Source: Rhodanobacter sp. L36
Lineage (GTDB): Bacteria; Pseudomonadota; Gammaproteobacteria; Xanthomonadales; Rhodanobacteraceae
Direction of reading: 5' to 3'
Assembly: GCF_009765755.1 (NCBI RefSeq)
Contig: NZ_LMUV01000011.1
Coordinates: 515,140-579,139, forward strand
DNA: 64,000 nt
Shown here: in pieces, positions 1-64,000 of the stretch
How positions within the stretch are numbered: position 1 is the stretch's first letter
Layout of the letters: each line of letters opens with the position of its first letter
Position numbers and translations under genes: made by a program
The notes under the pieces: generated by a model
What the model saw: the letters and a program-made list of their open reading frames with translations, nothing else
What the model was told of the DNA's origin: nothing
The model's database searches: none

Positions 1-134
1 GTCAAGCTTTTTTTCCGAGGCGTGCGGCAAGTTCGATGATGATCGACCGCATTCGCGACAGGCGCATGCGTAACGCGCATGCATGGGCAAGTGCTTCGTT
101 TAAGCTGCCACTCATCCCTTGATTGAAGAGCTGC

Positions 135-1925
135 ATGCACGACGTCGGATTCCTCCGCGACCTTGCCCTGGTCATGATCGTGGCAGGCGCGACCACGATT
201 CTTTTCCAGCGCCTGCGTCAGCCGGTGCTGCTTGGTTACATTCTCGCCGGCGTGCTGATCGGCCCGCATACGCCAGGCATGCTGGTGGCCGATCCACGCG
301 CCATCGATGACATCTCGAACCTCGGCGTGGTGCTGCTGATGTTCACGCTCGGGCTGGAGTTCAGCGTGCGCAAGCTTCGCGAGGTGGGGCTGGGCGTGCT
401 GGTGGTTGCCGTGGTGGAAGTCGGCCTGATGCTGTGGGTCGGTTTCGGCATTGGCCAGTTGTTCGGATGGAAGGGCATGGATGCGCTTTTCCTCGGCGCC
501 ATCATCGCGTTGTCCTCAACCATGGTGGCCACGCGCACGTTGTCCGAGAGCGGGCAGCGTCACAAACCGTTTGCCCAGGTCGTCGTCGGTTTGTTGGTAG
601 CCGAGGATGTGCTGGCAATCGTGATGCTGACGCTGCTGACGGCGGTGGCCATCGGTGGTTCGGTGAAGGCCGAGACGGCGTTCACGTTGATCGGTCACCT
701 CGGCCTGTTCGTCGTGGTCGGCATGATTCTCGGTCTGCTGCTATTGCCGCGTCTCGTCGATTACGTCGCGGGATTTCGTCGCGATGAAACGCTGCTGGTC
801 AGTGTGCTGGGCATCTGTTTCGGCGCCAGCCTTTTGGCCGTCTGGATGGGTTTCAGCGTGGCGCTTGGTGCGTTTCTGGCGGGTGCCGTGGTGGCTGAAT
901 CGCGTAGCGTCGGTCGTGTGTTGCATCTGGTCGAACCGCTGCGCGACATGTTCGCTGCGTTGTTCTTCGTGGCGATCGGTTTGAAGATCGATCCGGCAAT
1001 GCTCCTTCAATATGCGGTGCCGGCACTGCTGATCGCGATTGCAGTCATCGCGGGCAAGACGCTGGCGTGTAGTCTCGGCATTTTCATTGTCGGACACGAC
1101 GCAAGGACATCGCTGCGCTCGGGACTCGCGATGGCGCAGATCGGCGAATTCTCGTTCGTGATCGCCACCCTCGGGCTTTCGCTTGGCGTGATCAGCGACT
1201 TCATCTATCCGATCGCGGTCGCGATCTCGGTGATCTGCATGGCGGCGTCGCCCTACCTGACACGCTCGGCGGATGGCATTGCCACGGGTGTGCGTCGGGT
1301 CACGCCGCGCCCGCTGCGTTTGCTGGCGACGAGCTACAGCGGCTGGCTGGAGAACCTCAAGCCGGTGAACGAAAACGCGGCGCTTGCCGCGATTTTTCGT
1401 CGGCTCGCGTGGCATATCGCGATCAACGTACTGCTGGTCATCACGCTTTTCATGATCGGCGCGTATATCAACGCGAACAACTGGAACCTCTTCTCGATGT
1501 TCGGCATCGGGCGCGATATGCGGCATACGTTGATCTGGGCGTGCGCGCTTTTCCTCTCGTTGCCCATGCTGATCGCGGTCTATCGCAAGGCCGAGGCGCT
1601 GGGCATGTTGCTCGCGGAAATCGGCATACGCGAACGGCTTGCGGGCTCGTACACGCAGGCCATCCGCAATGTGCTCGAGCGGGTCATTCCGCTGGCGACG
1701 CTGCTTGGACTTGCGCTGCTGGTCAGCGTGCTGGGATCGACGATCCTGCCGCCACGGGGCATCGTGTTGTCGCTAGCGCTGCTGTGCGTGGTGCTGGCCA
1801 TCGTGCTGTGGCGCGGGCTGGTACAGATGCACGCGCGACTGCAGGCTGCGCTCAAGGAAACGCTCGAAAAGCCGGCCTCTCCGCCGTCAGAGCCTGGCAA
1901 AACAAGCGGCCGGGCCGTCGAGTGA
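135..1925 (+). CDS. CPA2-family cation:proton antiporter
   Basis: Inner-membrane monovalent cation/proton antiporter of the CPA2 (KefB/YbaL-like) family, 596 residues from ATG 135. A TTG at 123 is in frame, but ATG 135 has GAAGAG just upstream and begins with the expected MHDVGFLRD. About the first 390 residues form the usual 11-13-helix exchanger domain. They include the conserved segment around residues 245-285 (GAFLAGAVVAES, then the FAALFFVAIG helix). Instead of the cytoplasmic TrkA-N domain of KefB, the C-terminal 200 residues hold about four further hydrophobic helices and a short charged tail, so KTN-type nucleotide or glutathione gating is unlikely. The transported ion cannot be told from sequence. 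It stands alone, 134 bp before the FKBP gene. Confidence 0.9.
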   Translation: MHDVGFLRDLALVMIVAGATTILFQRLRQPVLLGYILAGVLIGPHTPGMLVADPRAIDDISNLGVVLLMFTLGLEFSVRKLREVGLGVLVVAVVEVGLMLWVGFGIGQLFGWKGMDALFLGAIIALSSTMVATRTLSESGQRHKPFAQVVVGLLVAEDVLAIVMLTLLTAVAIGGSVKAETAFTLIGHLGLFVVVGMILGLLLLPRLVDYVAGFRRDETLLVSVLGICFGASLLAVWMGFSVALGAFLAGAVVAESRSVGRVLHLVEPLRDMFAALFFVAIGLKIDPAMLLQYAVPALLIAIAVIAGKTLACSLGIFIVGHDARTSLRSGLAMAQIGEFSFVIATLGLSLGVISDFIYPIAVAISVICMAASPYLTRSADGIATGVRRVTPRPLRLLATSYSGWLENLKPVNENAALAAIFRRLAWHIAINVLLVITLFMIGAYINANNWNLFSMFGIGRDMRHTLIWACALFLSLPMLIAVYRKAEALGMLLAEIGIRERLAGSYTQAIRNVLERVIPLATLLGLALLVSVLGSTILPPRGIVLSLALLCVVLAIVLWRGLVQMHARLQAALKETLEKPASPPSEPGKTSGRAVE

Positions 1926-1950
1926 ACCTTTCTGCCGACTGACGGTCGGA
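1923..1950 (+). promoter_or_regulatory. Possible sigma-E-type promoter of the FKBP gene
   Basis: TGAACCT (1923-1929), 16 bases, then TCGGA (1946-1950). This is the sigma-E pattern (GAACTT, 16 nt, TCTGA) with one mismatch in each box and exact spacing. It overlaps the end of the antiporter gene. The E. coli relative fkpA is a known sigma-E target. Degenerate matches can occur by chance, so this is tentative. Confidence 0.35.
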
Positions 1951-2059
1951 GCCATACATCGTTGCCAAGACCGGACAAGCACCGCACAATGCGAGGCCTG
2001 CCTCCATGGGGAGGCTCCAGTCGGCAATGCCGGCACATCCAAACACGAGGGAGTTTCGA

Positions 2060-2836
2060 ATGAAGCAATTTCTGCGTCCCACGCTGACGACGGCCGCCAT
2101 GGCCGTTGCGCTGGGCATGACTGCGAGCGTGTACGCTCAGGCTGCCAAGACCGGCGCCGCCGGCACGGTCGACAAGGCGAAGGCAAGCTACGTGGTGGGT
2201 TGGGAGATCGCTTCCCAGGTTCCGCCGATCATGCGCGATGAACTGGATCCGGTTGCCGTGTCCAACGCCGTCAAGGCGGCGCTGTCGGGCCAGAAGCCGA
2301 GCATGAGTGACGCCGAAGCCAAGCAGGTGCATGACGCGTTCATGGCCAAGATTCAGGCCAAGTACCAGGCCGAAATGGCCAAGCTCGGCGCCAAGAACAA
2401 GACCGAAGGTGAAGCGTTTCTCGCCAAGAACCGTTCGGCTGCGGGCGTGAAAACCACCGCTTCTGGCCTGCAGTATCAGGTGATCACGCAGGGCACGGGC
2501 GCACGTCCGGGTCCGAACGACACAGTATCGATCAACTACACCGGCACGTTCGTCGATGGCCAGGTGTTTGACGCTTCGGCCAAGCATCCGGGTGGCGGCG
2601 CAGCGAAGATTCCGCTCGCCGGCGTGATCCCGGGTTTCCGTGAGGGTTTGATGCTGATGCAGGTTGGCGGTCACTACAAATTGTTCATTCCGTCGACGCA
2701 GGCCTACGGCGCCGAGCCGCAGCCGCCGATGCCGCCGAATGCCACGCTCATCTTCGACGTGACCCTGGTTCAGACCGGGCCGACGCCGGCGGGTGCTGGC
2801 GCCGGTGCTCCGAATGGCGGCGGTCAGGGCGGCTGA
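2060..2836 (+). CDS. Periplasmic FKBP-type peptidyl-prolyl isomerase (FkpA/Mip family)
   Basis: Periplasmic prolyl cis-trans isomerase and probable chaperone, 258 residues. ATG 2060 is chosen because GAGGGAG lies 7 nt upstream and the protein then opens with a classic signal peptide (MKQFLRPTLTTAAMAVALG, ending at VYAQA). Residues 30-130 are the helical FKBP_N dimerisation arm. From about residue 134 the FKBP_C catalytic domain follows, with TVSINYTGTFVDGQVFDAS and a VIPGFREGL motif that place it in the Mip/FkpA group. The C-terminus is a Pro/Gly/Ala-rich tail. A rho-independent terminator follows, so it is probably monocistronic. Confidence 0.93.
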   Translation: MKQFLRPTLTTAAMAVALGMTASVYAQAAKTGAAGTVDKAKASYVVGWEIASQVPPIMRDELDPVAVSNAVKAALSGQKPSMSDAEAKQVHDAFMAKIQAKYQAEMAKLGAKNKTEGEAFLAKNRSAAGVKTTASGLQYQVITQGTGARPGPNDTVSINYTGTFVDGQVFDASAKHPGGGAAKIPLAGVIPGFREGLMLMQVGGHYKLFIPSTQAYGAEPQPPMPPNATLIFDVTLVQTGPTPAGAGAGAPNGGGQGG

Positions 2837-2858
2837 TAAGCAGCTCTTACGCACGATC

Positions 2859-2896
2859 GCAAAGGGGCGCGAAGAGATTCGCGCCCCTTTGCTTTT
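2859..2896 (+). terminator. Rho-independent terminator after the FKBP gene
   Basis: Perfect 15-bp stem (GCAAAGGGGCGCGAA / TTCGCGCCCCTTTGC) with a GAGA loop, followed by TTTT. Confidence 0.85.
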
Positions 2897-2965
2897 GCGT
2901 CATGGAGGCGTCATCCGCGACGCGGTTACAATGCAAGGCTGACGCTCAGGAAACGCTACGCCACG

Positions 2966-4312
2966 ATGATCAAGGTCACGATATTCGGTACCGGCTATGT
3001 CGGACTGGTCACGGGAGCGTGTCTGGCAGAGATGGGCAATCACGTTGTTTGCGTCGACATCGACGCAGCCAAGGTCGAACGCCTGAAGCGCGGCGAGATT
3101 CCGATCTACGAGCCGGGCCTTGAGCCGATTGTCCGGCGCAATCACGCGAGTGGTCAGCTGGGTTTCACCACGGACGCCGCATTCGCTGTCGCGCATGGTG
3201 ATTTGATTTTCATCGCCGTGGGTACGCCGCCGGACGAAGACGGGAGTGCGGATCTGCAATATGTGGAGGCTGTGGCCAACACGATTGGCGAACACCTCGA
3301 TCGCTATGCCGTCGTCGTCAACAAATCGACAGTCCCTGTCGGCACGGCAGATCGCGTGCGCGAACATGTTTCCAGCGCGCTGGCGGCTCGTCATTCGACG
3401 ATCGAATTCGATGTGGTGTCGAATCCCGAATTTTTGAAAGAAGGTGCGGCAGTTGAAGACTGCTTGCGGCCCGATCGCATCATTGTGGGCGCCTCCAGCG
3501 AACGTGCCGTCACGGCGTTGCGCAAGTTGTACGCGCCGTTCAACCGCAACCACGATCGCATGGTGGTGATGGACGAACGATCGGCGGAGCTGACCAAGTA
3601 CGCCGCCAACGCCATGCTCGCGACCAAGATCAGTTTCATGAACGAGATATCCAACATCGCCGAGCGTGTCGGTGCGGACATCGAACTCGTGCGACAGGGC
3701 ATCGGCTCGGATCCGCGCATCGGTTATCACTTCATCTATCCGGGCGCGGGTTACGGCGGCTCATGTTTTCCGAAGGACGTGCAGGCACTCGAACGTACAG
3801 CGCGCGGCTACGGCTACGACGCGAAATTACTTAGTGCCGTCGAAGCGGTGAATCATCAGCAGAAGAACAAACTGTTCGAACTGATCTCGCGCCACTTCGA
3901 AGGCTCACTTTCGGGTAAGACCATCGCGTTGTGGGGCTTGGCGTTCAAACCCAATACGGACGACATGCGTGAAGCGCCCAGTCGTCGCCTTCTCGAAGCG
4001 TTGTGGGATGCCGGCGTCAAGGTGCGCGCGTTCGACCCTGAAGCACGCGAAGAAGCGACCCGACTGTATGGCGAGCGCGATGATCTGGTTCTGTGCACGC
4101 AAGCGTACGAAGCATTGCAGAGCGCGGATGTGCTGGTCGTCGTGACGGAATGGAAAGCTTTTCGCAGCCCGGATTTTTCGCGCATCCGCACCCTGTTGTC
4201 AGAGCGGGTGATTTTCGACGGACGCAACCTCTATGACCCGAGCACGGTGGAAGAGGCAGGACTCGCGTACTACGGCATCGGGCGCGGCCGCAGTCTGCGA
4301 ATTGCGCAATGA
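2966..4312 (+). CDS. ugd: UDP-glucose 6-dehydrogenase
   Basis: Cytosolic NAD-dependent oxidation of UDP-glucose to UDP-glucuronate, a precursor of exopolysaccharide and LPS sugars. The 448-residue length is normal. The N-terminal Rossmann motif GTGYVG lies at residues 8-13, followed by the NAD-binding aspartates of VVCVDID. The catalytic cysteine is C267 in GGSCFPKD. The central helix and C-terminal UDP-binding domain ([17 protein letters not shown]) are intact. It overlaps slyX by 4 nt (ATGA), so the two are translationally coupled. Confidence 0.97.
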
Positions 4313-4524
4313 ATGACTCGCTGGAACAGCGCCTCAACGACCTGGAAGTGAGGTTGACCTTCATCGACGACACGGTGCAAGCGCTCGCCTCAGCCGACGC
4401 GAACCAGTCGCAATGCATCGCGTCACTCGAACGGCTCGTGCGCGAGCTCCGTGGTGAACTTTCGTCGATGCGCAGTGCGCAATCGGACGACCCGCATGAC
4501 GAACCGCCGCCACCCCATTATTGA
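4309..4524 (+). CDS. slyX: SlyX family coiled-coil protein
   Basis: Small 71-residue cytoplasmic protein of the SlyX family, biochemical role unknown. The sequence is one long predicted coiled coil ([16 protein letters not shown] and on to residue 55) with the proline-rich C-terminal PPPPHY characteristic of SlyX. The start overlaps the stop of ugd by 4 nt, and the DUF2058 gene begins 21 nt after the stop, so ugd-slyX-DUF2058 is probably one transcript. Confidence 0.92.
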
Positions 4525-4545
4525 CTTACCGATCGGATCGAACTC

Positions 4546-5154
4546 ATGGCAGATTCCCTGCGCGATCAACTGCTGAAAAGCGGCATCGTCAAACAGGTTC
4601 AACAGGAACGGGTTCAGCAGCAACGACCGCGTCCGGACAATCGCCCGCCTTCGAGGGAAGGCAAACCAGCGCAGAAGAAATCAGGCGCAGGCAAGCCAAC
4701 GAATGCACAGCGTTCGCCTGCTAGCAATCAAGGTGGACGCGATCAAAGCGAGATAGACCTGGCCAAGGCCTATGCCATTCGCGCGCAGACCGAAGCCAGC
4801 GAGCGCAAGCGCGTCGAGCAAGAGGCCGCTGAGCAGGCTCGGCTGCGTCGCGAACGCAAGCTGAAAGTGCAGCAGACGCTGGAAGGAAAAGCGCTCAACA
4901 AAGCCGATGCGGACTTGCCGCGTAACTTTCAGTACGGCGACAAGATCCGTCGTATTTACGTCGATGCCGAACAGCTGAGGGAACTCAACGCGGGCGAACT
5001 TGGCGTCGTACAGCAGGCGGGTCGCTATCTGCTGGTGTCGCGTGCCGTCGCCGAAGAAGTGAAGGCCATCGATCCGCATCCTGTTGCTTTGCTGATCGAC
5101 ACTCAGACCGACGGCATCCCAGAAGATGGCGTCCCCGATGACTTGATGTGGTGA
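4546..5154 (+). CDS. DUF2058 (YaiL-like) protein
   Basis: A 202-residue soluble protein of the DUF2058/YaiL family, whose function is not firmly established. It opens with the family signature ADSLRDQLLKSGIV, has a charged, Gln/Arg-rich disordered segment (residues 20-70) and a strongly helical stretch rich in Arg, Glu and Ala (70-115). It ends in a compact domain with FQYGDKIRRIYV near residue 130. The basic disordered part is compatible with nucleic-acid association, but that is an inference. Last gene of the ugd-slyX run. Confidence 0.88.
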   Translation: MADSLRDQLLKSGIVKQVQQERVQQQRPRPDNRPPSREGKPAQKKSGAGKPTNAQRSPASNQGGRDQSEIDLAKAYAIRAQTEASERKRVEQEAAEQARLRRERKLKVQQTLEGKALNKADADLPRNFQYGDKIRRIYVDAEQLRELNAGELGVVQQAGRYLLVSRAVAEEVKAIDPHPVALLIDTQTDGIPEDGVPDDLMW

Positions 5155-5306
5155 TCACGAGCGTGCTTTGAAATTCAGCGGGTCGCCGGATATTCGTGTC
5201 GAATGAAAAACCTGACTGATGCAATGGCCCTGTTGTTGCGACTGCCGTTGTTGTTCGACGTTGAATCGACCGCTTATAGAACTTCGCTAAACCGCGCGCG
5301 GGGCTC

Positions 5307-7388
5307 TCAGCTTTCGCCTGGAGATGGGGCACTCGATGCTCCATGCGCTAACAGCGGATTGTCCCAGCCGTTCTTCGGACGGAATCGTTCACCGTAGCGC
5401 TGTGCCAGTTGATCGAGTTTTTTCCGCAGCATCTCGATGCCTTCGCTGCGCGCGTACTGAATCGGGCCACCGCGAAACGGCGCAAAGCCCGTACCGAAAA
5501 TCACGCCTGCGTCCAGCAGGTCCGCATCGTCGACCACGCCATCGGCCAGACAAGCGATCGCCTCGTTGACCATCGGAAGAATCATTCGATCCTGCAAATC
5601 CGGCGGCGTCACGAAGTCGTTTTCGACTTCGGGTTTTTGCGGCTTGCCATCCTGCCAGACATAAAGACCTTGCCCATCTTTCTTGCCGCGCTTGCCATCG
5701 GCAAGTTTTTCGTCAAGGCCCGGCGGAAGCTCGAGCCCGAGAAATGGTGCGAGTTCCTTGCCGACGGATGCACAGACATCCAGCCCGACGGTATCAGCCA
5801 GTTCAATCGGGCCCATCGGCATGCCAAATTTTTTCGCGACACGATCAAGCACCGGGCCGGGCACGCCTTCGCTGTACAGGCGCAACGCTTCGAGCAGGTA
5901 GGGCATGAGGATGCGGTTGACCAGGAAACCAGGCGTACCTTTCACTGCGATGGGTAGTTTTCCGATCGCCTTGCAGAAAGCCAGCGCGCGCTTTTCGATC
6001 GCCGGATCCAGTCGATCGTGACGCACCACTTCGACCAGCGGCATCCGCGCGACGGGATTGAAGAAGTGCAGTCCGAGAAAATGTTCCGGACGCTTCAAGC
6101 CTTCGCGCAGCTGATCCAGCGGAATGCTTGATGTATTGCTCGCGAGAATCTGGTCGCCCTGAAACTGCGGTTCGATGCGGCCGTACAACTCGCGTTTCGC
6201 ATCCGCGTTTTCGTAGATCGCCTCGATCGCCAGATCTGTCGTGGCCACGCCTTTGCCTTCGACATCCGCACGTAGGCGACGGCTGGCTTCCTCGACCTTT
6301 TCGGGCGACTTCAATTTCTTTTCGTAGAGCTGACGTGCGCGGTCCAGTGCCGGCTGCACGAATTTCATTTCGCGATCCTGCAGCGTCACGTCGAATCCCT
6401 TGAACGCCGCCCATGCCGCGATGTCGCCACCCATCACGCCGGCGCCAACCACATGCACGCGCTTGATGTCCGAGTCGACGCCGCTGCCCTGACTCTTCAG
6501 CCGCTCCTGCAGGAAGAACACGCGAATCAGATTTTGAGCGGTTGGCGTCGTCGCGAGTTTCGCGACCGATCGCGCCTCGAGTTTGAGTCGCTGGCGAATA
6601 TCACTGCCGCCGCGCTTCCATACATCGATCATCGCGAATGGCGCGGGATAATGTTCCTTGCGCACTTTCGCAGCGGTCTGCTTCAACACCATCGGCGCAA
6701 GGACCTGTCGGGCCAGCCACGTATTGCTTGCCCACGCCTTCGCCCGTTGCGCAAAGGGACGCGCATGCGGCCGACGCAGCAGCAGCCGCGCCTCGACCAG
6801 CAATTCATCAGGACGTGCGAGGCGATCGACCACGCCCAGTGACAACGCGCGCTTCGCCGAAAGCGATTTGCCGGTGAGCATGATCGGCAATGCTTCGGTT
6901 GCGCCGATCAGGCGTGGCAGCCGCGCCGTGCCGCCCCAACCCGGGTGAATGCCCAGCATGACTTCGGGCAGCGCGATACGCGTCTTGTCGTCGTCGGCGG
7001 CGATACGCTGCCGACAGGCCAGCATCAATTCGGTGCCGCCGCCCATGCATGCGCCGTGCACGGCGGCCACGGTGGGAAAGGGAAGACGCGCCAGCGACTC
7101 GAACACGCGCTGCCCGTGCTCGATATTCTCCTGCACCGTATCGTTTTTCGCGTACTCGACGAACGCCTTGATGTCCGCGCCGACGGCAAAACCGGGCGCC
7201 TTGGCGGAATAAATGATGACGCCAGCGGGCTTCTCGATCGCAAGACGCTCGACCATCTGCTCAAGTTCGTCCATGACCTCGCGAGAGATGGCATTGACGC
7301 TGCTGTTGGCGCGATCGAGCGCAAGCAAGACGATACCGTCGTCGCCTTCGCTGGTCTTCCAGTGATTGAAACGCAGACCTTCAAACAT
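5307..7388 (-). CDS. FadJ/FadB-like enoyl-CoA hydratase / 3-hydroxyacyl-CoA dehydrogenase
   Basis: Bifunctional beta-oxidation enzyme: hydrates 2-enoyl-CoA and oxidises the 3-hydroxyacyl-CoA with NAD. ATG 7388 is preferred over an in-frame TTG at 7418 because it starts the expected MFEGLRFNHW. Length is 693 residues. The N-terminal crotonase domain (about 1-190) carries the oxyanion-hole segments GFAVGADIKAF and HGACMGGGTELMLAC, with the hydratase glutamate in that region. From about residue 305 the dehydrogenase domain shows the NAD fold VHVVGAGVMGGDIAAW and the HFFNPVARMPLVEVV motif. No thiolase (fadA) gene is adjacent, as for the FadJ type. Divergent from the gene at 7630. Confidence 0.93.
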   Translation of the reverse strand: MFEGLRFNHWKTSEGDDGIVLLALDRANSSVNAISREVMDELEQMVERLAIEKPAGVIIYSAKAPGFAVGADIKAFVEYAKNDTVQENIEHGQRVFESLARLPFPTVAAVHGACMGGGTELMLACRQRIAADDDKTRIALPEVMLGIHPGWGGTARLPRLIGATEALPIMLTGKSLSAKRALSLGVVDRLARPDELLVEARLLLRRPHARPFAQRAKAWASNTWLARQVLAPMVLKQTAAKVRKEHYPAPFAMIDVWKRGGSDIRQRLKLEARSVAKLATTPTAQNLIRVFFLQERLKSQGSGVDSDIKRVHVVGAGVMGGDIAAWAAFKGFDVTLQDREMKFVQPALDRARQLYEKKLKSPEKVEEASRRLRADVEGKGVATTDLAIEAIYENADAKRELYGRIEPQFQGDQILASNTSSIPLDQLREGLKRPEHFLGLHFFNPVARMPLVEVVRHDRLDPAIEKRALAFCKAIGKLPIAVKGTPGFLVNRILMPYLLEALRLYSEGVPGPVLDRVAKKFGMPMGPIELADTVGLDVCASVGKELAPFLGLELPPGLDEKLADGKRGKKDGQGLYVWQDGKPQKPEVENDFVTPPDLQDRMILPMVNEAIACLADGVVDDADLLDAGVIFGTGFAPFRGGPIQYARSEGIEMLRKKLDQLAQRYGERFRPKNGWDNPLLAHGASSAPSPGES

Positions 7389-7629
7389 GGGCGGGCAGGC
7401 GAGAGGAAGAAGCTTCAACCATACCGTTGTGTGCTTCCGATTGCGAGATGTAGTGGCGCTGCTTGACGGTACTGTGGAGCCAGTGTGAAATCCGCTGATA
7501 TCCGACAGGTGGGCAGCGATTCTGGTCGGCTATTCGGAATCGGGTTTCCGTGACAACTATCAACTTGCAGCCACTGGTAGCGCCGGTTGTGGCCTGACCA
7601 TACTGCCAACTCTGCAGGACGTGGATGCA

Positions 7630-8121
7630 ATGAATCCGATGGCCTCCGCCCCACCGCAAGCAGGCGCCGAAACTTTCGAGCGCATTCTCGCTGCCTCCAG
7701 TGGCCTCGTGGCGATGGAGAGCAGTGACGTCCACGCGCTCATGGATCAGTTTCGTGCGCTTGCCCGACATTCCGGTCAGGCGCTCTATCTCTGGCAGCCC
7801 GACACCGGCCTGAGCAGCCTGCGCGATGTGCATGTTCGGGTGCCGGATTGCCAGCGCCTGGGTAACGCGTTGCGCTACATGCAGCAGAGCATGCATTTCG
7901 GGGTCTACTTTCTGGTCGGGCTCGAACTGCCGCTATCTGTGATGGATGCCACTCTGCTTCGCCAGCTTGCGCGTGCGCCGAAGGAACACCTGCGTCGTGT
8001 CGTGCTGATCGATGCGCCGGCTGCGTTAATCGAACACCTGGGCGAGCAGGTCGTGCGTCTCGGCGGCGAAGACGGCAGCCCGCGCCGTCCGCGCCTGCGC
8101 GATGGCCACTGGGTTGTTTGA
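7630..8121 (+). CDS. Hypothetical protein upstream of the GGDEF-EAL protein
   Basis: A 163-residue soluble protein with no domain I can name. ATG 7630 is chosen over GTG 7621 because AGGAC then lies at a usable distance. Secondary structure looks mixed alpha/beta, with a segment around residues 95-120 (FGVYFLVGLELPLSVMDATL) and a basic C-terminus. No signal peptide or membrane helix. The stop lies 10 bp before the start of the cyclic-di-GMP protein, so the two are almost certainly co-transcribed. A role as partner or input for that protein is an inference from position only. Confidence 0.75.
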   Translation: MNPMASAPPQAGAETFERILAASSGLVAMESSDVHALMDQFRALARHSGQALYLWQPDTGLSSLRDVHVRVPDCQRLGNALRYMQQSMHFGVYFLVGLELPLSVMDATLLRQLARAPKEHLRRVVLIDAPAALIEHLGEQVVRLGGEDGSPRRPRLRDGHWVV

Positions 8122-8131
8122 GGCGAACCAC

Positions 8132-10696
8132 ATGATTTCCGGAATCCTCGTGGTTGCCGAGCAGCGCGCGTTGCGACGAAGTCTTTTCGATGTTTTCGAT
8201 CAGGCTGGCTATGCGCTCATCCACAGCGCGCGTGACGTATCGCACGCCGCGATCCTGCTGGAAGGACGTCCGCCGGCATCGCCGTTGCAATTGATGGTCG
8301 CTGTGTTTTCCGGTGACTCCCAGCAGGCTCGGCAATGCTGCGAGCAGTTACAGATGCTGGACGGAAAAGTGGCCACGCCGTTGATCGCCGTTCTGTCCGA
8401 CGATTGCGCACTCGATCCGGCCGAGCTTCCTGCCGAAGTGACCGACTGGCTCTATGCCACGCAGATCGGCACGGAGCTGATCGCCCGATGGCACCGATCG
8501 CTGCGGGCATTGTCGATCCCCCATCGAGAGCAGGCAGCGCCGACGCAGGATGGCGGCGAGGATTTCCGTTATGTCTTCGAAGAGGGCGGCAGCGAATGGC
8601 TGATCGCTGATCCATCGACAGGACGATTGCTGGAAATCAGCCCGACCGTCATTCGGCACAGCCGCCTTGCTTCCAGCCAGTGGGAAAACTTGACGTTGCA
8701 GGACGTACTGCGTTTCGAAGGCATCTCGATCGAACAGGTGCTCACCGAGGCCGATCGAAGCTGGCATGCATGCCAGCGCAAATCCTCAGTGGGGTTCGAT
8801 ACGGGTCAAGCCAGCGTGCGTAAAGTCCAGCACGGTGGAAACGAAGCACTGGCACTGATGTTTCGCAGCGATCGTGCCGACTTGCGGGCAGAGGCGGCGT
8901 TGTCATTGCTCTCGCGCATTTTTGCGTCGACCAGTGGCGTCGATCCGCAGCTCGCGGCCGGTCGGTTGCTTTTCGATGAACTGGGGCTGGACTATCTGGC
9001 CATCTGGTCCGGCCGGCAGGAAGGTTCCGAATTGCCGCAACAGATATTGCAATTGTGGAACGGCGACGATCAAACCTGGCCACCGGCTTCCGCGCAGGGT
9101 TCGCTGCAAACGGTACTTGGCGGCAAGGCCGTGATGTATCGCGCCGATGCCAAGCGACTGGCGTCGTTCGATCCACTGCTGGAGGACTTGAACCTCTCGG
9201 GCTTTGCCGGGTTTCCGCTTTACGACGAACGCCATACCGTGCTCGGCGCGATGCTCGCCGGCAGCCGCCGAAACTTTGGCGACATGAGCATCATCGAACC
9301 GGTGCTGCGCTGTGCGGCAACGCGTTTTGCACAGGTGTTCGAACTGGGACGCACCCGAGAACAAGGTCGTGCCGAAGGGCTGGTGGATGCGCTCACCGGA
9401 TTGCCCAATCGACTGCTGTTCAACGACCGGCTGGAAACCATCATCCGCGAAGCATCGCGCAACGGCGAGTGCTTTGCGGTGTTGTTCATCGACCTGGACC
9501 GGTTCAAGAACATCAACGACACGCACGGCCACGCCGCGGGTGACGAGGTGTTGCGCATGGTCACGCAAAGGCTGTGCGGCAGCATCCGCGCATCCGACAC
9601 CGTGGCGCGTTATGCCGGGGACGAATTCACCGTGGCGCTGCGCCACGTGGTGAAGAACGAAGACGTATCGCGCGTGGCCGAAAAAATCGTCCAGTTGATG
9701 GAGACGCCGCTTTTCCTGGACGATGGCACGCAACTGCAGGTCACCGTATCGATCGGCCTGAGTTTTTTCCCCGACGATGCACATGACGCGCCGACCTTGC
9801 TCAAGCACGCGGACGAGGCGATGTATGTTGCCAAGCATCGCGGGCGAAACAACTTCCATATTTACGAAGTCAGCCCTGAGTACGCGCAGGAACACGGCAT
9901 GGCGCTGCGCACTCGTCTTCGTCATGCCGAAGGCAACGGCGAGTTGCGCGTGGTCTACCAGCCACAGGTGGATACCGCGACCGAAGACATCGTCGGCATG
10001 GAAGCGCTGTTGCGCTGGGAGCATCCGGAGCTCGGGGTGATCAGCCCCGCCGTGTTCATTCCGCTGGCGGAAGAGACCGGGCTGATCGTGTCGATCGGCG
10101 AATGGGTCATGCGTACGGCCTGCCGTCAGGCGCAGGAATGGGAACATCGCTACGGCCTGCGTTTGCGGCTCGGCGTAAACCTGTCCGCGGTGCAGCTGAT
10201 GGAGCCCAGGCTTCTTGATACGGTGGTCAGGGCGCTGCACGACACAGGCCTCGACCCGTCGCTGCTAGAACTGGAAATCACCGAGAGCATCAGCATCAAG
10301 GAAGCGCCGCATCTGGTCGAAAACCTGCATGGATTGCATCGGCTTGGATGCCATATCGCGATCGACGATTTCGGCACGGGCGCGGCATCGCTGGATTACC
10401 TTCGCCGGTTGCCGGCGGATCGCATCAAGATCGACCAGAGTTTCGTGCGCAACATCGGCGTCGATCCGGACGACGAGGCTATCGTGCGCGCGACCATCGA
10501 CATGGCGCATCGACTGAAACGCGCGGTGGTCGCCGAAGGCGTGGAGATCGAACAGCATCTGGAATTCCTGCGCGCGCACCATTGCGACGAATTGCAGGGA
10601 TATCTTTTTTGCCGTCCGTTGCCGCCGATCGGATTCGACAAGCTGCTGGCCGAACGTCAGCGTCTGCTGGACGTCCGCGAACCGATGCCGGCTTGA
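8132..10696 (+). CDS. GGDEF-EAL cyclic-di-GMP signalling protein with receiver-like and GAF-like regions
   Basis: 854 residues. ATG 8132 is preferred to ATG 8102 because GAGGCGAAC precedes it and it avoids overlapping the upstream gene. Residues 1-125 resemble a degenerate response-regulator fold with no clear phospho-acceptor. About 255-405 looks like a GAF sensor. The GGDEF domain (about 420-575) has the active site as AGDEF at 495-499, one change from GGDEF, with the inhibitory I-site RASD five residues upstream. The EAL domain (about 595-845) has E624-A-L, VNLSAVQL, ELEITES, IAIDDFGTG, KIDQSFV and AEGVE, so it should be an active phosphodiesterase. The cyclase may be active or act as a GTP sensor. 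Confidence 0.92.
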   Translation: MISGILVVAEQRALRRSLFDVFDQAGYALIHSARDVSHAAILLEGRPPASPLQLMVAVFSGDSQQARQCCEQLQMLDGKVATPLIAVLSDDCALDPAELPAEVTDWLYATQIGTELIARWHRSLRALSIPHREQAAPTQDGGEDFRYVFEEGGSEWLIADPSTGRLLEISPTVIRHSRLASSQWENLTLQDVLRFEGISIEQVLTEADRSWHACQRKSSVGFDTGQASVRKVQHGGNEALALMFRSDRADLRAEAALSLLSRIFASTSGVDPQLAAGRLLFDELGLDYLAIWSGRQEGSELPQQILQLWNGDDQTWPPASAQGSLQTVLGGKAVMYRADAKRLASFDPLLEDLNLSGFAGFPLYDERHTVLGAMLAGSRRNFGDMSIIEPVLRCAATRFAQVFELGRTREQGRAEGLVDALTGLPNRLLFNDRLETIIREASRNGECFAVLFIDLDRFKNINDTHGHAAGDEVLRMVTQRLCGSIRASDTVARYAGDEFTVALRHVVKNEDVSRVAEKIVQLMETPLFLDDGTQLQVTVSIGLSFFPDDAHDAPTLLKHADEAMYVAKHRGRNNFHIYEVSPEYAQEHGMALRTRLRHAEGNGELRVVYQPQVDTATEDIVGMEALLRWEHPELGVISPAVFIPLAEETGLIVSIGEWVMRTACRQAQEWEHRYGLRLRLGVNLSAVQLMEPRLLDTVVRALHDTGLDPSLLELEITESISIKEAPHLVENLHGLHRLGCHIAIDDFGTGAASLDYLRRLPADRIKIDQSFVRNIGVDPDDEAIVRATIDMAHRLKRAVVAEGVEIEQHLEFLRAHHCDELQGYLFCRPLPPIGFDKLLAERQRLLDVREPMPA

Positions 10697-10812
10697 GCAC
10701 GCGCCGCGCGTCCCCATAACGACATCGGCTCGGTTGCGATGATGGCTGACTTGTGGGGCATGACAACCTGCCAACAGGCGGTACGTTATGGTGGTACGGC
10801 ATGATGGACGGC

Positions 10813-10840
10813 TGAACTTGGTCGCCTGCGCGAGGTCTGA
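10813..10840 (+). promoter_or_regulatory. Sigma-E-type autoregulatory promoter of rpoE
   Basis: TGAACTT (10813-10819), exactly 16 bases, then TCTGA (10836-10840). This matches the enterobacterial sigma-E consensus (GGAACTT, 16 nt, TCTGA) at all positions but the first. It lies about 45 nt upstream of the proposed rpoE start, as expected for the autoregulated promoter of this operon. Confidence 0.8.
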
Positions 10841-10885
10841 GCGGCGCGACCGGTTCGAAACAAATTCCCGCAGCGGATAACGGCA

Positions 10886-11500
10886 TTGACGACGGATACG
10901 GCCCGACAGGGTGAAAACGAACTGGATCGCGCGCTGGTCGAGCGAGTGCAGAACGGTGACAAGCGCGCCTTCGATCTGCTGGTGCGTAAGTACCAGCACA
11001 AGCTGATCGGACTGGTGTCGCGCTATGTGCGCAGCCACGCCGAATGCGAGGACATCGCGCAGGAGGCCTTCATCCGCGCCTGGCGCGCCATCGGCTCGTT
11101 CCGCGGCGACAGCGCTTTCTATACCTGGCTATACAAGATCGCCGTGAATACGGCGAAAAATCATCTCGTGGCGATGGGCCGGCGACCGCCCACCGACGAT
11201 ATCGACGCCGAGGATGCCGTATTCATGGCCGGCGCCGAGCGGATGCACGACACCGCTACGCCCGAGCGCGAAATGATGCGCCAGGAAATTGAACAATCGG
11301 TATTTTCCACTGTCCAAGCCTTGCCCGAGGAACTGCGGACCGCCATTACGCTGCGCGAGGTAGACGGTCTGAGCTACGACGAAATTGCCGAAGCGATGGG
11401 CTGTCCGATCGGTACGGTGCGTTCTCGCATCTTCCGCGCTCGTGAAGCGATTGACGAAAAACTGCGGCCCCTGTTGTCAGACCGCGAGGACCAGACATGA
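10886..11500 (+). CDS. rpoE: ECF sigma factor RpoE (AlgU-type)
   Basis: Extracytoplasmic-stress sigma factor, 204 residues from TTG 10886. No ATG lies nearby, and the N-terminus (NELDRALVERVQNGDKRAFD) then aligns with RpoE/AlgU. Sigma-2 (about 20-90) contains the core-binding and -10-reading segment DIAQEAFIRAWRAI. Sigma-4 (about 135-190) has the helix-turn-helix LSYDEIAEAMGCPIGTVRSR. It overlaps the anti-sigma gene by 4 nt (ATGA). It directs transcription of envelope-quality-control genes, probably including its own operon from the promoter at 10813-10840. Confidence 0.96.
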   Translation: MTTDTARQGENELDRALVERVQNGDKRAFDLLVRKYQHKLIGLVSRYVRSHAECEDIAQEAFIRAWRAIGSFRGDSAFYTWLYKIAVNTAKNHLVAMGRRPPTDDIDAEDAVFMAGAERMHDTATPEREMMRQEIEQSVFSTVQALPEELRTAITLREVDGLSYDEIAEAMGCPIGTVRSRIFRAREAIDEKLRPLLSDREDQT

Positions 11501-12162
11501 ACAAGGCAGGCATGAATCAGGATATGCGTGAAAATCTTTCCGCGGGTATCGACGGCGAGCTTTCGAAAGAAGAGCTGCGATTCCTGCTGCGCCGGTTGGA
11601 CCACGACGCTTTGCTGCAGCAGGCATGGGCCCGTTATCACACAGCCCGCGACGGTCTGCGGCGTGAATTGCCTGCCGTGGCGACGCCCGGTTTCGCGGAG
11701 CGGGTCATGCTTGCGATCGAGCAGGAACACGTTCAATCCGCTCCCGTGGCGGGCAAACGCAATCACTGGCTGCGCTGGTCGGCTGGTGGCGCGATTGCCG
11801 CCAGCGTGGCGGCGGCGGCGCTGATGATCAGTCAGCCTGCCGGCGATGCCAGCCACAACGTGGCACCGGCCGCTCGCCAGGCGCAGGCCATTGCCGCCAT
11901 CAGCGCGGCACCGGTGGATCGTTCGGTCGCACCGGCAGCCGTGCCGCAATGGTTGCAACGGCAGTCGGTGGTTGGCGCGTCGAGCCAGCAGGCGTCGTTT
12001 GGCGACAACCAGAACTACGCGCGCAGCTTGTCGAACATTCCGTCGATGCGTCGCTATCGCACGCTCGACAACAACGATGGCAGCTACCTGATCCTGCTCG
12101 ATCCGGATCAGCAGGTAACCTCGGATCGCGCGCGGCAGGCTGCGGCCGCCGCTGCCCGTTGA
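11497..12162 (+). CDS. rseA: Anti-sigma-E factor RseA/MucA-type
   Basis: Inner-membrane anti-sigma factor, 221 residues. The N-terminal cytoplasmic domain (about 1-85) matches RseA_N (ENLSAGIDGELSKEELRFLL, then RYHTARDGLRREL). One membrane helix follows at about residues 90-108 (WSAGGAIAASVAAAALMIS). The rest is a periplasmic Ala/Gln-rich region ending in a Pro-poor, Ala-rich tail. It should hold RpoE inactive until regulated proteolysis. Coupled to rpoE by ATGA overlap. No rseB/mucB follows: the next gene is the mucD protease. Confidence 0.93.
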   Translation: MNKAGMNQDMRENLSAGIDGELSKEELRFLLRRLDHDALLQQAWARYHTARDGLRRELPAVATPGFAERVMLAIEQEHVQSAPVAGKRNHWLRWSAGGAIAASVAAAALMISQPAGDASHNVAPAARQAQAIAAISAAPVDRSVAPAAVPQWLQRQSVVGASSQQASFGDNQNYARSLSNIPSMRRYRTLDNNDGSYLILLDPDQQVTSDRARQAAAAAAR

Positions 12163-12164
12163 GT

Positions 12165-12189
12165 CGAGCCGCGGATGGTTCGCGGCTCG
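12165..12189 (+). terminator. Hairpin between rseA and mucD
   Basis: Perfect 9-bp GC-rich stem CGAGCCGCG / CGCGGCTCG with a 7-nt loop, starting right after the rseA stop and followed by CGTTATTG. The weak U-tract suggests partial termination or mRNA 3'-end protection rather than full separation from mucD. Confidence 0.5.
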
Positions 12190-12305
12190 CGTTATTGCAG
12201 TTCTTGTTCGCGCCGGACGTGACCGTCGGCAGGGTAAGTGCGGACGTTTAGCCGTCCAAGCGCGTTGTCTTAACATCCGGTTTTAGCCAAACCCAAGGAG
12301 AAGTC

Positions 12306-13769
12306 ATGCGTCGTTCCATCTTGCGCACCGTGCTGTGCTCTGCATTGCTGGCCTGCTTCAGTGTTGGCGCTCTACAGGCCCAAACTGCACCGGCCGCATC
12401 GCTCCCGGATTTCACCGGTATCGTGCAAAAGAATGCACCCGCCGTGGTGCATGTCGAGGCGAAGTACACCGGCGAACGCCAGCGGTCGCAGCAGAAGCAG
12501 GGAATGCCCGGGCAGGGCATGCCCAACGATCAGCAGGAAATACTGCGCCGCTTTTTCGGCATGCCGATGATGCCTTCGCCGGAAGAGCAGAAACACACGT
12601 CCGTGGGTTCGGGTTTCATCCTTTCCACTGATGGCTTCATCCTCACCAACAATCACGTGGTCGATGGCGCCGACAAGGTGACCGTGCGCCTGCAGGATCG
12701 TCGCACGCTCACCGCCAAGGTGATCGGTACGGACCCCACGTATGACATCGCGGTGCTCAAGGTCGATGCCGGCGGCAGCCTGCCGGCGGTGACCATCGGC
12801 GATTCGCACAGCCTTAAGCCGGGGCAGTGGGTGCTGGCGATCGGCTCGCCTTTCGGTTTCGATTACACCGTCACGCAGGGCATCGTGAGCGCGGTGGGAC
12901 GCAACCTCGGTGAGCAGGATCAGCGTTACACCTCTTTCATCCAGACCGACGTGCCAATCAACCGCGGCAATTCCGGCGGTCCGCTATTCAACCTGCAGGG
13001 CCAAGTTGTCGGCATCAATTCGCAGATCTACTCCAACACCGGCGACTACACCGGCGTCTCGTTTTCGATCCCGATCGATGTGGCGATGAACGCCGTACAG
13101 CAGATCAAGAGCGGCGGTCACGTCACGCGCGGGCAACTGGGCGTGACGGTCGGGCCGCTAACCGACGATATCGTGAAAGGCCTCAAGCTCGACAACAACA
13201 ATGGCGCGATCGTGTCGGACGTTTCACCTGGAAGCGGTGCCGAGAAAGCCGGCCTGCGCGCTGGTGATGTCATTCTTCGCTTCAACGGCGAGACGATCGG
13301 ACAGAGTGCGGATTTGCCGCCGCTGGTCGGCATGACAAAACCGGGCACCAAGGCCACGGTGGACATCGTGAGGAACGGAAAAAGACAGGCCGTGGAAGTG
13401 GTGGTGGGCGCCGCACCGCGCGATGGAAAGGGCGAGTCGAGTGATGATTCCTCCACACCTTCGGCAAAGAAAACCAGTCAGGCCGTTCTGGGCCTGTCGG
13501 TGCAGGAGCCTGACGCCGACGCGCGCCAGCAATCCGGACTCAAGGCCGGCGAAGGCGTCGAGATCAGCGACATCACGGGAGCTACGGCGGCGAATGCCGG
13601 CCTGCAGCAGGGCGACATCATCCTGATGGTCGGACAACAAAGAATCGGCAGCGTCGCGGCATTCCACGCAGCCACCCAAAGCGCAAAGCCCGGCGACACA
13701 CTGCTCTTGCTGGTGCGCCGCGGTGACCAAAGCAGCTTCATCGGCCTGACGGTTCCTTCCGATAAGTAG
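12306..13769 (+). CDS. mucD: Periplasmic serine protease, DegP/MucD family
   Basis: Do-like periplasmic protease/chaperone, 487 residues. AAGGAGAAG sits 6 nt before ATG 12306. Signal peptide residues 1-25 (ends ALQAQ). The trypsin-like domain has catalytic triad H117 (NNHVV), D147 (TYDIAVLK) and S223 (RGNSGGPL). Two PDZ domains follow: about 275-370 (QLGVTVG, GAEKAGLRAGDVILR) and about 390-480 (VLGLSVQ, AANAGLQQGDIIL). A Gln/Met-rich flexible segment lies at 55-90. It clears misfolded envelope proteins and restrains stress signalling as part of the rpoE operon or regulon. Confidence 0.95.
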   Translation: MRRSILRTVLCSALLACFSVGALQAQTAPAASLPDFTGIVQKNAPAVVHVEAKYTGERQRSQQKQGMPGQGMPNDQQEILRRFFGMPMMPSPEEQKHTSVGSGFILSTDGFILTNNHVVDGADKVTVRLQDRRTLTAKVIGTDPTYDIAVLKVDAGGSLPAVTIGDSHSLKPGQWVLAIGSPFGFDYTVTQGIVSAVGRNLGEQDQRYTSFIQTDVPINRGNSGGPLFNLQGQVVGINSQIYSNTGDYTGVSFSIPIDVAMNAVQQIKSGGHVTRGQLGVTVGPLTDDIVKGLKLDNNNGAIVSDVSPGSGAEKAGLRAGDVILRFNGETIGQSADLPPLVGMTKPGTKATVDIVRNGKRQAVEVVVGAAPRDGKGESSDDSSTPSAKKTSQAVLGLSVQEPDADARQQSGLKAGEGVEISDITGATAANAGLQQGDIILMVGQQRIGSVAAFHAATQSAKPGDTLLLLVRRGDQSSFIGLTVPSDK

Positions 13770-13775
13770 TGAGCT

Positions 13776-13812
13776 TGCGGAGCGATGACGGCTTTGCCGT
13801 CGTCGCTCCGCA
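13776..13812 (+). terminator. Strong hairpin after mucD
   Basis: 17-bp stem (TGCGGAGCGATGACGGC paired with GCCGTCGTCGCTCCGCA, one G-T pair) closed by TTT. No U-tract follows, so it may act with Rho or as an mRNA stabiliser rather than as a textbook terminator. Confidence 0.5.
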
Positions 13813-13984
13813 CATCGCATCGCAGACTGGTTCGTGCTTGCATTCGTCGAACAGATGCTCGTGGCCGCGCATGCCCGACGGATTTTCCGTGCGATAATGC
13901 CGGGTTAGCATTGCCATCTCGGCGATGCGCTGCCCGCGTGATGCGCAGGCGGCAGACCCAAGCCTGAAAGGCCGCCTTTGTTCC

Positions 13985-15778
13985 ATGGAATTGATCCGCA
14001 ACTTCTCCATCATCGCGCACATCGACCACGGCAAGTCGACCCTCGCCGACCGCATCATCCAGATCTGCGGTGGCCTGGCCGATCGCGAGATGGAAGCGCA
14101 GGTGCTGGACACCAATCCGATCGAGCGCGAGCGGGGCATCACCATCAAGGCGCAGTCGGTGTCGTTGCCGTACACCGCGCGCGACGGGAAAACCTACCAG
14201 CTGAATTTCATCGACACGCCCGGCCACGTCGACTTCTCCTATGAAGTCAGCCGCTCGCTCGCTGCCTGCGAAGGTGCGTTGCTGGTAGTGGATGCGGCGC
14301 AGGGCGTCGAAGCGCAGTCGGTCGCGAACTGCTACACCGCAGTGGAGATGGGCCTGGAAGTGGTGCCGGTGATCAACAAGATCGATCTGCCCACCGCCGA
14401 CATCGAAAAAGTGAAACTCGAAATCGAGGCGGTGATCGGCGTCGATGCCACCGATGCGGTGGCGATCAGCGCCAAGACCGGCCTCAACGTGGTCGAGGTG
14501 CTGGAGGCGATCATCGCCCGCATACCGCCGCCGAAACCGCGCGATACCGATCGACTGCAGGCGCTGATCATCGACTCCTGGTTCGACAATTATCTCGGCG
14601 TGGTATCGCTCGTTCGCGTGATGCAGGGCGAAATCAAGTCCGGCGACAAGCTGCTGGTGATGTCCACCGGGCGCACGCACGAAGTGGGCGACGTCGGCGT
14701 GTTCACGCCCAAGCGCAAAAAGCTCGACAAGCTCGGCGCAGGTGAAGTCGGCTGGATCAACGCATCGATCAAGGACGTGCATGGCGCGCCGGTCGGCGAC
14801 ACGCTGACCCATGCGGGCAAGCCGGCGGACAAGGCACTGCCTGGTTTCCAGCATATGCAGCCGCGCGTGTTCGCTGGCCTGTTTCCCGTGTCGTCGGACG
14901 ATTATCCGGCGATGCGCGAGGCGCTGGACAAGTTGCGGCTCAATGACGCGGCGCTGTTTTTCGAACCGGAGAGTTCCGAGGCGATGGGCTTCGGTTTTCG
15001 CTGCGGCTTCCTCGGCATGCTGCACATGGAGATCGTGCAGGAGCGGCTCGAGCGCGAATACGATTTGAACCTGATCACCACTGCGCCCACCGTGGTGTAC
15101 GAGGTGCTCAAGTCCGACGGTTCGATCCTGATGCTGGACAACCCGGCCAAGCTGCCGACCAACTCCAGCCTCGTGCAGGAGATCCGCGAGCCGATCATCA
15201 TCGCCAACATCCTCACGCCGCCGGATTACATCGGCAACGTGATTACTTTGTGCGAAGAGAAGCGTGGCGTGCAGCGCTCGATCCAGTACCTGGCGACGCA
15301 GGTCCAGATCAGCTACGAAATGCCCCTGGCCGAAGTGGTGATGGATTTCTTCGACCGCCTGAAATCGGTATCGCGCGGCTATGCGTCGATGGACTATCAC
15401 TTCGATCGATTCGAGGCCGGCCCGTTCGTACGCACCGACGTGCTGATCAACGGCGAGCGCGTCGACGCGCTGAGCCTGATCCTGCATCGCAGCCACGCCG
15501 ATCGCAAAGGTCGCGAACTGGTCGAGCGGATGAAAGATCTGATCCCGCGCCAACAGTTCGACGTGGCGATTCAGGCGGCAATCGGCGCGCAGGTGATCGC
15601 GCGTTCCACCGTAAAAGCCTTGCGCAAGAATGTGCTTGCGAAATGCTACGGTGGCGACGTGAGCCGGAAAAAGAAGCTTCTGGAAAAGCAGAAGGAAGGC
15701 AAGAAGCGCATGAAACAGGTCGGCCGTGTGGAAATTCCGCAGGAAGCCTTCCTTGCCGTGCTGAAAGTGGATAAATAG
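13985..15778 (+). CDS. lepA: Elongation factor 4 (LepA)
   Basis: Ribosome-associated GTPase that back-translocates or remodels stalled ribosomes. ATG 13985 gives 597 residues, the usual LepA length, and the canonical opening [19 protein letters not shown]. The upstream in-frame ATG at 13925 would add 20 atypical residues. G motifs are AHIDHGKST (G1), GITI (G2), DTPGH (G3), NKID (G4) and SAKTG (G5). Domain II, the EF-G-like domains III and V, and the LepA-specific C-terminal domain with [18 protein letters not shown] are all present. First gene of the lepA-lepB-DUF4845-rnc block. Confidence 0.98.
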
Positions 15779-15802
15779 AGAACGCTGCGACAGGAGCAAG
15801 GC

Positions 15803-16732
15803 ATGGATTTCGATTTTTCGGCGATTCTGCTCGGCCTCACCGTGTTGTTTGGTGTGGTGTGGGCACTGGATCGAATGTTTCTCTACAAGAAGCGCAAGGC
15901 GCGACTGGACGCAGCCGGTGTCGAGTACACCGACCCGGTGGCGGTCGACTGGTCGCGTTCGCTTTTTCCGGTGGTGTTCGTCGTGCTGCTGTTGCGCTCG
16001 TTCGTCGCCGAGCCGTTCCGGATTCCGTCCGGTTCGATGATGCCGACCCTGGATGTCGGCGATTTCATCCTGGTGAACAAGTTCGCCTATGGCTTGCGCG
16101 TTCCCGCATTCAACAACAAGTTCGTCAGCTTCGGCGAACCCAAGCGGGGCGACGTGGTGGTGTTCCGGTTCCCGGGTTACCGCTGCCTCGACAGCAACGG
16201 CAATCTCGCGCGCATGGGTGGCGACGAGGGCGGTGAACCGAATCTGGGCGTCGGCAACAGCTGCCCTGATCCGCGCCCGCCGGTGAAAAGCCAGAACTGG
16301 ATCAAGCGCGTGATCGGCCTGCCCGGCGACACGATCGAAGTGCATGACAGCCAGATCAGCATCAACGGCGTGCCGGTCACGGCGGACGAAATAGGGCCGT
16401 TCGTAGGCAATCCCGGACGTGACGAAGACGCCGAACTGCTGAGTAACGGCGCGACGTTATGGACCGAACACTTGGGCAACGTGAATCACACTGTCGGGCG
16501 GATGCCGTCAAGGCCGACGCCTAGCATTCCCAATGTGCTGGTGCCCTCTGTCGTGCCGAAAAATTGCTACCTGGTCATGGGCGACGATCGCGAGAACAGC
16601 CTCGACAGCCGCTGGTGGGGCTGCGTGCCGGAAGAAAACCTGGCCGGTAAGGCGTTTCTGATCTGGATGAGCTGGAAAGGCTGGGGCACGGGCGGGGTGG
16701 ACTTTTCCCGCATCGGCACCGTCATTCATTGA
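15803..16732 (+). CDS. lepB: Signal peptidase I
   Basis: Inner-membrane leader peptidase that removes Sec and Tat signal peptides, 309 residues. Two N-terminal membrane helices (about 5-22 and 52-68) flank a basic cytoplasmic loop. The catalytic dyad is S78 (IPSGSMMPTL) and K168 (NWIKRVIGLPGD). Box E is VMGDDRENSLDSRWWG. An insertion of about 30 residues containing a Cys pair (YRCLDSNG, then NSCPDP) sits between boxes C and D, as in other gammaproteobacterial enzymes. Follows lepA by 24 nt. Confidence 0.97.
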   Translation: MDFDFSAILLGLTVLFGVVWALDRMFLYKKRKARLDAAGVEYTDPVAVDWSRSLFPVVFVVLLLRSFVAEPFRIPSGSMMPTLDVGDFILVNKFAYGLRVPAFNNKFVSFGEPKRGDVVVFRFPGYRCLDSNGNLARMGGDEGGEPNLGVGNSCPDPRPPVKSQNWIKRVIGLPGDTIEVHDSQISINGVPVTADEIGPFVGNPGRDEDAELLSNGATLWTEHLGNVNHTVGRMPSRPTPSIPNVLVPSVVPKNCYLVMGDDRENSLDSRWWGCVPEENLAGKAFLIWMSWKGWGTGGVDFSRIGTVIH

Positions 16733-16879
16733 CGCAGCGCACGGGCATGTTCGCCGATGCATGAAAACCAACCGCCAGGCGAGAATCCGCTGGCATAATC
16801 GGCGCGCCGGTGTGTCACAAGCCGGCATGGTCATTCCATGCATCCATGGACACGCCGCGCCTGCGGCACAGGGGAAACT

Positions 16880-17263
16880 ATGAAATCCAAGCAGTCGGGC
16901 GTCACCTTGATCGGGTTCCTGTTCATCATCGCGATCGTCGGTTTCTTCGCTTACATGGCCATGAAACTGTTCCCGTCGTATTCGGAGTACGCGGGCGTCG
17001 TCAAGGCCATGAAGCAGATCAGCACCGAGGATTCCGGTGGCAAGTCGCTGGACGAAATTCGACGGAATCTGATGCGCAAGATGGATTTTCAATATGTCGA
17101 TACGGCAGTGGTCAAGCCGACGGACATCACCATCAAGCGCAACGAAGGCGGCTCGAACGAATTGAATGTCTCTTACGACAAGCAAATTCCGTTCATGTAC
17201 AACATCGACTTCCTGCTTCACTTCAACAAGACGGTGACATTGCAGGGCAATGCAGGTCAGTAA
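16880..17263 (+). CDS. DUF4845 membrane protein
   Basis: A 127-residue protein of the DUF4845 family, which lies between lepB and rnc in many beta- and gammaproteobacteria; function unknown. ATG 16880 is chosen because AGGGGAAAC precedes it. The N-terminus resembles a type IV pilin leader plus helix (MKSKQSGVTLIGFLFIIAIV), with one membrane segment (about 8-28). The remainder is a small periplasmic alpha/beta domain. The gap to the rnc start is only 3 nt. Confidence 0.9.
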   Translation: MKSKQSGVTLIGFLFIIAIVGFFAYMAMKLFPSYSEYAGVVKAMKQISTEDSGGKSLDEIRRNLMRKMDFQYVDTAVVKPTDITIKRNEGGSNELNVSYDKQIPFMYNIDFLLHFNKTVTLQGNAGQ

Positions 17264-17266
17264 ACC

Positions 17267-17926
17267 TTGAAGCTGCCTTACCGTTTTCGCGATCCGCTGC
17301 TGGCCGAGCTGGCGTTGACCCATCGCAGCATCGGCAAACCGAACAACGAGCGACTGGAATTTCTCGGCGACGCGCTGCTGGGCGCGATCATCGCCGAGAT
17401 GCTCTACGAGATTCATCCCAAAGCGAACGAGGGCGAGTTGTCGCGATTGCGTGCGCAGCTCGTCAACGGGCAGGCACTTGCGGTGGTGGCGCGTGAGCTC
17501 GAACTTGGCGACGAGTTGAAGCTCGGGCCGGGCGAATTGAAGAGCGGTGGATTCCGTCGCGATTCGATCCTCGCCGATGCCTTCGAGGCGTTGGTGGCGG
17601 CGGTGTACGTGGATGGCGGCTACGACGCCTGTCGCGACACCGTGCGCGGTTTATTCAACGACCGCATTGTGGCCCTCCGGCGTTCGTCGAAAGACGCCAA
17701 GACGCGCCTGCAGGAATGGCTGCAATCCGGCGGCTGGCCGTTGCCGCAATACGAGCTGACTGCCAGCCACGGCGATGATCACGCCAAGACCTTCGATGTC
17801 AGTTGCACCATCGGCGAGCCTTCGCCCGTGCACGCCGAGGCCAGCGCGGGCAGCCGACGCGCTGCCGAACAGGACGCCGCCGAAGCCGTGCTGGCGCAGT
17901 TGCTGGAACAGCGCCGCGCCACCTGA
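17267..17926 (+). CDS. rnc: Ribonuclease III
   Basis: Double-strand-specific endoribonuclease for rRNA and mRNA processing, 219 residues from TTG 17267. The catalytic domain holds the signature NERLEFLGDALLG (about residues 25-37) and the second acidic patch DAFEALVAAVYVDGG (about 104-118). A dsRNA-binding domain occupies about 148-217 (DAKTRLQEWLQ, then RAAEQDAAEAVLAQL). The rare TTG start just after the DUF4845 stop suggests low, coupled expression. Confidence 0.97.
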   Translation: MKLPYRFRDPLLAELALTHRSIGKPNNERLEFLGDALLGAIIAEMLYEIHPKANEGELSRLRAQLVNGQALAVVARELELGDELKLGPGELKSGGFRRDSILADAFEALVAAVYVDGGYDACRDTVRGLFNDRIVALRRSSKDAKTRLQEWLQSGGWPLPQYELTASHGDDHAKTFDVSCTIGEPSPVHAEASAGSRRAAEQDAAEAVLAQLLEQRRAT

Positions 17927-18043
17927 AGCCGTTCCTGCCTCATCCATTCACCGATCACCCTCCCGCAACAGGCCTTGCCTGCGGCCATGGCTTTCCCGGC
18001 AAGGCACTACACTTGCTGTCCAACATGTTGAGCACGACACGTC

Positions 18044-18982
18044 ATGAACCTCGAACTGGACCCCGCCGACGGCGCAGGCACCTTGCCGCACGATGATTTT
18101 CGCTGCGGCACGGTGGCACTGGCCGGTCGCCCGAACGTGGGCAAGTCCACCTTGCTAAATGCGCTGATCGGCTTCCGCCTCTCGATCGTCAGCCCGCGAC
18201 CGCAAACCACGCGTCATCGCATCCTCGGCATCGCCACCAGCGAGGCGGGGCAGATCTTGTACGTCGATACGCCCGGCCTGCATCGCGGCGCCAAGCGTGC
18301 GATGAACCGCAGCCTCAATCGCGCCGCGCGGTCGGCGATCAGCGACGTCGATCTCGCCGTGCAGGTGATCGAAGCCGGCCGCTTCACCGACGAGGACGAG
18401 GCGCTTTACGCCGCACTGGTCGAGCAGTCGTCGCCGCGTCTGCTGGTGATCAACAAGGTCGACCTCAACAAGGACAAGACGGTGATGCTGCCGTTTGTTT
18501 CCGGGCTGGTGGAAAAGCACAGTTACGACGAAATCCACTACGTCAGCGCACTCAAGCAGCAGGGCCTGAAGGAACTGGAGCAGGGCATACTCACGCGACT
18601 TCCGGTTCAGCCACCCGTGTACGGCGGCGACGAAATCACCGATCGCAGCGAACGTTTCCTGGCTGCCGAAATGGTCCGCGAGCAATTGATGCTGCGGCTC
18701 GATCAGGAGTTGCCGTACGCCACCACGGTGGAGATCGAGCAATTCAGCGATCGCCCCGACGGCATCGCCGAAATCCACGCGATCATCTGGGTCGAACGTG
18801 ATGGACAGAAGGCCATCGTCATCGGCAACGGCGGTGCACAGTTGAAAGCGATCGGCAGCAGCGCGCGGCGCAACATGGAGCGCATGTTCGAACGCAAGGT
18901 GTTCCTCAAGCTGTGGGTGAAAGTGCGCGAAGGCTGGGTCGACGACGAAAACATGCTGAAGAAATTCGGTTACACGGATTGA
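18044..18982 (+). CDS. era: GTPase Era
   Basis: Essential GTPase in 30S subunit and 16S rRNA maturation, 312 residues. G1 is [14 protein letters not shown]2 [11 protein letters not shown]3 VDTPGLH and G4 NKVD. The C-terminal KH domain (about 220-300) shows [20 protein letters not shown]. An N-terminal extension of about 20 residues ([18 protein letters not shown]) precedes the G domain. The gap to rnc is 117 nt. Part of the conserved rnc-era-recO order. Confidence 0.97.
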
Positions 18983-19096
18983 TAAAGCAGGGGCGAGGAA
19001 AGAGTCGCGAGGGTGCGTCGATGCAGCTTTTCGAAAACCGTCATGAAGGCGTCCTGTTCAATGTGGAGCCCTCGCCCATCGTCTCCAGTGATTGAC

Positions 19097-19807
19097 ATGC
19101 GCATCGAGCAACAACCGGCTTATGTTCTGCATTCCCGTGCGTACCGAGAAACGTCGCTGTTGCTGGAGTGCCTCACGCGCGATCACGGGCGCCTGGGTGT
19201 CGTGGCGCGTGGCGTGCGTGGCGAACGCGCCCGCCTGAAGCGTGCCCAACTTGAACCGTTCCAGCCGCTGGCGCTGGATCTGTTGATGCGCGGCGAACTC
19301 GCCACGCTGACAGCCGTCGAGAACGTCGGCATGGCAAAGCGGCTCACTGGCGACGCGGGCCTGTCGGGTCTGTATCTCAATGAATTGGTGGTGCGTCTGA
19401 CCGAGCGGCAGGATCCATCGCCACTGATCTACGACGCGTATGCGTTGACGCTCGATCGGATGTCGTCAGGCGAATCGCTCGCGTGGAGCCTGCGCCGTTT
19501 CGAGCGCGACCTGCTCGACGCGATCGGCTACGGCCTGCAACTGCAGTTCGACGCCGACAACGGCGAGCCGTTGCAGCCCGACATGCACTATCGCTACGAA
19601 GTCGAGCGGGGCGCTATCGCCTGCGCGGGGGGCAGCGTCCGTGCTCTACGTGGCAGCGACTTGCTGGCGTTGGATCAGGATCGCATGCCCGAGAACACCG
19701 GCCTGAAGTCGTTGCGCGACATGGTTCGCGAAGTCATCCGTTTTCACCTCGGCGGTGGTGAACTGCGTGCATGGCGCGTGCTGTCGATGGCAGTGTCGCG
19801 CAAGTAA
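19097..19807 (+). CDS. recO: DNA repair protein RecO
   Basis: Recombination mediator that loads RecA with RecR/RecF and anneals single strands, 236 residues. ATG 19097 (MRIEQQPAYVLHSRAYRETS) matches the family start; a longer frame from 19013 would add 28 atypical residues. N-terminal OB-fold (about 1-80), then a helical domain (VGMAKRLTGDAGLSGLYLNEL). The zinc-finger cysteines of some RecO proteins are absent. It ends 4 bp before the convergent REC-HPt gene. Confidence 0.94.
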   Translation: MRIEQQPAYVLHSRAYRETSLLLECLTRDHGRLGVVARGVRGERARLKRAQLEPFQPLALDLLMRGELATLTAVENVGMAKRLTGDAGLSGLYLNELVVRLTERQDPSPLIYDAYALTLDRMSSGESLAWSLRRFERDLLDAIGYGLQLQFDADNGEPLQPDMHYRYEVERGAIACAGGSVRALRGSDLLALDQDRMPENTGLKSLRDMVREVIRFHLGGGELRAWRVLSMAVSRK

Positions 19808-19811
19808 TCCG

Positions 19812-20573
19812 TCAGTGGTGGAGTGCGCCGATCGTCTGCAGCAGCGCTTCTCGAAAACGCTTGAGCGATACACGCGACCGGCCAGGGTGTGCAAGCTGCC
19901 GCTCCATCTGCACGACCTGCGACGCCAGGCTGGTCGCACCGCAGAAACCGCACGACGAGCGAAGCCGATGCAGGCGTTCGCCGAAGCGCACCGGATCGCG
20001 GTTCAACGAATCCAGATCCCGTTCGACCTGCATCAGTTCTTCGCGCAAAAGCATGCGCAACGCCTGCATGGTGCCGGCATCGCCCGAAGCCGTGAGTGCG
20101 GCATGATCATCGAGCAGTTTTGCACCGGGCAGTGCTGCCGGAACCAGCGCCAGAATCCGGCGCAGGTCGCTCAACGCGCAAGGTTTGAGCAACACATCGT
20201 CGAAACCCGCGGCACCGAGTGACTCCCTCAGCGAGGTCGTCAGCTCCGCGCTGGTCGCCACGGCGTAGCTGTCGGAGCTGGCCGCTCGCGGGTCGTCGCG
20301 CAGTGGGGGAAGGATTTCCAGCGCGCCGCCACCGGGCATGCGGACGTCCAGAAGCAGGAGGTCGAATGTTTCGGCCTGCGCGAGTCGCATGGCGTCCGTA
20401 CCGTCCGCGCAGGCTCGGGTCCGCGCGCCGAGCGACTGCAACCCGTCACTCAGATATCGACGACTCGCTGCATCGTCGTCGGCCACCAGCACATGCAGTG
20501 CCGAGAGATGAGCTGGCTCGATCGTGGTGGGTTGGGCGTGCGAATGAGGCATGACGAAATCCGTATCGTTCAT
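19812..20573 (-). CDS. Response regulator with C-terminal HPt domain
   Basis: Phosphorelay protein of 253 residues. The receiver domain (about 24-142) has acidic pocket D32-D34, phospho-acceptor D76 (LLLLDVRMPG), T107 and K130 (LLKP). A histidine-phosphotransfer domain follows (about 150-250) with the likely phosphorylated H202 in ERLHRLRSSCGFCGA. There is no DNA-binding or enzymatic output domain, so it should pass phosphate between a hybrid kinase and another regulator encoded elsewhere. Start ATG 20573 has no clear ribosome site; ATG 20552 is an alternative. Divergent from the YdbH-like gene, 24 bp apart. Confidence 0.85.
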   Translation of the reverse strand: MNDTDFVMPHSHAQPTTIEPAHLSALHVLVADDDAASRRYLSDGLQSLGARTRACADGTDAMRLAQAETFDLLLLDVRMPGGGALEILPPLRDDPRAASSDSYAVATSAELTTSLRESLGAAGFDDVLLKPCALSDLRRILALVPAALPGAKLLDDHAALTASGDAGTMQALRMLLREELMQVERDLDSLNRDPVRFGERLHRLRSSCGFCGATSLASQVVQMERQLAHPGRSRVSLKRFREALLQTIGALHH

Positions 20574-20597
20574 CTGACTTTGGCAGAATGGACGGAC

Positions 20598-22628
20598 ATG
20601 CGTTCGACATCAAGCCACTTGTTGCTGTGTTGCGTTCTTTTCTGCGGAGCCGCCTTGGCCACGCCGACACGCGCGGACACCTTGCTTGAAGCGAAATCTC
20701 TCACCGTGCCGGGTTTGCATCTGCAGACCGTCACCGCGCGCATCGGCGACGACATGGCCGGTGGTCTGCATATCCAGTTGCATGCCGGGCAAATGGACTT
20801 GCCGGCGATGGGTTGGCGGCGGCTCGGCCTGACGTTGGACGGCGACCTGCAACGTGACGCCGAGCTGCGCTGGATTTTCGACGGCAGCATTCGGCTGGCC
20901 GGCGGGCAGGGTGGGGCGCTGGGCAACTCGCACGTGCGCGTTTTGTTGAGCGACGCGGCAAACACCTTGCAGGTGGTCTTAACGCAGGGCAAGACGCAGG
21001 TTTCAGCCGCGCTGCCGCTCGATCAGCCGACGCATGCGCAGCTGCGCCTGAAAAACCTGCCGCTCGGATGGCTGCAAGGACTGCTGAGCACCATGTGGTC
21101 GGGTCACGTGAGCGGTGGACAGCTCGACGCCGACCTCGCGCTCGACGTGCGCGGCGCAGGTATTCAATCATCGGGCGATTTCACGCTGAGCAATGCCGGA
21201 TTCGATACGCCGGCGGGCACGCTGGCCGGCCAGGGCGTGAATGGCAATGGCCAGTTCAATCTCGACAGCACGGAAGGCCCGTCGCAAATCGATCTCGACG
21301 CGAGCCTGCATGGCGGGCAGCTTTTGCTCGGCTCCATCTACGCCGAACTGCCGAATCAGACGACGCAGCTGGGACTACATGCCACCGCCCAACACGGCGC
21401 CTTCGAGCTGAGCCGTTTGCATGTCAATGATGCCGACGCCTTGCAGCTCGACGGCGCGCTGGCCTTCGATGCGAAAGGCAACCTGCAGAAGCTCAAGTTG
21501 AACCGCATCCACGCCATCTTCCCCGCGGCGTACCAGCGCTACGGCAAGGCGTGGGCCAGCACGCTCGGCCTGCACGTTGCGAACATCAAGGGCCAGCTGA
21601 CCGGCAGCATCGATCTGCGCCCCGACGGCCTGCGCGGTTTCGCCTTCACAACCGATGGCCTCGACGTCACCGATGCGGATGGCCGCCTCGCAGTCGATGG
21701 TCTTCACGGCGGGCTCGACTGGAGTGCGCAGGGCGATCGTCCCGCGACCAGACTCGCCTGGCGCAGCCTCAAGTTCTACCGCGTGCTCAATGGCGCCGCC
21801 CAATCGAACTGGCAGAGCCGCAACGGCACGCTGAGTCTGTTGCAGCCGGTGGAAGTGCCTGTGCTGCAAGGCCAGCTACGCATCGGGGAGCTGGAATGGA
21901 ATCCCGCCGCGGCCAAGGGGCAGCGGCTGGAAACATCGCTCGCGTTGACCGGCATCGACATGGCGACTTTCAGCCGTGCGATGGGCTGGCCTGCTTTCCC
22001 CGGCACGCTCGGCGGCGCGGTGCCTTCGTTGCGCTGGGTCGATGATCGCTTCGAACTGCAGGGTGGATTGTCCGCCAGCGTGTTCGGCGGCTTCGTCGAC
22101 ATCACGCGGCTCTCGCTGCAACAGCCGTTCAGCCCGAGCCCGGTATTGAGCGGTGATCTGCATCTGCAGAAACTCGACCTTGCATCGATCACCAGCGTGT
22201 TCGATTTCGGCAGCATGACCGGACCGCTGGATGGCCAGGTCAGCGATTTGCGCCTGGTCGACTGGAACCCGGTGGCATTCAAGGCAAGTCTGCTTGCCGG
22301 CAGCGGTGGCCGGATCAGCCAGCGCGCTGTCAACAACCTCACGGCGGTCGGCGGCGGTGGCAGCGGCGGCCTCGCCGCGGGCCTGCAGGGCGCCGTGCTC
22401 AAGCTGTTCAAAACGTTTGGCTACAAGCGCATCGGGCTGAACTGCACGCTGCAGGGCTCGGTCTGCCAGATGAGTGGTCTCGGCGAAAACGGCGATGGCT
22501 ACACTATCCTCGAAGGCAGCGGGCTGCCTCGGTTGCAGGTCATCGGACATCAGGCGCAGGTCGACTGGCCGACGCTGGTTCGACGGTTGCGTGACGCCAT
22601 CAACGGCAACGCACCGGAAATCCGCTGA
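20598..22628 (+). CDS. YdbH-like AsmA-superfamily intermembrane protein
   Basis: 676-residue envelope protein of the YdbH/AsmA-like group, which bridges inner and outer membranes for phospholipid transport. ATG 20598 begins a signal peptide or N-terminal anchor (MRSTSSHLLLCCVLFCGAAL). The body is a long run of beta-rich repeats (LQLDGALAFDAKGNLQKLKL and similar) typical of the groove-shaped family. The C-terminal third carries the conserved FGSMTGPLDGQVSDLRL and FKTFGYKRIGLNCTLQ segments. It is shorter than E. coli YdbH (about 880 residues). The next gene is a DUF1318 lipoprotein, echoing the E. coli ydbH-ynbE-ydbL operon. Confidence 0.8.
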   Translation: MRSTSSHLLLCCVLFCGAALATPTRADTLLEAKSLTVPGLHLQTVTARIGDDMAGGLHIQLHAGQMDLPAMGWRRLGLTLDGDLQRDAELRWIFDGSIRLAGGQGGALGNSHVRVLLSDAANTLQVVLTQGKTQVSAALPLDQPTHAQLRLKNLPLGWLQGLLSTMWSGHVSGGQLDADLALDVRGAGIQSSGDFTLSNAGFDTPAGTLAGQGVNGNGQFNLDSTEGPSQIDLDASLHGGQLLLGSIYAELPNQTTQLGLHATAQHGAFELSRLHVNDADALQLDGALAFDAKGNLQKLKLNRIHAIFPAAYQRYGKAWASTLGLHVANIKGQLTGSIDLRPDGLRGFAFTTDGLDVTDADGRLAVDGLHGGLDWSAQGDRPATRLAWRSLKFYRVLNGAAQSNWQSRNGTLSLLQPVEVPVLQGQLRIGELEWNPAAAKGQRLETSLALTGIDMATFSRAMGWPAFPGTLGGAVPSLRWVDDRFELQGGLSASVFGGFVDITRLSLQQPFSPSPVLSGDLHLQKLDLASITSVFDFGSMTGPLDGQVSDLRLVDWNPVAFKASLLAGSGGRISQRAVNNLTAVGGGGSGGLAAGLQGAVLKLFKTFGYKRIGLNCTLQGSVCQMSGLGENGDGYTILEGSGLPRLQVIGHQAQVDWPTLVRRLRDAINGNAPEIR

Positions 22629-22670
22629 CCTTTTCGTTCATCCACGTGATTTCGTTTCCCGGAGTGCTTC

Positions 22671-23279
22671 ATGCGCAAGTTCGTCTACCTCCTGATGACC
22701 TCGCTGGCCATCGCGCTGGTTGGTTGCGTCACCATCAACGTGTACTTTCCCGAGGCGGCAGCGCAGAAAGCGGCGGATCAATTCATCGGCAACGTACTTG
22801 ACGATTCGAGCCAGGCGACCGCACCACCATCGAAAGATCCCAAGCCCGCACCGCCGGCCAGTCACCCGCCATCGGCGATGTTGCTCGACCTGCTGATCCC
22901 CGCCGCGCAGGCGGCCGACACCACGCCGAACCTGCGCATCCAGACCAGTACCACCGAGGCGATCCGCAATCGCATGCAGGCGCGTATTCGCGGTGCGCTC
23001 GGCGCGCTGCTCGACAGTGGCGCCGCAGGTTTCACCAGCGACGGCATGGTGGCCATGCGAGACGCGTCGAAAGTCGCTCTCAATCAGCGTACGCAAGCCA
23101 ACGCGACGCTTGCTGACGAAAACCGCGATCGCGCGGCGCTGTATGCCGAGGTCGCCAACGCCAACAATCATCCGGAATGGGCGCCGCAGATTCGCGCCAC
23201 GTTCGCCAAGGGCTGGATCGACAAGGCACGTGCCGGTTGGTACTACCAGAACGCCGCGGGCGCCTGGCAGAGGAAGTAA
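22671..23279 (+). CDS. DUF1318 (YdbL-like) lipoprotein
   Basis: 202-residue lipoprotein. The signal peptide ends in a lipobox at LVGC, so mature residue 1 is cysteine. It is followed by VTINVYFPEAAAQKAADQFI, then a Pro/Lys-rich linker (about 45-70). From about residue 85 comes the DUF1318/YdbL domain (RIRGALGALLDSG, then the C-terminal KARAGWYYQNAAGAWQRK, close to the end of E. coli YdbL). In E. coli the lipoprotein YnbE and soluble YdbL are separate and both serve YdbH. Here one polypeptide appears to combine a lipid anchor with the YdbL domain. It follows the YdbH-like gene by 42 nt. Confidence 0.8.
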   Translation: MRKFVYLLMTSLAIALVGCVTINVYFPEAAAQKAADQFIGNVLDDSSQATAPPSKDPKPAPPASHPPSAMLLDLLIPAAQAADTTPNLRIQTSTTEAIRNRMQARIRGALGALLDSGAAGFTSDGMVAMRDASKVALNQRTQANATLADENRDRAALYAEVANANNHPEWAPQIRATFAKGWIDKARAGWYYQNAAGAWQRK

Positions 23280-23360
23280 CTGGGCACAGCTTGCTGGGCG
23301 GCCGCCGGATCGATGGGTGATAATCGGCGGCCAGCCATCGCCGCGCCGCCGCCTGTCCTC

Positions 23361-24698
23361 ATGTCTCGATCCAACTCCGTTCCGCAGACACCGTTTGAAG
23401 CCGTCATCACCGATCTCGGCCACGACGGTCGCGGCGTCGCCCGCGTCGACGGCAAGACCGTTTTCGTCAGCGGCGCGCTACTCGGTGAGCGCGCGATACT
23501 GCGATTGCGAAAGCGTCATCGCCGTTTCGACGAGGCGGAAGTGGTCGAACTGCTCGAGCGGTCTCCTCACCGCGTCGAACCACGCTGCCGGCATTTCGGC
23601 GAATGCAGTGGCTGCTCGTTCCAGCATCTGGACGCCGCATCGCAGATCGAATCCAAGCAGCGCGTGCTGTCGGAAAATTTCGAGCGCATCGGCAAAGTGT
23701 CGCCGCAGTCGTGGTTGCCGCCGCTGACCAGTGACGCGTGGGCCTATCGTCGCCGAGGACGGCTTTCGGTGCGCAACGTGGTGAAGAAGGGCCGCGTGCT
23801 GGTCGGTTTCCGCGAAGAGGAAAACCCGCGTTTCGTCGCGGACATCCAGCACTGCGAAGTCGTGCATCCGGCGCTCGGCCCGAAGATCGGGCTGCTCGCC
23901 GAACTGCTCAACACCATGGATGCGGCCAGCGATATTCCGCAGATCGAATTCGCTGCCGGCGACGACATCATGGCGCTGGTGTTTCGCCACATGCAGCCGT
24001 TGAGCGAACGCGATACCGCCGCGCTGATCGTGTTCGGACAGCAACACGGTCTGGCCATCTATCTGCAGCCGGGCGGCAACAGCAGCGTGCATCCGTTGTG
24101 GCCCGAACACCCGCGGCTCGCTTTCCGCATCGGCAGCGACGATGCGCGTTATGCCGACGTGGAGCTGGAATTCGAGCCACTGGATTTCGTGCAGGTCAAC
24201 GCGGGCATGAACCAGCGCATGCTGGCGCGCGCCATCGAGTTGCTCGATCCGCAACCGACCGATCGCGTGCTCGATCTTTTCTGCGGTCTCGGCAATTTCA
24301 CCTTGCCGATCGCGCGTCGCGTCGCCGAAGTGGCAGGCGTGGAAGGCGAACACGGCCTCGTCGAACGCGCTGCGCAGAATGCAGCGCGCAACGGCATCGA
24401 CAATGCGCGGTTCCATGTGGCCAATCTTTTCGAGGATCAACGCCATGCCGACTGGGCGAAGCAACCGTGGGACAAGGTGCTGCTCGATCCGCCGCGCGCC
24501 GGCGCAGACAAGGTGCTGGAATATCTACCGCACAAGCAGACACGCCGCATCGTCTACGTGTCGTGCCATCCGGCGTCGCTGGCGCGTGATGCCGGCATCC
24601 TGGTGAACCAGCATGGCTTCAAGCTGGTGTCGGCCGGCGTGATGGACATGTTTCCGCATACGGCGCATGTCGAATCCATCGCGCTGTTCGAGAAATAG
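23361..24698 (+). CDS. rlmD: 23S rRNA (uracil-1939-C5)-methyltransferase RlmD
   Basis: SAM-dependent methylase making m5U1939 in 23S rRNA, 445 residues from ATG 23361. An N-terminal TRAM domain (about 8-65) is followed by [4Fe-4S] ligands C76, C82, C85 and C165. The methyltransferase motif is LDLFCGLGNFTLPIA, and the catalytic cysteine is C402 in VYVSCHPASLARD. The cluster is typical of RlmD rather than TrmA. It ends 8 nt before the CYTH gene and starts a compact run through hpt. Confidence 0.95.
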   Translation: MSRSNSVPQTPFEAVITDLGHDGRGVARVDGKTVFVSGALLGERAILRLRKRHRRFDEAEVVELLERSPHRVEPRCRHFGECSGCSFQHLDAASQIESKQRVLSENFERIGKVSPQSWLPPLTSDAWAYRRRGRLSVRNVVKKGRVLVGFREEENPRFVADIQHCEVVHPALGPKIGLLAELLNTMDAASDIPQIEFAAGDDIMALVFRHMQPLSERDTAALIVFGQQHGLAIYLQPGGNSSVHPLWPEHPRLAFRIGSDDARYADVELEFEPLDFVQVNAGMNQRMLARAIELLDPQPTDRVLDLFCGLGNFTLPIARRVAEVAGVEGEHGLVERAAQNAARNGIDNARFHVANLFEDQRHADWAKQPWDKVLLDPPRAGADKVLEYLPHKQTRRIVYVSCHPASLARDAGILVNQHGFKLVSAGVMDMFPHTAHVESIALFEK

Positions 24699-24706
24699 GA
24701 AAGCGC

Positions 24707-25228
24707 ATGGGCATCGAGATCGAACGCAAGTTTCTCCTGCAAGACGACAGCTGGCGCGCGGGTATCGAGCACAGCGAACAACTCTCGCAGGGTTACCTGG
24801 TCGGTGCGCAGGCATTGCGTAATGGCGACGCGCGTGCCTCTGTGCGTGCGCGAATCGCGGGCGATCGCGCGTGGCTCAACATCAAGGCGGCCACGCCCGG
24901 CATCGCGCGCGCCGAGTTCGAATACCCCATACCGGCAGACGATGCGCGAACGCTGCTGGATACGTTGTGCGATGGCGTGCTGGAAAAAACGCGCCATCAC
25001 GTGCGCGTCGATGGCGTGTTGTTCGAAATCGACGAATTTCTCGGCGACAACATCGGGCTGATTGTCGCCGAGGTCGAACTGCCCGCCGTCGACGCCGTGT
25101 TCCCGCGACCCTCATGGCTGGGCCGCGAAGTGAGCGCGCTGGTGCGCTTCTACAACGTCAACTTGATCGCGCATCCGTACCGGCAATGGTCGTCGGCCGA
25201 GCGCGCTGCCGAGGACGCCGCATGCTGA
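24707..25228 (+). CDS. CYTH-domain triphosphate-handling protein
   Basis: 173-residue single-domain CYTH protein (triphosphate tunnel metalloenzyme fold). The family ExExK motif is E4-I-E6-R-K8 at the N-terminus. Alternating basic and acidic strands (ASVRARIAGDRAWLNIKAA and FEIDEFLGDNIGLIVAEVEL) line the tunnel. Length matches short bacterial CYTH proteins that act as inorganic triphosphatases or class IV adenylate cyclases; the substrate cannot be assigned. It overlaps nagZ by 7 nt. Confidence 0.9.
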   Translation: MGIEIERKFLLQDDSWRAGIEHSEQLSQGYLVGAQALRNGDARASVRARIAGDRAWLNIKAATPGIARAEFEYPIPADDARTLLDTLCDGVLEKTRHHVRVDGVLFEIDEFLGDNIGLIVAEVELPAVDAVFPRPSWLGREVSALVRFYNVNLIAHPYRQWSSAERAAEDAAC

Positions 25229-26238
25229 TGATCGGAATAACCGGCATCGAACTGGCCGAGCGCGAAAAAAGCTGGCTCATCGCCGATGGCGTCGCGGGCG
25301 TGCTGCTGTTTGCGCGCAACTATCAATCGCGCGAGCAGTTGATCGCGCTGTGTGAATCGATTCGCGATGTCGGCGGCGACCACCTGCTGATCGCCGTCGA
25401 TCAGGAAGGTGGGCCGGTGCAGCGTTTCCGCGACGGCTTCACGCGATTGCCACCGCTGGCCGCGGTCGGTGCGATCCACGATTGCGATCCCGATGAAGCC
25501 GTTCGCCTCGCCGAGGAACATGCCTGGGTGATGGCCAGCGAGTTGCGCGCAAGCGGCGTCGATTTCAGTTTTGCGCCCGTCATCGATCTGGCGCGCGGCA
25601 ATGCGGCGATCGGCTTGCGCGCATTTCATGCAAATCCGGCCGTCGTGTCGGAGTTGTCGCAGGCCTACGTGCGCGGCATGCACCTGGGCGGCATGGCCGC
25701 GGTGCTCAAGCATTTTCCGGGACACGGTTCGGTCGCCGCCGACACGCACAGGGCCAAAGCGATCGATCCACGCAGCCTCGACGAGATTCGTCGCGATGAC
25801 TTGCTGCCGTTCATTGACTGCATCGAAGCGCGCGTCGAGGCCATCATGATGGCGCACGTGATTTATCCGACCGTCGATGCTCATCCGGCCGGCTATTCGA
25901 AGATCTGGATCGAGCAGATTCTTCGCAGCGAATTGAATTTCCGCGGCGCGGTGATCAGCGACGACATCAGCATGGCCGCCGCCGGTGCGGCAGGTAGTGT
26001 TAGCGAACGCGTGCGTGGGCATCTCGACGCCGGTTGCGATCTCGTGCTGGCGTGTTTCCCCGACGTGGTCGACGAAGCCTTGGCAGCTGTGCGAGGCGAG
26101 TCGAGAACGCTACCGCCGCAGCTTGCCGCGTTGCGCGGCGAACTCACCGCCGAGTGGGCCGGCCTGCTCGACAACCCGCAGCGCGATCGTTTCGTCGCGC
26201 GCATCACGGCGCTGCATGCCACCCAGGAAACTTCATGA
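25222..26238 (+). CDS. nagZ: Beta-N-acetylglucosaminidase NagZ
   Basis: Cytosolic family-3 glycosidase that removes GlcNAc from anhydromuropeptides during peptidoglycan recycling, 338 residues. ATG 25222 starts MLMIGITGIELAEREKSWL, the normal NagZ opening; the frame open further upstream is a shadow of the CYTH gene. The catalytic loop carries KHFPGHGSVAADTH, and the nucleophile aspartate lies in AVISDDISMAA. It overlaps both neighbours, 7 nt with CYTH and 4 nt with hpt. Its products can influence beta-lactamase induction. Confidence 0.96.
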   Translation: MLMIGITGIELAEREKSWLIADGVAGVLLFARNYQSREQLIALCESIRDVGGDHLLIAVDQEGGPVQRFRDGFTRLPPLAAVGAIHDCDPDEAVRLAEEHAWVMASELRASGVDFSFAPVIDLARGNAAIGLRAFHANPAVVSELSQAYVRGMHLGGMAAVLKHFPGHGSVAADTHRAKAIDPRSLDEIRRDDLLPFIDCIEARVEAIMMAHVIYPTVDAHPAGYSKIWIEQILRSELNFRGAVISDDISMAAAGAAGSVSERVRGHLDAGCDLVLACFPDVVDEALAAVRGESRTLPPQLAALRGELTAEWAGLLDNPQRDRFVARITALHATQETS

Positions 26239-26786
26239 CCGCCCCGACTCCCTTGCTCGCCGATGTGATGGTCGATGCCGACCTCTTGTGGGAACGCAGC
26301 GCGCTGGACCGCATCATCGCCGACATGGGCCGACGCATCGATGCAGCGCTGGAAGGCGAACGCGCGGTGTTTCTCACCGTGATGAACGGCGCGCTGATTT
26401 TCGCCGGCCAGCTCGCGTTGTCGATCCGCACTGACTTCGAATTCGATTACGTGCACGCCACGCGCTATCGCGGCGCGACCTCCGGCAGCGATCTTCACTG
26501 GCTGCGCGAGCCGCACGTTTCACTCGAAGGACGCGTGGTGCTGCTGGTCGACGACATCCTCGACGAAGGTCATACGCTGAAAGCCGTGCGCGAAGATTGC
26601 TACAAGCGCGGCGCACGCAAGGTGCTCATCGTGAGTCTCTGCACCAAGCGGCACAACCGACTTGTCGAAGGCATCGCCGCCGACTTCAACGGGGTGGAAT
26701 TGCCCGATCGCTACGTGTTCGGCTTCGGCATGGATTTCCACGAGCAAGGCCGCAACCTGCCGGGCATTTATGCGCTGAAAGAATAG
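26235..26786 (+). CDS. hpt: Hypoxanthine-guanine phosphoribosyltransferase
   Basis: Purine salvage enzyme joining hypoxanthine or guanine to PRPP, 183 residues from ATG 26235 (ATGA overlap with nagZ). The PRPP loop is VVLLVDDILDEGHTL (about 101-115), and the flexible loop region contains HATRYRGATSGSD. C-terminal VFGFGMDFHEQGRNLPGIYAL is characteristic of the Xanthomonadales/Pseudomonas type. The downstream thioinosine phosphorylase would supply hypoxanthine, so the two neighbours form a salvage route. Confidence 0.94.
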   Translation: MTAPTPLLADVMVDADLLWERSALDRIIADMGRRIDAALEGERAVFLTVMNGALIFAGQLALSIRTDFEFDYVHATRYRGATSGSDLHWLREPHVSLEGRVVLLVDDILDEGHTLKAVREDCYKRGARKVLIVSLCTKRHNRLVEGIAADFNGVELPDRYVFGFGMDFHEQGRNLPGIYALKE

Positions 26787-26794
26787 CGGCGTCG

Positions 26795-27658
<864 letters not shown>

Positions 27659-27811
27659 GTACGGCGTCGGGCTTTTGGCGTTGTGCGAAAAACACGTATT
27701 GCGTTGCCCCTTCATGTGTTGATACTTTTTCGCGGCCAGGCGGCGAACCGGGGGAGTGCTGGTTACGTGCGAAACCTGGCGCTCCATTCCATGGGTCCAG
27801 AGGTTCAAGCA

Positions 27812-28018
27812 ATGAGTTTCGGTACGGTCAAGTGGTTCAACGACGCCAAAGGCTTCGGTTTCATTTCGCCTGAGGACGGGGGGGCGGACGTTTTCGTCCA
27901 TTTTTCGGCCATTTCCAGCAAAGGCTTCCGCAGCCTGCAGGAAGGTCAGCGCGTGCAGTTCGAGATCACCCAGGGGCCCAAGGGCGCCCAGGCTTCGGGT
28001 GTCGAAGTCGCTGGTTGA
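27812..28018 (+). CDS. Cold-shock domain protein (CspA family)
   Basis: 68-residue single-domain RNA chaperone starting at ATG 27812 (AGAGG 9 nt upstream). RNP1 is KGFGFI (residues 13-18) and RNP2 VFVHF. The start [20 protein letters not shown] is diagnostic. The 150-nt gap before it is large enough for a structured 5' leader, as in other csp genes, but no conserved element was recognised. A strong terminator follows 25 nt after the stop. Confidence 0.95.
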
Positions 28019-28042
28019 TCCATCGGCGTTGTGATGCAAAAA

Positions 28043-28075
28043 CGAACCCCGCACAGTGTGCGGGGTTTTTGTTTT
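28043..28075 (+). terminator. Rho-independent terminator after the csp gene
   Basis: Arms AACCCCGCACA / TGTGCGGGGTT followed by TTTTTGTTTTT. Confidence 0.9.
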
Positions 28076-28088
28076 TATCGAGGAGCGG

Positions 28089-28103
28089 CCGCACACTGTG
28101 CGG
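28089..28103. repeat. Diverged second copy of the terminator palindrome
   Basis: CCGCACACTGTGCGG followed by AGTTTCTGTTT, a diverged copy of the adjacent terminator (CCGCACAGTGTGCGG followed by GGTTTTTGTTTTT), about 40 nt downstream. It lies 30 nt before the next gene and probably arose by tandem duplication. Confidence 0.6.
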
Positions 28104-28133
28104 AGTTTCTGTTTCGACGGCACGGAGAACGGC

Positions 28134-29183
28134 ATGACCGATCGCAGATATTTCCTCAAGGCTTCGTTGCTCGGCGCCTCCGCATCGGCACTCGCCTGGG
28201 GCGGCAAGCTCGTCGCTGGCCAGCCGGTTGCCGCGCGCAAGGCCACCGGCGCGCGCGTGGTTTCCACCTGGGACTTCGGCATCGCGGCGAACCAGTCGGC
28301 GTGGACCGTGCTCGGCACCGGCGGGCGTGCGCTGGACGCGGTCGAAAAAGGCGTGCAGGTACCCGAGTCCGATCTGAAAAACCACAGCGTCGGCAAGGGT
28401 GGTTATCCCGATCGCGATGGCCACGTTACGCTCGACGCCAGCATCATGGATGGCGATGGCAGCTGCGGCGCCGTCGCTGCGCTCGAACACATCGAGCATC
28501 CGATCTCCGTCGCGCGCCGGGTGATGGAGCGCACGCCGCACGTGTTGCTGGTGGGCGAGGGCGCGTTGCAGTTCGCGCTTGAGCAGGGCTTCAAAAAGCA
28601 GGAGCTGCTCACGCCCGAATCCGAAAAGGCCTGGCACGAGTGGCAGAAAACCGCGCACTACAGTCCGTCGATCAACAGCGAAGTGCATGACTACGGCAAA
28701 AGCAGCGCGACCGGCATGCCCGGCGGTGCGCACAACCACGACACCATCGGCATGCTCGCCATCGACGCGCAAGGCCGCATGGCCGGTGCATGTACTACCA
28801 GCGGCATGGCCTGGAAAATGCGCGGCCGCGTCGGCGACAGCCCGATCATCGGCGCCGGCCTGTACGTCGATGGCGACGTCGGCGGCGCAACATCGACCGG
28901 CGTCGGCGAGGAAGTGATCCGCAACGCCGGCAGCTTTCTCGTCGTCGAACTCATGCGCCAGGGCCGCTCGCCGCACGACGCCTGCAAGGAGGCCGTCATG
29001 CGCATCGTCAAAAAACGCCGCGAAGCATCGAAGACCTTGCAGGTCGGCTTCCTTGCGATGAACCGCCATGGCGAAGTCGGCGCCTATGCAATCCAGCACG
29101 GCTTCTCCTACGCGGTGTGCGACGCGCAGAAACAGGACGGCCTGATCCCGTCGCAGAGCGTCTACACCACGAGCTACTCATGA
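28134..29183 (+). CDS. N4-(beta-N-acetylglucosaminyl)-L-asparaginase family hydrolase
   Basis: Ntn-hydrolase of the glycosylasparaginase/isoaspartyl-peptidase family, 349 residues from ATG 28134. It cleaves itself and hydrolyses GlcNAc-Asn or isoaspartyl bonds. The N-terminus MTDRRYFLKASLLGASASAL reads as a twin-arginine-like export signal. The autoprocessing nucleophile is T204 in HNHDTIGMLAID. The downstream CTTSGMAWKMRGRVGDSPI and GGATSTGVGEE segments match the flavobacterial glycosylasparaginase group. Coupled to cutC by a 4-nt overlap. Confidence 0.9.
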   Translation: MTDRRYFLKASLLGASASALAWGGKLVAGQPVAARKATGARVVSTWDFGIAANQSAWTVLGTGGRALDAVEKGVQVPESDLKNHSVGKGGYPDRDGHVTLDASIMDGDGSCGAVAALEHIEHPISVARRVMERTPHVLLVGEGALQFALEQGFKKQELLTPESEKAWHEWQKTAHYSPSINSEVHDYGKSSATGMPGGAHNHDTIGMLAIDAQGRMAGACTTSGMAWKMRGRVGDSPIIGAGLYVDGDVGGATSTGVGEEVIRNAGSFLVVELMRQGRSPHDACKEAVMRIVKKRREASKTLQVGFLAMNRHGEVGAYAIQHGFSYAVCDAQKQDGLIPSQSVYTTSYS

Positions 29184-29908
29184 TCCTCGAAGTCGCCGCC
29201 AACTCCGTCGCCTCCGCACTCGCCGCGCAGGAAGGCGGCGCCGGCCGCGTCGAACTCTGCACCGCACTCGAACTCGGCGGCCTCACGCCCTCGGCTGCGC
29301 AGATCGAACTCGCGCGCGAACACCTGCGCATTCCGCTCTACGTGTTGATTCGCCCGCGCGCCGGCGACTTTCTCTACAACGATCTCGAATGCGAGACCAT
29401 GCTGCGCGACATCGAAGCCTGCGACGCAGCGGGTTGCGACGGCGTCGTATTCGGCGTGCTCGATGCCGACGGCGACATCGACATGCCGCGCTGTCGCTCA
29501 CTCATCTCTGCCGCCGGCAACATGGGCGTCACCTTTCACCGCGCCTTCGACCTCACCCGCAAGCCGCAATCGTCACTCGGCGATCTGATCGAACTCGGCT
29601 GCGAACGCGTGCTGACCTCGGGCGCACAAGGCAGCGCGCTTGAAGGAGCACCGCTCATTCGCCAATTGTTCGAACTATCCGCCGGCCGCATCATCGTGAT
29701 GCCGGGAGCGAGCGTCTCCGCCGAAAACATCGGCAAGCTACACGAACTTACCGGTGCTAGCGAATTTCATGCGTCGGCAAAACAGCAGCACGCGTCGGGC
29801 ATGCAATGGCAGCCGGAGTTATTGAAAGAAATGCAGGGCGGTGAGTTGCGCAGCGATGTCGAGCAGGTGCGTAGCATTGTGGCGGCTCTGAACAATGCGC
29901 GACGCTGA
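29180..29908 (+). CDS. cutC: CutC family protein
   Basis: 242-residue TIM-barrel protein of the CutC family, historically linked to copper homeostasis though the E. coli role is disputed. ILEVAANSVASALAAQEGGA at the start, VLIRPRAGDF near residue 55 and VTFHRAFDL near 115 are family landmarks. It overlaps the asparaginase stop by 4 nt, so it is the second gene of a two-gene operon. Confidence 0.92.
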   Translation: MILEVAANSVASALAAQEGGAGRVELCTALELGGLTPSAAQIELAREHLRIPLYVLIRPRAGDFLYNDLECETMLRDIEACDAAGCDGVVFGVLDADGDIDMPRCRSLISAAGNMGVTFHRAFDLTRKPQSSLGDLIELGCERVLTSGAQGSALEGAPLIRQLFELSAGRIIVMPGASVSAENIGKLHELTGASEFHASAKQQHASGMQWQPELLKEMQGGELRSDVEQVRSIVAALNNARR

Positions 29909-29952
29909 TTGCGGATTGAATGACAGGATTGGAACCGCGACTTTGAATCTAT

Positions 29953-30315
29953 ATGGCTAGACATGAGGGGAATTCTTTGAACGCTCTGCGCGTACTTTGG
30001 CTTGCGTCCATCATTCTCGGCATGGCTACTCAAGTCGTCATGCTTTCACTTCAAATCGGCGCGTTGCGTCGCTACGCACACCGAAGCTTCTGGTTACTCG
30101 CTTTGGGCACCACATTCGCTGCCGTCTATGCGGTCATGGGAGCCATACCTTTTTTTGTCACTCTAAGCACGGAAGCTCTTGTCAGTCTTTTCGGTATTGC
30201 TCTCGCGTTCGCATCGATTGGCATCGCACTTGGCATATGGGGCACCACTTCGCTATTTCGACGGTTCGGTGAGCTTCATCAGACTTCATTTGGCGTCAAC
30301 GGCGAGACTGCCTAG
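29953..30315 (+). CDS. Small hypothetical membrane protein
   Basis: 120 residues with three predicted membrane helices (about 12-34, 46-66 and 76-98) and a short hydrophilic tail. No recognisable family. Base composition is lower in GC than the cutC side, which marks the beginning of an accessory stretch. Start ATG 29953 is uncertain; an in-frame TTG lies a few codons later. Confidence 0.55.
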   Translation: MARHEGNSLNALRVLWLASIILGMATQVVMLSLQIGALRRYAHRSFWLLALGTTFAAVYAVMGAIPFFVTLSTEALVSLFGIALAFASIGIALGIWGTTSLFRRFGELHQTSFGVNGETA

Positions 30316-30358
30316 CATTTCGCTCCATATGTGCGTCTTCGGCGCCAATTAAAAAAAC

Positions 30359-30742
30359 ATGACCGATCAATTGCCCGTAGAAATCGCCGAAGAATGGATT
30401 CAGGCTTGGTCTGCGAAAAAATTGCCAGCCGATAGTGGAGTAGTGAGCGATTCTCGTCTGGATTTTGAGCTTCCAACGGAAGATCCGAATCTGTGCCTCG
30501 AATCAATCATCAGCGTCCTGGAGCGCATCGATTGTTCATCACCCAACCGACTTCTTGCAGTGTTGGCTGCCGGTCCGCTGGAAGACCTTCTGGTAGCGAA
30601 TGGGCATATCGTTATTGATCGCGTGGAGGTGCTGGCAAGACGCGATCCGGCGTTTCGCCTTTTACTAAACGGTATATGGGACAACACGATCAAGCCGGAC
30701 GTACTTTCAAGGCTGGCCAAGTATCGTGGTCAGCCGTGGTGA
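30359..30742 (+). CDS. DUF6869-like hypothetical protein
   Basis: 127-residue soluble, mostly helical protein, preceded by an A-rich tract. EEWIQAWSAKK near the start and AGPLEDLLVANG at about residues 77-88 recall the DUF6869 family (short proteins with a WxxAW start and GPLEDLL core), often found in accessory regions. The family assignment is from memory. Function unknown. Confidence 0.6.
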   Translation: MTDQLPVEIAEEWIQAWSAKKLPADSGVVSDSRLDFELPTEDPNLCLESIISVLERIDCSSPNRLLAVLAAGPLEDLLVANGHIVIDRVEVLARRDPAFRLLLNGIWDNTIKPDVLSRLAKYRGQPW

Positions 30743-30805
30743 GCTTTGGTTCAATCTGATGCGGGTTACCCCGGCTATGGTGTTAGAGGCTTCCGGAGAT
30801 CATCG

Positions 30806-31159
30806 ATGGGATGGCTGATTACCAAGTACCTGCTCACTGCGGCCGTGGTCGTCGCGGTGTCCGAAGCGGCCAAGCGCAGCGACAGGCTTGGGGGATTTAT
30901 TGCGGCGCTCCCGCTGGTCACATTTCTTGCGCTCATCTGGCTCTACGTCGAGAAACAACCGCTGTCCAAGATTTCCAACCACGCCTGGTACACGTTCTGG
31001 TATGTCGTGCCCACGCTGCCGATGTTCCTCGCGTTTCCGATGTTGCTGCCACGCCTCGGTTTCTGGCTGACGTTGCTGGCCAGTATCGGGATTACGGTGG
31101 TCTGCTTTGGATTGTTCGCACTGCTGGTGCGGCAATTCGGGATTCAGTTGTTGCCGTGA
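30806..31159 (+). CDS. DUF3147 family membrane protein
   Basis: 117 residues from ATG 30806 (GGAG 8 nt upstream); an upstream in-frame start at 30746 lacks a ribosome site. Four hydrophobic helices with charged loops. KYLLTAAVVVAVSEAAKRSD, then GGFIAALPLVTFLALIWLYV, are typical of DUF3147 proteins. Role unknown. Confidence 0.75.
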   Translation: MGWLITKYLLTAAVVVAVSEAAKRSDRLGGFIAALPLVTFLALIWLYVEKQPLSKISNHAWYTFWYVVPTLPMFLAFPMLLPRLGFWLTLLASIGITVVCFGLFALLVRQFGIQLLP

Positions 31160-31212
31160 AGTTGCAAGCATCTTTTATCGCCGCTAGTGGCGATGACTTT
31201 CGAGAGTGAAAA

Positions 31213-31695
31213 ATGAACAGCGATGACAAAGACCAAATAGCGCGTTTCACCAAGGAACTGAAAACGGGAGACTGGCTGGACAATGCTCAGCGTCGATCAC
31301 AGCGACGCAAAAGTCCTTGGAATCTCTTGCTTCCACTGTTTGGCCTTCCACTTTGGGCCGCCTTCGCCTTCCTGTTTGTCCGGCTGGGTGAACTTATCCA
31401 TCTGGCATTCAATCCAGCGTTGAACGCCTCAGCTGGCGCGTTCTTCGATGGGCCTATGCGCCTGACTACGGGCTTGATCATTTTTCCGTCCATGCTTGTC
31501 GGCATGTTCCCGGCATTCATGCTGGCGAACTTCCTCGTCTATCGAATCCCCTGGGCGCGACGTGCCCTGGAAGCTGAAGACTGCAATTCTCCAGCGGACG
31601 GTTATGGCCCATCCCAGCGCGCTATTTTCAGAATGGGAGTCGTGGCGATCGTTGCCACGCTGATCCTGATTTTCGTCGGAGCGGCGCTTGGTTAG
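31213..31695 (+). CDS. Hypothetical membrane protein
   Basis: 160 residues. A basic cytoplasmic N-terminus (about 1-35) is followed by three predicted membrane helices (about 38-60, 78-105 and 138-158). No family recognised. Genes on either side are also small and unassigned or singletons. Confidence 0.55.
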   Translation: MNSDDKDQIARFTKELKTGDWLDNAQRRSQRRKSPWNLLLPLFGLPLWAAFAFLFVRLGELIHLAFNPALNASAGAFFDGPMRLTTGLIIFPSMLVGMFPAFMLANFLVYRIPWARRALEAEDCNSPADGYGPSQRAIFRMGVVAIVATLILIFVGAALG

Positions 31696-31781
31696 AGCGG
31701 ACGTGCCTGGTTTTCCGCGACCGAAGTTTCAATGAAGCACGAAGCGACATCATTCAAACGCGTGTCATTCGGGAGACAACC

Positions 31782-32174
31782 ATGGCATCCATGCTTCAGA
31801 CAATTCATCCCGTTCTGATGGCACGCGACGTGGCGGCGTCGATCGACTTTTATCGTCGCCTCGGATTCGTTCTGGCATTCCAGGATCATCCTGACGACCC
31901 CAGGTACGCGGGAGTGACGCGCGATGGCGTGCAGCTCCATCTGCAGTGGGCGGATTCAGAGCAATGGGCGTATCCGGTGGATCGTCCCGTGTATCGTTTT
32001 GTCGTCAGCGACGTCGATGCGATCCATCGCGAGTTCGTCGAAAGCGGCTGCATCGATCCGGGCGCTACGCATGTGAGCCCATGGGCAGTACCAGCGAACA
32101 CGCCGTGGGGAACGCGGGAGTTTCATCTTCGTGATCCCGGACAGAATGGCCTGCAATTTTACCGACCGCTGTGA
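31782..32174 (+). CDS. VOC-family (glyoxalase / bleomycin-resistance-like) protein
   Basis: 130-residue vicinal-oxygen-chelate protein. The start PVLMARDVAASIDFYRRLGF and the C-terminal REFHLRDPGQNGLQFYRPL are the paired beta-alpha-beta-beta-beta modules, with a likely metal-binding His in LHLQ and Glu in the REF strand. Substrate unknown. It precedes the flavin monooxygenase by 51 nt on the same strand, so the two could share a transcript and act on the same aromatic compound, though this is only contextual. Confidence 0.8.
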   Translation: MASMLQTIHPVLMARDVAASIDFYRRLGFVLAFQDHPDDPRYAGVTRDGVQLHLQWADSEQWAYPVDRPVYRFVVSDVDAIHREFVESGCIDPGATHVSPWAVPANTPWGTREFHLRDPGQNGLQFYRPL

Positions 32175-32225
32175 GCACGCATCTCAAGAAGCCGTCCGAC
32201 AGCCATCAACGCAAGGAGACCACCC

Positions 32226-33779
32226 ATGCCGAACATCGATGTGCTGATCGTCGGCGCGGGCCCGACGGGTCTGACCCTGGCTTGCATGCTGGCGCAGCGG
32301 AAGGTGCGATTTCGCATCATCGAAGCTTCGCCTTCAGCGCAAACGGGATCGCGCGGAAAAGGGCTGCAGCCGCGAACGCTGGAATTGTTTGACGATCTGG
32401 GCATCGTCGATCGCGTGATCGGCAACGGCAGCTTCGGCATCAAGATGCTTCGGTACGACGAGACCGGCGCACCCGCCGAGGCTCCGCGACGAGATATTCC
32501 ACCGAGGCCGGATGCGCCATACCTGTCGACGTTGCTGACGCCGCAATGGCGCGTCGAGGAGGCGTTGCGCGCGAAGCTCGCCGAGCTTGGTGGCGAGGTC
32601 GAATTCGGCGTGACGCTGTCGAGCTTTGCGCAGGATGATGATGGCGTGACCGCACAGCTCAACAGTTTGGACGGCCAAACCACCGTGCGTGCCCGCTGGT
32701 TGATCGGTTGCGATGGCGGCAAGAGCTCCGTCCGTCAGCAGACGGGGATTTCGTTTCTCGGCGAAACCCTGGAGACAGTCCGCATGATGCTTGGCGATAT
32801 ACGCGTGAGCGGACTCGATCGCGAGCACTGGCACATCTGGCGCAGCGAAGAGGGCTTTCTCGCGCTATGTCCGCTACCTTCCACCGACGTATTTCAGCTG
32901 CAGATATCGATCGCGCCGGGGCAGGAAGACCAACCCTCGCGCGAAGCTTTTCAGCGCCTGATCGATCAACGCACGCGGCAGCGGAACATCCGTGTCGAAG
33001 ACACCGCATGGGAGTCGATGTGGCGCGCCAACGTGCGCATGGTCGACCGCTATCGCGACGGCCACGTGCTTCTGGCCGGCGACGCGGCGCACGTGCATTC
33101 ACCGGCCGGCGGGCAGGGCATGAACACCGGTATCCAGGACGCGTACAACCTGGGCTGGAAACTCGCCGCCGTGCTGCGTGGTTGCGATGAAAGCCTTGTC
33201 GACACCTATGGCGAGGAACGGTTGCCCATCGCGTCGTGGGTGCTCGGCGTTTCCAGCGAACTGATGAATGCCGCCATCGCGGCGCGCGGCATGGTGTTCA
33301 GTCGCGATGAAAAAACCATGCAACTCGGCCTTGGATATCGCCATGGAGGCCTGTCGCAGGACGCGCGTGCGGAAGGCGAAGGTTTGCGTGCCGGCGATCG
33401 CGCGCCGGATGCGCCGGGCTTGTCCGCAGCCGGCCGATCGATGCGCGTCTTCGACCTGCTGCGCGGGCCACACATCACGCTGCTCGGTTTCGGCGCACGT
33501 TGGCGACCGTTGATCGACGATTGCATTGCAGCGTTCGGCGACGACGTGCGGGGCTACGTCATTGCTGCGTCATCCGATGACATGACGAACATTGTGGATG
33601 AGCACGATCACGCGCGAGCTGCTTATGGCGACGAAGCGTTGTTCGTGATCAGGCCGGACAACTATGTCGGAATGGTCACAAGGCATGTCGATGCGGCGCC
33701 GCTGATGGAGTATTTGCGACGCATCGCGGTGCCTGTTTCCTCAAGCGACGCGTTGTCGGGTCGTCATCGGAAACCGTAG
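32226..33779 (+). CDS. FAD-dependent aromatic monooxygenase (PheA/TfdB type)
   Basis: 517-residue class A flavoprotein hydroxylase. The N-terminal dinucleotide fold is VLIVGAGPTGLTLACMLA (about 5-22), the DG motif GCDGGKSSVR lies near residue 162, and the GD motif GDAAHVHSPAGGQGMN lies near 285. A thioredoxin-like C-terminal domain (about 395-500) is typical of phenol, resorcinol and polyketide hydroxylases. Likely inserts oxygen into an aromatic substrate using NAD(P)H; the actual substrate is not predictable. Follows the VOC gene. Confidence 0.88.
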   Translation: MPNIDVLIVGAGPTGLTLACMLAQRKVRFRIIEASPSAQTGSRGKGLQPRTLELFDDLGIVDRVIGNGSFGIKMLRYDETGAPAEAPRRDIPPRPDAPYLSTLLTPQWRVEEALRAKLAELGGEVEFGVTLSSFAQDDDGVTAQLNSLDGQTTVRARWLIGCDGGKSSVRQQTGISFLGETLETVRMMLGDIRVSGLDREHWHIWRSEEGFLALCPLPSTDVFQLQISIAPGQEDQPSREAFQRLIDQRTRQRNIRVEDTAWESMWRANVRMVDRYRDGHVLLAGDAAHVHSPAGGQGMNTGIQDAYNLGWKLAAVLRGCDESLVDTYGEERLPIASWVLGVSSELMNAAIAARGMVFSRDEKTMQLGLGYRHGGLSQDARAEGEGLRAGDRAPDAPGLSAAGRSMRVFDLLRGPHITLLGFGARWRPLIDDCIAAFGDDVRGYVIAASSDDMTNIVDEHDHARAAYGDEALFVIRPDNYVGMVTRHVDAAPLMEYLRRIAVPVSSSDALSGRHRKP

Positions 33780-33792
33780 CCAGACTTCGGTT

Positions 33793-33829
33793 GAAAAAAA
33801 ATCGGCGCCATCACGGCGCCGGGTTTTTC
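33793..33829. terminator. Bidirectional terminator
   Basis: Stem CGGCGCC / GGCGCCG (33803-33809 / 33815-33821), with an A-tract on the left and GGTTTTT on the right. It can serve the monooxygenase (+) and the convergent PepSY-like gene (-). Confidence 0.75.
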
Positions 33830-33856
33830 ATCAGTACAAAAACAAAACCACAGGCA

Positions 33857-34360
33857 TCAATCGCGCGATTTGGCGACCACGCTGCCATCGGTGGGGTCGG
33901 CGAGCACGGCAACGTCCTCGCCATGCGGCGTCTTGGCATCGGCGCTCCACAGGCCGTCGTCGAACTTCACATGCTTGACGTTCTGATAGCCGGCACCAGC
34001 CAGCTTGGCGCTGATTTCGTCTTCGTTGAGCTTGGACGGCGCATTCGCCGGATAGACCCTGCCGGTCATCGGGCCGACCTCAAGTTTGACCCACTGCTTG
34101 TTGCCGCCGCGGGCCTTGGTGCGCCACACGCCATCCTTGAATTTCAGGTTCTCGACTTCCTTGTAGCCGGCATTCGCGATCGATGTTTCGATGGCGTCCT
34201 GGGTCAGTGCGCCCACCGGTTGGGTGGTGGTCCACGTAGTAACCGTGGTGGTGGTTTCCGTGGCGCCAGTAGCCGGCGCGGTTGCGGGCGGCGTGTCCTG
34301 AGCGAAGGCAACGCTGCCCATCGACAACGCGATCAACAGAGGAAGCAGACGCTTGATCAT
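33857..34360 (-). CDS. Periplasmic PepSY-like tandem-domain protein
   Basis: 167 residues with a clear signal peptide (MIKRLLPLLIALSMGSVAFA). A Thr/Pro/Ala-rich linker (about 22-48) precedes two similar modules of about 55 residues, each pairing a helix (TQDAIETSIANAGYKEVENL; NEDEISAKLAGAGYQNVKHV) with a strand hairpin (FKDGVWRTKA; FDDGLWSADA). This is the PepSY / beta-lactamase-inhibitor-like layout. Function unknown. The gene start is followed upstream by a gene-free region. Confidence 0.75.
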   Translation of the reverse strand: MIKRLLPLLIALSMGSVAFAQDTPPATAPATGATETTTTVTTWTTTQPVGALTQDAIETSIANAGYKEVENLKFKDGVWRTKARGGNKQWVKLEVGPMTGRVYPANAPSKLNEDEISAKLAGAGYQNVKHVKFDDGLWSADAKTPHGEDVAVLADPTDGSVVAKSRD

Positions 34361-34890
34361 GGTGAACTCCTTTGGGGGCTTGAAGCCAGAGTGATGGGAT
34401 CACCGTGTTGCGGATGGTGATGTGAAATCCTGCGTCACTGCGAAGCGTGGCGTAGGTGCGGTTCAGTTATGTGGACGCGGCGTCATGGAAACTCATGGTG
34501 GGCGCTCGGCCATAGGTATTCAGCAACTGAATCAACGGCGCCCTTCGTCGCGAATTCATCATCCGAGCGACGAGCTTTTTGTGGCTCTTGATCTGCGCTC
34601 TTGATCTTCAATCCCTGTGCGGCGGTGAGGTGTGGACGGCAGGCCCGCAGGGGAATCGACAGGAGTCCTGTCGAAAAGCCCGGCCACGGCTCACGGACTT
34701 GCCGGCGAAGCTCGGCAAGCGCCAAGTGGGGTGGCCTCTCTTTTGGTTACTTTTCTCTGGTCATCAGAGAAAAGTGACTCGCGCTCTGTATCAGCGTGAA
34801 GGCTCTGCTCCACACCAAGTGCGATTCCGGCCTTCGCCGGAATGACGAAGTCTCTAAAGAGTTCTTCAACAGTGGATAGCGCCAGCTATT
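34361..34890. other. Gene-free region holding a dispersed-repeat-like sequence
   Basis: 530 bases with no supportable gene. Short frames cover it but lack ribosome sites and coherent composition. From about 34621 it contains several inverted repeats, listed separately. Confidence 0.6.
34621..34843. repeat. Probable dispersed intergenic element with nested inverted repeats
   Basis: Three perfect inverted repeats in 220 bp: CGACAGGA / TCCTGTCG (34657-34673), ACTTTTCTCTG / CAGAGAAAAGT (34749-34775, 5-nt loop) and ATTCCGGC / GCCGGAAT (34824-34843). The TTTTGGTTACTTTTCTCT core and the ATTCCGGC-type palindrome resemble sequences I recall as repeated between genes in Xanthomonadales genomes. Copy number here cannot be checked from one window. 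Confidence 0.5.
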
Positions 34891-35538
34891 TCATGGGCCC
34901 ATCGGTACCAAGCCGGCGGGCGTGACGGCGACAATGCGCTCGCCGGGTGCTGGCGGTGTTTCGTGCAAACCGGTCAGCGTGCCGAATGCCGGCAACAACC
35001 CACAGTGTTCGTCAAACCGAAACGCGGGCAATCGATGCCTGCGCCAGCCGTCGTGCAGCAGTACGCCGGGATGCACGTGACCGGCCAGCACGTAGCAGCC
35101 GTCGATCTCGCCGGGCGCATGGCGCAGCACGATGTCGCTGATGCGCAGCGATTCGGTGATGACTTCGAAACCGAGTTCACGCGCGTCGAAATGGCGATCG
35201 TGATTGCCGGCGATGAGGATCATCGCGATGGCGGCGTGGCGTTGTCGCCATGCACTGACCATGCGAATCCATGGCGCGTCGAGCGGCGCGGCGCCGTGCA
35301 CGAGATCGCCGAGCACGAAGACGCGTTGCGGTTCGTAATGCGCGATCAATGCGTCAAGTCGCGCGAGGTCGCCTGAGGTCTGGCCGGTTGGCACGGCGAG
35401 TCCCGCGCGACGCAGCACCGAGCCCTTGCCGAAGTGCACATCGGTGACCAGCAGCGCCTTGTGTCGCGGCCAGTACATCGCGCGTTCGGCGTGCAGCGTC
35501 CACGATTCGCCGGCGATGCGCATGCGCAGTTCGTTCAT
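34891..35538 (-). CDS. pdeM: Ligase-associated metallophosphoesterase PdeM
   Basis: 215-residue calcineurin-type phosphoesterase. Metal-binding motifs are DVHFGKG (about residues 34-40), GDLVHG (about 79-84) and GNHD (about 109-112), with later histidines in LAGHVHPG. The start at 35538 overlaps the helicase stop by 4 nt. Last gene of the exonuclease-ligase-helicase-PdeM cluster, thought to process DNA or RNA ends for joining. Confidence 0.92.
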   Translation of the reverse strand: MNELRMRIAGESWTLHAERAMYWPRHKALLVTDVHFGKGSVLRRAGLAVPTGQTSGDLARLDALIAHYEPQRVFVLGDLVHGAAPLDAPWIRMVSAWRQRHAAIAMILIAGNHDRHFDARELGFEVITESLRISDIVLRHAPGEIDGCYVLAGHVHPGVLLHDGWRRHRLPAFRFDEHCGLLPAFGTLTGLHETPPAPGERIVAVTPAGLVPMGP

Positions 35539-37979
35539 CGGTCGGCGGCCTTTTCGAGGGTGGCCAGCATGCGATCGACGCGGCTTTTCCAGTCGTCCGC
35601 GTGCACGCCGCCGCGCAATCTTTCGACCCACAACGGAAACGCCAGCGGCGTGAGTCGCGGCGTTTCGACCCACAGCAATCGGCTGCGCGCGCAACGAATC
35701 AGGCAGTCGCGCAGGCGCGGGTAATCGAGTTGCTGGTCGAGCACCTCGTGTTCGGCCTGCCATAGCAATGGATGGCCAGGATCGTGCTGGCGCAGCACGT
35801 CGAACAGCAGTCCACTGGAGACCTGCAACTGGCGCAATGTCTTGCCGCCGCCGGGGTAACCGTTGAACACCAGCCCGGCGACGCGCGCCACTTCGCGAAA
35901 CTGTCGCCGCGCCAGTTCGGTGAGGTTGATGCTGGCCCGGATGTCGCGACGCAGGTTCCATGGATGCAGCAACTGGCGCATCGATTCGGCGTCGAGCGGC
36001 GGCAGTTTGCGCGCGGTAATCGCGAGTCCGTAATCGTTGACCGCGTAGCCGTAATCGGCCTTGGCGATTTGCGAGAGGCGATAGCCGAGCACGGCGGCAA
36101 GGCCTTCGTGCGCGAGACGTCCGGCGAACGGATACACGAACAGGTAATCGCCTTCGCGCGTGTGCGTGCGCTCGATCAGCACTTCATCGACCTGTGGCAA
36201 GCGCGACTGCTTGCGCTGGATCGCCAGCAGCGGCGCGAGCGCGCGCATCTCCGCGTCGGGCGCGTCGGCGTCGGCCAGCGTGCGACGCAATTCGGCAGAG
36301 AGTTCGCCGGACAACGGCATGCGTCCGCCCATCCATCGCGGTACGCCGCCTTGTCGATTCGATGCCTGCCGCACGTATGCCGTCATGTCGCGTACGCGCA
36401 CGAGTTCGAGATGGCGCCCGGCGAACAGGAAGCGATCTCCCGGTCGCAAGCGCGACACGAAACTTTCTTCCACCGCGCCGAGCCGCGCGCCTTTCATGTA
36501 GCGCACCTGCAGGCTGCCGTCGGCGGTGATGGTGCCGATCGACAAGCGATGCAGCCGCGCGACGCGTTTGCTTTCGACGTGATAGCGGCCATCGTCGGCG
36601 CGCTGCAGCTTGTGATATTCGGGATAGCCGGCCAGCGCGGTGCCACCGTGCTGCAGGTACGCCAGTACCGCGTCGAACTGCGCGCGTGGCAACTGCGCGT
36701 AGGCACGTGTGCTGCCGATTTCCGCATACGCCTGCTCGGCCTCGAAACCGCCGCCGAGCGCGCGCGTCAGCAGGTGTTGCGCGAGCACATCGAGGCAACC
36801 GCGCAACGGGCGACGTGGTTCCAGATGATGCGCAGCGAGTGCGCGACGTGCCGCCGCGATTTCCGCCAGCTCCAGCAGGTGCGTCGGCACGCACAGAATT
36901 TTCGATGGCAATCCCGGCGCGTGTCCGCTGCGACCTGCACGTTGCAGCAAGCGCGCCACACCTTTGGGACTGCCGATCTGGATGACGCGTTCGACGCTGG
37001 AAAAATCCACGCCGAGATCGAGGCTCGACGTCGCCACCACGCAACGCAGCGTGCCCTGGCGCAAGCCTTCCTCGGTGGCGAAGCGCAGCTTGGGATCGAT
37101 CGAGCCGTGATGGATCGCCAGCGTCTCCGGCGACTCCGGCCACACCGATGCCAGTGCCTCGTGCCACAGCTCCGCCTGCGAGCGCGTATTGGCGAACACC
37201 AGCGCGGAGCGTACGTCGAGCACCGCGCGCAACACGCGCGCGAGTTGCTTGAGGCCAAGATGCCCGGCCCATGGAAAACGTTCGCCCGCATCGGGTAGCG
37301 CGGTTTGTATCTGCGTGCGTTTGCTGGCGCCACCTCCGATCAGAACACCGTCACCGGCGAGCGTCGCCAGTGCTTCATCGAGATTGCCGAGCGTCGCCGA
37401 CAAACCCCACACACGCATGTCCGGTTGCAAGGTGCGCAAGCGCGATAGCCCGAGTTGCAGCAGCGTGCCGCGCTTGTTGCCGATCAGCTCGTGCCACTCG
37501 TCGACCACCACGCCGCGCAGATGGCTGAAGCGTTCGGCGGCATCGGGATAACTGAGCAACAGCGCGAGACTCTCCGGCGTGGTCACCAGCAGCTCGCAAT
37601 CGCCGCGACGAAGCTTCGCGCGCTCGCTGCTGGTGCTGTCGCCAGTACGACGCAGCACGCGCCACGGCAGGTCCATCGCTTCGACCGCGGCGGTGAGATG
37701 TTGTGCGGTGTCGGTGGCGAGCGAGCGCAGCGGCGTGATCCACAACAACTGCAAACCGCGTTCGGGTCGCAACACCGCGTCGATCATCGGTCCACCGGCC
37801 GCGGCCAGCGTCTTGCCCGTGCCCGTGGGCGCATGGATCAGTCCGTTGCGGCCATCGGCCCACGCGCGCCACGCGGCGCGCTGGAACGGTGCCGGCTTGC
37901 GACCCATCGTCGCGAACCAGGCACGCAGGCGGGCCTCAGCCCGACGCCAGGCGGCGGAGGTCGTCGAGCTTGTCGGCAT
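35535..37979 (-). CDS. Ligase-associated DEXH-box (Lhr-like) helicase
   Basis: 814-residue superfamily-2 helicase of the short Lhr-core type. Start ATG 37979 gives MPTSSTTSAAWRRAEARLRA and overlaps the ligase by 44 nt. Motif I APTGTGKT lies near residue 40, II is DEWH, III SATLGN and VI QRAGRSGH, followed by the winged-helix and Lhr-specific C-terminal domains. The frame stays open into the ligase gene, but that extension is a shadow. Probably unwinds DNA:RNA hybrids or frayed ends in concert with the neighbouring ligase and exonuclease. Confidence 0.94.
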   Translation of the reverse strand: MPTSSTTSAAWRRAEARLRAWFATMGRKPAPFQRAAWRAWADGRNGLIHAPTGTGKTLAAAGGPMIDAVLRPERGLQLLWITPLRSLATDTAQHLTAAVEAMDLPWRVLRRTGDSTSSERAKLRRGDCELLVTTPESLALLLSYPDAAERFSHLRGVVVDEWHELIGNKRGTLLQLGLSRLRTLQPDMRVWGLSATLGNLDEALATLAGDGVLIGGGASKRTQIQTALPDAGERFPWAGHLGLKQLARVLRAVLDVRSALVFANTRSQAELWHEALASVWPESPETLAIHHGSIDPKLRFATEEGLRQGTLRCVVATSSLDLGVDFSSVERVIQIGSPKGVARLLQRAGRSGHAPGLPSKILCVPTHLLELAEIAAARRALAAHHLEPRRPLRGCLDVLAQHLLTRALGGGFEAEQAYAEIGSTRAYAQLPRAQFDAVLAYLQHGGTALAGYPEYHKLQRADDGRYHVESKRVARLHRLSIGTITADGSLQVRYMKGARLGAVEESFVSRLRPGDRFLFAGRHLELVRVRDMTAYVRQASNRQGGVPRWMGGRMPLSGELSAELRRTLADADAPDAEMRALAPLLAIQRKQSRLPQVDEVLIERTHTREGDYLFVYPFAGRLAHEGLAAVLGYRLSQIAKADYGYAVNDYGLAITARKLPPLDAESMRQLLHPWNLRRDIRASINLTELARRQFREVARVAGLVFNGYPGGGKTLRQLQVSSGLLFDVLRQHDPGHPLLWQAEHEVLDQQLDYPRLRDCLIRCARSRLLWVETPRLTPLAFPLWVERLRGGVHADDWKSRVDRMLATLEKAADR

Positions 37980-39531
37980 CGCCGATGCCCTTGTCGGTAC
38001 GCCAGCGCAGGATGCGCGGAAAACGCACGGCCACGCCGGACTTGTGTCGGCCGGATAACTGCACCGCCTCGAACGCGAGCTCGAACACCTGTTCTGCATC
38101 CACCGCGCGCACCGGCCCGAAACGATCGGTGGTATGCGCACGAATCCAGCGATCGAGCCGTTCGATCTCGGCGCCATCAAGTCCCGAATAGGCCTTCGCC
38201 ACCGGTACCAGCGTGTCGCCGTCCCACACGCCGAAGGTGTAATCGGTGAACAGGCCGGAGCGCCGTCCGTGGCCGGGTTGCGCATACAGCAGCACTGCAT
38301 CGAGCGTGTGCGGATCGATCTTCCACTTCCACCAGTCGCCGCGCTTGCGGCCAACGCGATAGGGCGAATCGAGCCGCTTCAGCATCAGGCCTTCGGTCTG
38401 CCGTTCGCGCGATGCCTCGCGTTCCGTGGCAAGCGCCTCCCATGCATCGGCGACGATCGATGGCGACAGCATCAAGGCCGCATCGGTTTTCTCCAGCAGG
38501 CCGGCGAGCAGCGTGCGGCGTTCCTGCAACGGCCGTTCGCGCAGATCGACGCCGTCGATTTCCAGCAGGTCGTACGCCATGAAACGCACCGGCGCGTCGG
38601 TCAGCAGTTTCGCGCCGGGTTTGAGTTTGCCGATGCGTTTCTGCAATGCAGTGAACGGGCGCGGCATCATGCTCGCCGCATCCCACGCAAGCACTTCGCC
38701 ATCCAGCACGCCATCGGCCGGCAACGACAACGCGGCGCGTTCAATCTCGGGGAAACGGCCGTCCAGACGTTCCTCGCCACGCGACCACAAACCGACGTTG
38801 TCGTCGCGGCGCATCAGTTGCGCGCGGATGCCATCCCATTTCCATTCCGCCAGCCACAGCGAAGGTTCGCCCAATGTTTCGACGTCGTTTTCCAGCGGCG
38901 ACGCGAGAAAGAAAGGGTAGGGTCGATCGGCAAGGTGCTCGCCTTCGTCCGCATCGCGCGTCAATGCCTGCAGCGCAGCAGCGTCGGGTCTCCAAGGACC
39001 GCTCATGCGATGGGCGATGAGGTCGGTGGATTGTTCCGACCACTGCGCGATCGACTGCACCACCAGCCGTTGGGACACGCCCACGCGCATCGATCCGGTG
39101 ATCAGCTTGTTGAGCAGGAATACCTGTGTCGACGGCAGCCTGCGCCACCACTCGCGCAGTTGTTCGATGCGTTCCGCGCTTTCGAGCCGCCCGAGTGCGG
39201 GAAGTTTTTCTTCCATCCACGATTGCAGCGATGTGTCCGCCAATGTGCCGTCGCCGGCGGGTAGCATCAGCGTGATCGTCTCGGCGAGATCACCGACCTT
39301 TTCGTAGCTCTCGTCAATCAGCCAGTCCGCGTAGCCCGTGCTCGCCGACAATGCCTGGCGCAACTCGGTGGACGTCGCCAGCCGGCGCAACTTTCCGCCG
39401 CCCAACACGTACACCGCCCATGCCGCATCGGCGGCGGGCGCATCGCGCAGATAACTCGCGATGGCCTCGCGCTTGGCCAGCGTGGAAGCAGTGCGATCGA
39501 GTTCGGCGTAGAGCGCCGCGAAACGTTGCAT
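37936..39531 (-). CDS. ATP-dependent DNA ligase
   Basis: 531-residue ATP-dependent ligase. Start ATG 39531 (MQRFAALYAELDRTAS) shares one base with the exonuclease stop. An N-terminal helical DNA-binding domain (about 1-190, including GVSQRLVVQSIAQW) is followed by the adenylation domain with nucleotidyl lysine in EWKWDGIRAQL. Motif III is FMAYDLLEIDG, IV TEGLMLKRLDSPY, V WWKWK, and a C-terminal OB domain follows. Distinct from the essential NAD-dependent LigA. It likely seals breaks prepared by the clustered helicase, exonuclease and PdeM. Confidence 0.95.
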   Translation of the reverse strand: MQRFAALYAELDRTASTLAKREAIASYLRDAPAADAAWAVYVLGGGKLRRLATSTELRQALSASTGYADWLIDESYEKVGDLAETITLMLPAGDGTLADTSLQSWMEEKLPALGRLESAERIEQLREWWRRLPSTQVFLLNKLITGSMRVGVSQRLVVQSIAQWSEQSTDLIAHRMSGPWRPDAAALQALTRDADEGEHLADRPYPFFLASPLENDVETLGEPSLWLAEWKWDGIRAQLMRRDDNVGLWSRGEERLDGRFPEIERAALSLPADGVLDGEVLAWDAASMMPRPFTALQKRIGKLKPGAKLLTDAPVRFMAYDLLEIDGVDLRERPLQERRTLLAGLLEKTDAALMLSPSIVADAWEALATEREASRERQTEGLMLKRLDSPYRVGRKRGDWWKWKIDPHTLDAVLLYAQPGHGRRSGLFTDYTFGVWDGDTLVPVAKAYSGLDGAEIERLDRWIRAHTTDRFGPVRAVDAEQVFELAFEAVQLSGRHKSGVAVRFPRILRWRTDKGIGDADKLDDLRRLASG

Positions 39532-40541
39532 CAGCCGCCGCTCTCGTTGTTGTCGCTGCCGCGAAGCACGCGCAGCGGTTGCGCATCGTGCCCTTGCTCG
39601 CGCAGATAGCGGATCAGCGTTTCGCCATCGCCGTGTGTCACGTAGACGCGTTTCGCCTGACTGTCCCTGATGCTTTTCAGCAGCCCGGGCCAGTCGGCGT
39701 GATCGGACACCACGAAGCCGCGGTCGTAACCGCGACGCCGACGGTTGCCGCGTATCTGCATCCAGCCGGATGCGAAACCCGTCGATGCCTTCGCAAAGCG
39801 TTTCATCCACGGCGATCCCGCTGCGGAGGGCGGCGCGAGAATCAGCTCGCCGGCAAAGTCGCGGCCACGCGCCGATTCGCCGACCGGTTCCGTGGGCACC
39901 ATGCGCACGCCGGCCTCGCGATAACTTTCCACCAGCCGCAACATCGCGCCATGCAGGTGCACGCCGCGATCCGTGCGCAACGCCAGTTCGGCCAGGATGC
40001 GTTGCGCCTTGCCGAGCGCATAGCAGAACAACACGGCCGGCACCTGCCGGCGCGCGCAGTCGTCCCACCAGGCGAGCAGGTCGTCGATCACCTGCGCCAT
40101 CGGCGGCCAGCGATACACAGGTAGTCCGAATGTCGACTCGGTGACGAACACATCGCACGGCATCGGTTCGAACGGCACGCAGGTCGGGTCCGGCTCGCGC
40201 TTGTAGTCACCCGACACCACCACCACGCGACCGTCGTATGCCATGCGCACTTGTGCGGCGCCAAGCACGTGTCCCGATGGATGCAGCGATACGGAAACAT
40301 CGCCCATCGCGAACACCTCGCCGTAGCCATGCGCGTCGATCACCGCGTCGTGCCCCAACCGTTCTCGCATCAACCCGATGCCTGCCGCCGCCACCTGATA
40401 ACGGCCGCTGCCCGAGCGCGCGTGATCCCCATGCGCATGCGTCACCACCGCCCGCGCCACCGGCAGCATCGGGTCGATGAAGAAATCACCGGCGGGGCAG
40501 TAGAGACCTTCGGGACGTGGTTGCAGCAGGGGATCGGACAT
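39531..40541 (-). CDS. Ligase-associated DNA exonuclease (metallo-beta-lactamase fold)
   Basis: 336-residue Mbl-fold nuclease related to SNM1/Artemis. The metal site is THAHGDHA (about residues 35-42), with later motifs HPSGHVLGAAQVRM, VVVSGDYKREPDPTC and VVSDHADWPGL, typical of the beta-CASP-like ligase-associated group. ATG 40541 is taken; a GTG lies one codon upstream. First gene of the four-gene cluster; its stop overlaps the ligase start by one base. Confidence 0.93.
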   Translation of the reverse strand: MSDPLLQPRPEGLYCPAGDFFIDPMLPVARAVVTHAHGDHARSGSGRYQVAAAGIGLMRERLGHDAVIDAHGYGEVFAMGDVSVSLHPSGHVLGAAQVRMAYDGRVVVVSGDYKREPDPTCVPFEPMPCDVFVTESTFGLPVYRWPPMAQVIDDLLAWWDDCARRQVPAVLFCYALGKAQRILAELALRTDRGVHLHGAMLRLVESYREAGVRMVPTEPVGESARGRDFAGELILAPPSAAGSPWMKRFAKASTGFASGWMQIRGNRRRRGYDRGFVVSDHADWPGLLKSIRDSQAKRVYVTHGDGETLIRYLREQGHDAQPLRVLRGSDNNESGG

Positions 40542-40665
40542 CACTCGACGTTAGGCGCGGCGGCGTCAATGCGGCGGCAAGGTGGGTCGGGGCATTTCCG
40601 ACTTTCACCGCGATGACAAGCATTCGCTTCGTGAGCGGTGTACCGGCAGTCAACGCATGAGCCAT

Positions 40666-40696
40666 GAAAAATGGCGCGCTTTCGCAAGCGCGCCAT
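40666..40696 (-). terminator. Terminator of the sugar dehydrogenase gene
   Basis: Perfect 11-bp stem ATGGCGCGCTT / AAGCGCGCCAT with a 4-nt loop. On the minus strand it is followed by TTTTT. Confidence 0.85.
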
Positions 40697-40771
40697 CTGC
40701 TGGATCAGCCATCCATCGACAACGGCGTGTCCTCAGCACACCAGTGGATCTGAGGACATCGGGCCGTCGGA

Positions 40772-41992
40772 TTATTTCGGCGTGACGTGAAACAGCCCGC
40801 CGTCATCGGCGTCCTGCAGCATCCACAGCGAGCCGTCCGGCGCCTCCTCGATATCGCGGATGCGTTTGCCGATGGTCCAGCGCTGCACCGCCGTGGCGCC
40901 GCCCTTGCCGTCGAACGTGACGCGGATGATTCCCTCGCTGACCAGACCACTCAGCAAGGCGCTGCCATTCCATTTCGGAAAGAGGTGACCCTTGTAAAAC
41001 ATCAGGTTGCCCGGCGCGATCACCGGCACCCAATAGATCACCGGCTTGACCAGGTCGGGCCGCGTATCGGGACTGGGGATCGGCACGCCGTTGTAGTTCA
41101 TGCCATAGGAAACCAGCGGCCAGCCGTAATTCTTGCCGCGCTTGATCAGGTTCAACTCGTCGCCGCCGCGAGGGCCATGTTCCAGTTCCCACAGCCGGCC
41201 ATCGGGGCCGAAGGCCAGGCCATACGGTGTGCGGTGACCGATGCTCCAGGTTTCCGACGGCGTGAGGTTGGGCGTGGGGAACGTATACGTGCTCACCACC
41301 GGTGCCGTCTTGGCCTTCTCGGTATCGGCGGCCGGATCGATCAGCGGAATGCTTTGCGCGCCGACCTTGCCTGCCCACGGGTTACCCGGCGCGGGTTTGC
41401 CATCCAGCGTCAGCCGAAGAATCTTGCCGACCGGTTGGTTGGGATCCTGCGCGGGCGTAAAGCGCTGGCGGTCGCCGACCGTGAGGAAGAGATATTTGCC
41501 ATCCGGCGAGAACGCGATCTGCGCGCCTGCCTGGCCGCCCTTGCCCCGGGGCATCTGTCGCCAGATCACCTGAAAACCGTCCAGCCCGGGCTTCTTGCCA
41601 TCCAGCACCAGCTTGCCCCGGCCCAGCGCCAGCCCACCGCCGTAGTCACCCGGTTCCACATAGGTGAGATACACATTGTGGTCGGTGGCGTAATGCGGTG
41701 AGAGGAACACGCCCAGCATGCCGTTCTGACCCTCGACATAACTCGCGGGCACACCCTTGAGTTCGGTTTTCTCGCCCTGCGGCGTCACCAGATCGACACG
41801 GCCGACCTTCTCGGTCACCAGCATCCGGCCATCCGGCAGAAACGCGATGCGCCACGGCAGATCGAAGCTCGCCACCTTGGTAACGGTGAAGGGAAGATCG
41901 GGGTCGGGTTTCTGATCGCCCGCATTCGTCTGCGCATGGGCAGCGCTTGTCAGCAGCGCCGAGAGAACAATCGCGTGTGCCAGCTTCATCAT
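40772..41992 (-). CDS. PQQ-type aldose sugar dehydrogenase (YliI-like)
   Basis: 406-residue periplasmic six-bladed beta-propeller. ATG 41992 is preferred because AAGGA lies 8 nt upstream and a signal peptide follows (MMKLAHAIVLSALLTSAAHA). LPWRIAFLPDGRMLVTEKVG and GQNGMLGVFLSPHY near the start, and GHRTPYGLAFGPDGRLWE then HGPRGGDELNLI near residue 250, match the YliI soluble aldose dehydrogenases that oxidise sugars with PQQ. No PQQ-synthesis genes are in the window. Stands alone with its own terminator. Confidence 0.9.
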   Translation of the reverse strand: MMKLAHAIVLSALLTSAAHAQTNAGDQKPDPDLPFTVTKVASFDLPWRIAFLPDGRMLVTEKVGRVDLVTPQGEKTELKGVPASYVEGQNGMLGVFLSPHYATDHNVYLTYVEPGDYGGGLALGRGKLVLDGKKPGLDGFQVIWRQMPRGKGGQAGAQIAFSPDGKYLFLTVGDRQRFTPAQDPNQPVGKILRLTLDGKPAPGNPWAGKVGAQSIPLIDPAADTEKAKTAPVVSTYTFPTPNLTPSETWSIGHRTPYGLAFGPDGRLWELEHGPRGGDELNLIKRGKNYGWPLVSYGMNYNGVPIPSPDTRPDLVKPVIYWVPVIAPGNLMFYKGHLFPKWNGSALLSGLVSEGIIRVTFDGKGGATAVQRWTIGKRIRDIEEAPDGSLWMLQDADDGGLFHVTPK

Positions 41993-42248
41993 TGCCTGTT
42001 TCCTTTGCGTCCGGATGATCCTGAACATCCTAGTGTTTCGAATGCCGACTTGGTGTGATGGTTTGCCTTGATTCGGGCTGTGAACTGCTTTGCAAAGGGA
42101 GATCGATGCGGACTGTGTCTTGTCAATTACCTGCTTTGAAATCGCAAGAAGTTTCATCCTCCGATTGATTTCCATCCTTATGCGTTTGAATCAGACTGCT
42201 GCGGTCGTTTGCGTGAAGCGGATCTTGCGTAGCGAACGGCAAACGAAG

Positions 42249-42272
42249 GTCCGCTTTCGACCCAAAGCGGAT
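42249..42272 (+). repeat. 24-nt hairpin repeat, copy a
   Basis: Arms GTCCGCTTT / AAAGCGGAT around loop CGACCC. It lies 38 nt before the start of the gene at 42311. The preceding 256 bases (41993-42248) hold no gene I can support. Confidence 0.85.
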
Positions 42273-42310
42273 TTCTCACAGTCGTATTTTTGAGCGCAAA
42301 ATTACCTTCA

Positions 42311-42955
42311 ATGTCGACAGCCCAGCATTCGCGTTCGATTGATGCAGCGGCTAAAGCAGCCCTCAAGCCTCTTGGTTGTGTGCAGAAAGGACGATCAAGA
42401 ACTTGGCTTGATGATCATGCATGGTGGATCGGGGTAGTTGAGTTCCAGCCGTCCGCTTGGGCACAAGGCAGTTACTTGAACGTTGGAGCATGCTGGCTTT
42501 GGTACGAGAAGGAATACTTGTCTTTCAATACGGGAGGTCGGGTCGAAAACTTCCAGCCATCCTCAAGCGATGATCAGTTCTCGTTGATAGCCCGAAGCTT
42601 GGCGAAACGTGCAAGCGAAGAGGTAGTGGTCCTGCGCGAGCGCTTTAAGTCAGTTACGCATGTGCACGCATGGCTCGCGGATCAGCAAGCAGCTTCAATA
42701 TGGGATCACTACCACCTAGCCGTAGCGGCCGGATTGGCCGGTGCAACAGAACTGAGTAAACGCTCTTTCGCCGATGTGATGTCCGATCCAGAGGACAGGC
42801 CTTGGGCTGCTGACATCAGGCGACGTTCCACTGAACTCATGCGCTGCCTAGGCTTTCGCAGCGGATTTGATGCCGAGGTTATGGGGACGGTCGAACGTGC
42901 TAGAAATCTTCTAGGTTTGCCGAGCATCGAGGGGCAACCAAGCACCTTTGACTAA
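42311..42955 (+). CDS. Hypothetical protein (DUF4304-like)
   Basis: 214-residue soluble protein from ATG 42311. KGRSRTWLDDHAWWIGVVEF followed by QPSAWAQGSYLNVGACWLW (about residues 27-66) resembles the core of DUF4304-type proteins. The rest is helical, ending in a repeat-like ARSLAKRASEE and a C-terminal RARNLLGLPS. No signal peptide. Codon use is less GC-rich than in the core genes. Bracketed by hairpin copies a and b. Confidence 0.65.
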   Translation: MSTAQHSRSIDAAAKAALKPLGCVQKGRSRTWLDDHAWWIGVVEFQPSAWAQGSYLNVGACWLWYEKEYLSFNTGGRVENFQPSSSDDQFSLIARSLAKRASEEVVVLRERFKSVTHVHAWLADQQAASIWDHYHLAVAAGLAGATELSKRSFADVMSDPEDRPWAADIRRRSTELMRCLGFRSGFDAEVMGTVERARNLLGLPSIEGQPSTFD

Positions 42956-42969
42956 CGTGTTTGTGTGAC

Positions 42970-42993
42970 GTTCGTTTTTGACCCATAGCGGAC
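42970..42993 (+). repeat. 24-nt hairpin repeat, copy b
   Basis: Diverged copy: GTTCGTTTT, TGACCC, ATAGCGGAC. It starts 14 nt after the previous stop and ends 24 nt before the next start. Confidence 0.75.
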
Positions 42994-43017
42994 TCCGGAG
43001 AACGAGGTTGAAGGCTC

Positions 43018-43329
43018 ATGGCAACCGGCAAACAAACTCGGACGATCGAACTGGCAATGTTGCGAAGAGCAGTCGACGCTCTTTTTGACCACGTGATGAT
43101 TGCTCGCGGCATTAATGAGGTCGTCATCGACCAGCCTATGTACTGGTCAATTCTCCCCCACGATTCTCGCAAAATGGATGAGCCACCGAGTGAGCTAGGA
43201 GTGGGTAACTTGAATGATGATCTGGATTTCGTTCCCAGTGTCCTCAAAACGGGCGCATCACCTGTTTCACTTACGCTGACGGAGGTTGCTCCGTTGCTAA
43301 CCTATGTCGGGGAAGTTGTAGGCGGGTAG
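43018..43329 (+). CDS. Small hypothetical protein
   Basis: 103 residues from ATG 43018 with GAAGG 6 nt upstream. Soluble, acidic in the second half, with a helical start (IELAMLRRAVDALFDHVMIA). No family recognised. Bracketed by hairpin copies b and c. Confidence 0.55.
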   Translation: MATGKQTRTIELAMLRRAVDALFDHVMIARGINEVVIDQPMYWSILPHDSRKMDEPPSELGVGNLNDDLDFVPSVLKTGASPVSLTLTEVAPLLTYVGEVVGG

Positions 43330-43331
43330 TT

Positions 43332-43355
43332 GTCCGCTTTTGACCCAATGCAACC
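43332..43355 (+). repeat. 24-nt hairpin repeat, copy c
   Basis: GTCCGCTTT, TGACCC, then AATGCAACC: the left arm and loop are intact and the right arm is degenerate. It starts 2 nt after the previous stop. Confidence 0.65.
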
Positions 43356-43401
43356 GGTCGATCAATATCATGGCCGCGAGCTATCAGCGTTGGACCTCTA
43401 A

Positions 43402-43692
43402 GTGCGCAAACCTGGTAAAACGGCAATCGCCACGATGCTCGCCGCAGGTTCGGTACTGGCAGTGTTGTCATGGTCCATCATTGATGCTCCTGAAGACACT
43501 GGCATCCGGGTCGTTGGTCACGTGGTGGACTGTGAGGTCATCGAGCGAGCAAACCAATGCGTTGTTGTTCTTACACCTTCGAACAAGCAGGTTTGGGTCT
43601 TCAAACCGTTTGCAAAGAGGGGCGATCTCGTGACTCTTAAGGAAATGAAGAGACCGATTTTCCATGGCGCTTCGTACGCAATCTCGTTTTGA
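43402..43692 (+). CDS. Small membrane-anchored hypothetical protein
   Basis: 96 residues from GTG 43402. A single N-terminal hydrophobic helix (about 8-26, AIATMLAAGSVLAVLSWSII), then a small beta-rich domain with one Cys pair (VVDCEVIERANQCVVVL). Probably anchored with the domain outside. No family recognised. Bracketed by hairpin copies c and d. Confidence 0.55.
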   Translation: MRKPGKTAIATMLAAGSVLAVLSWSIIDAPEDTGIRVVGHVVDCEVIERANQCVVVLTPSNKQVWVFKPFAKRGDLVTLKEMKRPIFHGASYAISF

Positions 43693-43702
43693 AAAGCAAA
43701 GT

Positions 43703-43726
43703 GGCCGCTTTCGACCCATAGCGAAC
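43703..43726 (+). repeat. 24-nt hairpin repeat, copy d
   Basis: GGCCGCTTT, CGACCC, ATAGCGAAC; starts 10 nt after the previous stop. No supportable gene follows until the adhesin. Confidence 0.75.
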
Positions 43727-44638
43727 ATTAAGCAATGTGAGCATCACCATCAGCACAACTCGGCAGTGCCCATACGTTGGCGTCTGATCGTGACGACCAA
43801 GTAACGGCGTGCAAAAAGGGCGGAGTGGCTTTAGCGCTTTGAAAGTGGCGGATCGAAAGTGAAGAGCAGAAACGCAAAACAGCTAACCCACTGACGACGT
43901 TTAAGACGTACAACGCGGCGCATGAAGGAAACAAAAATTAAGCCTGACTGATAAAGGCGCGTACTCGGCGGCGCGTTTCTCGCACGCTTCGCAGATCGGG
44001 TCGCTTCCTTTGAACGACCTTTCTGTTGTCTGGTTCGCACGCAACGAGTCGCACGCAGCCTCCCACTCACTGCATTGCCCGCTTCGATCGTCGGCAAGAC
44101 GTCCCGGGACTCTTCCTTATCTATCGTTGATTCGCCTCAAAGTGAAGGCGAACAACGTCGGCTTATGGTTTGCCCGGCGACGTTTTCTGCGGAAGCATGG
44201 TCAACAGCTGCACGCTTTTTTTGCCGTGAGGGTGGCTGGTTGACTCCCTATTGCTTTGGTCTCTTTGGTTTTTCAGCGCCTAAAACCCTCCTATAGGCCC
44301 TTAAGCTGTGAGATTCGACAAATAATGTGACCGCTGGCACAGTCCGTGCAACCGCGCTCCTGTACCGAACCGAAAATGATTGGTTCTTCAGGCAAGCAAG
44401 CGAAGGGTAAGGCCTGCATGGCAGGGGGAGCTTTAACCGCGATGTGCGTAAACAAGGGGGAGGGGGAATATCAGAGCTCACGCGGCGATCTTCGGACGCT
44501 GCTCGTCTTGTCCTGCCGCGGCGGGGCACATCGCCACCGCTAGAACAAGACTGTTCGTACTGCATGCGCCAGCAACGTCTGGCAAGTCTGGCTTTCCGCC
44601 GGGCTACTCATTCTTTTATCTAAATTTCGGACATCATC
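43727..44638. other. Long gene-poor region upstream of the adhesin
   Basis: 912 bases with no gene I can support. Frames of 60-105 codons occur on both strands, but none has a convincing ribosome site or family resemblance. Composition is mixed, with purine-rich runs near 44420-44470 and an inverted repeat TTCGCCT / AGGCGAA at 44131-44152. It probably contains the adhesin promoter and a long leader plus decayed gene remnants. Confidence 0.5.
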
Positions 44639-47600
44639 ATGAACAAGATCTATAGCAAAGTGTGGAACAGCGCCTTGGGTCAGCTGGTTGTGGCGTCTGA
44701 ACTAGCTAGCAGCGCTCGCTCAGGATCTACATGCGGGACGGGCCAAACACGCTCACCGTTCGCCCTGGCTTTAACGATGATCGGTTTCGCTGTTGCTGTC
44801 GGTGTGAGTGCACCTGCCTCAGCGCAAGTATTTATTGATGATGGTACGGACGGAACGTGCGCGGTCATCACGGACACTACCGTGAACGTCTTTTCCGGAA
44901 GCGTGGTGAACAGCAAATGCAACACCAACGTCGCAACACAGACAGACCATTCGACTTTTTTTGGACCTGCCGGATCGGCTGGTACGGGTTCAAACAGTCT
45001 CAGCCTTGGCGGATTGCTTTACGTCAATAGCACCGGCTCAATCATCGACGGTCTCGCACTGAACAATCAGAAGCTGACAGCATTGGCCAACGGTTCCGTA
45101 GCTCCGGGAAGCACCGACGGTGTTAATGGTGGGGAACTTTACAGCACGGGCAATGGCTTGCTGACCGCACTCGGCGGTACAGGTGGCGCCATTAGTACGA
45201 CTGGAGTCATCACGGCACCGAGCTACGCGCTTTCGACGGGAACAGCTACCAGCGTGGGTAGCGCGCTGCTTAATATCGATACGTTTGGTCTCAAATACTT
45301 TCGGGCCAATTCCACGGGAACAGCAGCCAGCGCGACAGGCGCTAACGGCATCGCTATTGGCAATGCATCTGTCGCATCGGGTGCCGGCGCAATCAGCTTT
45401 GGCGCAAGTTCGTCTGCCGCAGCAGCGGGTGCGTTAAGTTTCGGAAATGGCGCTATTTCGGCAACCAACGGCGATTTGGCAGTCGGCAATAACACCAACG
45501 CCTCCGGCGGGGGCTTGGGGTCGATCGCGATCGGTACGGGAGCAAAAGCCCTGACCAGCGCAGTCGTCATCGGTAATGGCGCAACGGGATCATCTCCTGG
45601 CGGCACACCCGTGGCCATCGGGTTCAGTGCTAACGCCGTGAGTACCTCGGGCAGTGGGATTGCGATCGGCGACTGGTCCAAGGCGTCAGGCATTGGGGCG
45701 ATTGCGATCGGGGGTCAGCCGGCCGGAAATTACACTGCTGGTCAATCAACACTTGCAATCGGCAACCGAAGCGTTGCGCTGGGGAATACCAGCAGCAGCA
45801 ACGGCAGTGACAGTGTGGCGGTCGGCAGCGGTGCGATCACTGCATCAGCGGCTGCAGCAAGTGTTGCTCTAGGCTCGGGTGCATCGGCCCAAAATTCTAA
45901 CGATGTGGCACTGGGTGCGAAGAGTGTTACTGCCGCGCCGACGACCGGTGTGACAGCCTTGTACGGCGCCTCTGCTGCGGGGGTCGCCAAAGCAGCTTCC
46001 GGCGTCGTGTCTGTGGGCTCCCTCGGTAACGAACGTCAGATCAGCAACGTCGCCGCCGGTGTGATTTCTGCCACCAGCACGGATGCGGTCAATGGCTCGC
46101 AGTTGAATTCCGTGGCGACGGGCGTCAACAAAGAAGGCGCGGCTGCTGCAGCCGCATTGGGCGGTGGCAGCACTTACAACAGTGCAACCGGTGTGATCTC
46201 GACGCCGAGCTACACAACCTACAATGCGGATGGCAGCACTGGCACGGTAAACAATGTTGGTGCGGCACTGGCTGCAGTGAACAGTTCGGGCATCAAGTAT
46301 TTCCACGCCAATTCCACGGACCTTGATAGCGAAGCGACGGGCACGGATTCGGTGGCCATCGGTCCGGACAGCCAATCGAATGGGGCCAACAGCCTTGCTG
46401 CGGGCACCGGAGCATTGGCTGCAGATGCGAATGACACCGCCGTCGGTTCGGGAGCGACAACTTTCACCGGTGGCGGCAATACAGCCTTGGGTGCGGGTTC
46501 GAACGCGGGTAGTGCCCTCGGGGACGACACGGCGGTTGGTAACAATGCCAGCGCAATCGGCGGTGATAGCGTTGCCCTTGGGAACAACACGCGGACCGTC
46601 GGTGCCAACGGCGTAACGATCGGCTCTAACGCCACAGTCAATTTCGACAACGATGTTGCACTGGGCTCTGGCGCTCAAGATACACGCGGCGCGCTGACGG
46701 GGTACTCCGCTCCTGGCCTAACCGCAGCTCAAACTTCGTCTGGCGAAGTCAATGTCGGCAACCGTCAAATCACAGGAGTCGCGGCGGGCAGTGAAGCGAA
46801 CGACGCGGTGAATGTCAGTCAACTCGAATCAGTTGCCACCACTGCCAATAACGCTGTGCAGTACGACAACCCAGGGAAAACCAGTGTGACGCTGGGTGGT
46901 GTGGGCGCTACGACGCCAGTCACCGTGACCAACGTTGCCGATGGTGATCTCAGCCCCACCAGCTCGGACGCGGTGAACGGCTCGCAACTCAACACGACGA
47001 ACACGAATGTCACCAACTTGGGTACACAGGTTGACAATATTTTTGCCACAGGCACCAAGTATTTCCACGCAAATTCAACGGGGCCGGATAGCAGTCCTGT
47101 TGGTGCAGACAGTGTCGCCATCGGTAGTGGCGCGATATCCAACAACGCCGGTGACGTAGCGCTCGGGATGAATTCATTGACGGCCGCCGTAAACGTCACG
47201 CCCAGCGCAACCATCGACGGCACCGTCTATAACTTTGCCGGCGCCGGCGCAGGGGTCACGAGCGTTGTGTCCGTCGGTTCGAATGGAGCAGAACGTCAGA
47301 TCACCAATGTAGCTGCTGGCCGCGTCACTGCGACGAGCACGGATGCCGTCAATGGGAGCGAGCTGTTCGCAACGAATACCGAAGTGGGCAACATCGGCAC
47401 GGCTCTCAACAATATCAACAGTGGTAGTGGCATTAAATATTTTCGCGCCAACTCGGCACTGGCTGACGCCAGTGCGGCCGGCACAAACAGCGTGGCAATC
47501 GGTCCGACGGCTGTTGCTGCGGGCACTGCCAGTGTGGCCGAAGGCTTGGGCAGCACAGCTTGGAACGACAACAGCATCGCGATCGGCAATGGCGCGACGG

Positions 47601-50600
47601 CCGGCATCAGTGGTGACCCGACACGCATTTCGACCATCGCCATCGGCAACCAGTCGGTTGCCAGCGCGCAAAACAGCATGGCGATCGGCGATGGCTCGAA
47701 GGCCAGCGGTCCGCAAGCGACGGCCATTGGTTCCAACGCGCAGGCGACCTCCGCACAGTCAACCGCGCTTGGTCGCGGCGCCAATGCTGCTAACAATGCG
47801 ACAGCGCTTGGCATGAACGCCGTTGCCACCGGCACGCGTTCCACTGCGGTGGGACAGGGAGCCGCGGTTACGGTGAACGATGGCACGGCCATTGGGCAGA
47901 TGGCCAAGGTCACGGCTGTGGGTGGGGTTGCGCTGGGGTTGGGCAGCAGCGCGGATCGTACGGGACTGGCTGGAGCACCGGAGTTGTTCTCGGGCGTAGC
48001 AATCACGTCGACATCTGGCGCGGTGTCGGTGGGTAGCGCCGGTGGCGAGCGGCAGATCACGAATGTTGCCGGTGGCACCCAAGCGACCGATGCGGTCAAC
48101 GTGCGGCAATTGCAGACTGTGCAAGGTCAGTTGGTCAGCACGATCGGCAGCGGATACATGACCGCCAACGCGGACGGCAGTGTCTCCGGCCCAACGTTCA
48201 ACCTTACCGACATCAGTGCAACAGGTAGCCAGTCGACGTCGAGCTACAACAACGTTGGCGATGCACTCAGCGGCTTGAACACCAACATTGATAACGTCGA
48301 CAACCTGGTCAATGGCATTACGGCAGGCGGCGGCATCAAGTATTTCCACGCCAACTCGGCGCTTGCGGACTCAGCGGCGTCAGGTACCGACAGCGTAGCG
48401 GTCGGACCGCTGGCTAACGCTGTCGGCAGCAATAGTGTTGCTGTTGGTAACGGCGCGGCAGCCCATACTGCCGACGACGTCGCCATCGGCTCAGCTTCGT
48501 CGACGGCTGCAACCACCGTTGTGTCCGGCGCAACGATCGGGGGTGTCAGCTATGCCTTCGCCGGTGCGACGCCGGACGGTGCATTCTCGGTCGGTTCGGT
48601 CGGTCACGAGCGTCAGATTCAGAACGTGGCGGCGGGGCGATTGACCAGTACAAGCACGGATGCCGTCAACGGCAGCGAGCTCTTCGCCACGAACCAACAG
48701 GTGACTCAGAACACCACGGACATCAGCACCATCAACGATGGTGGCGGTATCAAGTACTTCCATACCAATTCGACGCTCGGCGACTCGACGCCGACCGGTG
48801 CAAACAGCGTGGCGATCGGACCGGAAGCCAACGCTGTGGGCGGTAACAGCGTGGCGGCAGGTAATGGAGCGACGGCCACCAACGTTGATGACGTGGCGAT
48901 CGGTGCGGCTTCAGTTACTGCGACAACCACAGCGGTTACCGGGGCAAGTATTGGTGGGGTCAACTATGTTTTCGCTGGCGCTACACCGGATGGCGCGTTT
49001 TCGGTCGGATCTGCGGGTCATGAGCGCCAAGTGCAGAACGTCGCGGCGGGCAGGCTGAGCGGCACTTCGACGGATGCCGTCAATGGTAGCCAGCTGTTCG
49101 CTACCAACGAGCAAGTGACACAGAACACCAACGACATTGGCAATATCGATGCGGGCGGCGGCATCAAATACTTCCACGCCAATTCGACACTCGCTGATTC
49201 GACCGCCACTGGCACGAACAGCGTGGCGATCGGACCGACCGCCGTTGCCAACTTCGCCAACGATGTCGCCGTCGGATCGGCATCGACGACCGCCGCGACA
49301 GTGGCCGCGGCTGGTGCAACGATCGGGGGTGTTAGCTATGCCTTCGCCGGTGCGACGCCGGACGGCGCGTTTTCGGTTGGTTCGGTCGGTCACGAACGTC
49401 AGGTTCAGAACGTGGCAGCCGGTCAGTTAAGTGCCTCGAGCACGGATGCTGTGAATGGCTCGCAGCTATTTGCAACCAACCAGCAGGTGACGCAGAACAC
49501 CACCGACATCGACAACATCAACAATGGCGGTGGCATCAAGTATTTTCATGCCAACTCGATCGGTGCAGACAGTCAGGCTTTGGGTGCTGATAGCGTAGCA
49601 ATCGGTGAGAATGCGATGGCCAATAACGACGGCGATGTTGCGCTGGGTGCAGGGTCCGTCACTGCGGCGTCCGTAGATACGGCCAGCGTGACGATCAACG
49701 GCGTGACCTACAATTTTGCGGGCATCAACCCCGCGAACGTGGTCAGTGTGGGCAGCGTGGGCAACGAACGCCAGCTCACCAATGTGGCAGCCGGGCAGGT
49801 GACGGCCACCAGTACCGATGCGGTCAACGGCTCCCAGCTGTATGCCACCAACCAGGCGGTGGACAACCTGGGCACCGTGGTCAGCAACATCAATAACGGA
49901 AACGCCAACAGCAAATACTTCCACGCCAACTCGACTGGCGCGGACAGCCAGGCAACCGGCACCGACGCGGTAGCCATCGGTCCGACATCTGTCGCCTCCG
50001 GTGACAACAGCATTGCTGCCGGTCATGGAAGTACGGCATCCGGCGACAACAGCACCGCGGTAGGCAACGGCAGCACGGCTTCGGGTCAGGGCAGTACAGC
50101 AGTCGGCACAGGCGCGACAGCGACCAACGACAACAGTGTGGCGATCGGCTCGGGTTCAACGACGGATCGGGACAACAGCGTCTCGGTCGGTTCGGCGGGC
50201 GATGAGCGCCAGATCACCAACGTGGCAGCCGGTACTGCAAACACCGATGCGGTGAACGTGAGCCAGTTGAAGCAGTCGGTGACGCAGGCCAACGCCAGCA
50301 ACGTTCAGTACAACAAGAACGGCGACGGCAGCGTCGACTACCACAACGTGACGCTGGATCCGGGTGGCGACCCGACCATCATCCACAACCTGGGTGCGGG
50401 CGTGGCAAATACCGATGCTGCAAACGTGGGTCAGTTGAACCAGGGCATCACGACCGCCGAGAACTGGGCCAAGAACTACACCGACCAGAAACTCAGCACG
50501 ATCAACAGCGAACTCAACACGATCGGCAACCGCGCGAACGGTGGCGTTGCTTCTGCCATGGCGATGTCCAGTCTGCCGCAGGCCTATCAGCCCAACCAGA

Positions 50601-50761
50601 GCTCGGCGGCAGTGGCCTTGGGCAATTTTCACGGTGAAACCGGCATCGCGGTCGGTGTATCGACCATCACCGAAAGCGGCCACTACATCTTCAAAGTGAA
50701 CGCCTCGACCAACACGCGCGGTGATGCTGGCGTGGGCGTCGGTGCGGCGGTGGTCTGGTAA
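44639..50761 (+). CDS. YadA-type trimeric autotransporter adhesin
   Basis: 2040-residue surface adhesin. The extended signal peptide starts MNKIYSKVWNSALGQLVVAS (the ESPR of large autotransporters), with the hydrophobic core near residues 45-60 and likely cleavage after PASAQ. The passenger alternates YadA-head repeats (SVAIGPxAxAxG), about nine HANS connectors (IKYFHANST) and about ten necks (ERQITNVAAG followed by TDAVNGSQL). A coiled-coil stalk precedes the C-terminal beta-barrel anchor (final 90 residues, from RANGGVASAMAMSSLPQAYQ). It trimerises in the outer membrane and mediates attachment or autoaggregation. The BamE/OmpA-type lipoprotein gene follows by 86 nt. Confidence 0.95.
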   Translation: MNKIYSKVWNSALGQLVVASELASSARSGSTCGTGQTRSPFALALTMIGFAVAVGVSAPASAQVFIDDGTDGTCAVITDTTVNVFSGSVVNSKCNTNVATQTDHSTFFGPAGSAGTGSNSLSLGGLLYVNSTGSIIDGLALNNQKLTALANGSVAPGSTDGVNGGELYSTGNGLLTALGGTGGAISTTGVITAPSYALSTGTATSVGSALLNIDTFGLKYFRANSTGTAASATGANGIAIGNASVASGAGAISFGASSSAAAAGALSFGNGAISATNGDLAVGNNTNASGGGLGSIAIGTGAKALTSAVVIGNGATGSSPGGTPVAIGFSANAVSTSGSGIAIGDWSKASGIGAIAIGGQPAGNYTAGQSTLAIGNRSVALGNTSSSNGSDSVAVGSGAITASAAAASVALGSGASAQNSNDVALGAKSVTAAPTTGVTALYGASAAGVAKAASGVVSVGSLGNERQISNVAAGVISATSTDAVNGSQLNSVATGVNKEGAAAAAALGGGSTYNSATGVISTPSYTTYNADGSTGTVNNVGAALAAVNSSGIKYFHANSTDLDSEATGTDSVAIGPDSQSNGANSLAAGTGALAADANDTAVGSGATTFTGGGNTALGAGSNAGSALGDDTAVGNNASAIGGDSVALGNNTRTVGANGVTIGSNATVNFDNDVALGSGAQDTRGALTGYSAPGLTAAQTSSGEVNVGNRQITGVAAGSEANDAVNVSQLESVATTANNAVQYDNPGKTSVTLGGVGATTPVTVTNVADGDLSPTSSDAVNGSQLNTTNTNVTNLGTQVDNIFATGTKYFHANSTGPDSSPVGADSVAIGSGAISNNAGDVALGMNSLTAAVNVTPSATIDGTVYNFAGAGAGVTSVVSVGSNGAERQITNVAAGRVTATSTDAVNGSELFATNTEVGNIGTALNNINSGSGIKYFRANSALADASAAGTNSVAIGPTAVAAGTASVAEGLGSTAWNDNSIAIGNGATAGISGDPTRISTIAIGNQSVASAQNSMAIGDGSKASGPQATAIGSNAQATSAQSTALGRGANAANNATALGMNAVATGTRSTAVGQGAAVTVNDGTAIGQMAKVTAVGGVALGLGSSADRTGLAGAPELFSGVAITSTSGAVSVGSAGGERQITNVAGGTQATDAVNVRQLQTVQGQLVSTIGSGYMTANADGSVSGPTFNLTDISATGSQSTSSYNNVGDALSGLNTNIDNVDNLVNGITAGGGIKYFHANSALADSAASGTDSVAVGPLANAVGSNSVAVGNGAAAHTADDVAIGSASSTAATTVVSGATIGGVSYAFAGATPDGAFSVGSVGHERQIQNVAAGRLTSTSTDAVNGSELFATNQQVTQNTTDISTINDGGGIKYFHTNSTLGDSTPTGANSVAIGPEANAVGGNSVAAGNGATATNVDDVAIGAASVTATTTAVTGASIGGVNYVFAGATPDGAFSVGSAGHERQVQNVAAGRLSGTSTDAVNGSQLFATNEQVTQNTNDIGNIDAGGGIKYFHANSTLADSTATGTNSVAIGPTAVANFANDVAVGSASTTAATVAAAGATIGGVSYAFAGATPDGAFSVGSVGHERQVQNVAAGQLSASSTDAVNGSQLFATNQQVTQNTTDIDNINNGGGIKYFHANSIGADSQALGADSVAIGENAMANNDGDVALGAGSVTAASVDTASVTINGVTYNFAGINPANVVSVGSVGNERQLTNVAAGQVTATSTDAVNGSQLYATNQAVDNLGTVVSNINNGNANSKYFHANSTGADSQATGTDAVAIGPTSVASGDNSIAAGHGSTASGDNSTAVGNGSTASGQGSTAVGTGATATNDNSVAIGSGSTTDRDNSVSVGSAGDERQITNVAAGTANTDAVNVSQLKQSVTQANASNVQYNKNGDGSVDYHNVTLDPGGDPTIIHNLGAGVANTDAANVGQLNQGITTAENWAKNYTDQKLSTINSELNTIGNRANGGVASAMAMSSLPQAYQPNQSSAAVALGNFHGETGIAVGVSTITESGHYIFKVNASTNTRGDAGVGVGAAVVW
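48326..49897 (+). repeat. Intragenic tandem repeats in the adhesin passenger
   Basis: Blocks opening with GGGIKYFH start at 48326, 48740, 49154 and 49526, with periods of 414, 414 and 372 bp (138, 138 and 124 residues). Each block contains a head stretch, then FAGATPDGAFSVGS (absent from the last), a neck and FATNxQVTQN. Such near-identical units can recombine and change passenger length. Confidence 0.85.
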
Positions 50762-50776
50762 TTCCGATGACGGCGG

Positions 50777-50796
50777 CGCTTTCCGGTCGGAAAGCG
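50777..50796. terminator. Hairpin between the adhesin and the lipoprotein gene
   Basis: Perfect arms CGCTTTCCG / CGGAAAGCG with a 2-nt loop, 16 nt after the adhesin stop. No U-tract, so it more likely tunes or protects the upstream mRNA than blocks readthrough. Confidence 0.45.
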
Positions 50797-50847
50797 TCGA
50801 TCACTTGAACGGCGCGCAGACATGCGCGCCTACATAGCGAGAACAAC

Positions 50848-51693
50848 ATGCATAGTTCATTGGCAAGAAGCGTTGGGATGATGGCCGTGTTGCTGGTTGC
50901 AGGCACGTTGGGTGCCTGCGGAAACATCAGCCACAAGATTGCTGCCGATGGCAGCAGCGCGGAACAACTGGTGTGGCCATCGCCCGACAGCACGACGCCG
51001 ATCCACAAGAACGGCACGTTTCCAGACGTGTCCGACTTGCGGCTCATCAAGCCCGGCATGAATAAACATCAGATCGCGCAGTTGATCGGCACGCCGCATT
51101 TCAGCGAAGGCGTTTGGGGCGTGCGCGAATGGAACTACCTCTTCAACTTCCGCAAGCATGGCTCGAATGAAGTGACGCAATGTCAGTACAAGGTGCTGTT
51201 CGACGAGCAGAAATTGTCGCGCAGTTTCTACTGGCAGCCACAAACCTGTGCGGCGATGCTGGATGAGCCGATGCACGAGCGGCACGAAGCGAAGGAGGAG
51301 GTCTTTACGTTATCCACTGATGCGCTGTTCGCGTTCGATAAATCAGCGGTCGGCGATATCAAGTCAGGAGGTCTCGAACAACTCGATACGCTGGCAGCTC
51401 AGATCGTCGCGAAAGATGGCCAAGTCCGGCATATCCACATCGTTGGCTACACTGACCGGCTCGGCGGCGCCGCCTACAACGACAACTTGTCGGATCGCCG
51501 GGCTAAATCGGTCATGCAATATCTCATGAAGCGCGGTGTGTCAGACCAATACATTAATGCCGAGGGTCGTGGCATGAACGAGCCCGTAAAGGAATGCCAG
51601 GATGCTGATCGCAACACACTGATCGCCTGCCTGATGCCAAACCGCAGGGTTGAGATTCGTGTAGAAGGCATTGCAAACAGCGACACACATTGA
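50848..51693 (+). CDS. BamE-like / OmpA-like lipoprotein
   Basis: 281-residue lipoprotein with lipobox GACG at about residues 22-25. An N-terminal SmpA/OmlA (BamE-like) module spans about 60-135 (LIKPGMNKHQIAQLIGTPHF, then VREWNYLFNF). A C-terminal OmpA peptidoglycan-binding domain spans about 150-275 (HIVGYTDRLGGAAYNDNLSD, then NRRVEIRV). Lying right after the adhesin, it probably helps assemble the trimer in the outer membrane or tether it to the wall; OmpA-family partners are known next to other trimeric autotransporters. Confidence 0.88.
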   Translation: MHSSLARSVGMMAVLLVAGTLGACGNISHKIAADGSSAEQLVWPSPDSTTPIHKNGTFPDVSDLRLIKPGMNKHQIAQLIGTPHFSEGVWGVREWNYLFNFRKHGSNEVTQCQYKVLFDEQKLSRSFYWQPQTCAAMLDEPMHERHEAKEEVFTLSTDALFAFDKSAVGDIKSGGLEQLDTLAAQIVAKDGQVRHIHIVGYTDRLGGAAYNDNLSDRRAKSVMQYLMKRGVSDQYINAEGRGMNEPVKECQDADRNTLIACLMPNRRVEIRVEGIANSDTH

Positions 51694-51819
51694 CTCCATG
51701 CGACAAGCGCAAATGACGATGAATGATTGCTCCATTCAATCTAGCCCGGTTCAAACCCTGAAAATTCCAGAAGCTCTCGCTTTCAGCGCGATTGGTTAAG
51801 GTGTTCGATCACGCGAAAC

Positions 51820-51843
51820 GTCCGCTTTCGACCCAAAGCGGAT
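51820..51843 (+). repeat. 24-nt hairpin repeat, copy e
   Basis: GTCCGCTTT, CGACCC, AAAGCGGAT. It ends 40 nt before the start at 51884. Downstream text TGTCACGAG recurs after copy i. Confidence 0.85.
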
Positions 51844-51883
51844 CTTTCTATGCTGGTGTCACGAGGGTCAAGGGGAAGCTCGA

Positions 51884-52087
51884 ATGGGTGACAAAATCGC
51901 AACTACGGTGTTCTGGCTGATTGCCGGTTCGCTCGTCATCTTTGGTTTGGTCGCGCTCGCGGGTTTCCCATTTCGTAGCTTGGAACTCTGACAACTAGTG
52001 GTAGGCCTGCTCTGCGCCATCGCCTTGATGTTTGGCCTTCGCCAGTGGGTGCAGATTCTGCGTGGAAAGCGGCGCGCGGGTGGCTGA
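51884..52087 (+). pseudogene. Small two-helix membrane protein split by an in-frame TGA
   Basis: AAGGGGAAG lies 7 nt before ATG 51884. The first part encodes 35 residues with one membrane helix (TVFWLIAGSLVIFGLVALAG) and stops at TGA 51989-51991. The same frame continues for 31 codons with a second helix (LVVGLLCAIALMFGL) and a basic end (ILRGKRRAGG) to the stop at 52085. The parts together look like one 67-residue protein in which a sense codon, perhaps TGG, became TGA. Alternatives are a 35-residue protein or sequencing error. Confidence 0.55.
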
Positions 52088-52094
52088 CCGAGAG

Positions 52095-52118
52095 GTCCGC
52101 TTCCGACCCAAAGCGGAC
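52095..52118 (+). repeat. 24-nt hairpin repeat, copy f
   Basis: GTCCGCTTC, CGACCC, AAAGCGGAC; begins 7 nt after the previous stop and ends 27 nt before the next small frame. Confidence 0.85.
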
Positions 52119-52145
52119 CTGGCGCGAAAAGCAACGGACGGCCCT

Positions 52146-52268
52146 ATGCGACGGATATTGCGTGGATTGGCGACATTGGGATTTATATGCGCGCACCTGC
52201 AGACTCTTTCAGCACAATCTCTTACAGCTGGTCAAAAAACGGACATGGCTGCGGCGATGCGGCCATAG
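52146..52268 (+). CDS. Short secreted-type open frame, possibly a truncated gene
   Basis: 40 codons from ATG 52146. The first 24 residues form a plausible signal peptide (MRRILRGLATLGFICAHLQT, then LSAQ), leaving only 16 residues of mature chain. It may be the start of a gene that has lost the rest, or a real small peptide. The ribosome site is weak. The remaining sequence to 52382 contains only the degenerate repeat copy g. Confidence 0.25.
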   Translation: MRRILRGLATLGFICAHLQTLSAQSLTAGQKTDMAAAMRP

Positions 52269-52299
52269 AGCTGCTCATTCGCTAGCGCTGCGAACGTAC

Positions 52300-52320
52300 T
52301 GTCCACTTCGACTCATAGAA
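52300..52320 (+). repeat. 24-nt hairpin repeat, degenerate copy g
   Basis: TGTCCACTT, CGACTC, ATAGAA: left arm and loop recognisable, right arm lost. It lies just past the 3' end of the convergent dehydrogenase. Confidence 0.4.
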
Positions 52321-52382
52321 TTTCGGAAGCGCTATCGTGTCGATTTTTACGAAACGACTTCCACGCAAGGTGTGACTACCAT

Positions 52383-53306
52383 TTAGCGGAATACAATGCC
52401 CGTTAACCCCTCGGATGCGTTCCAAAGCTTCGAGGCCACGCTCACGTCCAACGCCTGTGATTCGATCTTTCCTGGGCCCGGCGGCCCTTTGAATTCCTTG
52501 AAGCCCTGCGGGCCAAAATATTGACCACCCTTCACTCCAGGCATCGTTGCAGCCATCAGTGTAGGCAGCGCTCCCGCAGCGGCCGATTGACCCATGAGAC
52601 TTTTTGCGACAGGGATAATAGTGCGCAAGAAAATATTTGCCTTGGGCGCCGGACCGTTGGCAAACAGGTCCGTACGCGCGAAACCCGGATGCGCTGCGAC
52701 ACTGGTCAAGTCCCAGCCATTCGCATTGCTTCGTCGATCAAGCTCGAGCGCGAACATGAGCATGGCGAGCTTGGACTGAGAATAAACCGGGAATGGCTTG
52801 TACCCATGCTCGTAGTTGAGATCGTCGAGCTGGATTGCGCCTGTGCGGTGCCCGAAGCTGGACAACTGAACCACGCGCGCTTTCGCTGCGCTTAAAAGTG
52901 GTCGAAGTCTCGCAGTCAGCGCGAAATGAGAGAGATAGTTGGTGCCAAACTGCAACTCGAACCCGTCCGCCGTGGTCCCGCGATCATGCGGCGCCATGAT
53001 GCCTGCGTTATTTACCAGCATGTTGATTGGCCGACCTGCGGCGAGCATGCGGTTAGCGAAATTCTGAATCGAAGTCAGACTGGCCATGTCAGCGAGTTCG
53101 AATCGGACGTTCGCATTTTTATGTTTCTGGCGGATCCATGCTTCCGCATGGCGCCCTTTGGTCGGATTGCGTCCAGCCAAGATGACGTCAGCCTTCGCGG
53201 CAGCCAATCCCAGCGCGGTCTCAAGTCCAAGACCGCCAGTTGCACCGGTGATGATGGCCAGTTTGCCGGATTGATCGGGGATGCTTTCAGCAGTCCAGGT
53301 CGTCAT
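52383..53306 (-). CDS. Short-chain dehydrogenase/reductase (retinol-dehydrogenase-like)
   Basis: 307-residue NAD(P)-dependent oxidoreductase from ATG 53306 (AAGGA 9 nt upstream). Cofactor motif TGATGGLG, NNAG, catalytic serine in VVQLSSFG and the YSQSK active-site pair. The lengthened C-terminus with PGVKGGQYFGPQG resembles the WWOX/retinol-dehydrogenase-like SDRs common in actinobacteria and proteobacteria. Substrate unknown. A second SDR lies 202 bp upstream on the same strand. Confidence 0.9.
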   Translation of the reverse strand: MTTWTAESIPDQSGKLAIITGATGGLGLETALGLAAAKADVILAGRNPTKGRHAEAWIRQKHKNANVRFELADMASLTSIQNFANRMLAAGRPINMLVNNAGIMAPHDRGTTADGFELQFGTNYLSHFALTARLRPLLSAAKARVVQLSSFGHRTGAIQLDDLNYEHGYKPFPVYSQSKLAMLMFALELDRRSNANGWDLTSVAAHPGFARTDLFANGPAPKANIFLRTIIPVAKSLMGQSAAAGALPTLMAATMPGVKGGQYFGPQGFKEFKGPPGPGKIESQALDVSVASKLWNASEGLTGIVFR

Positions 53307-53508
53307 GTCTGTATTCCTTCGTATTGAAGTTTCATCACGTGTTTGCATTTGGCCGACAAGCGCTCGCTCTTCTCCATGCGGAGAGGCCGCACTCGGCTCA
53401 ATGCGTCGCGATCGTCATTGCGTGTCGGAGATGTCGCCGACGAACCTGTGGCCATGGGCGCCGCTTTCCACGCTTGCTGTCGACGAGGGAGACGGGCAGT
53501 GGCAGTGA

Positions 53509-54351
53509 TCAAGCGCTCACCGGGAAGTTGGTCGAGCCTGCCTCATCCTTTTGCGCTTCAATTGAAGCCAAACGATCCGACAACGCCTTCTGAATAATCG
53601 TGTAAGCATCGCTGCCCATCACGATCCGCTTCGGCGCAGGTTCCTGATCGACGCTGGCAATGATTTTTGCCGACACCTTTTCCGGATCACCCGGAGCGGG
53701 GCGCGATGTGTCTTTGATCATCACGTAGACGAAAGCTGCGGGCGTGCCTTTGTAAGCGTCCATTTGTTTGCCGAGCTTGACGCTGCCGCCGCGGAAGTTG
53801 GTACGGGCCCCACCTGGCTCGATGATGGTGACGCCGATATTGAAGGGGGCAAGCTCTAGGCCGATCGAGTCTAGGAAACCTTCAAGACCCCACTTGCTTG
53901 CGTGGTAAAGCGAACCTCCTGGAAGTGTCGCCTGACCACCAAAAGTCGACAGGCCGAGGATGCGTCCACCGCCTTGCGCTCGCAGATGGGGTAAAGCTGC
54001 GCGGATCAGCATGATCGGGCCGACCAGATTGGTGTTCAGCTGATGAATGATCTGCTCGTCGCTCAGTTCTTCGGCGGCGCCGAAGAGGCCGTAGCCGGCA
54101 TTGCTTACCAAGACGTCGATCCGGCCGAGCTGCGCGAACGCCTGATCCACGACCTGCTGAATCTCGGACGTGTCCGTCATGTCGAGATGGCTCAGCCAAA
54201 GCTGATCGCCGTACTTCTGCTTGAGGTCGTTCATCGCCTCCATTTGGCGAACGGTGCCCGCCACGCGATCGCCGCGCGCGAGCAGTTGTTCCGTCATGTG
54301 TCGGCCGAAACCGCTGTTCACACCAGTGATGAGCCAAGTTCTTTGTGCCAT
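53509..54351 (-). CDS. Short-chain dehydrogenase/reductase
   Basis: 280-residue classical SDR from ATG 54351 (GGAG 7 nt upstream). Motifs: TGVNSGFG, SNAGYG, STFGGQ with the catalytic Ser, and YHASK. The sequence after the active site (VTIIEPGGARTNFRGG) is typical of the oxidoreductases that sit beside AraC regulators in many bacteria. Divergent from the AraC gene, with paired palindromes between, so it is likely that regulator's target. Confidence 0.9.
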   Translation of the reverse strand: MAQRTWLITGVNSGFGRHMTEQLLARGDRVAGTVRQMEAMNDLKQKYGDQLWLSHLDMTDTSEIQQVVDQAFAQLGRIDVLVSNAGYGLFGAAEELSDEQIIHQLNTNLVGPIMLIRAALPHLRAQGGGRILGLSTFGGQATLPGGSLYHASKWGLEGFLDSIGLELAPFNIGVTIIEPGGARTNFRGGSVKLGKQMDAYKGTPAAFVYVMIKDTSRPAPGDPEKVSAKIIASVDQEPAPKRIVMGSDAYTIIQKALSDRLASIEAQKDEAGSTNFPVSA

Positions 54352-54415
54352 ATCAATCTCCGTGCATGAGCGTCGAGGAAGCTCGACCATGTGATTGATG
54401 GTAAGGTGGCTTGGT

Positions 54416-54485
54416 CAGACTATGAATACTTTTACGTCTTGATTAATTGCTCAATAGTCTGAAAATTACATAGACTCCTCTATGT
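54416..54485. promoter_or_regulatory. Candidate operator region between the SDR and araC-type genes
   Basis: An AT-rich 148-bp divergent gap with two inverted repeats: CAGACTAT / ATAGTCTG (54416-54423 and 54454-54461, 30 nt apart) and ACATAGA / TCTATGT (54468-54485, 4 nt apart). AraC proteins usually read direct or inverted half-sites here, so these are likely binding sites for the adjacent regulator. Confidence 0.5.
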
Positions 54486-54498
54486 CTTGAGGTCCGAG

Positions 54499-55419
54499 AT
54501 GTCTGTTGACCCCTTTTCCGATGTTCTTGACCTGATCCGGGCCAAGTCGGTTGTGTCCGGCAGTCTGGTGGCGGGTGGTGCGTGGTCGATTCGATTTCCG
54601 CCGTCGGACCTCGTCAACTTCTGGGGCGTCGCGCGAGGCGAGTGCTGGGTACGGATTGGATCAGCCAACGCGCTGCTCCATCTCGAAGCCGGAGACTTTC
54701 TTTTGCGTACCGCGTCTGAAGGGGCCGTTCTGGCCAGTGATATGGCCACGACGCCGGTCGATTTCGAAGACGTGCTCGCATCGGGCACGGATGGCCGACT
54801 TCATCATGGCCAAGGCGAGCAGTTCTTGATGATCGGCGGCAAGGTGGAACTGGACGCAGCGCATGGAGCGGCGCTCATCGATGCATTGCCGTCATCGATT
54901 CACATTCGCCATGGATCACAACACGCAACCATCCTCGAATGTCTGCTCACGCAACTCGTGCGCGAGCGGACGGAGGACATGCCGGGTGTCGCGACGGCGT
55001 CGACTCAACTCGCCCACTTGATGTTCATCGAGATTCTTCGCGCCCGTCTGGACTCGGGTGCCGAGCTTGCTCCGGGCTGGTTGCGCCTGGTGGGCAATCG
55101 ACGCCTGGCACCTGCTGTCCGACTGCTTCACGGCGAACCGGCCAGAGCATGGGGACTGGAAGAACTTGCTCGCGAGTGCAACATGTCACGCGCAACATTT
55201 GCGGTCCATTTCAAAGCAGACGCCGGGATCACGCCGCTCGCGTACCTGGCACAGTGGCGTATGCGTTTGGCAGAACGGGCATTGCGCGACGGCGATAGCG
55301 CGATTTCAACACTTGGTTATTCGCTGGGATACACATCGGAAAGTGCATTCAGCAATGCGTTCAAACGGCTTGTTGGCAAGGCTCCCGCACGCTACCGCGC
55401 CCAAGCACGACTTCGCTAG
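54499..55419 (+). CDS. AraC-family transcriptional regulator
   Basis: 306 residues from ATG 54499 (GAGG 7 nt upstream; an in-frame TTG at 54487 is less likely). The N-terminal half is a cupin-type ligand domain (VNFWGVARGECWVRIG, LEAGDFLLR) of the AraC_binding_2 or CRP-like subtype. The C-terminal two helix-turn-helix modules lie at about 200-300: GLEELARECNMSRATFAVHF and ISTLGYSLGYTSESAFSNAF, ending FKRLVGKAPARYR. It likely controls the divergent SDR gene and itself. Confidence 0.92.
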   Translation: MSVDPFSDVLDLIRAKSVVSGSLVAGGAWSIRFPPSDLVNFWGVARGECWVRIGSANALLHLEAGDFLLRTASEGAVLASDMATTPVDFEDVLASGTDGRLHHGQGEQFLMIGGKVELDAAHGAALIDALPSSIHIRHGSQHATILECLLTQLVRERTEDMPGVATASTQLAHLMFIEILRARLDSGAELAPGWLRLVGNRRLAPAVRLLHGEPARAWGLEELARECNMSRATFAVHFKADAGITPLAYLAQWRMRLAERALRDGDSAISTLGYSLGYTSESAFSNAFKRLVGKAPARYRAQARLR

Positions 55420-55475
55420 TTGGAAGGTTTGGAAACAATCCGTCATTTCAGCCGAGCGATACCTCAACTGAGAAT

Positions 55476-55499
55476 GTCTGCTTTCGACCCATAGCGGAC
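55476..55499 (+). repeat. 24-nt hairpin repeat, copy h
   Basis: GTCTGCTTT, CGACCC, ATAGCGGAC; 56 nt after the araC-type stop and 64 nt before the next start. Confidence 0.8.
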
Positions 55500-55563
55500 A
55501 TTAAAGTCCGATCAACAGGAAATAAATTGGGATGACCGCTGTCTTAAAAGTAAGGAAAGTTAG

Positions 55564-56028
55564 ATGCGACGTCTCCGGGCTGTAGCATTCAATGTGCTCT
55601 TAGAAAGCGCCGTCAACACGAAAAAACATTCTGATGGCCGCTTGCTTTTAGAGGCCATACTCTTAATCGTGAGCTTCATCAGCGCCTTCGCGTCTTTCTA
55701 TTTGGTGGCCACCGCGCTTGTATCGCTATCTCATTTCATTGCGCTTCGAGTGCTCTTTGGTTTCGTATCTTCACTGCTTCTTTTGGTGGGAGCGGGCGTG
55801 GCCAGCGGCGACGCTTCTGGACTCTGGCGGCTTCCCCTGCGCGCCTTGGCGCTAGCCGCCATCCTCGCTGGAGCGGTCGCCCTAATTGGTGAGGCTTTTG
55901 CAGGTGACTGGCATAGGCTGTTCGGTGCTTTAGGACTTCGGGCTCTGATATGTATTTTGGTGGGCATTGCAGTATTCGTCTTGACGCAGCGTTTGCGAAG
56001 CTTCTTGCTGTCAAAGCAACATAGATGA
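55564..56028 (+). CDS. Hypothetical membrane protein
   Basis: 154 residues from ATG 55564 with AAGGAAAG upstream. Four hydrophobic helices (about 28-50, 58-80, 88-110 and 120-142). The cytoplasmic ends are basic. No family recognised. Bracketed by hairpin copies h and i. Confidence 0.6.
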   Translation: MRRLRAVAFNVLLESAVNTKKHSDGRLLLEAILLIVSFISAFASFYLVATALVSLSHFIALRVLFGFVSSLLLLVGAGVASGDASGLWRLPLRALALAAILAGAVALIGEAFAGDWHRLFGALGLRALICILVGIAVFVLTQRLRSFLLSKQHR

Positions 56029-56078
56029 TGAGAACTTAGAGACGATCGGCGCCAGTGGTGCTGTGACACTCATCCAGT

Positions 56079-56102
56079 GTCCGCTTTCGACCCAAAGCGG
56101 AC
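56079..56102 (+). repeat. 24-nt hairpin repeat, copy i
   Basis: GTCCGCTTT, CGACCC, AAAGCGGAC, an exact consensus copy. Read in frame it gives the peptide SAFDPKRT, a spurious start often seen in proteobacterial annotations. Confidence 0.88.
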
Positions 56103-56157
56103 GTGCGGGCCACATCGCGAGGCTTACTCTCAGTGTCACGAGTTTAGGGGTGAGAAC

Positions 56158-56370
56158 GTGCACGATCACTTGGTAACTGTAGATGCCGACACAGCTTTGA
56201 TTCGCGTGTTTCGTGTGTCGCCCGACGGGCGGCGGACACTATTCACCGAATACAAGTTGCCTAGTCACAACCAACAAGGATGGACGGAACAGGTTACCCA
56301 ACTAGCGCATATTCTCGGCGAGGACCTCCTCATTGACTCGGCGTCGCTGCGCGAACGGTTTTCACTTTGA
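56158..56370 (+). CDS. Small hypothetical protein
   Basis: 70 residues from GTG 56158, with AGGGGTGAG at a good distance. A longer in-frame start at 56077 lies inside the hairpin repeat and is probably not used. Soluble, beta-rich start (HLVTVDADTALIRVFRVSPD), helical end. No family recognised. Bracketed by copies i and j. Confidence 0.5.
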   Translation: MHDHLVTVDADTALIRVFRVSPDGRRTLFTEYKLPSHNQQGWTEQVTQLAHILGEDLLIDSASLRERFSL

Positions 56371-56377
56371 CGCTAAC

Positions 56378-56401
56378 GTCCGCTTCCGACCCAGAGCGGA
56401 C
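56378..56401 (+). repeat. 24-nt hairpin repeat, copy j
   Basis: GTCCGCTTC, CGACCC, AGAGCGGAC; 7 nt after the previous stop and 42 nt before the next start. Confidence 0.85.
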
Positions 56402-56443
56402 CTGAAGAGTGAAGTTGTTCGATTGCCAAATGCAGGAGGATCG

Positions 56444-56877
56444 GTGAATACGTTTGTGTCATTGACGCGTAAGGTCGCTCTTGTTTTATGCATTCTCGAT
56501 CTGACTGCGTGCCAAGCGAGCAGCGCTGTACACGGATGGATTTCGGTCGATTGAATCAAGCTGATCGAATAGACATCGCGACGAGCAACATGACAACACT
56601 GCGAGTCATTCGTGACAACCGTGAAATTGGTCAACTCACAGCTTTCGCCCGAACGCACGACACCCAATGGAAAACGAATGGGGCCGGTGTACCCGTTGCT
56701 CTAGTAGGAGCCAATTTCTATGCGGGGAACAAATTTCTCGGCGACCTCGATGTAGGAAACAATTTCCTGACGGCACAAGGTTGTGGCGACTTTCAAAGCA
56801 GGGACGTTTCTCCGCAGGATCGCGAGGAAGTCTTGGGTCTGTTGGGGGTCAAGGACCCCTATGAGGGAAACCACTAA
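56444..56877 (+). pseudogene. Frameshifted small lipoprotein gene
   Basis: GGAGGA lies 5 nt before GTG 56444. The frame encodes a lipoprotein signal (VNTFVSLTRKVALVLCILDL, then TAC) plus a few residues and ends at TGA 56552. A second frame, shifted by one base and overlapping that point, runs uninterrupted to TAA 56877 and encodes about 105 residues (from LNQADRIDIATSNMTTLRVI to GVKDPYEGNH) with no start signal of its own. The two halves read as one lipoprotein of about 140 residues broken near 56530-56554. A programmed shift or sequencing error is possible. Confidence 0.55.
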
Positions 56878-56893
56878 CGCTTGACCTGTCCAA

Positions 56894-56916
56894 GTCCGCT
56901 TCGACCCAAAGCGGAC
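56894..56916 (+). repeat. Hairpin repeat, copy k (23 nt)
   Basis: GTCCGCTT, CGACCC, AAAGCGGAC, one base shorter in the left arm; 16 nt after the previous stop. The next 387 bases (56917-57303) hold no gene I can support. Confidence 0.85.
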
Positions 56917-57303
56917 ATTTCATAGGCCGGGTTCGAAGGCTCACTGCACGCCTTGGGCAACAGGTGCTCCACGAGGGAGGGGCAGGCCGTGTCAGCTGCA
57001 AGGCGGACCGCACAGCGCATCATCGACATGAACCCACGTATGAGCGGGGTCAGTGTTGCGGATTGAATTACTGCTCCTAGCTCAAACCGGTCGCGCAGCG
57101 ACCCTGGCCCTGACGACGGCTACCCAAGTTTCTTTCCGGGTAAGCGCGAACGGCAGGCCAAACGGTTTCATCAAGGATGGCCCCCATTGCACGGCCGATA
57201 GGGCGCTAGATCTCGCTCTGGTCAACTTCCGAAACCCGGGACAGTGGGCACTTTCCTTGGGGCGGGTGCCTTGGAATGTCGATTCTGACCCGTGTTCGAT
57301 CGC

Positions 57304-57681
57304 TCTCCGAGTGCCAACCGTGGCTCTCCGAGCCCCAACGTTGGATTTTTTTCATCGGCGCTTGGCTCTTTTAGAGCCAAGCGTGGGTCTTTGAGAGCCA
57401 ACGGTGGCTCTCCGAGTGCCAACCGTGGCTCCCAGAGTCCCAACGTTGAGTCTTTTTCATCGTCGCTTGGGTCTTTTAGTGCCAAGCGTGGGTCTTTGAG
57501 AGCCAACGTTGGCTCTCCGAATGCCAAACGTGGCTCTCCGCGTCCCGACGGTGGCTCTTTTTCATCGGCGCTTGGGTCTTATGGAGCCGACCGTGGGTCT
57601 TTGAGTGTCGACGTTGGCTCTCGGAGAGCCGTCCTTGGCTCTTTTCCGGTGGCGCGTGGGTCTTTCTGGTCCGCTGATGGA
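57304..57681 (+). repeat. Array of eighteen 21-bp units with a 105-bp higher-order period
   Basis: The units share a core such as GCCAACCGTGGCTCTCCGA. Five successive unit types repeat as a block at 57304, 57409 and 57514 (105 bp apart), with three further diverged units. The period is divisible by three, so frames stay open on both strands; on the plus strand it reads as heptapeptides (SPSANRG, SFSSALG, SLRANVG) from GTG 57292 to 57714. Several units are palindromic; GAGAGCCAACGTTGGCTCTC at 57498-57517 is perfect. Whether it is translated is unknown. Confidence 0.85.
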
Positions 57682-57748
57682 TTCGGAAGGGACTGTCGGC
57701 AATCTTGTGTTTGAGCCATAGACTGCCCGACCGGGGCGAGGAGGGACT

Positions 57749-57787
57749 ATGGCGAAGAAACGAACCGAAGCGTTTCCGACGGCCTGA
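57749..57787 (+). CDS. Possible 12-codon peptide ORF with a strong ribosome site
   Basis: GAGGAGGGACT immediately precedes ATG 57749; the frame MAKKRTEAFPTA ends at TGA 57785, 30 nt before a strong terminator. It may encode a tiny peptide or be the remnant of a longer gene. The ribosome site and terminator are the only support. Confidence 0.25.
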   Translation: MAKKRTEAFPTA

Positions 57788-57817
57788 TCTCTGGCTGCTC
57801 TCATCGGCGCGTTGCAG

Positions 57818-57844
57818 AAAGCCCCGCACTGCGGGGCTTTTTTT
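57818..57844 (+). terminator. Rho-independent terminator
   Basis: Stem AAAGCCCCGC / GCGGGGCTTT with ACT loop, then TTTT. The U-tract favours the plus strand, implying a transcript across the repeat array, though it also lies at the 3' end of the minus-strand gene. Confidence 0.8.
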
Positions 57845-57848
57845 GTCC

Positions 57849-58388
57849 TTACTTCCCGATGGAAAGCGTCGAAACGACGATGCCGAGCACGTCGTCGTTC
57901 GATACCGTGCCGGAGGTCTCGACGATGATGGTGCGCTGGCCGTTACTGACGAACACGGTCATGCATTCGCCGGTATCGTGCACGCCGTTTTCGTCCTCGA
58001 TGCCGCAGTCGGCGGTGGCGCGCCAGCCTTTCCAGCCTTTGCCTTCGATGCGCTCTGCGGCTTGCTTGTCCATGCGCCCGGATTTGGTCCAGCCGCCTTT
58101 TCCGTCTTTTGCGAACAGCACGTCGGCGGTCATGGCGTCGTCCAGCGGCAAGGCTTTTGAAGAGATGTAGAAGAGGTCCGATTTGTTGTCGCTGGTCTGG
58201 TAGGCAACGCACGGGACGCCGTCCGCCACTGCGCCGCAATCTTTTTGATGCCAGGTGCTGTCGATGTCGAAGCCGGCGTGCAGCAAGGCGCTTTGCACAT
58301 GCCGGTGTGTGGCGGCCTGCGCCGACGTGCCGGCGACGAGCAGAACAATGCCGGCGAGGTGGGTGGTCCAGCGTGCATGAAGTTTCAC
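57849..58388 (-). CDS. Periplasmic hypothetical protein
   Basis: 179 residues with a signal peptide (MKLHARWTTHLAGIVLLVAG, ending TSAQA). The mature part is an alpha/beta domain with four cysteines (KDCGAV, GVPCVAY, TADCGIED, GECMTV) that could form two disulfides. No family recognised. The stop lies just past the terminator at 57818-57844. Confidence 0.7.
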   Translation of the reverse strand: MKLHARWTTHLAGIVLLVAGTSAQAATHRHVQSALLHAGFDIDSTWHQKDCGAVADGVPCVAYQTSDNKSDLFYISSKALPLDDAMTADVLFAKDGKGGWTKSGRMDKQAAERIEGKGWKGWRATADCGIEDENGVHDTGECMTVFVSNGQRTIIVETSGTVSNDDVLGIVVSTLSIGK

Positions 58389-58596
58389 GTCGTGTCGCTC
58401 CTTGATGACCCGACGCCCGGGTCGGTGCGCACTGTATCAAGCGCGACTTTTCCGGTGCTGCGTGTTCGATCTCTTTTCCACAGATGTTCCAGGTCATTCA
58501 ACGTTCCGCGTCGATCCCGGTGCATGACCAACGGATGTGGCACGGCTTTGGAAACCCGGCGTACGATGATCCGGTTAGCCATCCAAAGGGGACTGC

Positions 58597-60672
58597 ATGA
58601 ACAAGACGATCATCGCCATTGCCTGCGCCGCGTTCTGGCTGGCCGGTGCTGCGTGGGCAGCGGATACAACGAGCAACGCACCGCAATACGGCCGCTGGGG
58701 TTTCGACAGCGCCGGTGCGGACATGCAGGGCAAGCCGGGCGACAATTTTTTCCGCTACGCCAACGGGCGCTGGCTCGATCGCACGGCGATCCCCGCCGAC
58801 AAGCCGGCGGTAAGTTTGCGGCTGTTGATGACGGATCGCACCGAGCAGCGCCTGCACACCATCGTGGAAGACGCCGCGAAGCATGCCGGGAAGTCGCCAG
58901 CCACGCTGCAGGACAAGGTCGGCGCGTTCTATGCGTCGTTCATGGATAGCGCGCGCGTCGACGCGCTCGGCGCGAAGGCCATCGCGCCGGAACTGGCTGA
59001 CGTGCGCGGTGCCACCACGCGCGATGCGCTGGCCGGATTGATGGGCCGCACCACGACGGATTTCGAAGGCGCGTTGTTCAACGCCTTCATCGATGTCGAC
59101 TTGAAGGACCCGAAGCATTACGCCGTCTACATCGTGCAGGCAGGCTTGGGCCTGCCCGATCGCGACTACTACATGAAGCCGGATTTCGCCAAGCAGAAGG
59201 CCGCATACCGGGCGTATGCCTCGCGCCTGCTGGCGCTATCCGGCTGGCCGAATCCCGAAGCCAGCGCGCGCGATGTGGTGGCGTTCGAAACGCGGATCGC
59301 CGAGTCGAGCTGGAGCAAGGTGCAGCAACGCGATCCCGTGGCCACGTACAACCCGATGCGCATCGCCGAACTGCAGCAGCTGGCGCCCGGTTTCGCATGG
59401 CCGGCGTTTTTCGATGCGGCCGGGCTTGGTCACGTGCAGCGTGTGGTGGTCGGCGAAAAAACCGCGTTCCCGAAACTTGCCGATCTCTACGCGCATACAC
59501 CGATAGCGACGATCCAGGCATGGCAGGCCGTGCGTGTGGCCGACAACGCGGCGTACTACCTGTCGCAGCCCTTTCAGCAGGCGTATTTCGACATGCACGA
59601 AAAGACCTTGTCCGGTCAGCAGGTGGACGCCGTGCGCTGGAAGCGTGCGGTGCATGCCGTCTCCGGCGGTGACTGCGCTGTCGGCGAGCGGCTCGATTGT
59701 TTCGGCAATCTCAGCTGGGGCGTGGGGCAGCTTTATACCGCGCAGTATTTTCCGCCCGCGTCCAAAGCGAAGATCGAAGCGCTGGTCGACAACCTCAAGG
59801 CGACGTATCACGCGCGCATCGAAAAGCTCGACTGGATGAGCCCGGCCACGCGGCAACAGGCGCTGCGGAAACTCGACACGTACACGATCAAGGTGGGCTA
59901 TCCGGATCACCCGCGCGATTACGCGAACGTGGTGATTCGCAGTGACGACCTGATCGGCAACGTGACGCGCGCGGCCACGGCGGACTGGCACTTCTACGTC
60001 GGCCGCATCAACGGCCCGGTGGATCGCTCCGACTGGATCATGTCGCCGCAGACCAACGATGCGTATAACGGCACGCTGCGCGACATCGTGTTTCCGGCGG
60101 GCATCCTGCAGGCGCCGATCTTCGATCCGAAAGCCGACCCGGCGATCAACTACGGCGCGATCGGCGCGGTGATCGGCCATGAGATGACTCACGGCTTTGA
60201 CGATGAAGGTCGAAAGATCGATGCCGACGGTGCGTTGCACGACTGGTGGACTGCCGCCGATGCCACTGCGTTCGAGGCACGGGCGAAAAAACTCGGCGCG
60301 CAGTATTCCGCATTCCAGCCGCTGCCTGGCGTGCATATCAACGGCGACCTGACCATGGGCGAAAACATCGCCGACCTCGGCGGACTCACGCTGGCATTCG
60401 ACGCTTATCACGCCTCCCTGCACGGCAAGCCGGCGCCGGTGATCGATGGCACCACCGGCGACCAGCGCGTGTTTCTCGGCTGGGCGCAGGCATGGCGCGG
60501 CAAGTTGACGGACGACGCGATACGCCGCCAGGTCACCAGCGATCCGCATTCGCCGCGCGCGTTTCGCGTCAATGGCCCGGTACGCAACCTCGACGCGTGG
60601 TATCAGGCCTTCGGCATCAAGCCGGGCGACACGCTGTATCTCGCGCCGGCTGACCGGGTGCGCATCTGGTAG
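58597..60672 (+). CDS. M13-family zinc metallopeptidase (PepO/neprilysin-like)
   Basis: 691-residue secreted or periplasmic endopeptidase. AAAGGGGAC precedes ATG 58597 and a signal peptide follows (KTIIAIACAAFWLAGAAWA). The large N-terminal helical domain (GDNFFRYANGRWLDRTAIP) closes over the catalytic domain. Zinc ligands are H528 and H532 in VIGHEMTHGFDDEG and E589 in GENIADLGGL. Substrate-binding NAYYL appears in the variant form NAAYYLS. Cleaves small peptides at hydrophobic residues. Confidence 0.95.
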   Translation: MNKTIIAIACAAFWLAGAAWAADTTSNAPQYGRWGFDSAGADMQGKPGDNFFRYANGRWLDRTAIPADKPAVSLRLLMTDRTEQRLHTIVEDAAKHAGKSPATLQDKVGAFYASFMDSARVDALGAKAIAPELADVRGATTRDALAGLMGRTTTDFEGALFNAFIDVDLKDPKHYAVYIVQAGLGLPDRDYYMKPDFAKQKAAYRAYASRLLALSGWPNPEASARDVVAFETRIAESSWSKVQQRDPVATYNPMRIAELQQLAPGFAWPAFFDAAGLGHVQRVVVGEKTAFPKLADLYAHTPIATIQAWQAVRVADNAAYYLSQPFQQAYFDMHEKTLSGQQVDAVRWKRAVHAVSGGDCAVGERLDCFGNLSWGVGQLYTAQYFPPASKAKIEALVDNLKATYHARIEKLDWMSPATRQQALRKLDTYTIKVGYPDHPRDYANVVIRSDDLIGNVTRAATADWHFYVGRINGPVDRSDWIMSPQTNDAYNGTLRDIVFPAGILQAPIFDPKADPAINYGAIGAVIGHEMTHGFDDEGRKIDADGALHDWWTAADATAFEARAKKLGAQYSAFQPLPGVHINGDLTMGENIADLGGLTLAFDAYHASLHGKPAPVIDGTTGDQRVFLGWAQAWRGKLTDDAIRRQVTSDPHSPRAFRVNGPVRNLDAWYQAFGIKPGDTLYLAPADRVRIW

Positions 60673-60781
60673 TACGTCGACGTGCCGGCGCTTTGACCTT
60701 CGAGTGAACGCGCCGGTGCGACGGGAAGTGATGTCGGCCGCGTGCATGTGATCCAATGCCTGCACAAGGAAATCGCCCACC

Positions 60782-61798
60782 ATGACATCGCCACCCGCAC
60801 TGCCAACGCCTGATTCCGACCACGTCGCCTGCGGCAATTGCGGCACCCCGCTGCATGGCAAGTATTGCTACGAGTGCGGACAGCCGATCGAGGGATTGGT
60901 GCGGCACTTCGGCAGCGTGATGGGCGACGTGATGGACAGCGTGCTCAATATCGATGCGCGCATCGTGCACACGCTGCTGCCGCTGTATTTCCGGCCCGGC
61001 GTACTCACGCTGAATTATTTCGCCGGCAAGCGCGCGCGATACGTGACCCCGTTCCGGCTGGTGTTTTTTCTGGCGATCATCGCGTTTCTGGCCATACAGT
61101 TGTTGCTGCGCACGGACGCGAATCACTTCGTGATGTACCAGGCATCGCCGACAGTGATCACGTCGGCGAGTGCGCCGGCGGAAAAGCAGGACACCCATTT
61201 CGCGGATGGCAACATCACGTTCGACGACAAGGTCGTGTGGAATCGCCAGACCAAGCCATGGCATGTCGCGGCCATGCCGGAATTCGTCAACGACTGGCTC
61301 AACGATTCGATCGAGAACGCGCGCAACAACCTGCATCACCTCAACTCCGGCAACGCCGCTGAGACGAAAACCACGGCCCAACATTTGATGGGCGGCCTGC
61401 TCGGTGTCGCGCCGCAGGTGCTGTTCGTGTTGCTGCCGGTGTTCGCGCTGATGCTGAAGCTGTTCTACGTGTTCAAGCGACGCCTGTACATGGAACACCT
61501 GATCGTGGCGATGCACAGCCACGCATTCATCATGTTGTCGCTGCTGGTGCTGGTGACGCTGGACCTGTTGAGCGGCCTCGCTGCGGCGCACGTCCCGTGG
61601 CTGGCCAGCGTGTTCGGCATGTTGCGAACGGCGGCCTGGATCTGGATGCTCGTCTATCTGCTCATCATGCAGAAGCGCGTCTATCGGCAAGGCTGGTTCA
61701 TGACCACGCTGAAGTATTGCGTCATCGGCATCTGCTACAGCGTGCTGATCAGCGTGGGGACGGTGTTCGCGCTGCTGGTGAGTCTGGGGAGCGCGTGA
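60782..61798 (+). CDS. DUF3667 membrane protein with N-terminal zinc ribbon
   Basis: 338 residues. A CxxC pair (CGNCG, residues about 18-22) and a second (CYECG, about 30-34) form a zinc ribbon, followed by GLVRHFGSVMGDVMDSVLNI and about five membrane helices. RARYVTPFRLVFFLAIIAFL is a hallmark of DUF3667. A long periplasmic loop lies between helices 1 and 2 (about 120-205). Function unknown. Confidence 0.9.
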   Translation: MTSPPALPTPDSDHVACGNCGTPLHGKYCYECGQPIEGLVRHFGSVMGDVMDSVLNIDARIVHTLLPLYFRPGVLTLNYFAGKRARYVTPFRLVFFLAIIAFLAIQLLLRTDANHFVMYQASPTVITSASAPAEKQDTHFADGNITFDDKVVWNRQTKPWHVAAMPEFVNDWLNDSIENARNNLHHLNSGNAAETKTTAQHLMGGLLGVAPQVLFVLLPVFALMLKLFYVFKRRLYMEHLIVAMHSHAFIMLSLLVLVTLDLLSGLAAAHVPWLASVFGMLRTAAWIWMLVYLLIMQKRVYRQGWFMTTLKYCVIGICYSVLISVGTVFALLVSLGSA

Positions 61799-61921
61799 GT
61801 CGCGGTCGCCTGACGCTATGTCTACAGCGGCAGGTGCTGCCAGATGTCCAACAGATCGTTGCCTTTCTTCCGCGCTCGTACCGGCGTTACGATGCCCTCG
61901 CTCGGGCAAGAGGGGACGACG

Positions 61922-62335
61922 ATGTGGAAGCGGGTGGTCGGGTACGGCGCGCTGCTGGCGGCGGGTACGTTCGCCTTGCAGTGGCTCGACTATCAGCGGC
62001 TGGCGCGGATGCATTCGGGCGACGTGTATCTGTTCCTGATCGCGGCGGCGTTCCTGCTGCTGGGCATCGTGCTGGGCGTGCGGGTATTCGCTGCGCCGGC
62101 GCCGGTCGCGTTCGACGGCAACCCGAAAGCACAGGCGGCGCTGGGCTTGAGCGAGCGCGAGCTGGAAGTGCTGCACGAACTGGCGGCCGGGCATTCCAAC
62201 AAGGAAATTGCCGCGCACCTGCATGTGTCGCCCAACACGATCAAGACGCACGTGGCGCGGGTCTTCGAGAAGCTTGACGCGAAGCGCCGCACGGACGCGA
62301 TCCGTCGTGCGCGCGAACTGGGTATCGTGCCCTGA
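61922..62335 (+). CDS. Membrane-anchored LuxR-type transcriptional regulator
   Basis: 137 residues from ATG 61922 (AGAGGGGAC upstream; an in-frame ATG at 61844 lacks such a site). Two N-terminal membrane helices (about 6-22 and 36-56) put a LuxR/FixJ-type helix-turn-helix (about 72-135) in the cytoplasm: LSERELEVLHELAAGHSNKE, then HVSPNTIKTHVARVFEKLDA. There is no receiver or ligand domain, so control probably comes from the membrane part. The DUF4199 gene begins 106 nt after the stop. Confidence 0.88.
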   Translation: MWKRVVGYGALLAAGTFALQWLDYQRLARMHSGDVYLFLIAAAFLLLGIVLGVRVFAAPAPVAFDGNPKAQAALGLSERELEVLHELAAGHSNKEIAAHLHVSPNTIKTHVARVFEKLDAKRRTDAIRRARELGIVP

Positions 62336-62441
62336 CGCCCCCGAAGATGGGTGAAAACATCGAAATCACCCGTTCGGGTGATGGACGCGCGGTGCCGGAT
62401 CGCGATCAATAGCGCCTCACCTTCAACAAAGGAGCTGCACC

Positions 62442-62978
62442 ATGTGGCGAACCATTCTGAAATACGGCGTGATCGCGGGCGTGATCGTCGGCGGCTTCGA
62501 GTTCCTCACGTTCGTCGCGTTCTCCGGCATGCCGCCGATGAAGTACGGCATGGTGATCGGCTACACGACGATGCTGATCGCATTGAGCGCAGTGTTCATG
62601 GGGATCAAGCGATATCGGGATGTCGACCGTGGCGGGGTGATTGGATTCTGGCCGGCACTCGGAGTCGGGCTGGGCGTCAGCTTCATCGCCGGCATCTTCT
62701 ACGTGGCCGCGTGGGAAGCGGTGCAATCGATGACGCACATGGATTTCGCCACGTCGTATGCGAACGCGATCATCGCCAGCGAAAAGGCCAGGGGCGCGAG
62801 CGCCGAAGCGCTGGCGAAGGTCACCGCCGGGATGGAGGCGTTCAAGGTGCAGTACGCGAACCCGATGTATCGCCTGCCGATGACCTTCGCGGAAATCTTT
62901 CCGGTTGGCGTGCTGGTGTCGCTGGTGTCGGCGGGCCTGTTGCGCAACAGCCGGTTTCTGCCGGTGCGGCGGGTCTGA
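62442..62978 (+). CDS. DUF4199 family membrane protein
   Basis: 178 residues with AAAGGAGCTG before ATG 62442. Four membrane helices (about 6-26, 34-52, 66-90 and 145-165) and the segment VFMGIKRYRDVDRGGVIGF typical of DUF4199. The loop between helices 3 and 4 is charged (about 95-140). Function unknown. Its pairing with a membrane LuxR-type regulator suggests it is regulated by or works with that protein. Confidence 0.88.
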   Translation: MWRTILKYGVIAGVIVGGFEFLTFVAFSGMPPMKYGMVIGYTTMLIALSAVFMGIKRYRDVDRGGVIGFWPALGVGLGVSFIAGIFYVAAWEAVQSMTHMDFATSYANAIIASEKARGASAEALAKVTAGMEAFKVQYANPMYRLPMTFAEIFPVGVLVSLVSAGLLRNSRFLPVRRV

Positions 62979-63087
62979 GGCGCTCCGGAACGAGTGCAAC
63001 AGTTTCGTGCAGTGCCTGCGTGCGATCTGACTCATGTCGGGCGGAGCCGGTAAAGTGGCTGCTCGTCCGCTTCCGACATGAATCGCC

Positions 63088-64000
63088 ATGCATGCGTCCC
63101 TTCGTTTTCGCCTGACCGCCGCTGCGCTTTGCCTGACCGTTGCACTGCCTTCTCTCGCCGTCGAGAAGCCACGCACCAAGACCATCGGCGAGCAACTCGA
63201 AGGTACGTTGTTCTGGCCGCAGGCACAGCGCGAAGCGCAGTTCCGGCAGCTGTACAAACTGTTTCCGAGCGATCGCGTCGAGCATGGCGCGCACGTTCGC
63301 GAGTTGCCGCAGGGCAAGCCGCTGGCGATGCCGGGACAGGACACTTCAGCGTGGCTGGCGCAGTACATGGACTCGCACCATCTGGCCGGCGTGATGGTGG
63401 TGCAGCACGGGCGCGTTCGTCTGCAACGTCATGCGCTGGGTTTCGATGCGACGCAGCGCTGGGAGTCGTTCTCGGTGGCGAAATCAGTGACTTCGCTGCT
63501 GCTGGGCGTCGCGCTGCAACGCGGCGACATTCACGGCATGGGCGACACGCTCGGCACGTACATCCCGGAATTGCGCGACAGCGCTTACAACAAAGTCACC
63601 GTGCAGCAGCTGCTGACGATGACCTCCGGCGTGCACTGGAACGAGGACTACGACGATCCCAAATCGGATGTGGCGCAAATGTACGTCGGCGCCTGCGTCG
63701 GACACGAGGCTCACGTGCTGTCGTACCTGCACGACAAGCCGCGGCAATGGCCTGCTGGTTCGCACTTCAACTACAACACCGCCGAAACCGATCTGCTTGG
63801 CATCCTGGTGCAGCGGGCCACGCATCGCTCGCTGGCGGCGTATCTGTCGCAGACGATCTGGAAGCCGTACGGCATGGCCGCCGACGCGTACTGGATCAAG
63901 GACGAATGCGATGGCCACGACACCGGCGGCAGCGGGCTGGAAGCAACGCTCGGCGACTTCGCGCGCATCGGCCAGTTGATGCTCGATGGCGGCCGGGTCG
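63088..64000 (+). CDS. Serine beta-lactamase-family protein (3' end outside window)
   Basis: At least 304 residues, cut by the window end with the frame open. ATG 63088 starts a signal peptide (RFRLTAAALCLTVALPSLA). The catalytic SxxK is S129-V-A-K132, and the second motif tyrosine is Y229 in HFNYNTAETDLLG. TVQQLLTMTSGVHWNEDYDD is typical of the class C / EstB / 6-aminohexanoate-dimer-hydrolase group. Could be a penicillin-interactive enzyme, an esterase or a peptidase; true beta-lactam resistance is not implied. Confidence 0.88.
   Translation, partial: MHASLRFRLTAAALCLTVALPSLAVEKPRTKTIGEQLEGTLFWPQAQREAQFRQLYKLFPSDRVEHGAHVRELPQGKPLAMPGQDTSAWLAQYMDSHHLAGVMVVQHGRVRLQRHALGFDATQRWESFSVAKSVTSLLLGVALQRGDIHGMGDTLGTYIPELRDSAYNKVTVQQLLTMTSGVHWNEDYDDPKSDVAQMYVGACVGHEAHVLSYLHDKPRQWPAGSHFNYNTAETDLLGILVQRATHRSLAAYLSQTIWKPYGMAADAYWIKDECDGHDTGGSGLEATLGDFARIGQLMLDGGRV

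Follow-up and report, generated by a model that had tools for sequence, protein, structure and literature searches.

A repeat array around an adhesin gene

The window, a 64,000-nucleotide stretch of Rhodanobacter sp. L36 DNA, contains between positions 42,249 and 56,916 an array of short repeats and small genes that also includes a large adhesin-like gene. Its features are the following.

42249..42272, + strand: putative recombination site, first of the array; 9-bp arm, spacer CGACCC, 9-bp arm
42290..42955, + strand: cassette gene of 221 aa with an uncertain start codon; resembles DUF4304, though under the curated cut-off
42970..42993, + strand: putative recombination site; left arm degenerate, no hairpin formed
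43018..43329, + strand: cassette gene of 103 aa; has a relative at L074 1000-1314, in a Dyella site array
43332..43355, + strand: putative recombination site; right arm degenerate, no hairpin formed
43402..43692, + strand: cassette gene, 96 aa; in unit 43331-43727
43703..43726, + strand: putative recombination site; ungapped site-model match
44639..50761, + strand: large trimeric-autotransporter-like adhesin, 2040 aa, named by sequence appearance; in a site-free 8-kb interval
50878..51693, + strand: BamE-OmpA protein, 271 aa
51820..51843, + strand: putative recombination site; ungapped site-model match
52095..52118, + strand: putative recombination site; ungapped site-model match
55476..55499, + strand: putative recombination site; ungapped site-model match
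55564..56028, + strand: cassette gene of 154 aa without a Pfam match; has a relative at L027 10563-10883, in the attC part
56079..56102, + strand: putative recombination site; perfect consensus
56158..56370, + strand: cassette gene, 70 aa
56378..56401, + strand: putative recombination site; ungapped site-model match
56590..56877, + strand: cassette gene, 95 aa (129 aa with an earlier start)
56894..56916, + strand: putative recombination site, last of the array; left arm minus one base, right half intact

An earlier note had listed eleven copies of the repeat here. Ten are real: nine are ungapped (42249, 42970, 43332, 43703, 51820, 52095, 55476, 56079 and 56378), all on the + strand with site-model scores of 21 to 43, and the tenth, at 56894, is gapped by the base missing from its left arm. 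The remaining one, 52300, was dropped because of its site-model score of -26. Seven copies in the window have three or fewer mismatches, compared with none in 100 shuffles. All ten copies share one orientation, that of the small genes, as the note had read from the loop, while the arms that it gave stand as a consensus matched perfectly only at 56079.

The spacing within the window is looser than had been claimed. By gene calls, a stop codon lies 2-16 nt before five of the ten copies (42970, 43332, 43703, 56378 and 56894) rather than before most of them, and a start codon lies 24-64 nt after four (42970, 43332, 55476 and 56079) rather than eight. The rule of one gene per gap fails at three intervals: 43703-51820, which spans 8 kb including the adhesin; 51820-52095, with no confident gene; and 52095-55476, 3.4 kb in which two of three genes are on the opposite strand. 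None of the six small cassette genes of the window reaches a cut-off against Pfam.

The whole genome holds 21 copies with three or fewer mismatches, arranged as four same-direction clusters and one single copy; orientation, which the note had proposed as a check, is constant within each cluster. Neighbour statistics were compiled for 331 sites in 47 Rhodanobacteraceae loci selected for having sites, excluding the 13 sites within called genes. The sites hold a regular place beside genes, contrary to the lack of fixed spacing that would have refuted the note: the neighbouring gene shares the strand of the site in 293/312 cases upstream and 278/313 downstream, the site often lies a few nucleotides past a stop codon (median 30 nt), and the median interval between sites is 512 nt. 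In 191 of the 262 same-direction intervals there is a single gene, oriented like the site, and such co-oriented single-gene cassettes are an integron-type feature. Of 326 pairs of adjacent sites no more than 3 kb apart, 239 are direct, the 87 opposite pairs coming mainly from Lysobacter-type loci, and the spacer is CGACCC in 523 of 718 sites.

Arms, spacer and breakpoints

The repeat had been read as a hairpin, and as an RNA or DNA hairpin it could be a terminator, a leader or a REP/RAYT target. Its palindromic consensus, the good folding of the perfect copy at 56079 (z -4.1) and the frequent position of sites just after a stop codon would suit this reading. The arms, however, lack covariation. 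In the family set of 299 sites, |z| stays below 2 for all of the 13 pairs except one weak outer pair (pair 12, z 2.6); in a mixed set of 523 sites the inner pairs 2-9 show no pairing excess, and pairs 1, 10, 11 and 14 reach z 2.8-4.4. Folding shows, moreover, that the copies at 42970 and 43332 form no hairpin as single-stranded DNA. A hairpin or RNA element was rejected on these two tests, and the 5'-leader suggested in the note is unsupported. The REP/RAYT alternative fares no better: the likeness to REP/BIME elements lies in short palindromic intergenic repeats and in the Lysobacter copies, often inverted pairs, but here pairing is not conserved and the copies mark the ends of gene units. 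PF01797 (Y1 transposase) is present in 9/15 relatives with the repeat versus 20/26 without it, and the one weak PF01797 match in the genome (C4:1534583) is ~0.96 Mb from the window array and more than 0.8 Mb from the site clusters on its contig, so that linkage to a RAYT is lacking. A working hairpin is thus extremely improbable, and the repeat is most likely a 30-base recombination site. We also rejected a fixed loop with arbitrary arms, as hairpins with non-canonical arms were 7/1942 at CGACCC against 1 to 8 per control loop.

The unit 43331-43727 has a 92% identical counterpart at 9007-9407 in a different array of this genome, L026, and the homology stops at both sites, spacer to spacer. 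Gene-plus-repeat units recur in different contexts with their ends at the repeat, and the cassette-like gene-repeat-gene reading of the note, which withstands most of the refuting test that the note had set, is supported by orientation, gene placement and these recurring units. We assessed breakpoints over 692 sites by filtering pairs for one shared flank, which reduced 562 left-similar and 98 right-similar pairs to 136 pairs sharing the left flank only (20 independent clusters, dominated by two Lysobacter-type clusters of 24 and 15 sites) and 31 sharing the right flank only (19 independent clusters). Arm agreement on the shared side was 0.88 and 0.90, respectively, whereas the unshared arm was near random (0.75 vs 0.72 and 0.77 vs 0.75), the unshared side being slightly over random at some positions past the arms. 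Breakpoints fall in the 6-bp spacer. Gain or loss of a single cassette at one locus, for which the note had proposed a comparison between strains, was found in none of 215 loci. In a search for an empty counterpart of the window array, the only flank gene matched, in 6 relatives, was the left one, which lies in a variable region.

A dispersed small element, with ordinary RecA-type recombination between its copies shuffling the genes, would be another source of shared units. The copies are dispersed across many groups, and in Lysobacter inverted pairs ~60 bp apart are common and resemble a small non-autonomous element. Against this, an imperfect match of 24-30 bp is short for homologous recombination, the breakpoints lie in the spacer and not anywhere in the repeat, and one-way single-gene arrays would be unexpected; we consider such shuffling very unlikely.

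A small tyrosine recombinase beside the sites

The candidate enzyme, a tyrosine recombinase of ~204 aa, has the catalytic domain (Pfam PF00589) but no core-binding domain. R55, K83, H152, R155 and H178 are invariant in 31 recombinase sequences and Y187 occurs in 90% or more of them; we take these to be the catalytic residues, which gives the complete tyrosine-recombinase set R-K-H-R-H-Y. The small-recombinase model is nearest to XerH, XerA and Cre. In size and catalytic-domain-only build the enzyme resembles the FimB/FimE-type tyrosine recombinases, which have about 200 aa and the catalytic domain only and which invert one segment; recombinases of that type are not known to have cassette arrays.

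Sites are present on both sides at 15/16 small-recombinase loci scanned, and at 15/15 two-sided loci the closest pair of sites has inverted orientation relative to the recombinase gene. In a single-contig Dyella-group genome, all 23 left sites are on the - strand and all 20 right sites on the + strand, the orientation flipping at the recombinase gene, with the nearest site 88 nt away; this 33.5-kb island is missing from 13/13 genus genomes in which both flanks are present. A search of the phylum gave, among its best 29 new recombinase loci, 26 that could be scored, and at 17 of these a half-site occurs in the sense predicted, while opposite-strand half-sites number one upstream and one downstream. 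Seven recombinase loci from the window's genus and two other genera have 0 or 1 relaxed full site within up to 20 kb and only half-sites beside the gene. Other recombinases, typed by eye, also turn up at site loci: a phage-type integrase at two of them, with 100 nt and 5.5 kb between it and a site, and serine-recombinase-like genes at others.

At the level of whole genomes, co-occurrence of enzyme and site is weak. The site is present in 9/21 recombinase-bearing genomes of the family versus 71/233 overall, and 17 of 49 site-bearing genomes have the small recombinase at E<=1e-30, three of the 17 as fragments only. One genus (g20) has sites in 20/20 genomes, though the enzyme at E<=1e-40 in only 2/20. 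The window's genome has no small-recombinase match at E<=1e-40 or E<=1e-50, and its 10 PF00589 matches are all in longer frames. From its association with the sites, we infer that the small recombinase acts on them.

We propose, with a probability of about 0.78, a cassette system in which a double-stranded tyrosine-recombinase site bounds mobile units, the ~204-aa protein is the likely enzyme and the window array is an orphan. The core site would be AATGTCCGCTTT-CGACCC-AAAGCGGACATT, in which an asymmetric 6-bp spacer, the place of crossover, separates inverted arms of 12 bp each. Mobile units, mostly of one co-oriented gene, would lie between direct repeats of this site, and crossover within the spacer would excise or insert a unit, so that each unit would carry the right arm of the preceding site together with the spacer and left arm of the following one. 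The asymmetric spacer would impose a single direction, hence one-way arrays. Excised units would form circles, and the window array was presumably built by such site recombination, with an enzyme that was once present or supplied in trans and that in other genomes lies between two divergent arrays; as an orphan it would resemble an integron CALIN.

Relation to integrons and Xer modules

Integrons are the textbook bacterial route to stockpiling single genes, and the repeats might be variant attC sites of an ordinary integron integrase, the arrays then being plain integron arrays. The note had seen no integrase, which is correct for the window but not for the genome, where there are three IntI genes, two of them adjoining ordinary attC sites. 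Site clusters L027 and L028 are next to or interspersed with true attC cassettes, and the relative of the window gene 55564..56028 falls in one such attC part. In genus g20, however, IntI at E<=1e-60 occurs in 0/20 genomes, all with sites. The sites lack RYYYAAC/GTTRRRY boxes, true attC sites being separate within the same loci; a simple attC scan of 12 loci gave no attC at the sites, runs of attC being confined to the integron parts of L027 and L028. Isolated attC matches in the window, L026 and L074 are at a distance from the sites and seem to be fortuitous. The arms show no covariation, unlike folded attC, and breakpoints map to the 6-bp spacer, whereas integron crossover takes place at the attC core, in the R' box. 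The small recombinase scores far under the IntI cut-off. A plain integron is accordingly highly improbable.

The arrays nevertheless share with integrons and CALINs their one-way order, mostly single-gene cassettes, many unknown genes, and a tyrosine recombinase heading the array in some genomes with orphan arrays in others. An integron has a folded attC; here there is a short double-stranded core site with crossover in the spacer, and an enzyme of ~204 aa without a core-binding domain that has arrays on both sides of its gene. Probably, therefore, the arrays work like integron cassettes with a different site and a different enzyme.

XerC and XerD are general recombinases, and those of the host could recombine the sites as in the pdif (xrs) modules of Acinetobacter plasmids, where genes likewise lie between two-arm sites with a 6-bp centre; orphan arrays would then need no dedicated enzyme. 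The arm sequence differs, however: the sites have CTTT-CGACCC-AAAG where Xer sites have ATAA-centre-TTAT (PMC11705084). The same paper gives pdif pairs as mostly inverted and/or with different centres, whereas here the pairs are mostly direct with a single shared centre. The arrays are also long and chromosomal, and the sites bracket a different recombinase of their own. A dif pattern based on the E. coli sequence had no match in the window's genome. Xer recombination is thus a very unlikely explanation. The arrays, in sum, are integron-like in working but lack tested features of integrons, pdif modules and REP elements.

It is moderately likely that this is a second, so far unrecognised integron-like platform found throughout the Pseudomonadota, in which a compact catalytic-domain-only tyrosine recombinase, centred between two divergent arrays, captures single genes through 12-6-12 double-stranded sites. 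The spacer classes CGACCC, CGGCCA and CCACCC would then serve as address codes, and there would be many orphan arrays hidden from attC-based finders. If true, it would be a solution independent of integrons that uses a smaller enzyme and a far simpler site, and would make testable how one-way arrays arise without single-stranded sites. Neither site nor platform is reported among the matches listed from the open-access, non-preprint literature searched, and a nucleotide-string search of the literature returned nothing relevant-looking among the matches listed. The arrays of the candidate recombinase hold mostly small genes. The recombinase itself is common: it occurs in 69/397 sampled genomes of the phylum, forms at least 8000 protein clusters and is found on 313 plasmid records, of which 142 are predicted to be conjugative.

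Site copies and their arrangement with genes

The array works like an integron cassette array, as the earlier note had suggested, yet its sites fail tested defining features of the integron family itself, and also of the pdif family and of the REP family, which that note had named, mobilised by RAYT, as the main alternative. The repeat, two inverted 12-bp arms around an asymmetric 6-bp spacer (CGACCC in the window), occurs in the window far above chance expectation. Ten of the eleven copies first listed were recovered, including that at 56894, which carries a one-base deletion, and no copy lies at 52300; the shared direction claimed for them holds in all ten. Across the 3.98 Mb and 12 contigs of this genome 21 copies were counted at up to three mismatches, and the four clusters that they form are each one-directional:

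C4:186-189 kb, single orientation, 5 copies
C4:557-572 kb, single orientation, 7 copies at up to three mismatches (the window array)
C4:662-665 kb, single orientation, 4 copies
C6:4.6-9.6 kb, single orientation, 4 copies
C8, 1 lone copy

The widest site-free interval of the window array contains an adhesin of 2040 aa that is rich in internal repeats (44639-50761).

The site (≤3 mismatches) is present in 15 of 41 genomes, namely the window's own and 40 relatives. A different pattern detects it in 71 of 233 family genomes and in all 20 genomes of g20, a Dyella-group genus of the same family in which one genome (G092) agrees with the Dyella kyungheensis locus L059 in where its sites lie, and an exact-match scan of species genomes gave at least 116 stretches, with Lysobacter, Dyella, Caulobacter, Brevundimonas, Sphingomonas, Phenylobacterium, Massilia, Bordetella and others among the matches listed. 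No earlier report of the site or platform was found in an open-access library of published papers, few of them from subscription journals.

Gene neighbours were analysed in 47 family loci selected for their sites (331 sites, crude in-house gene calling), excluding from the counts 13 sites inside called genes. The upstream gene lies on the strand of the site in 293 of 312 cases and the downstream gene in 278 of 313; exactly one site-strand gene occupies 191 of the 262 same-direction intervals, none occupies 32, and the median site-to-site interval is 512 nt. At L059, a Dyella kyungheensis locus, 15 sites fall within 8 kb, with one same-direction gene in 12 of 14 gaps. Strand agreement is mixed in 50 alphaproteobacterial loci (91 vs 58), we think because some groups, such as that of L064, use the opposite spacer sense. 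In Lysobacter, sites frequently come as inverted pairs with a distance of about 60 bp, in which one spacer is CGACCC and the other CGGCCA, as at locus L104; with the pairs of similar distance at L095 and L143, these are possibly the two ends of a recombinase element after gene loss. Four sites with differing spacers are packed about 35 bp apart in a Sphingomicrobium MAG (L102, 6778-6908).

Breakpoints at the spacer and reading of the arms

Comparison between and within the fetched loci gave 103 blast matches of at least 150 nt, many of them unrelated repeats or housekeeping genes; array-to-array matches frequently terminate at sites. Window positions 43331-43727 match 9007-9407 of L026, another site locus of this genome, with 92% identity and unrelated flanks, L074 6190-7044 matches a unit of L080 (95%), and L077 3696-4186 a unit of L133 in the same genome as L077 (96%). 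One exception, the L073/L123 match (98.5%), does not end at sites. Pairwise comparison of 692 sites identified 98 right-similar and 562 left-similar pairs, of which 31 right-shared and 136 left-shared remained after requiring 75% identity over 60 nt, a start within 12 nt and a dissimilar opposite side.

Left-shared pairs agree in the left arm and spacer, with the right arm down to near random, and right-shared pairs, among them one tandem duplicate (L059 6948/7100), are the mirror image. Mean agreement over 20 independent left-shared clusters is 0.88 in the left arm (random 0.75) and 0.75 in the right (random 0.72); over 19 independent right-shared clusters it is 0.77 and 0.90, respectively, against the same random values, and a small above-random excess persists at some outer positions. 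This switch of arm agreement between the shared and the unshared side places the exchange within the 6-bp spacer. Cre, Xer and other tyrosine recombinases likewise exchange within the spacer.

The earlier note had read the repeat as a hairpin. Among 523 CGACCC sites, inner pairs 2-9 are no commoner than in shuffles (z -0.9 to 1.7) and pairs 1, 10, 11 and 14 reach z 2.8-4.4; in the 299 sites of the window's family, 12 of 13 pairs lie at z -1.2 to 1.7 and pair 12 at 2.6. The innermost pair (T/C against A/G) matches 146 times, with 141 expected. When four window copies were folded, the perfect copy formed a hairpin, 43703 a partial one, and 42970 and 43332 none. Independent arm variation and non-folding copies reject a conserved hairpin; each arm is therefore read by itself, like protein-bound sites on double-stranded DNA.

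A candidate recombinase

Protein clustering of the site loci revealed one tyrosine recombinase family, whose members in four loci sit at a distance of 26-61 nt from a site, and a phage-type integrase recurring in two other loci. The former, a small recombinase of 204-208 aa in three fully readable loci, belongs to PF00589 and scores far under the curated NCBIfam cut-offs of every family listed, IntI included. The catalytic residues are invariant or nearly so in 31 sequences. Its model (pLDDT 85.6) best matches XerH, XerA and Cre, with IntI (2a3v) appearing from rank 33. Only about 23 residues precede the first helix, probably too few for a core-binding domain, whereas simple tyrosine recombinases usually carry one according to a passage of PMC8138268.

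Twenty-five of 42 recombinase loci were checked for layout (two being one place under two handles): a site lies 58-187 nt upstream of the match in 17 and 1-63 nt downstream in 14, and six have no upstream site. Sixteen of 23 larger regions, 13 of them from genomes chosen for having the site, were scanned for two-sided sites; 15 have sites on both sides, the nearest two inverted about the gene in all 15. The remaining seven regions have no or one relaxed full site. Eight loci of the window's genus were compared, and 6 share one recombinase-side half, GGGTCGAACATTGCCCATTC, with the other half variable; a fixed attachment site to which changing cassettes are joined would give this pattern.

Half-sites were scored in three sets. 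The best 29 new loci of a phylum search gave 26 scorable, 17 of which carry a half-site in the expected sense on one or both sides, 9 of them upstream and 14 downstream, against 1 and 1 on the opposite strand. Of 22 family loci supplied, 17 were scored and 10 carry such a half-site, with no hit on the opposite strand on either side. Of 20 loci from site-bearing genomes, 15 were scored and 7 carry one; here the opposite strand has 6 and 4 hits, which we attribute to the use of the other sense in alphaproteobacteria. In random segments drawn from these loci, with true sites among them, the rate was 56 of 841. At L311 (plasmid NZ_CP129201.1, 468599-481192) the recombinase directly follows a phnCDE-ptxD phosphite cluster and a LysR regulator; at L312 it follows LysR and adjoins an alkene reductase gene.

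In G096, a single-contig g20 genome, 43 sites span 29.2 kb, the 23 on the left all on the minus strand and the 20 on the right all on the plus strand, switching at the small recombinase gene; called genes follow (left 18 minus vs 7 plus; right 17 plus vs 4 minus). The surrounding 33.5-kb island (57% GC; flanks 63-64%) lies between tgt- and queA-like genes, named by eye. Fifteen of the 19 other g20 genomes were fetched and two were lost to contig ends; in all 13 having both flanks the island is absent, the flanks meeting within about 0.6 kb with no site there. A 553-aa protein at its left end (L316, 10413-12074) resembles, by eye, a large serine recombinase; a different enzyme may therefore mobilise the island as a whole. 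Some 1.7-2.5 kb to the right of the recombinase gene, in L212, a cassette encodes a 258-aa product that looks by eye like a class A beta-lactamase.

The window's genome and its integrons

The small recombinase has no match in the window's genome, whose ten PF00589 matches, three IntI among them, all lie in frames of at least 314 aa. Co-occurrence across the family is weak: 9 of 21 recombinase-bearing genomes have the site, compared with 71 of 233 overall. We take the window array as a probable orphan by analogy with integron-type clusters, about half of which are orphan (2961 CALIN vs 2760 complete, in a passage of PMC9024848).

Two of the IntI genes adjoin new-site arrays, and the third lies on C9; the attC scan concerns the former:

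L027, C4:650000-669999, IntI and attC mostly 56-57 bp, adjoining a new-site array
L028, C6:1-20000, IntI and attC mostly 56-57 bp, adjoining a new-site array

In both, new sites stand further along from, or between, ordinary attC sites. IntI was not found in g20, where sites are present. In the window's genome the two systems have a common neighbourhood and one common gene family, and one attC interval of L027 encloses a new site.
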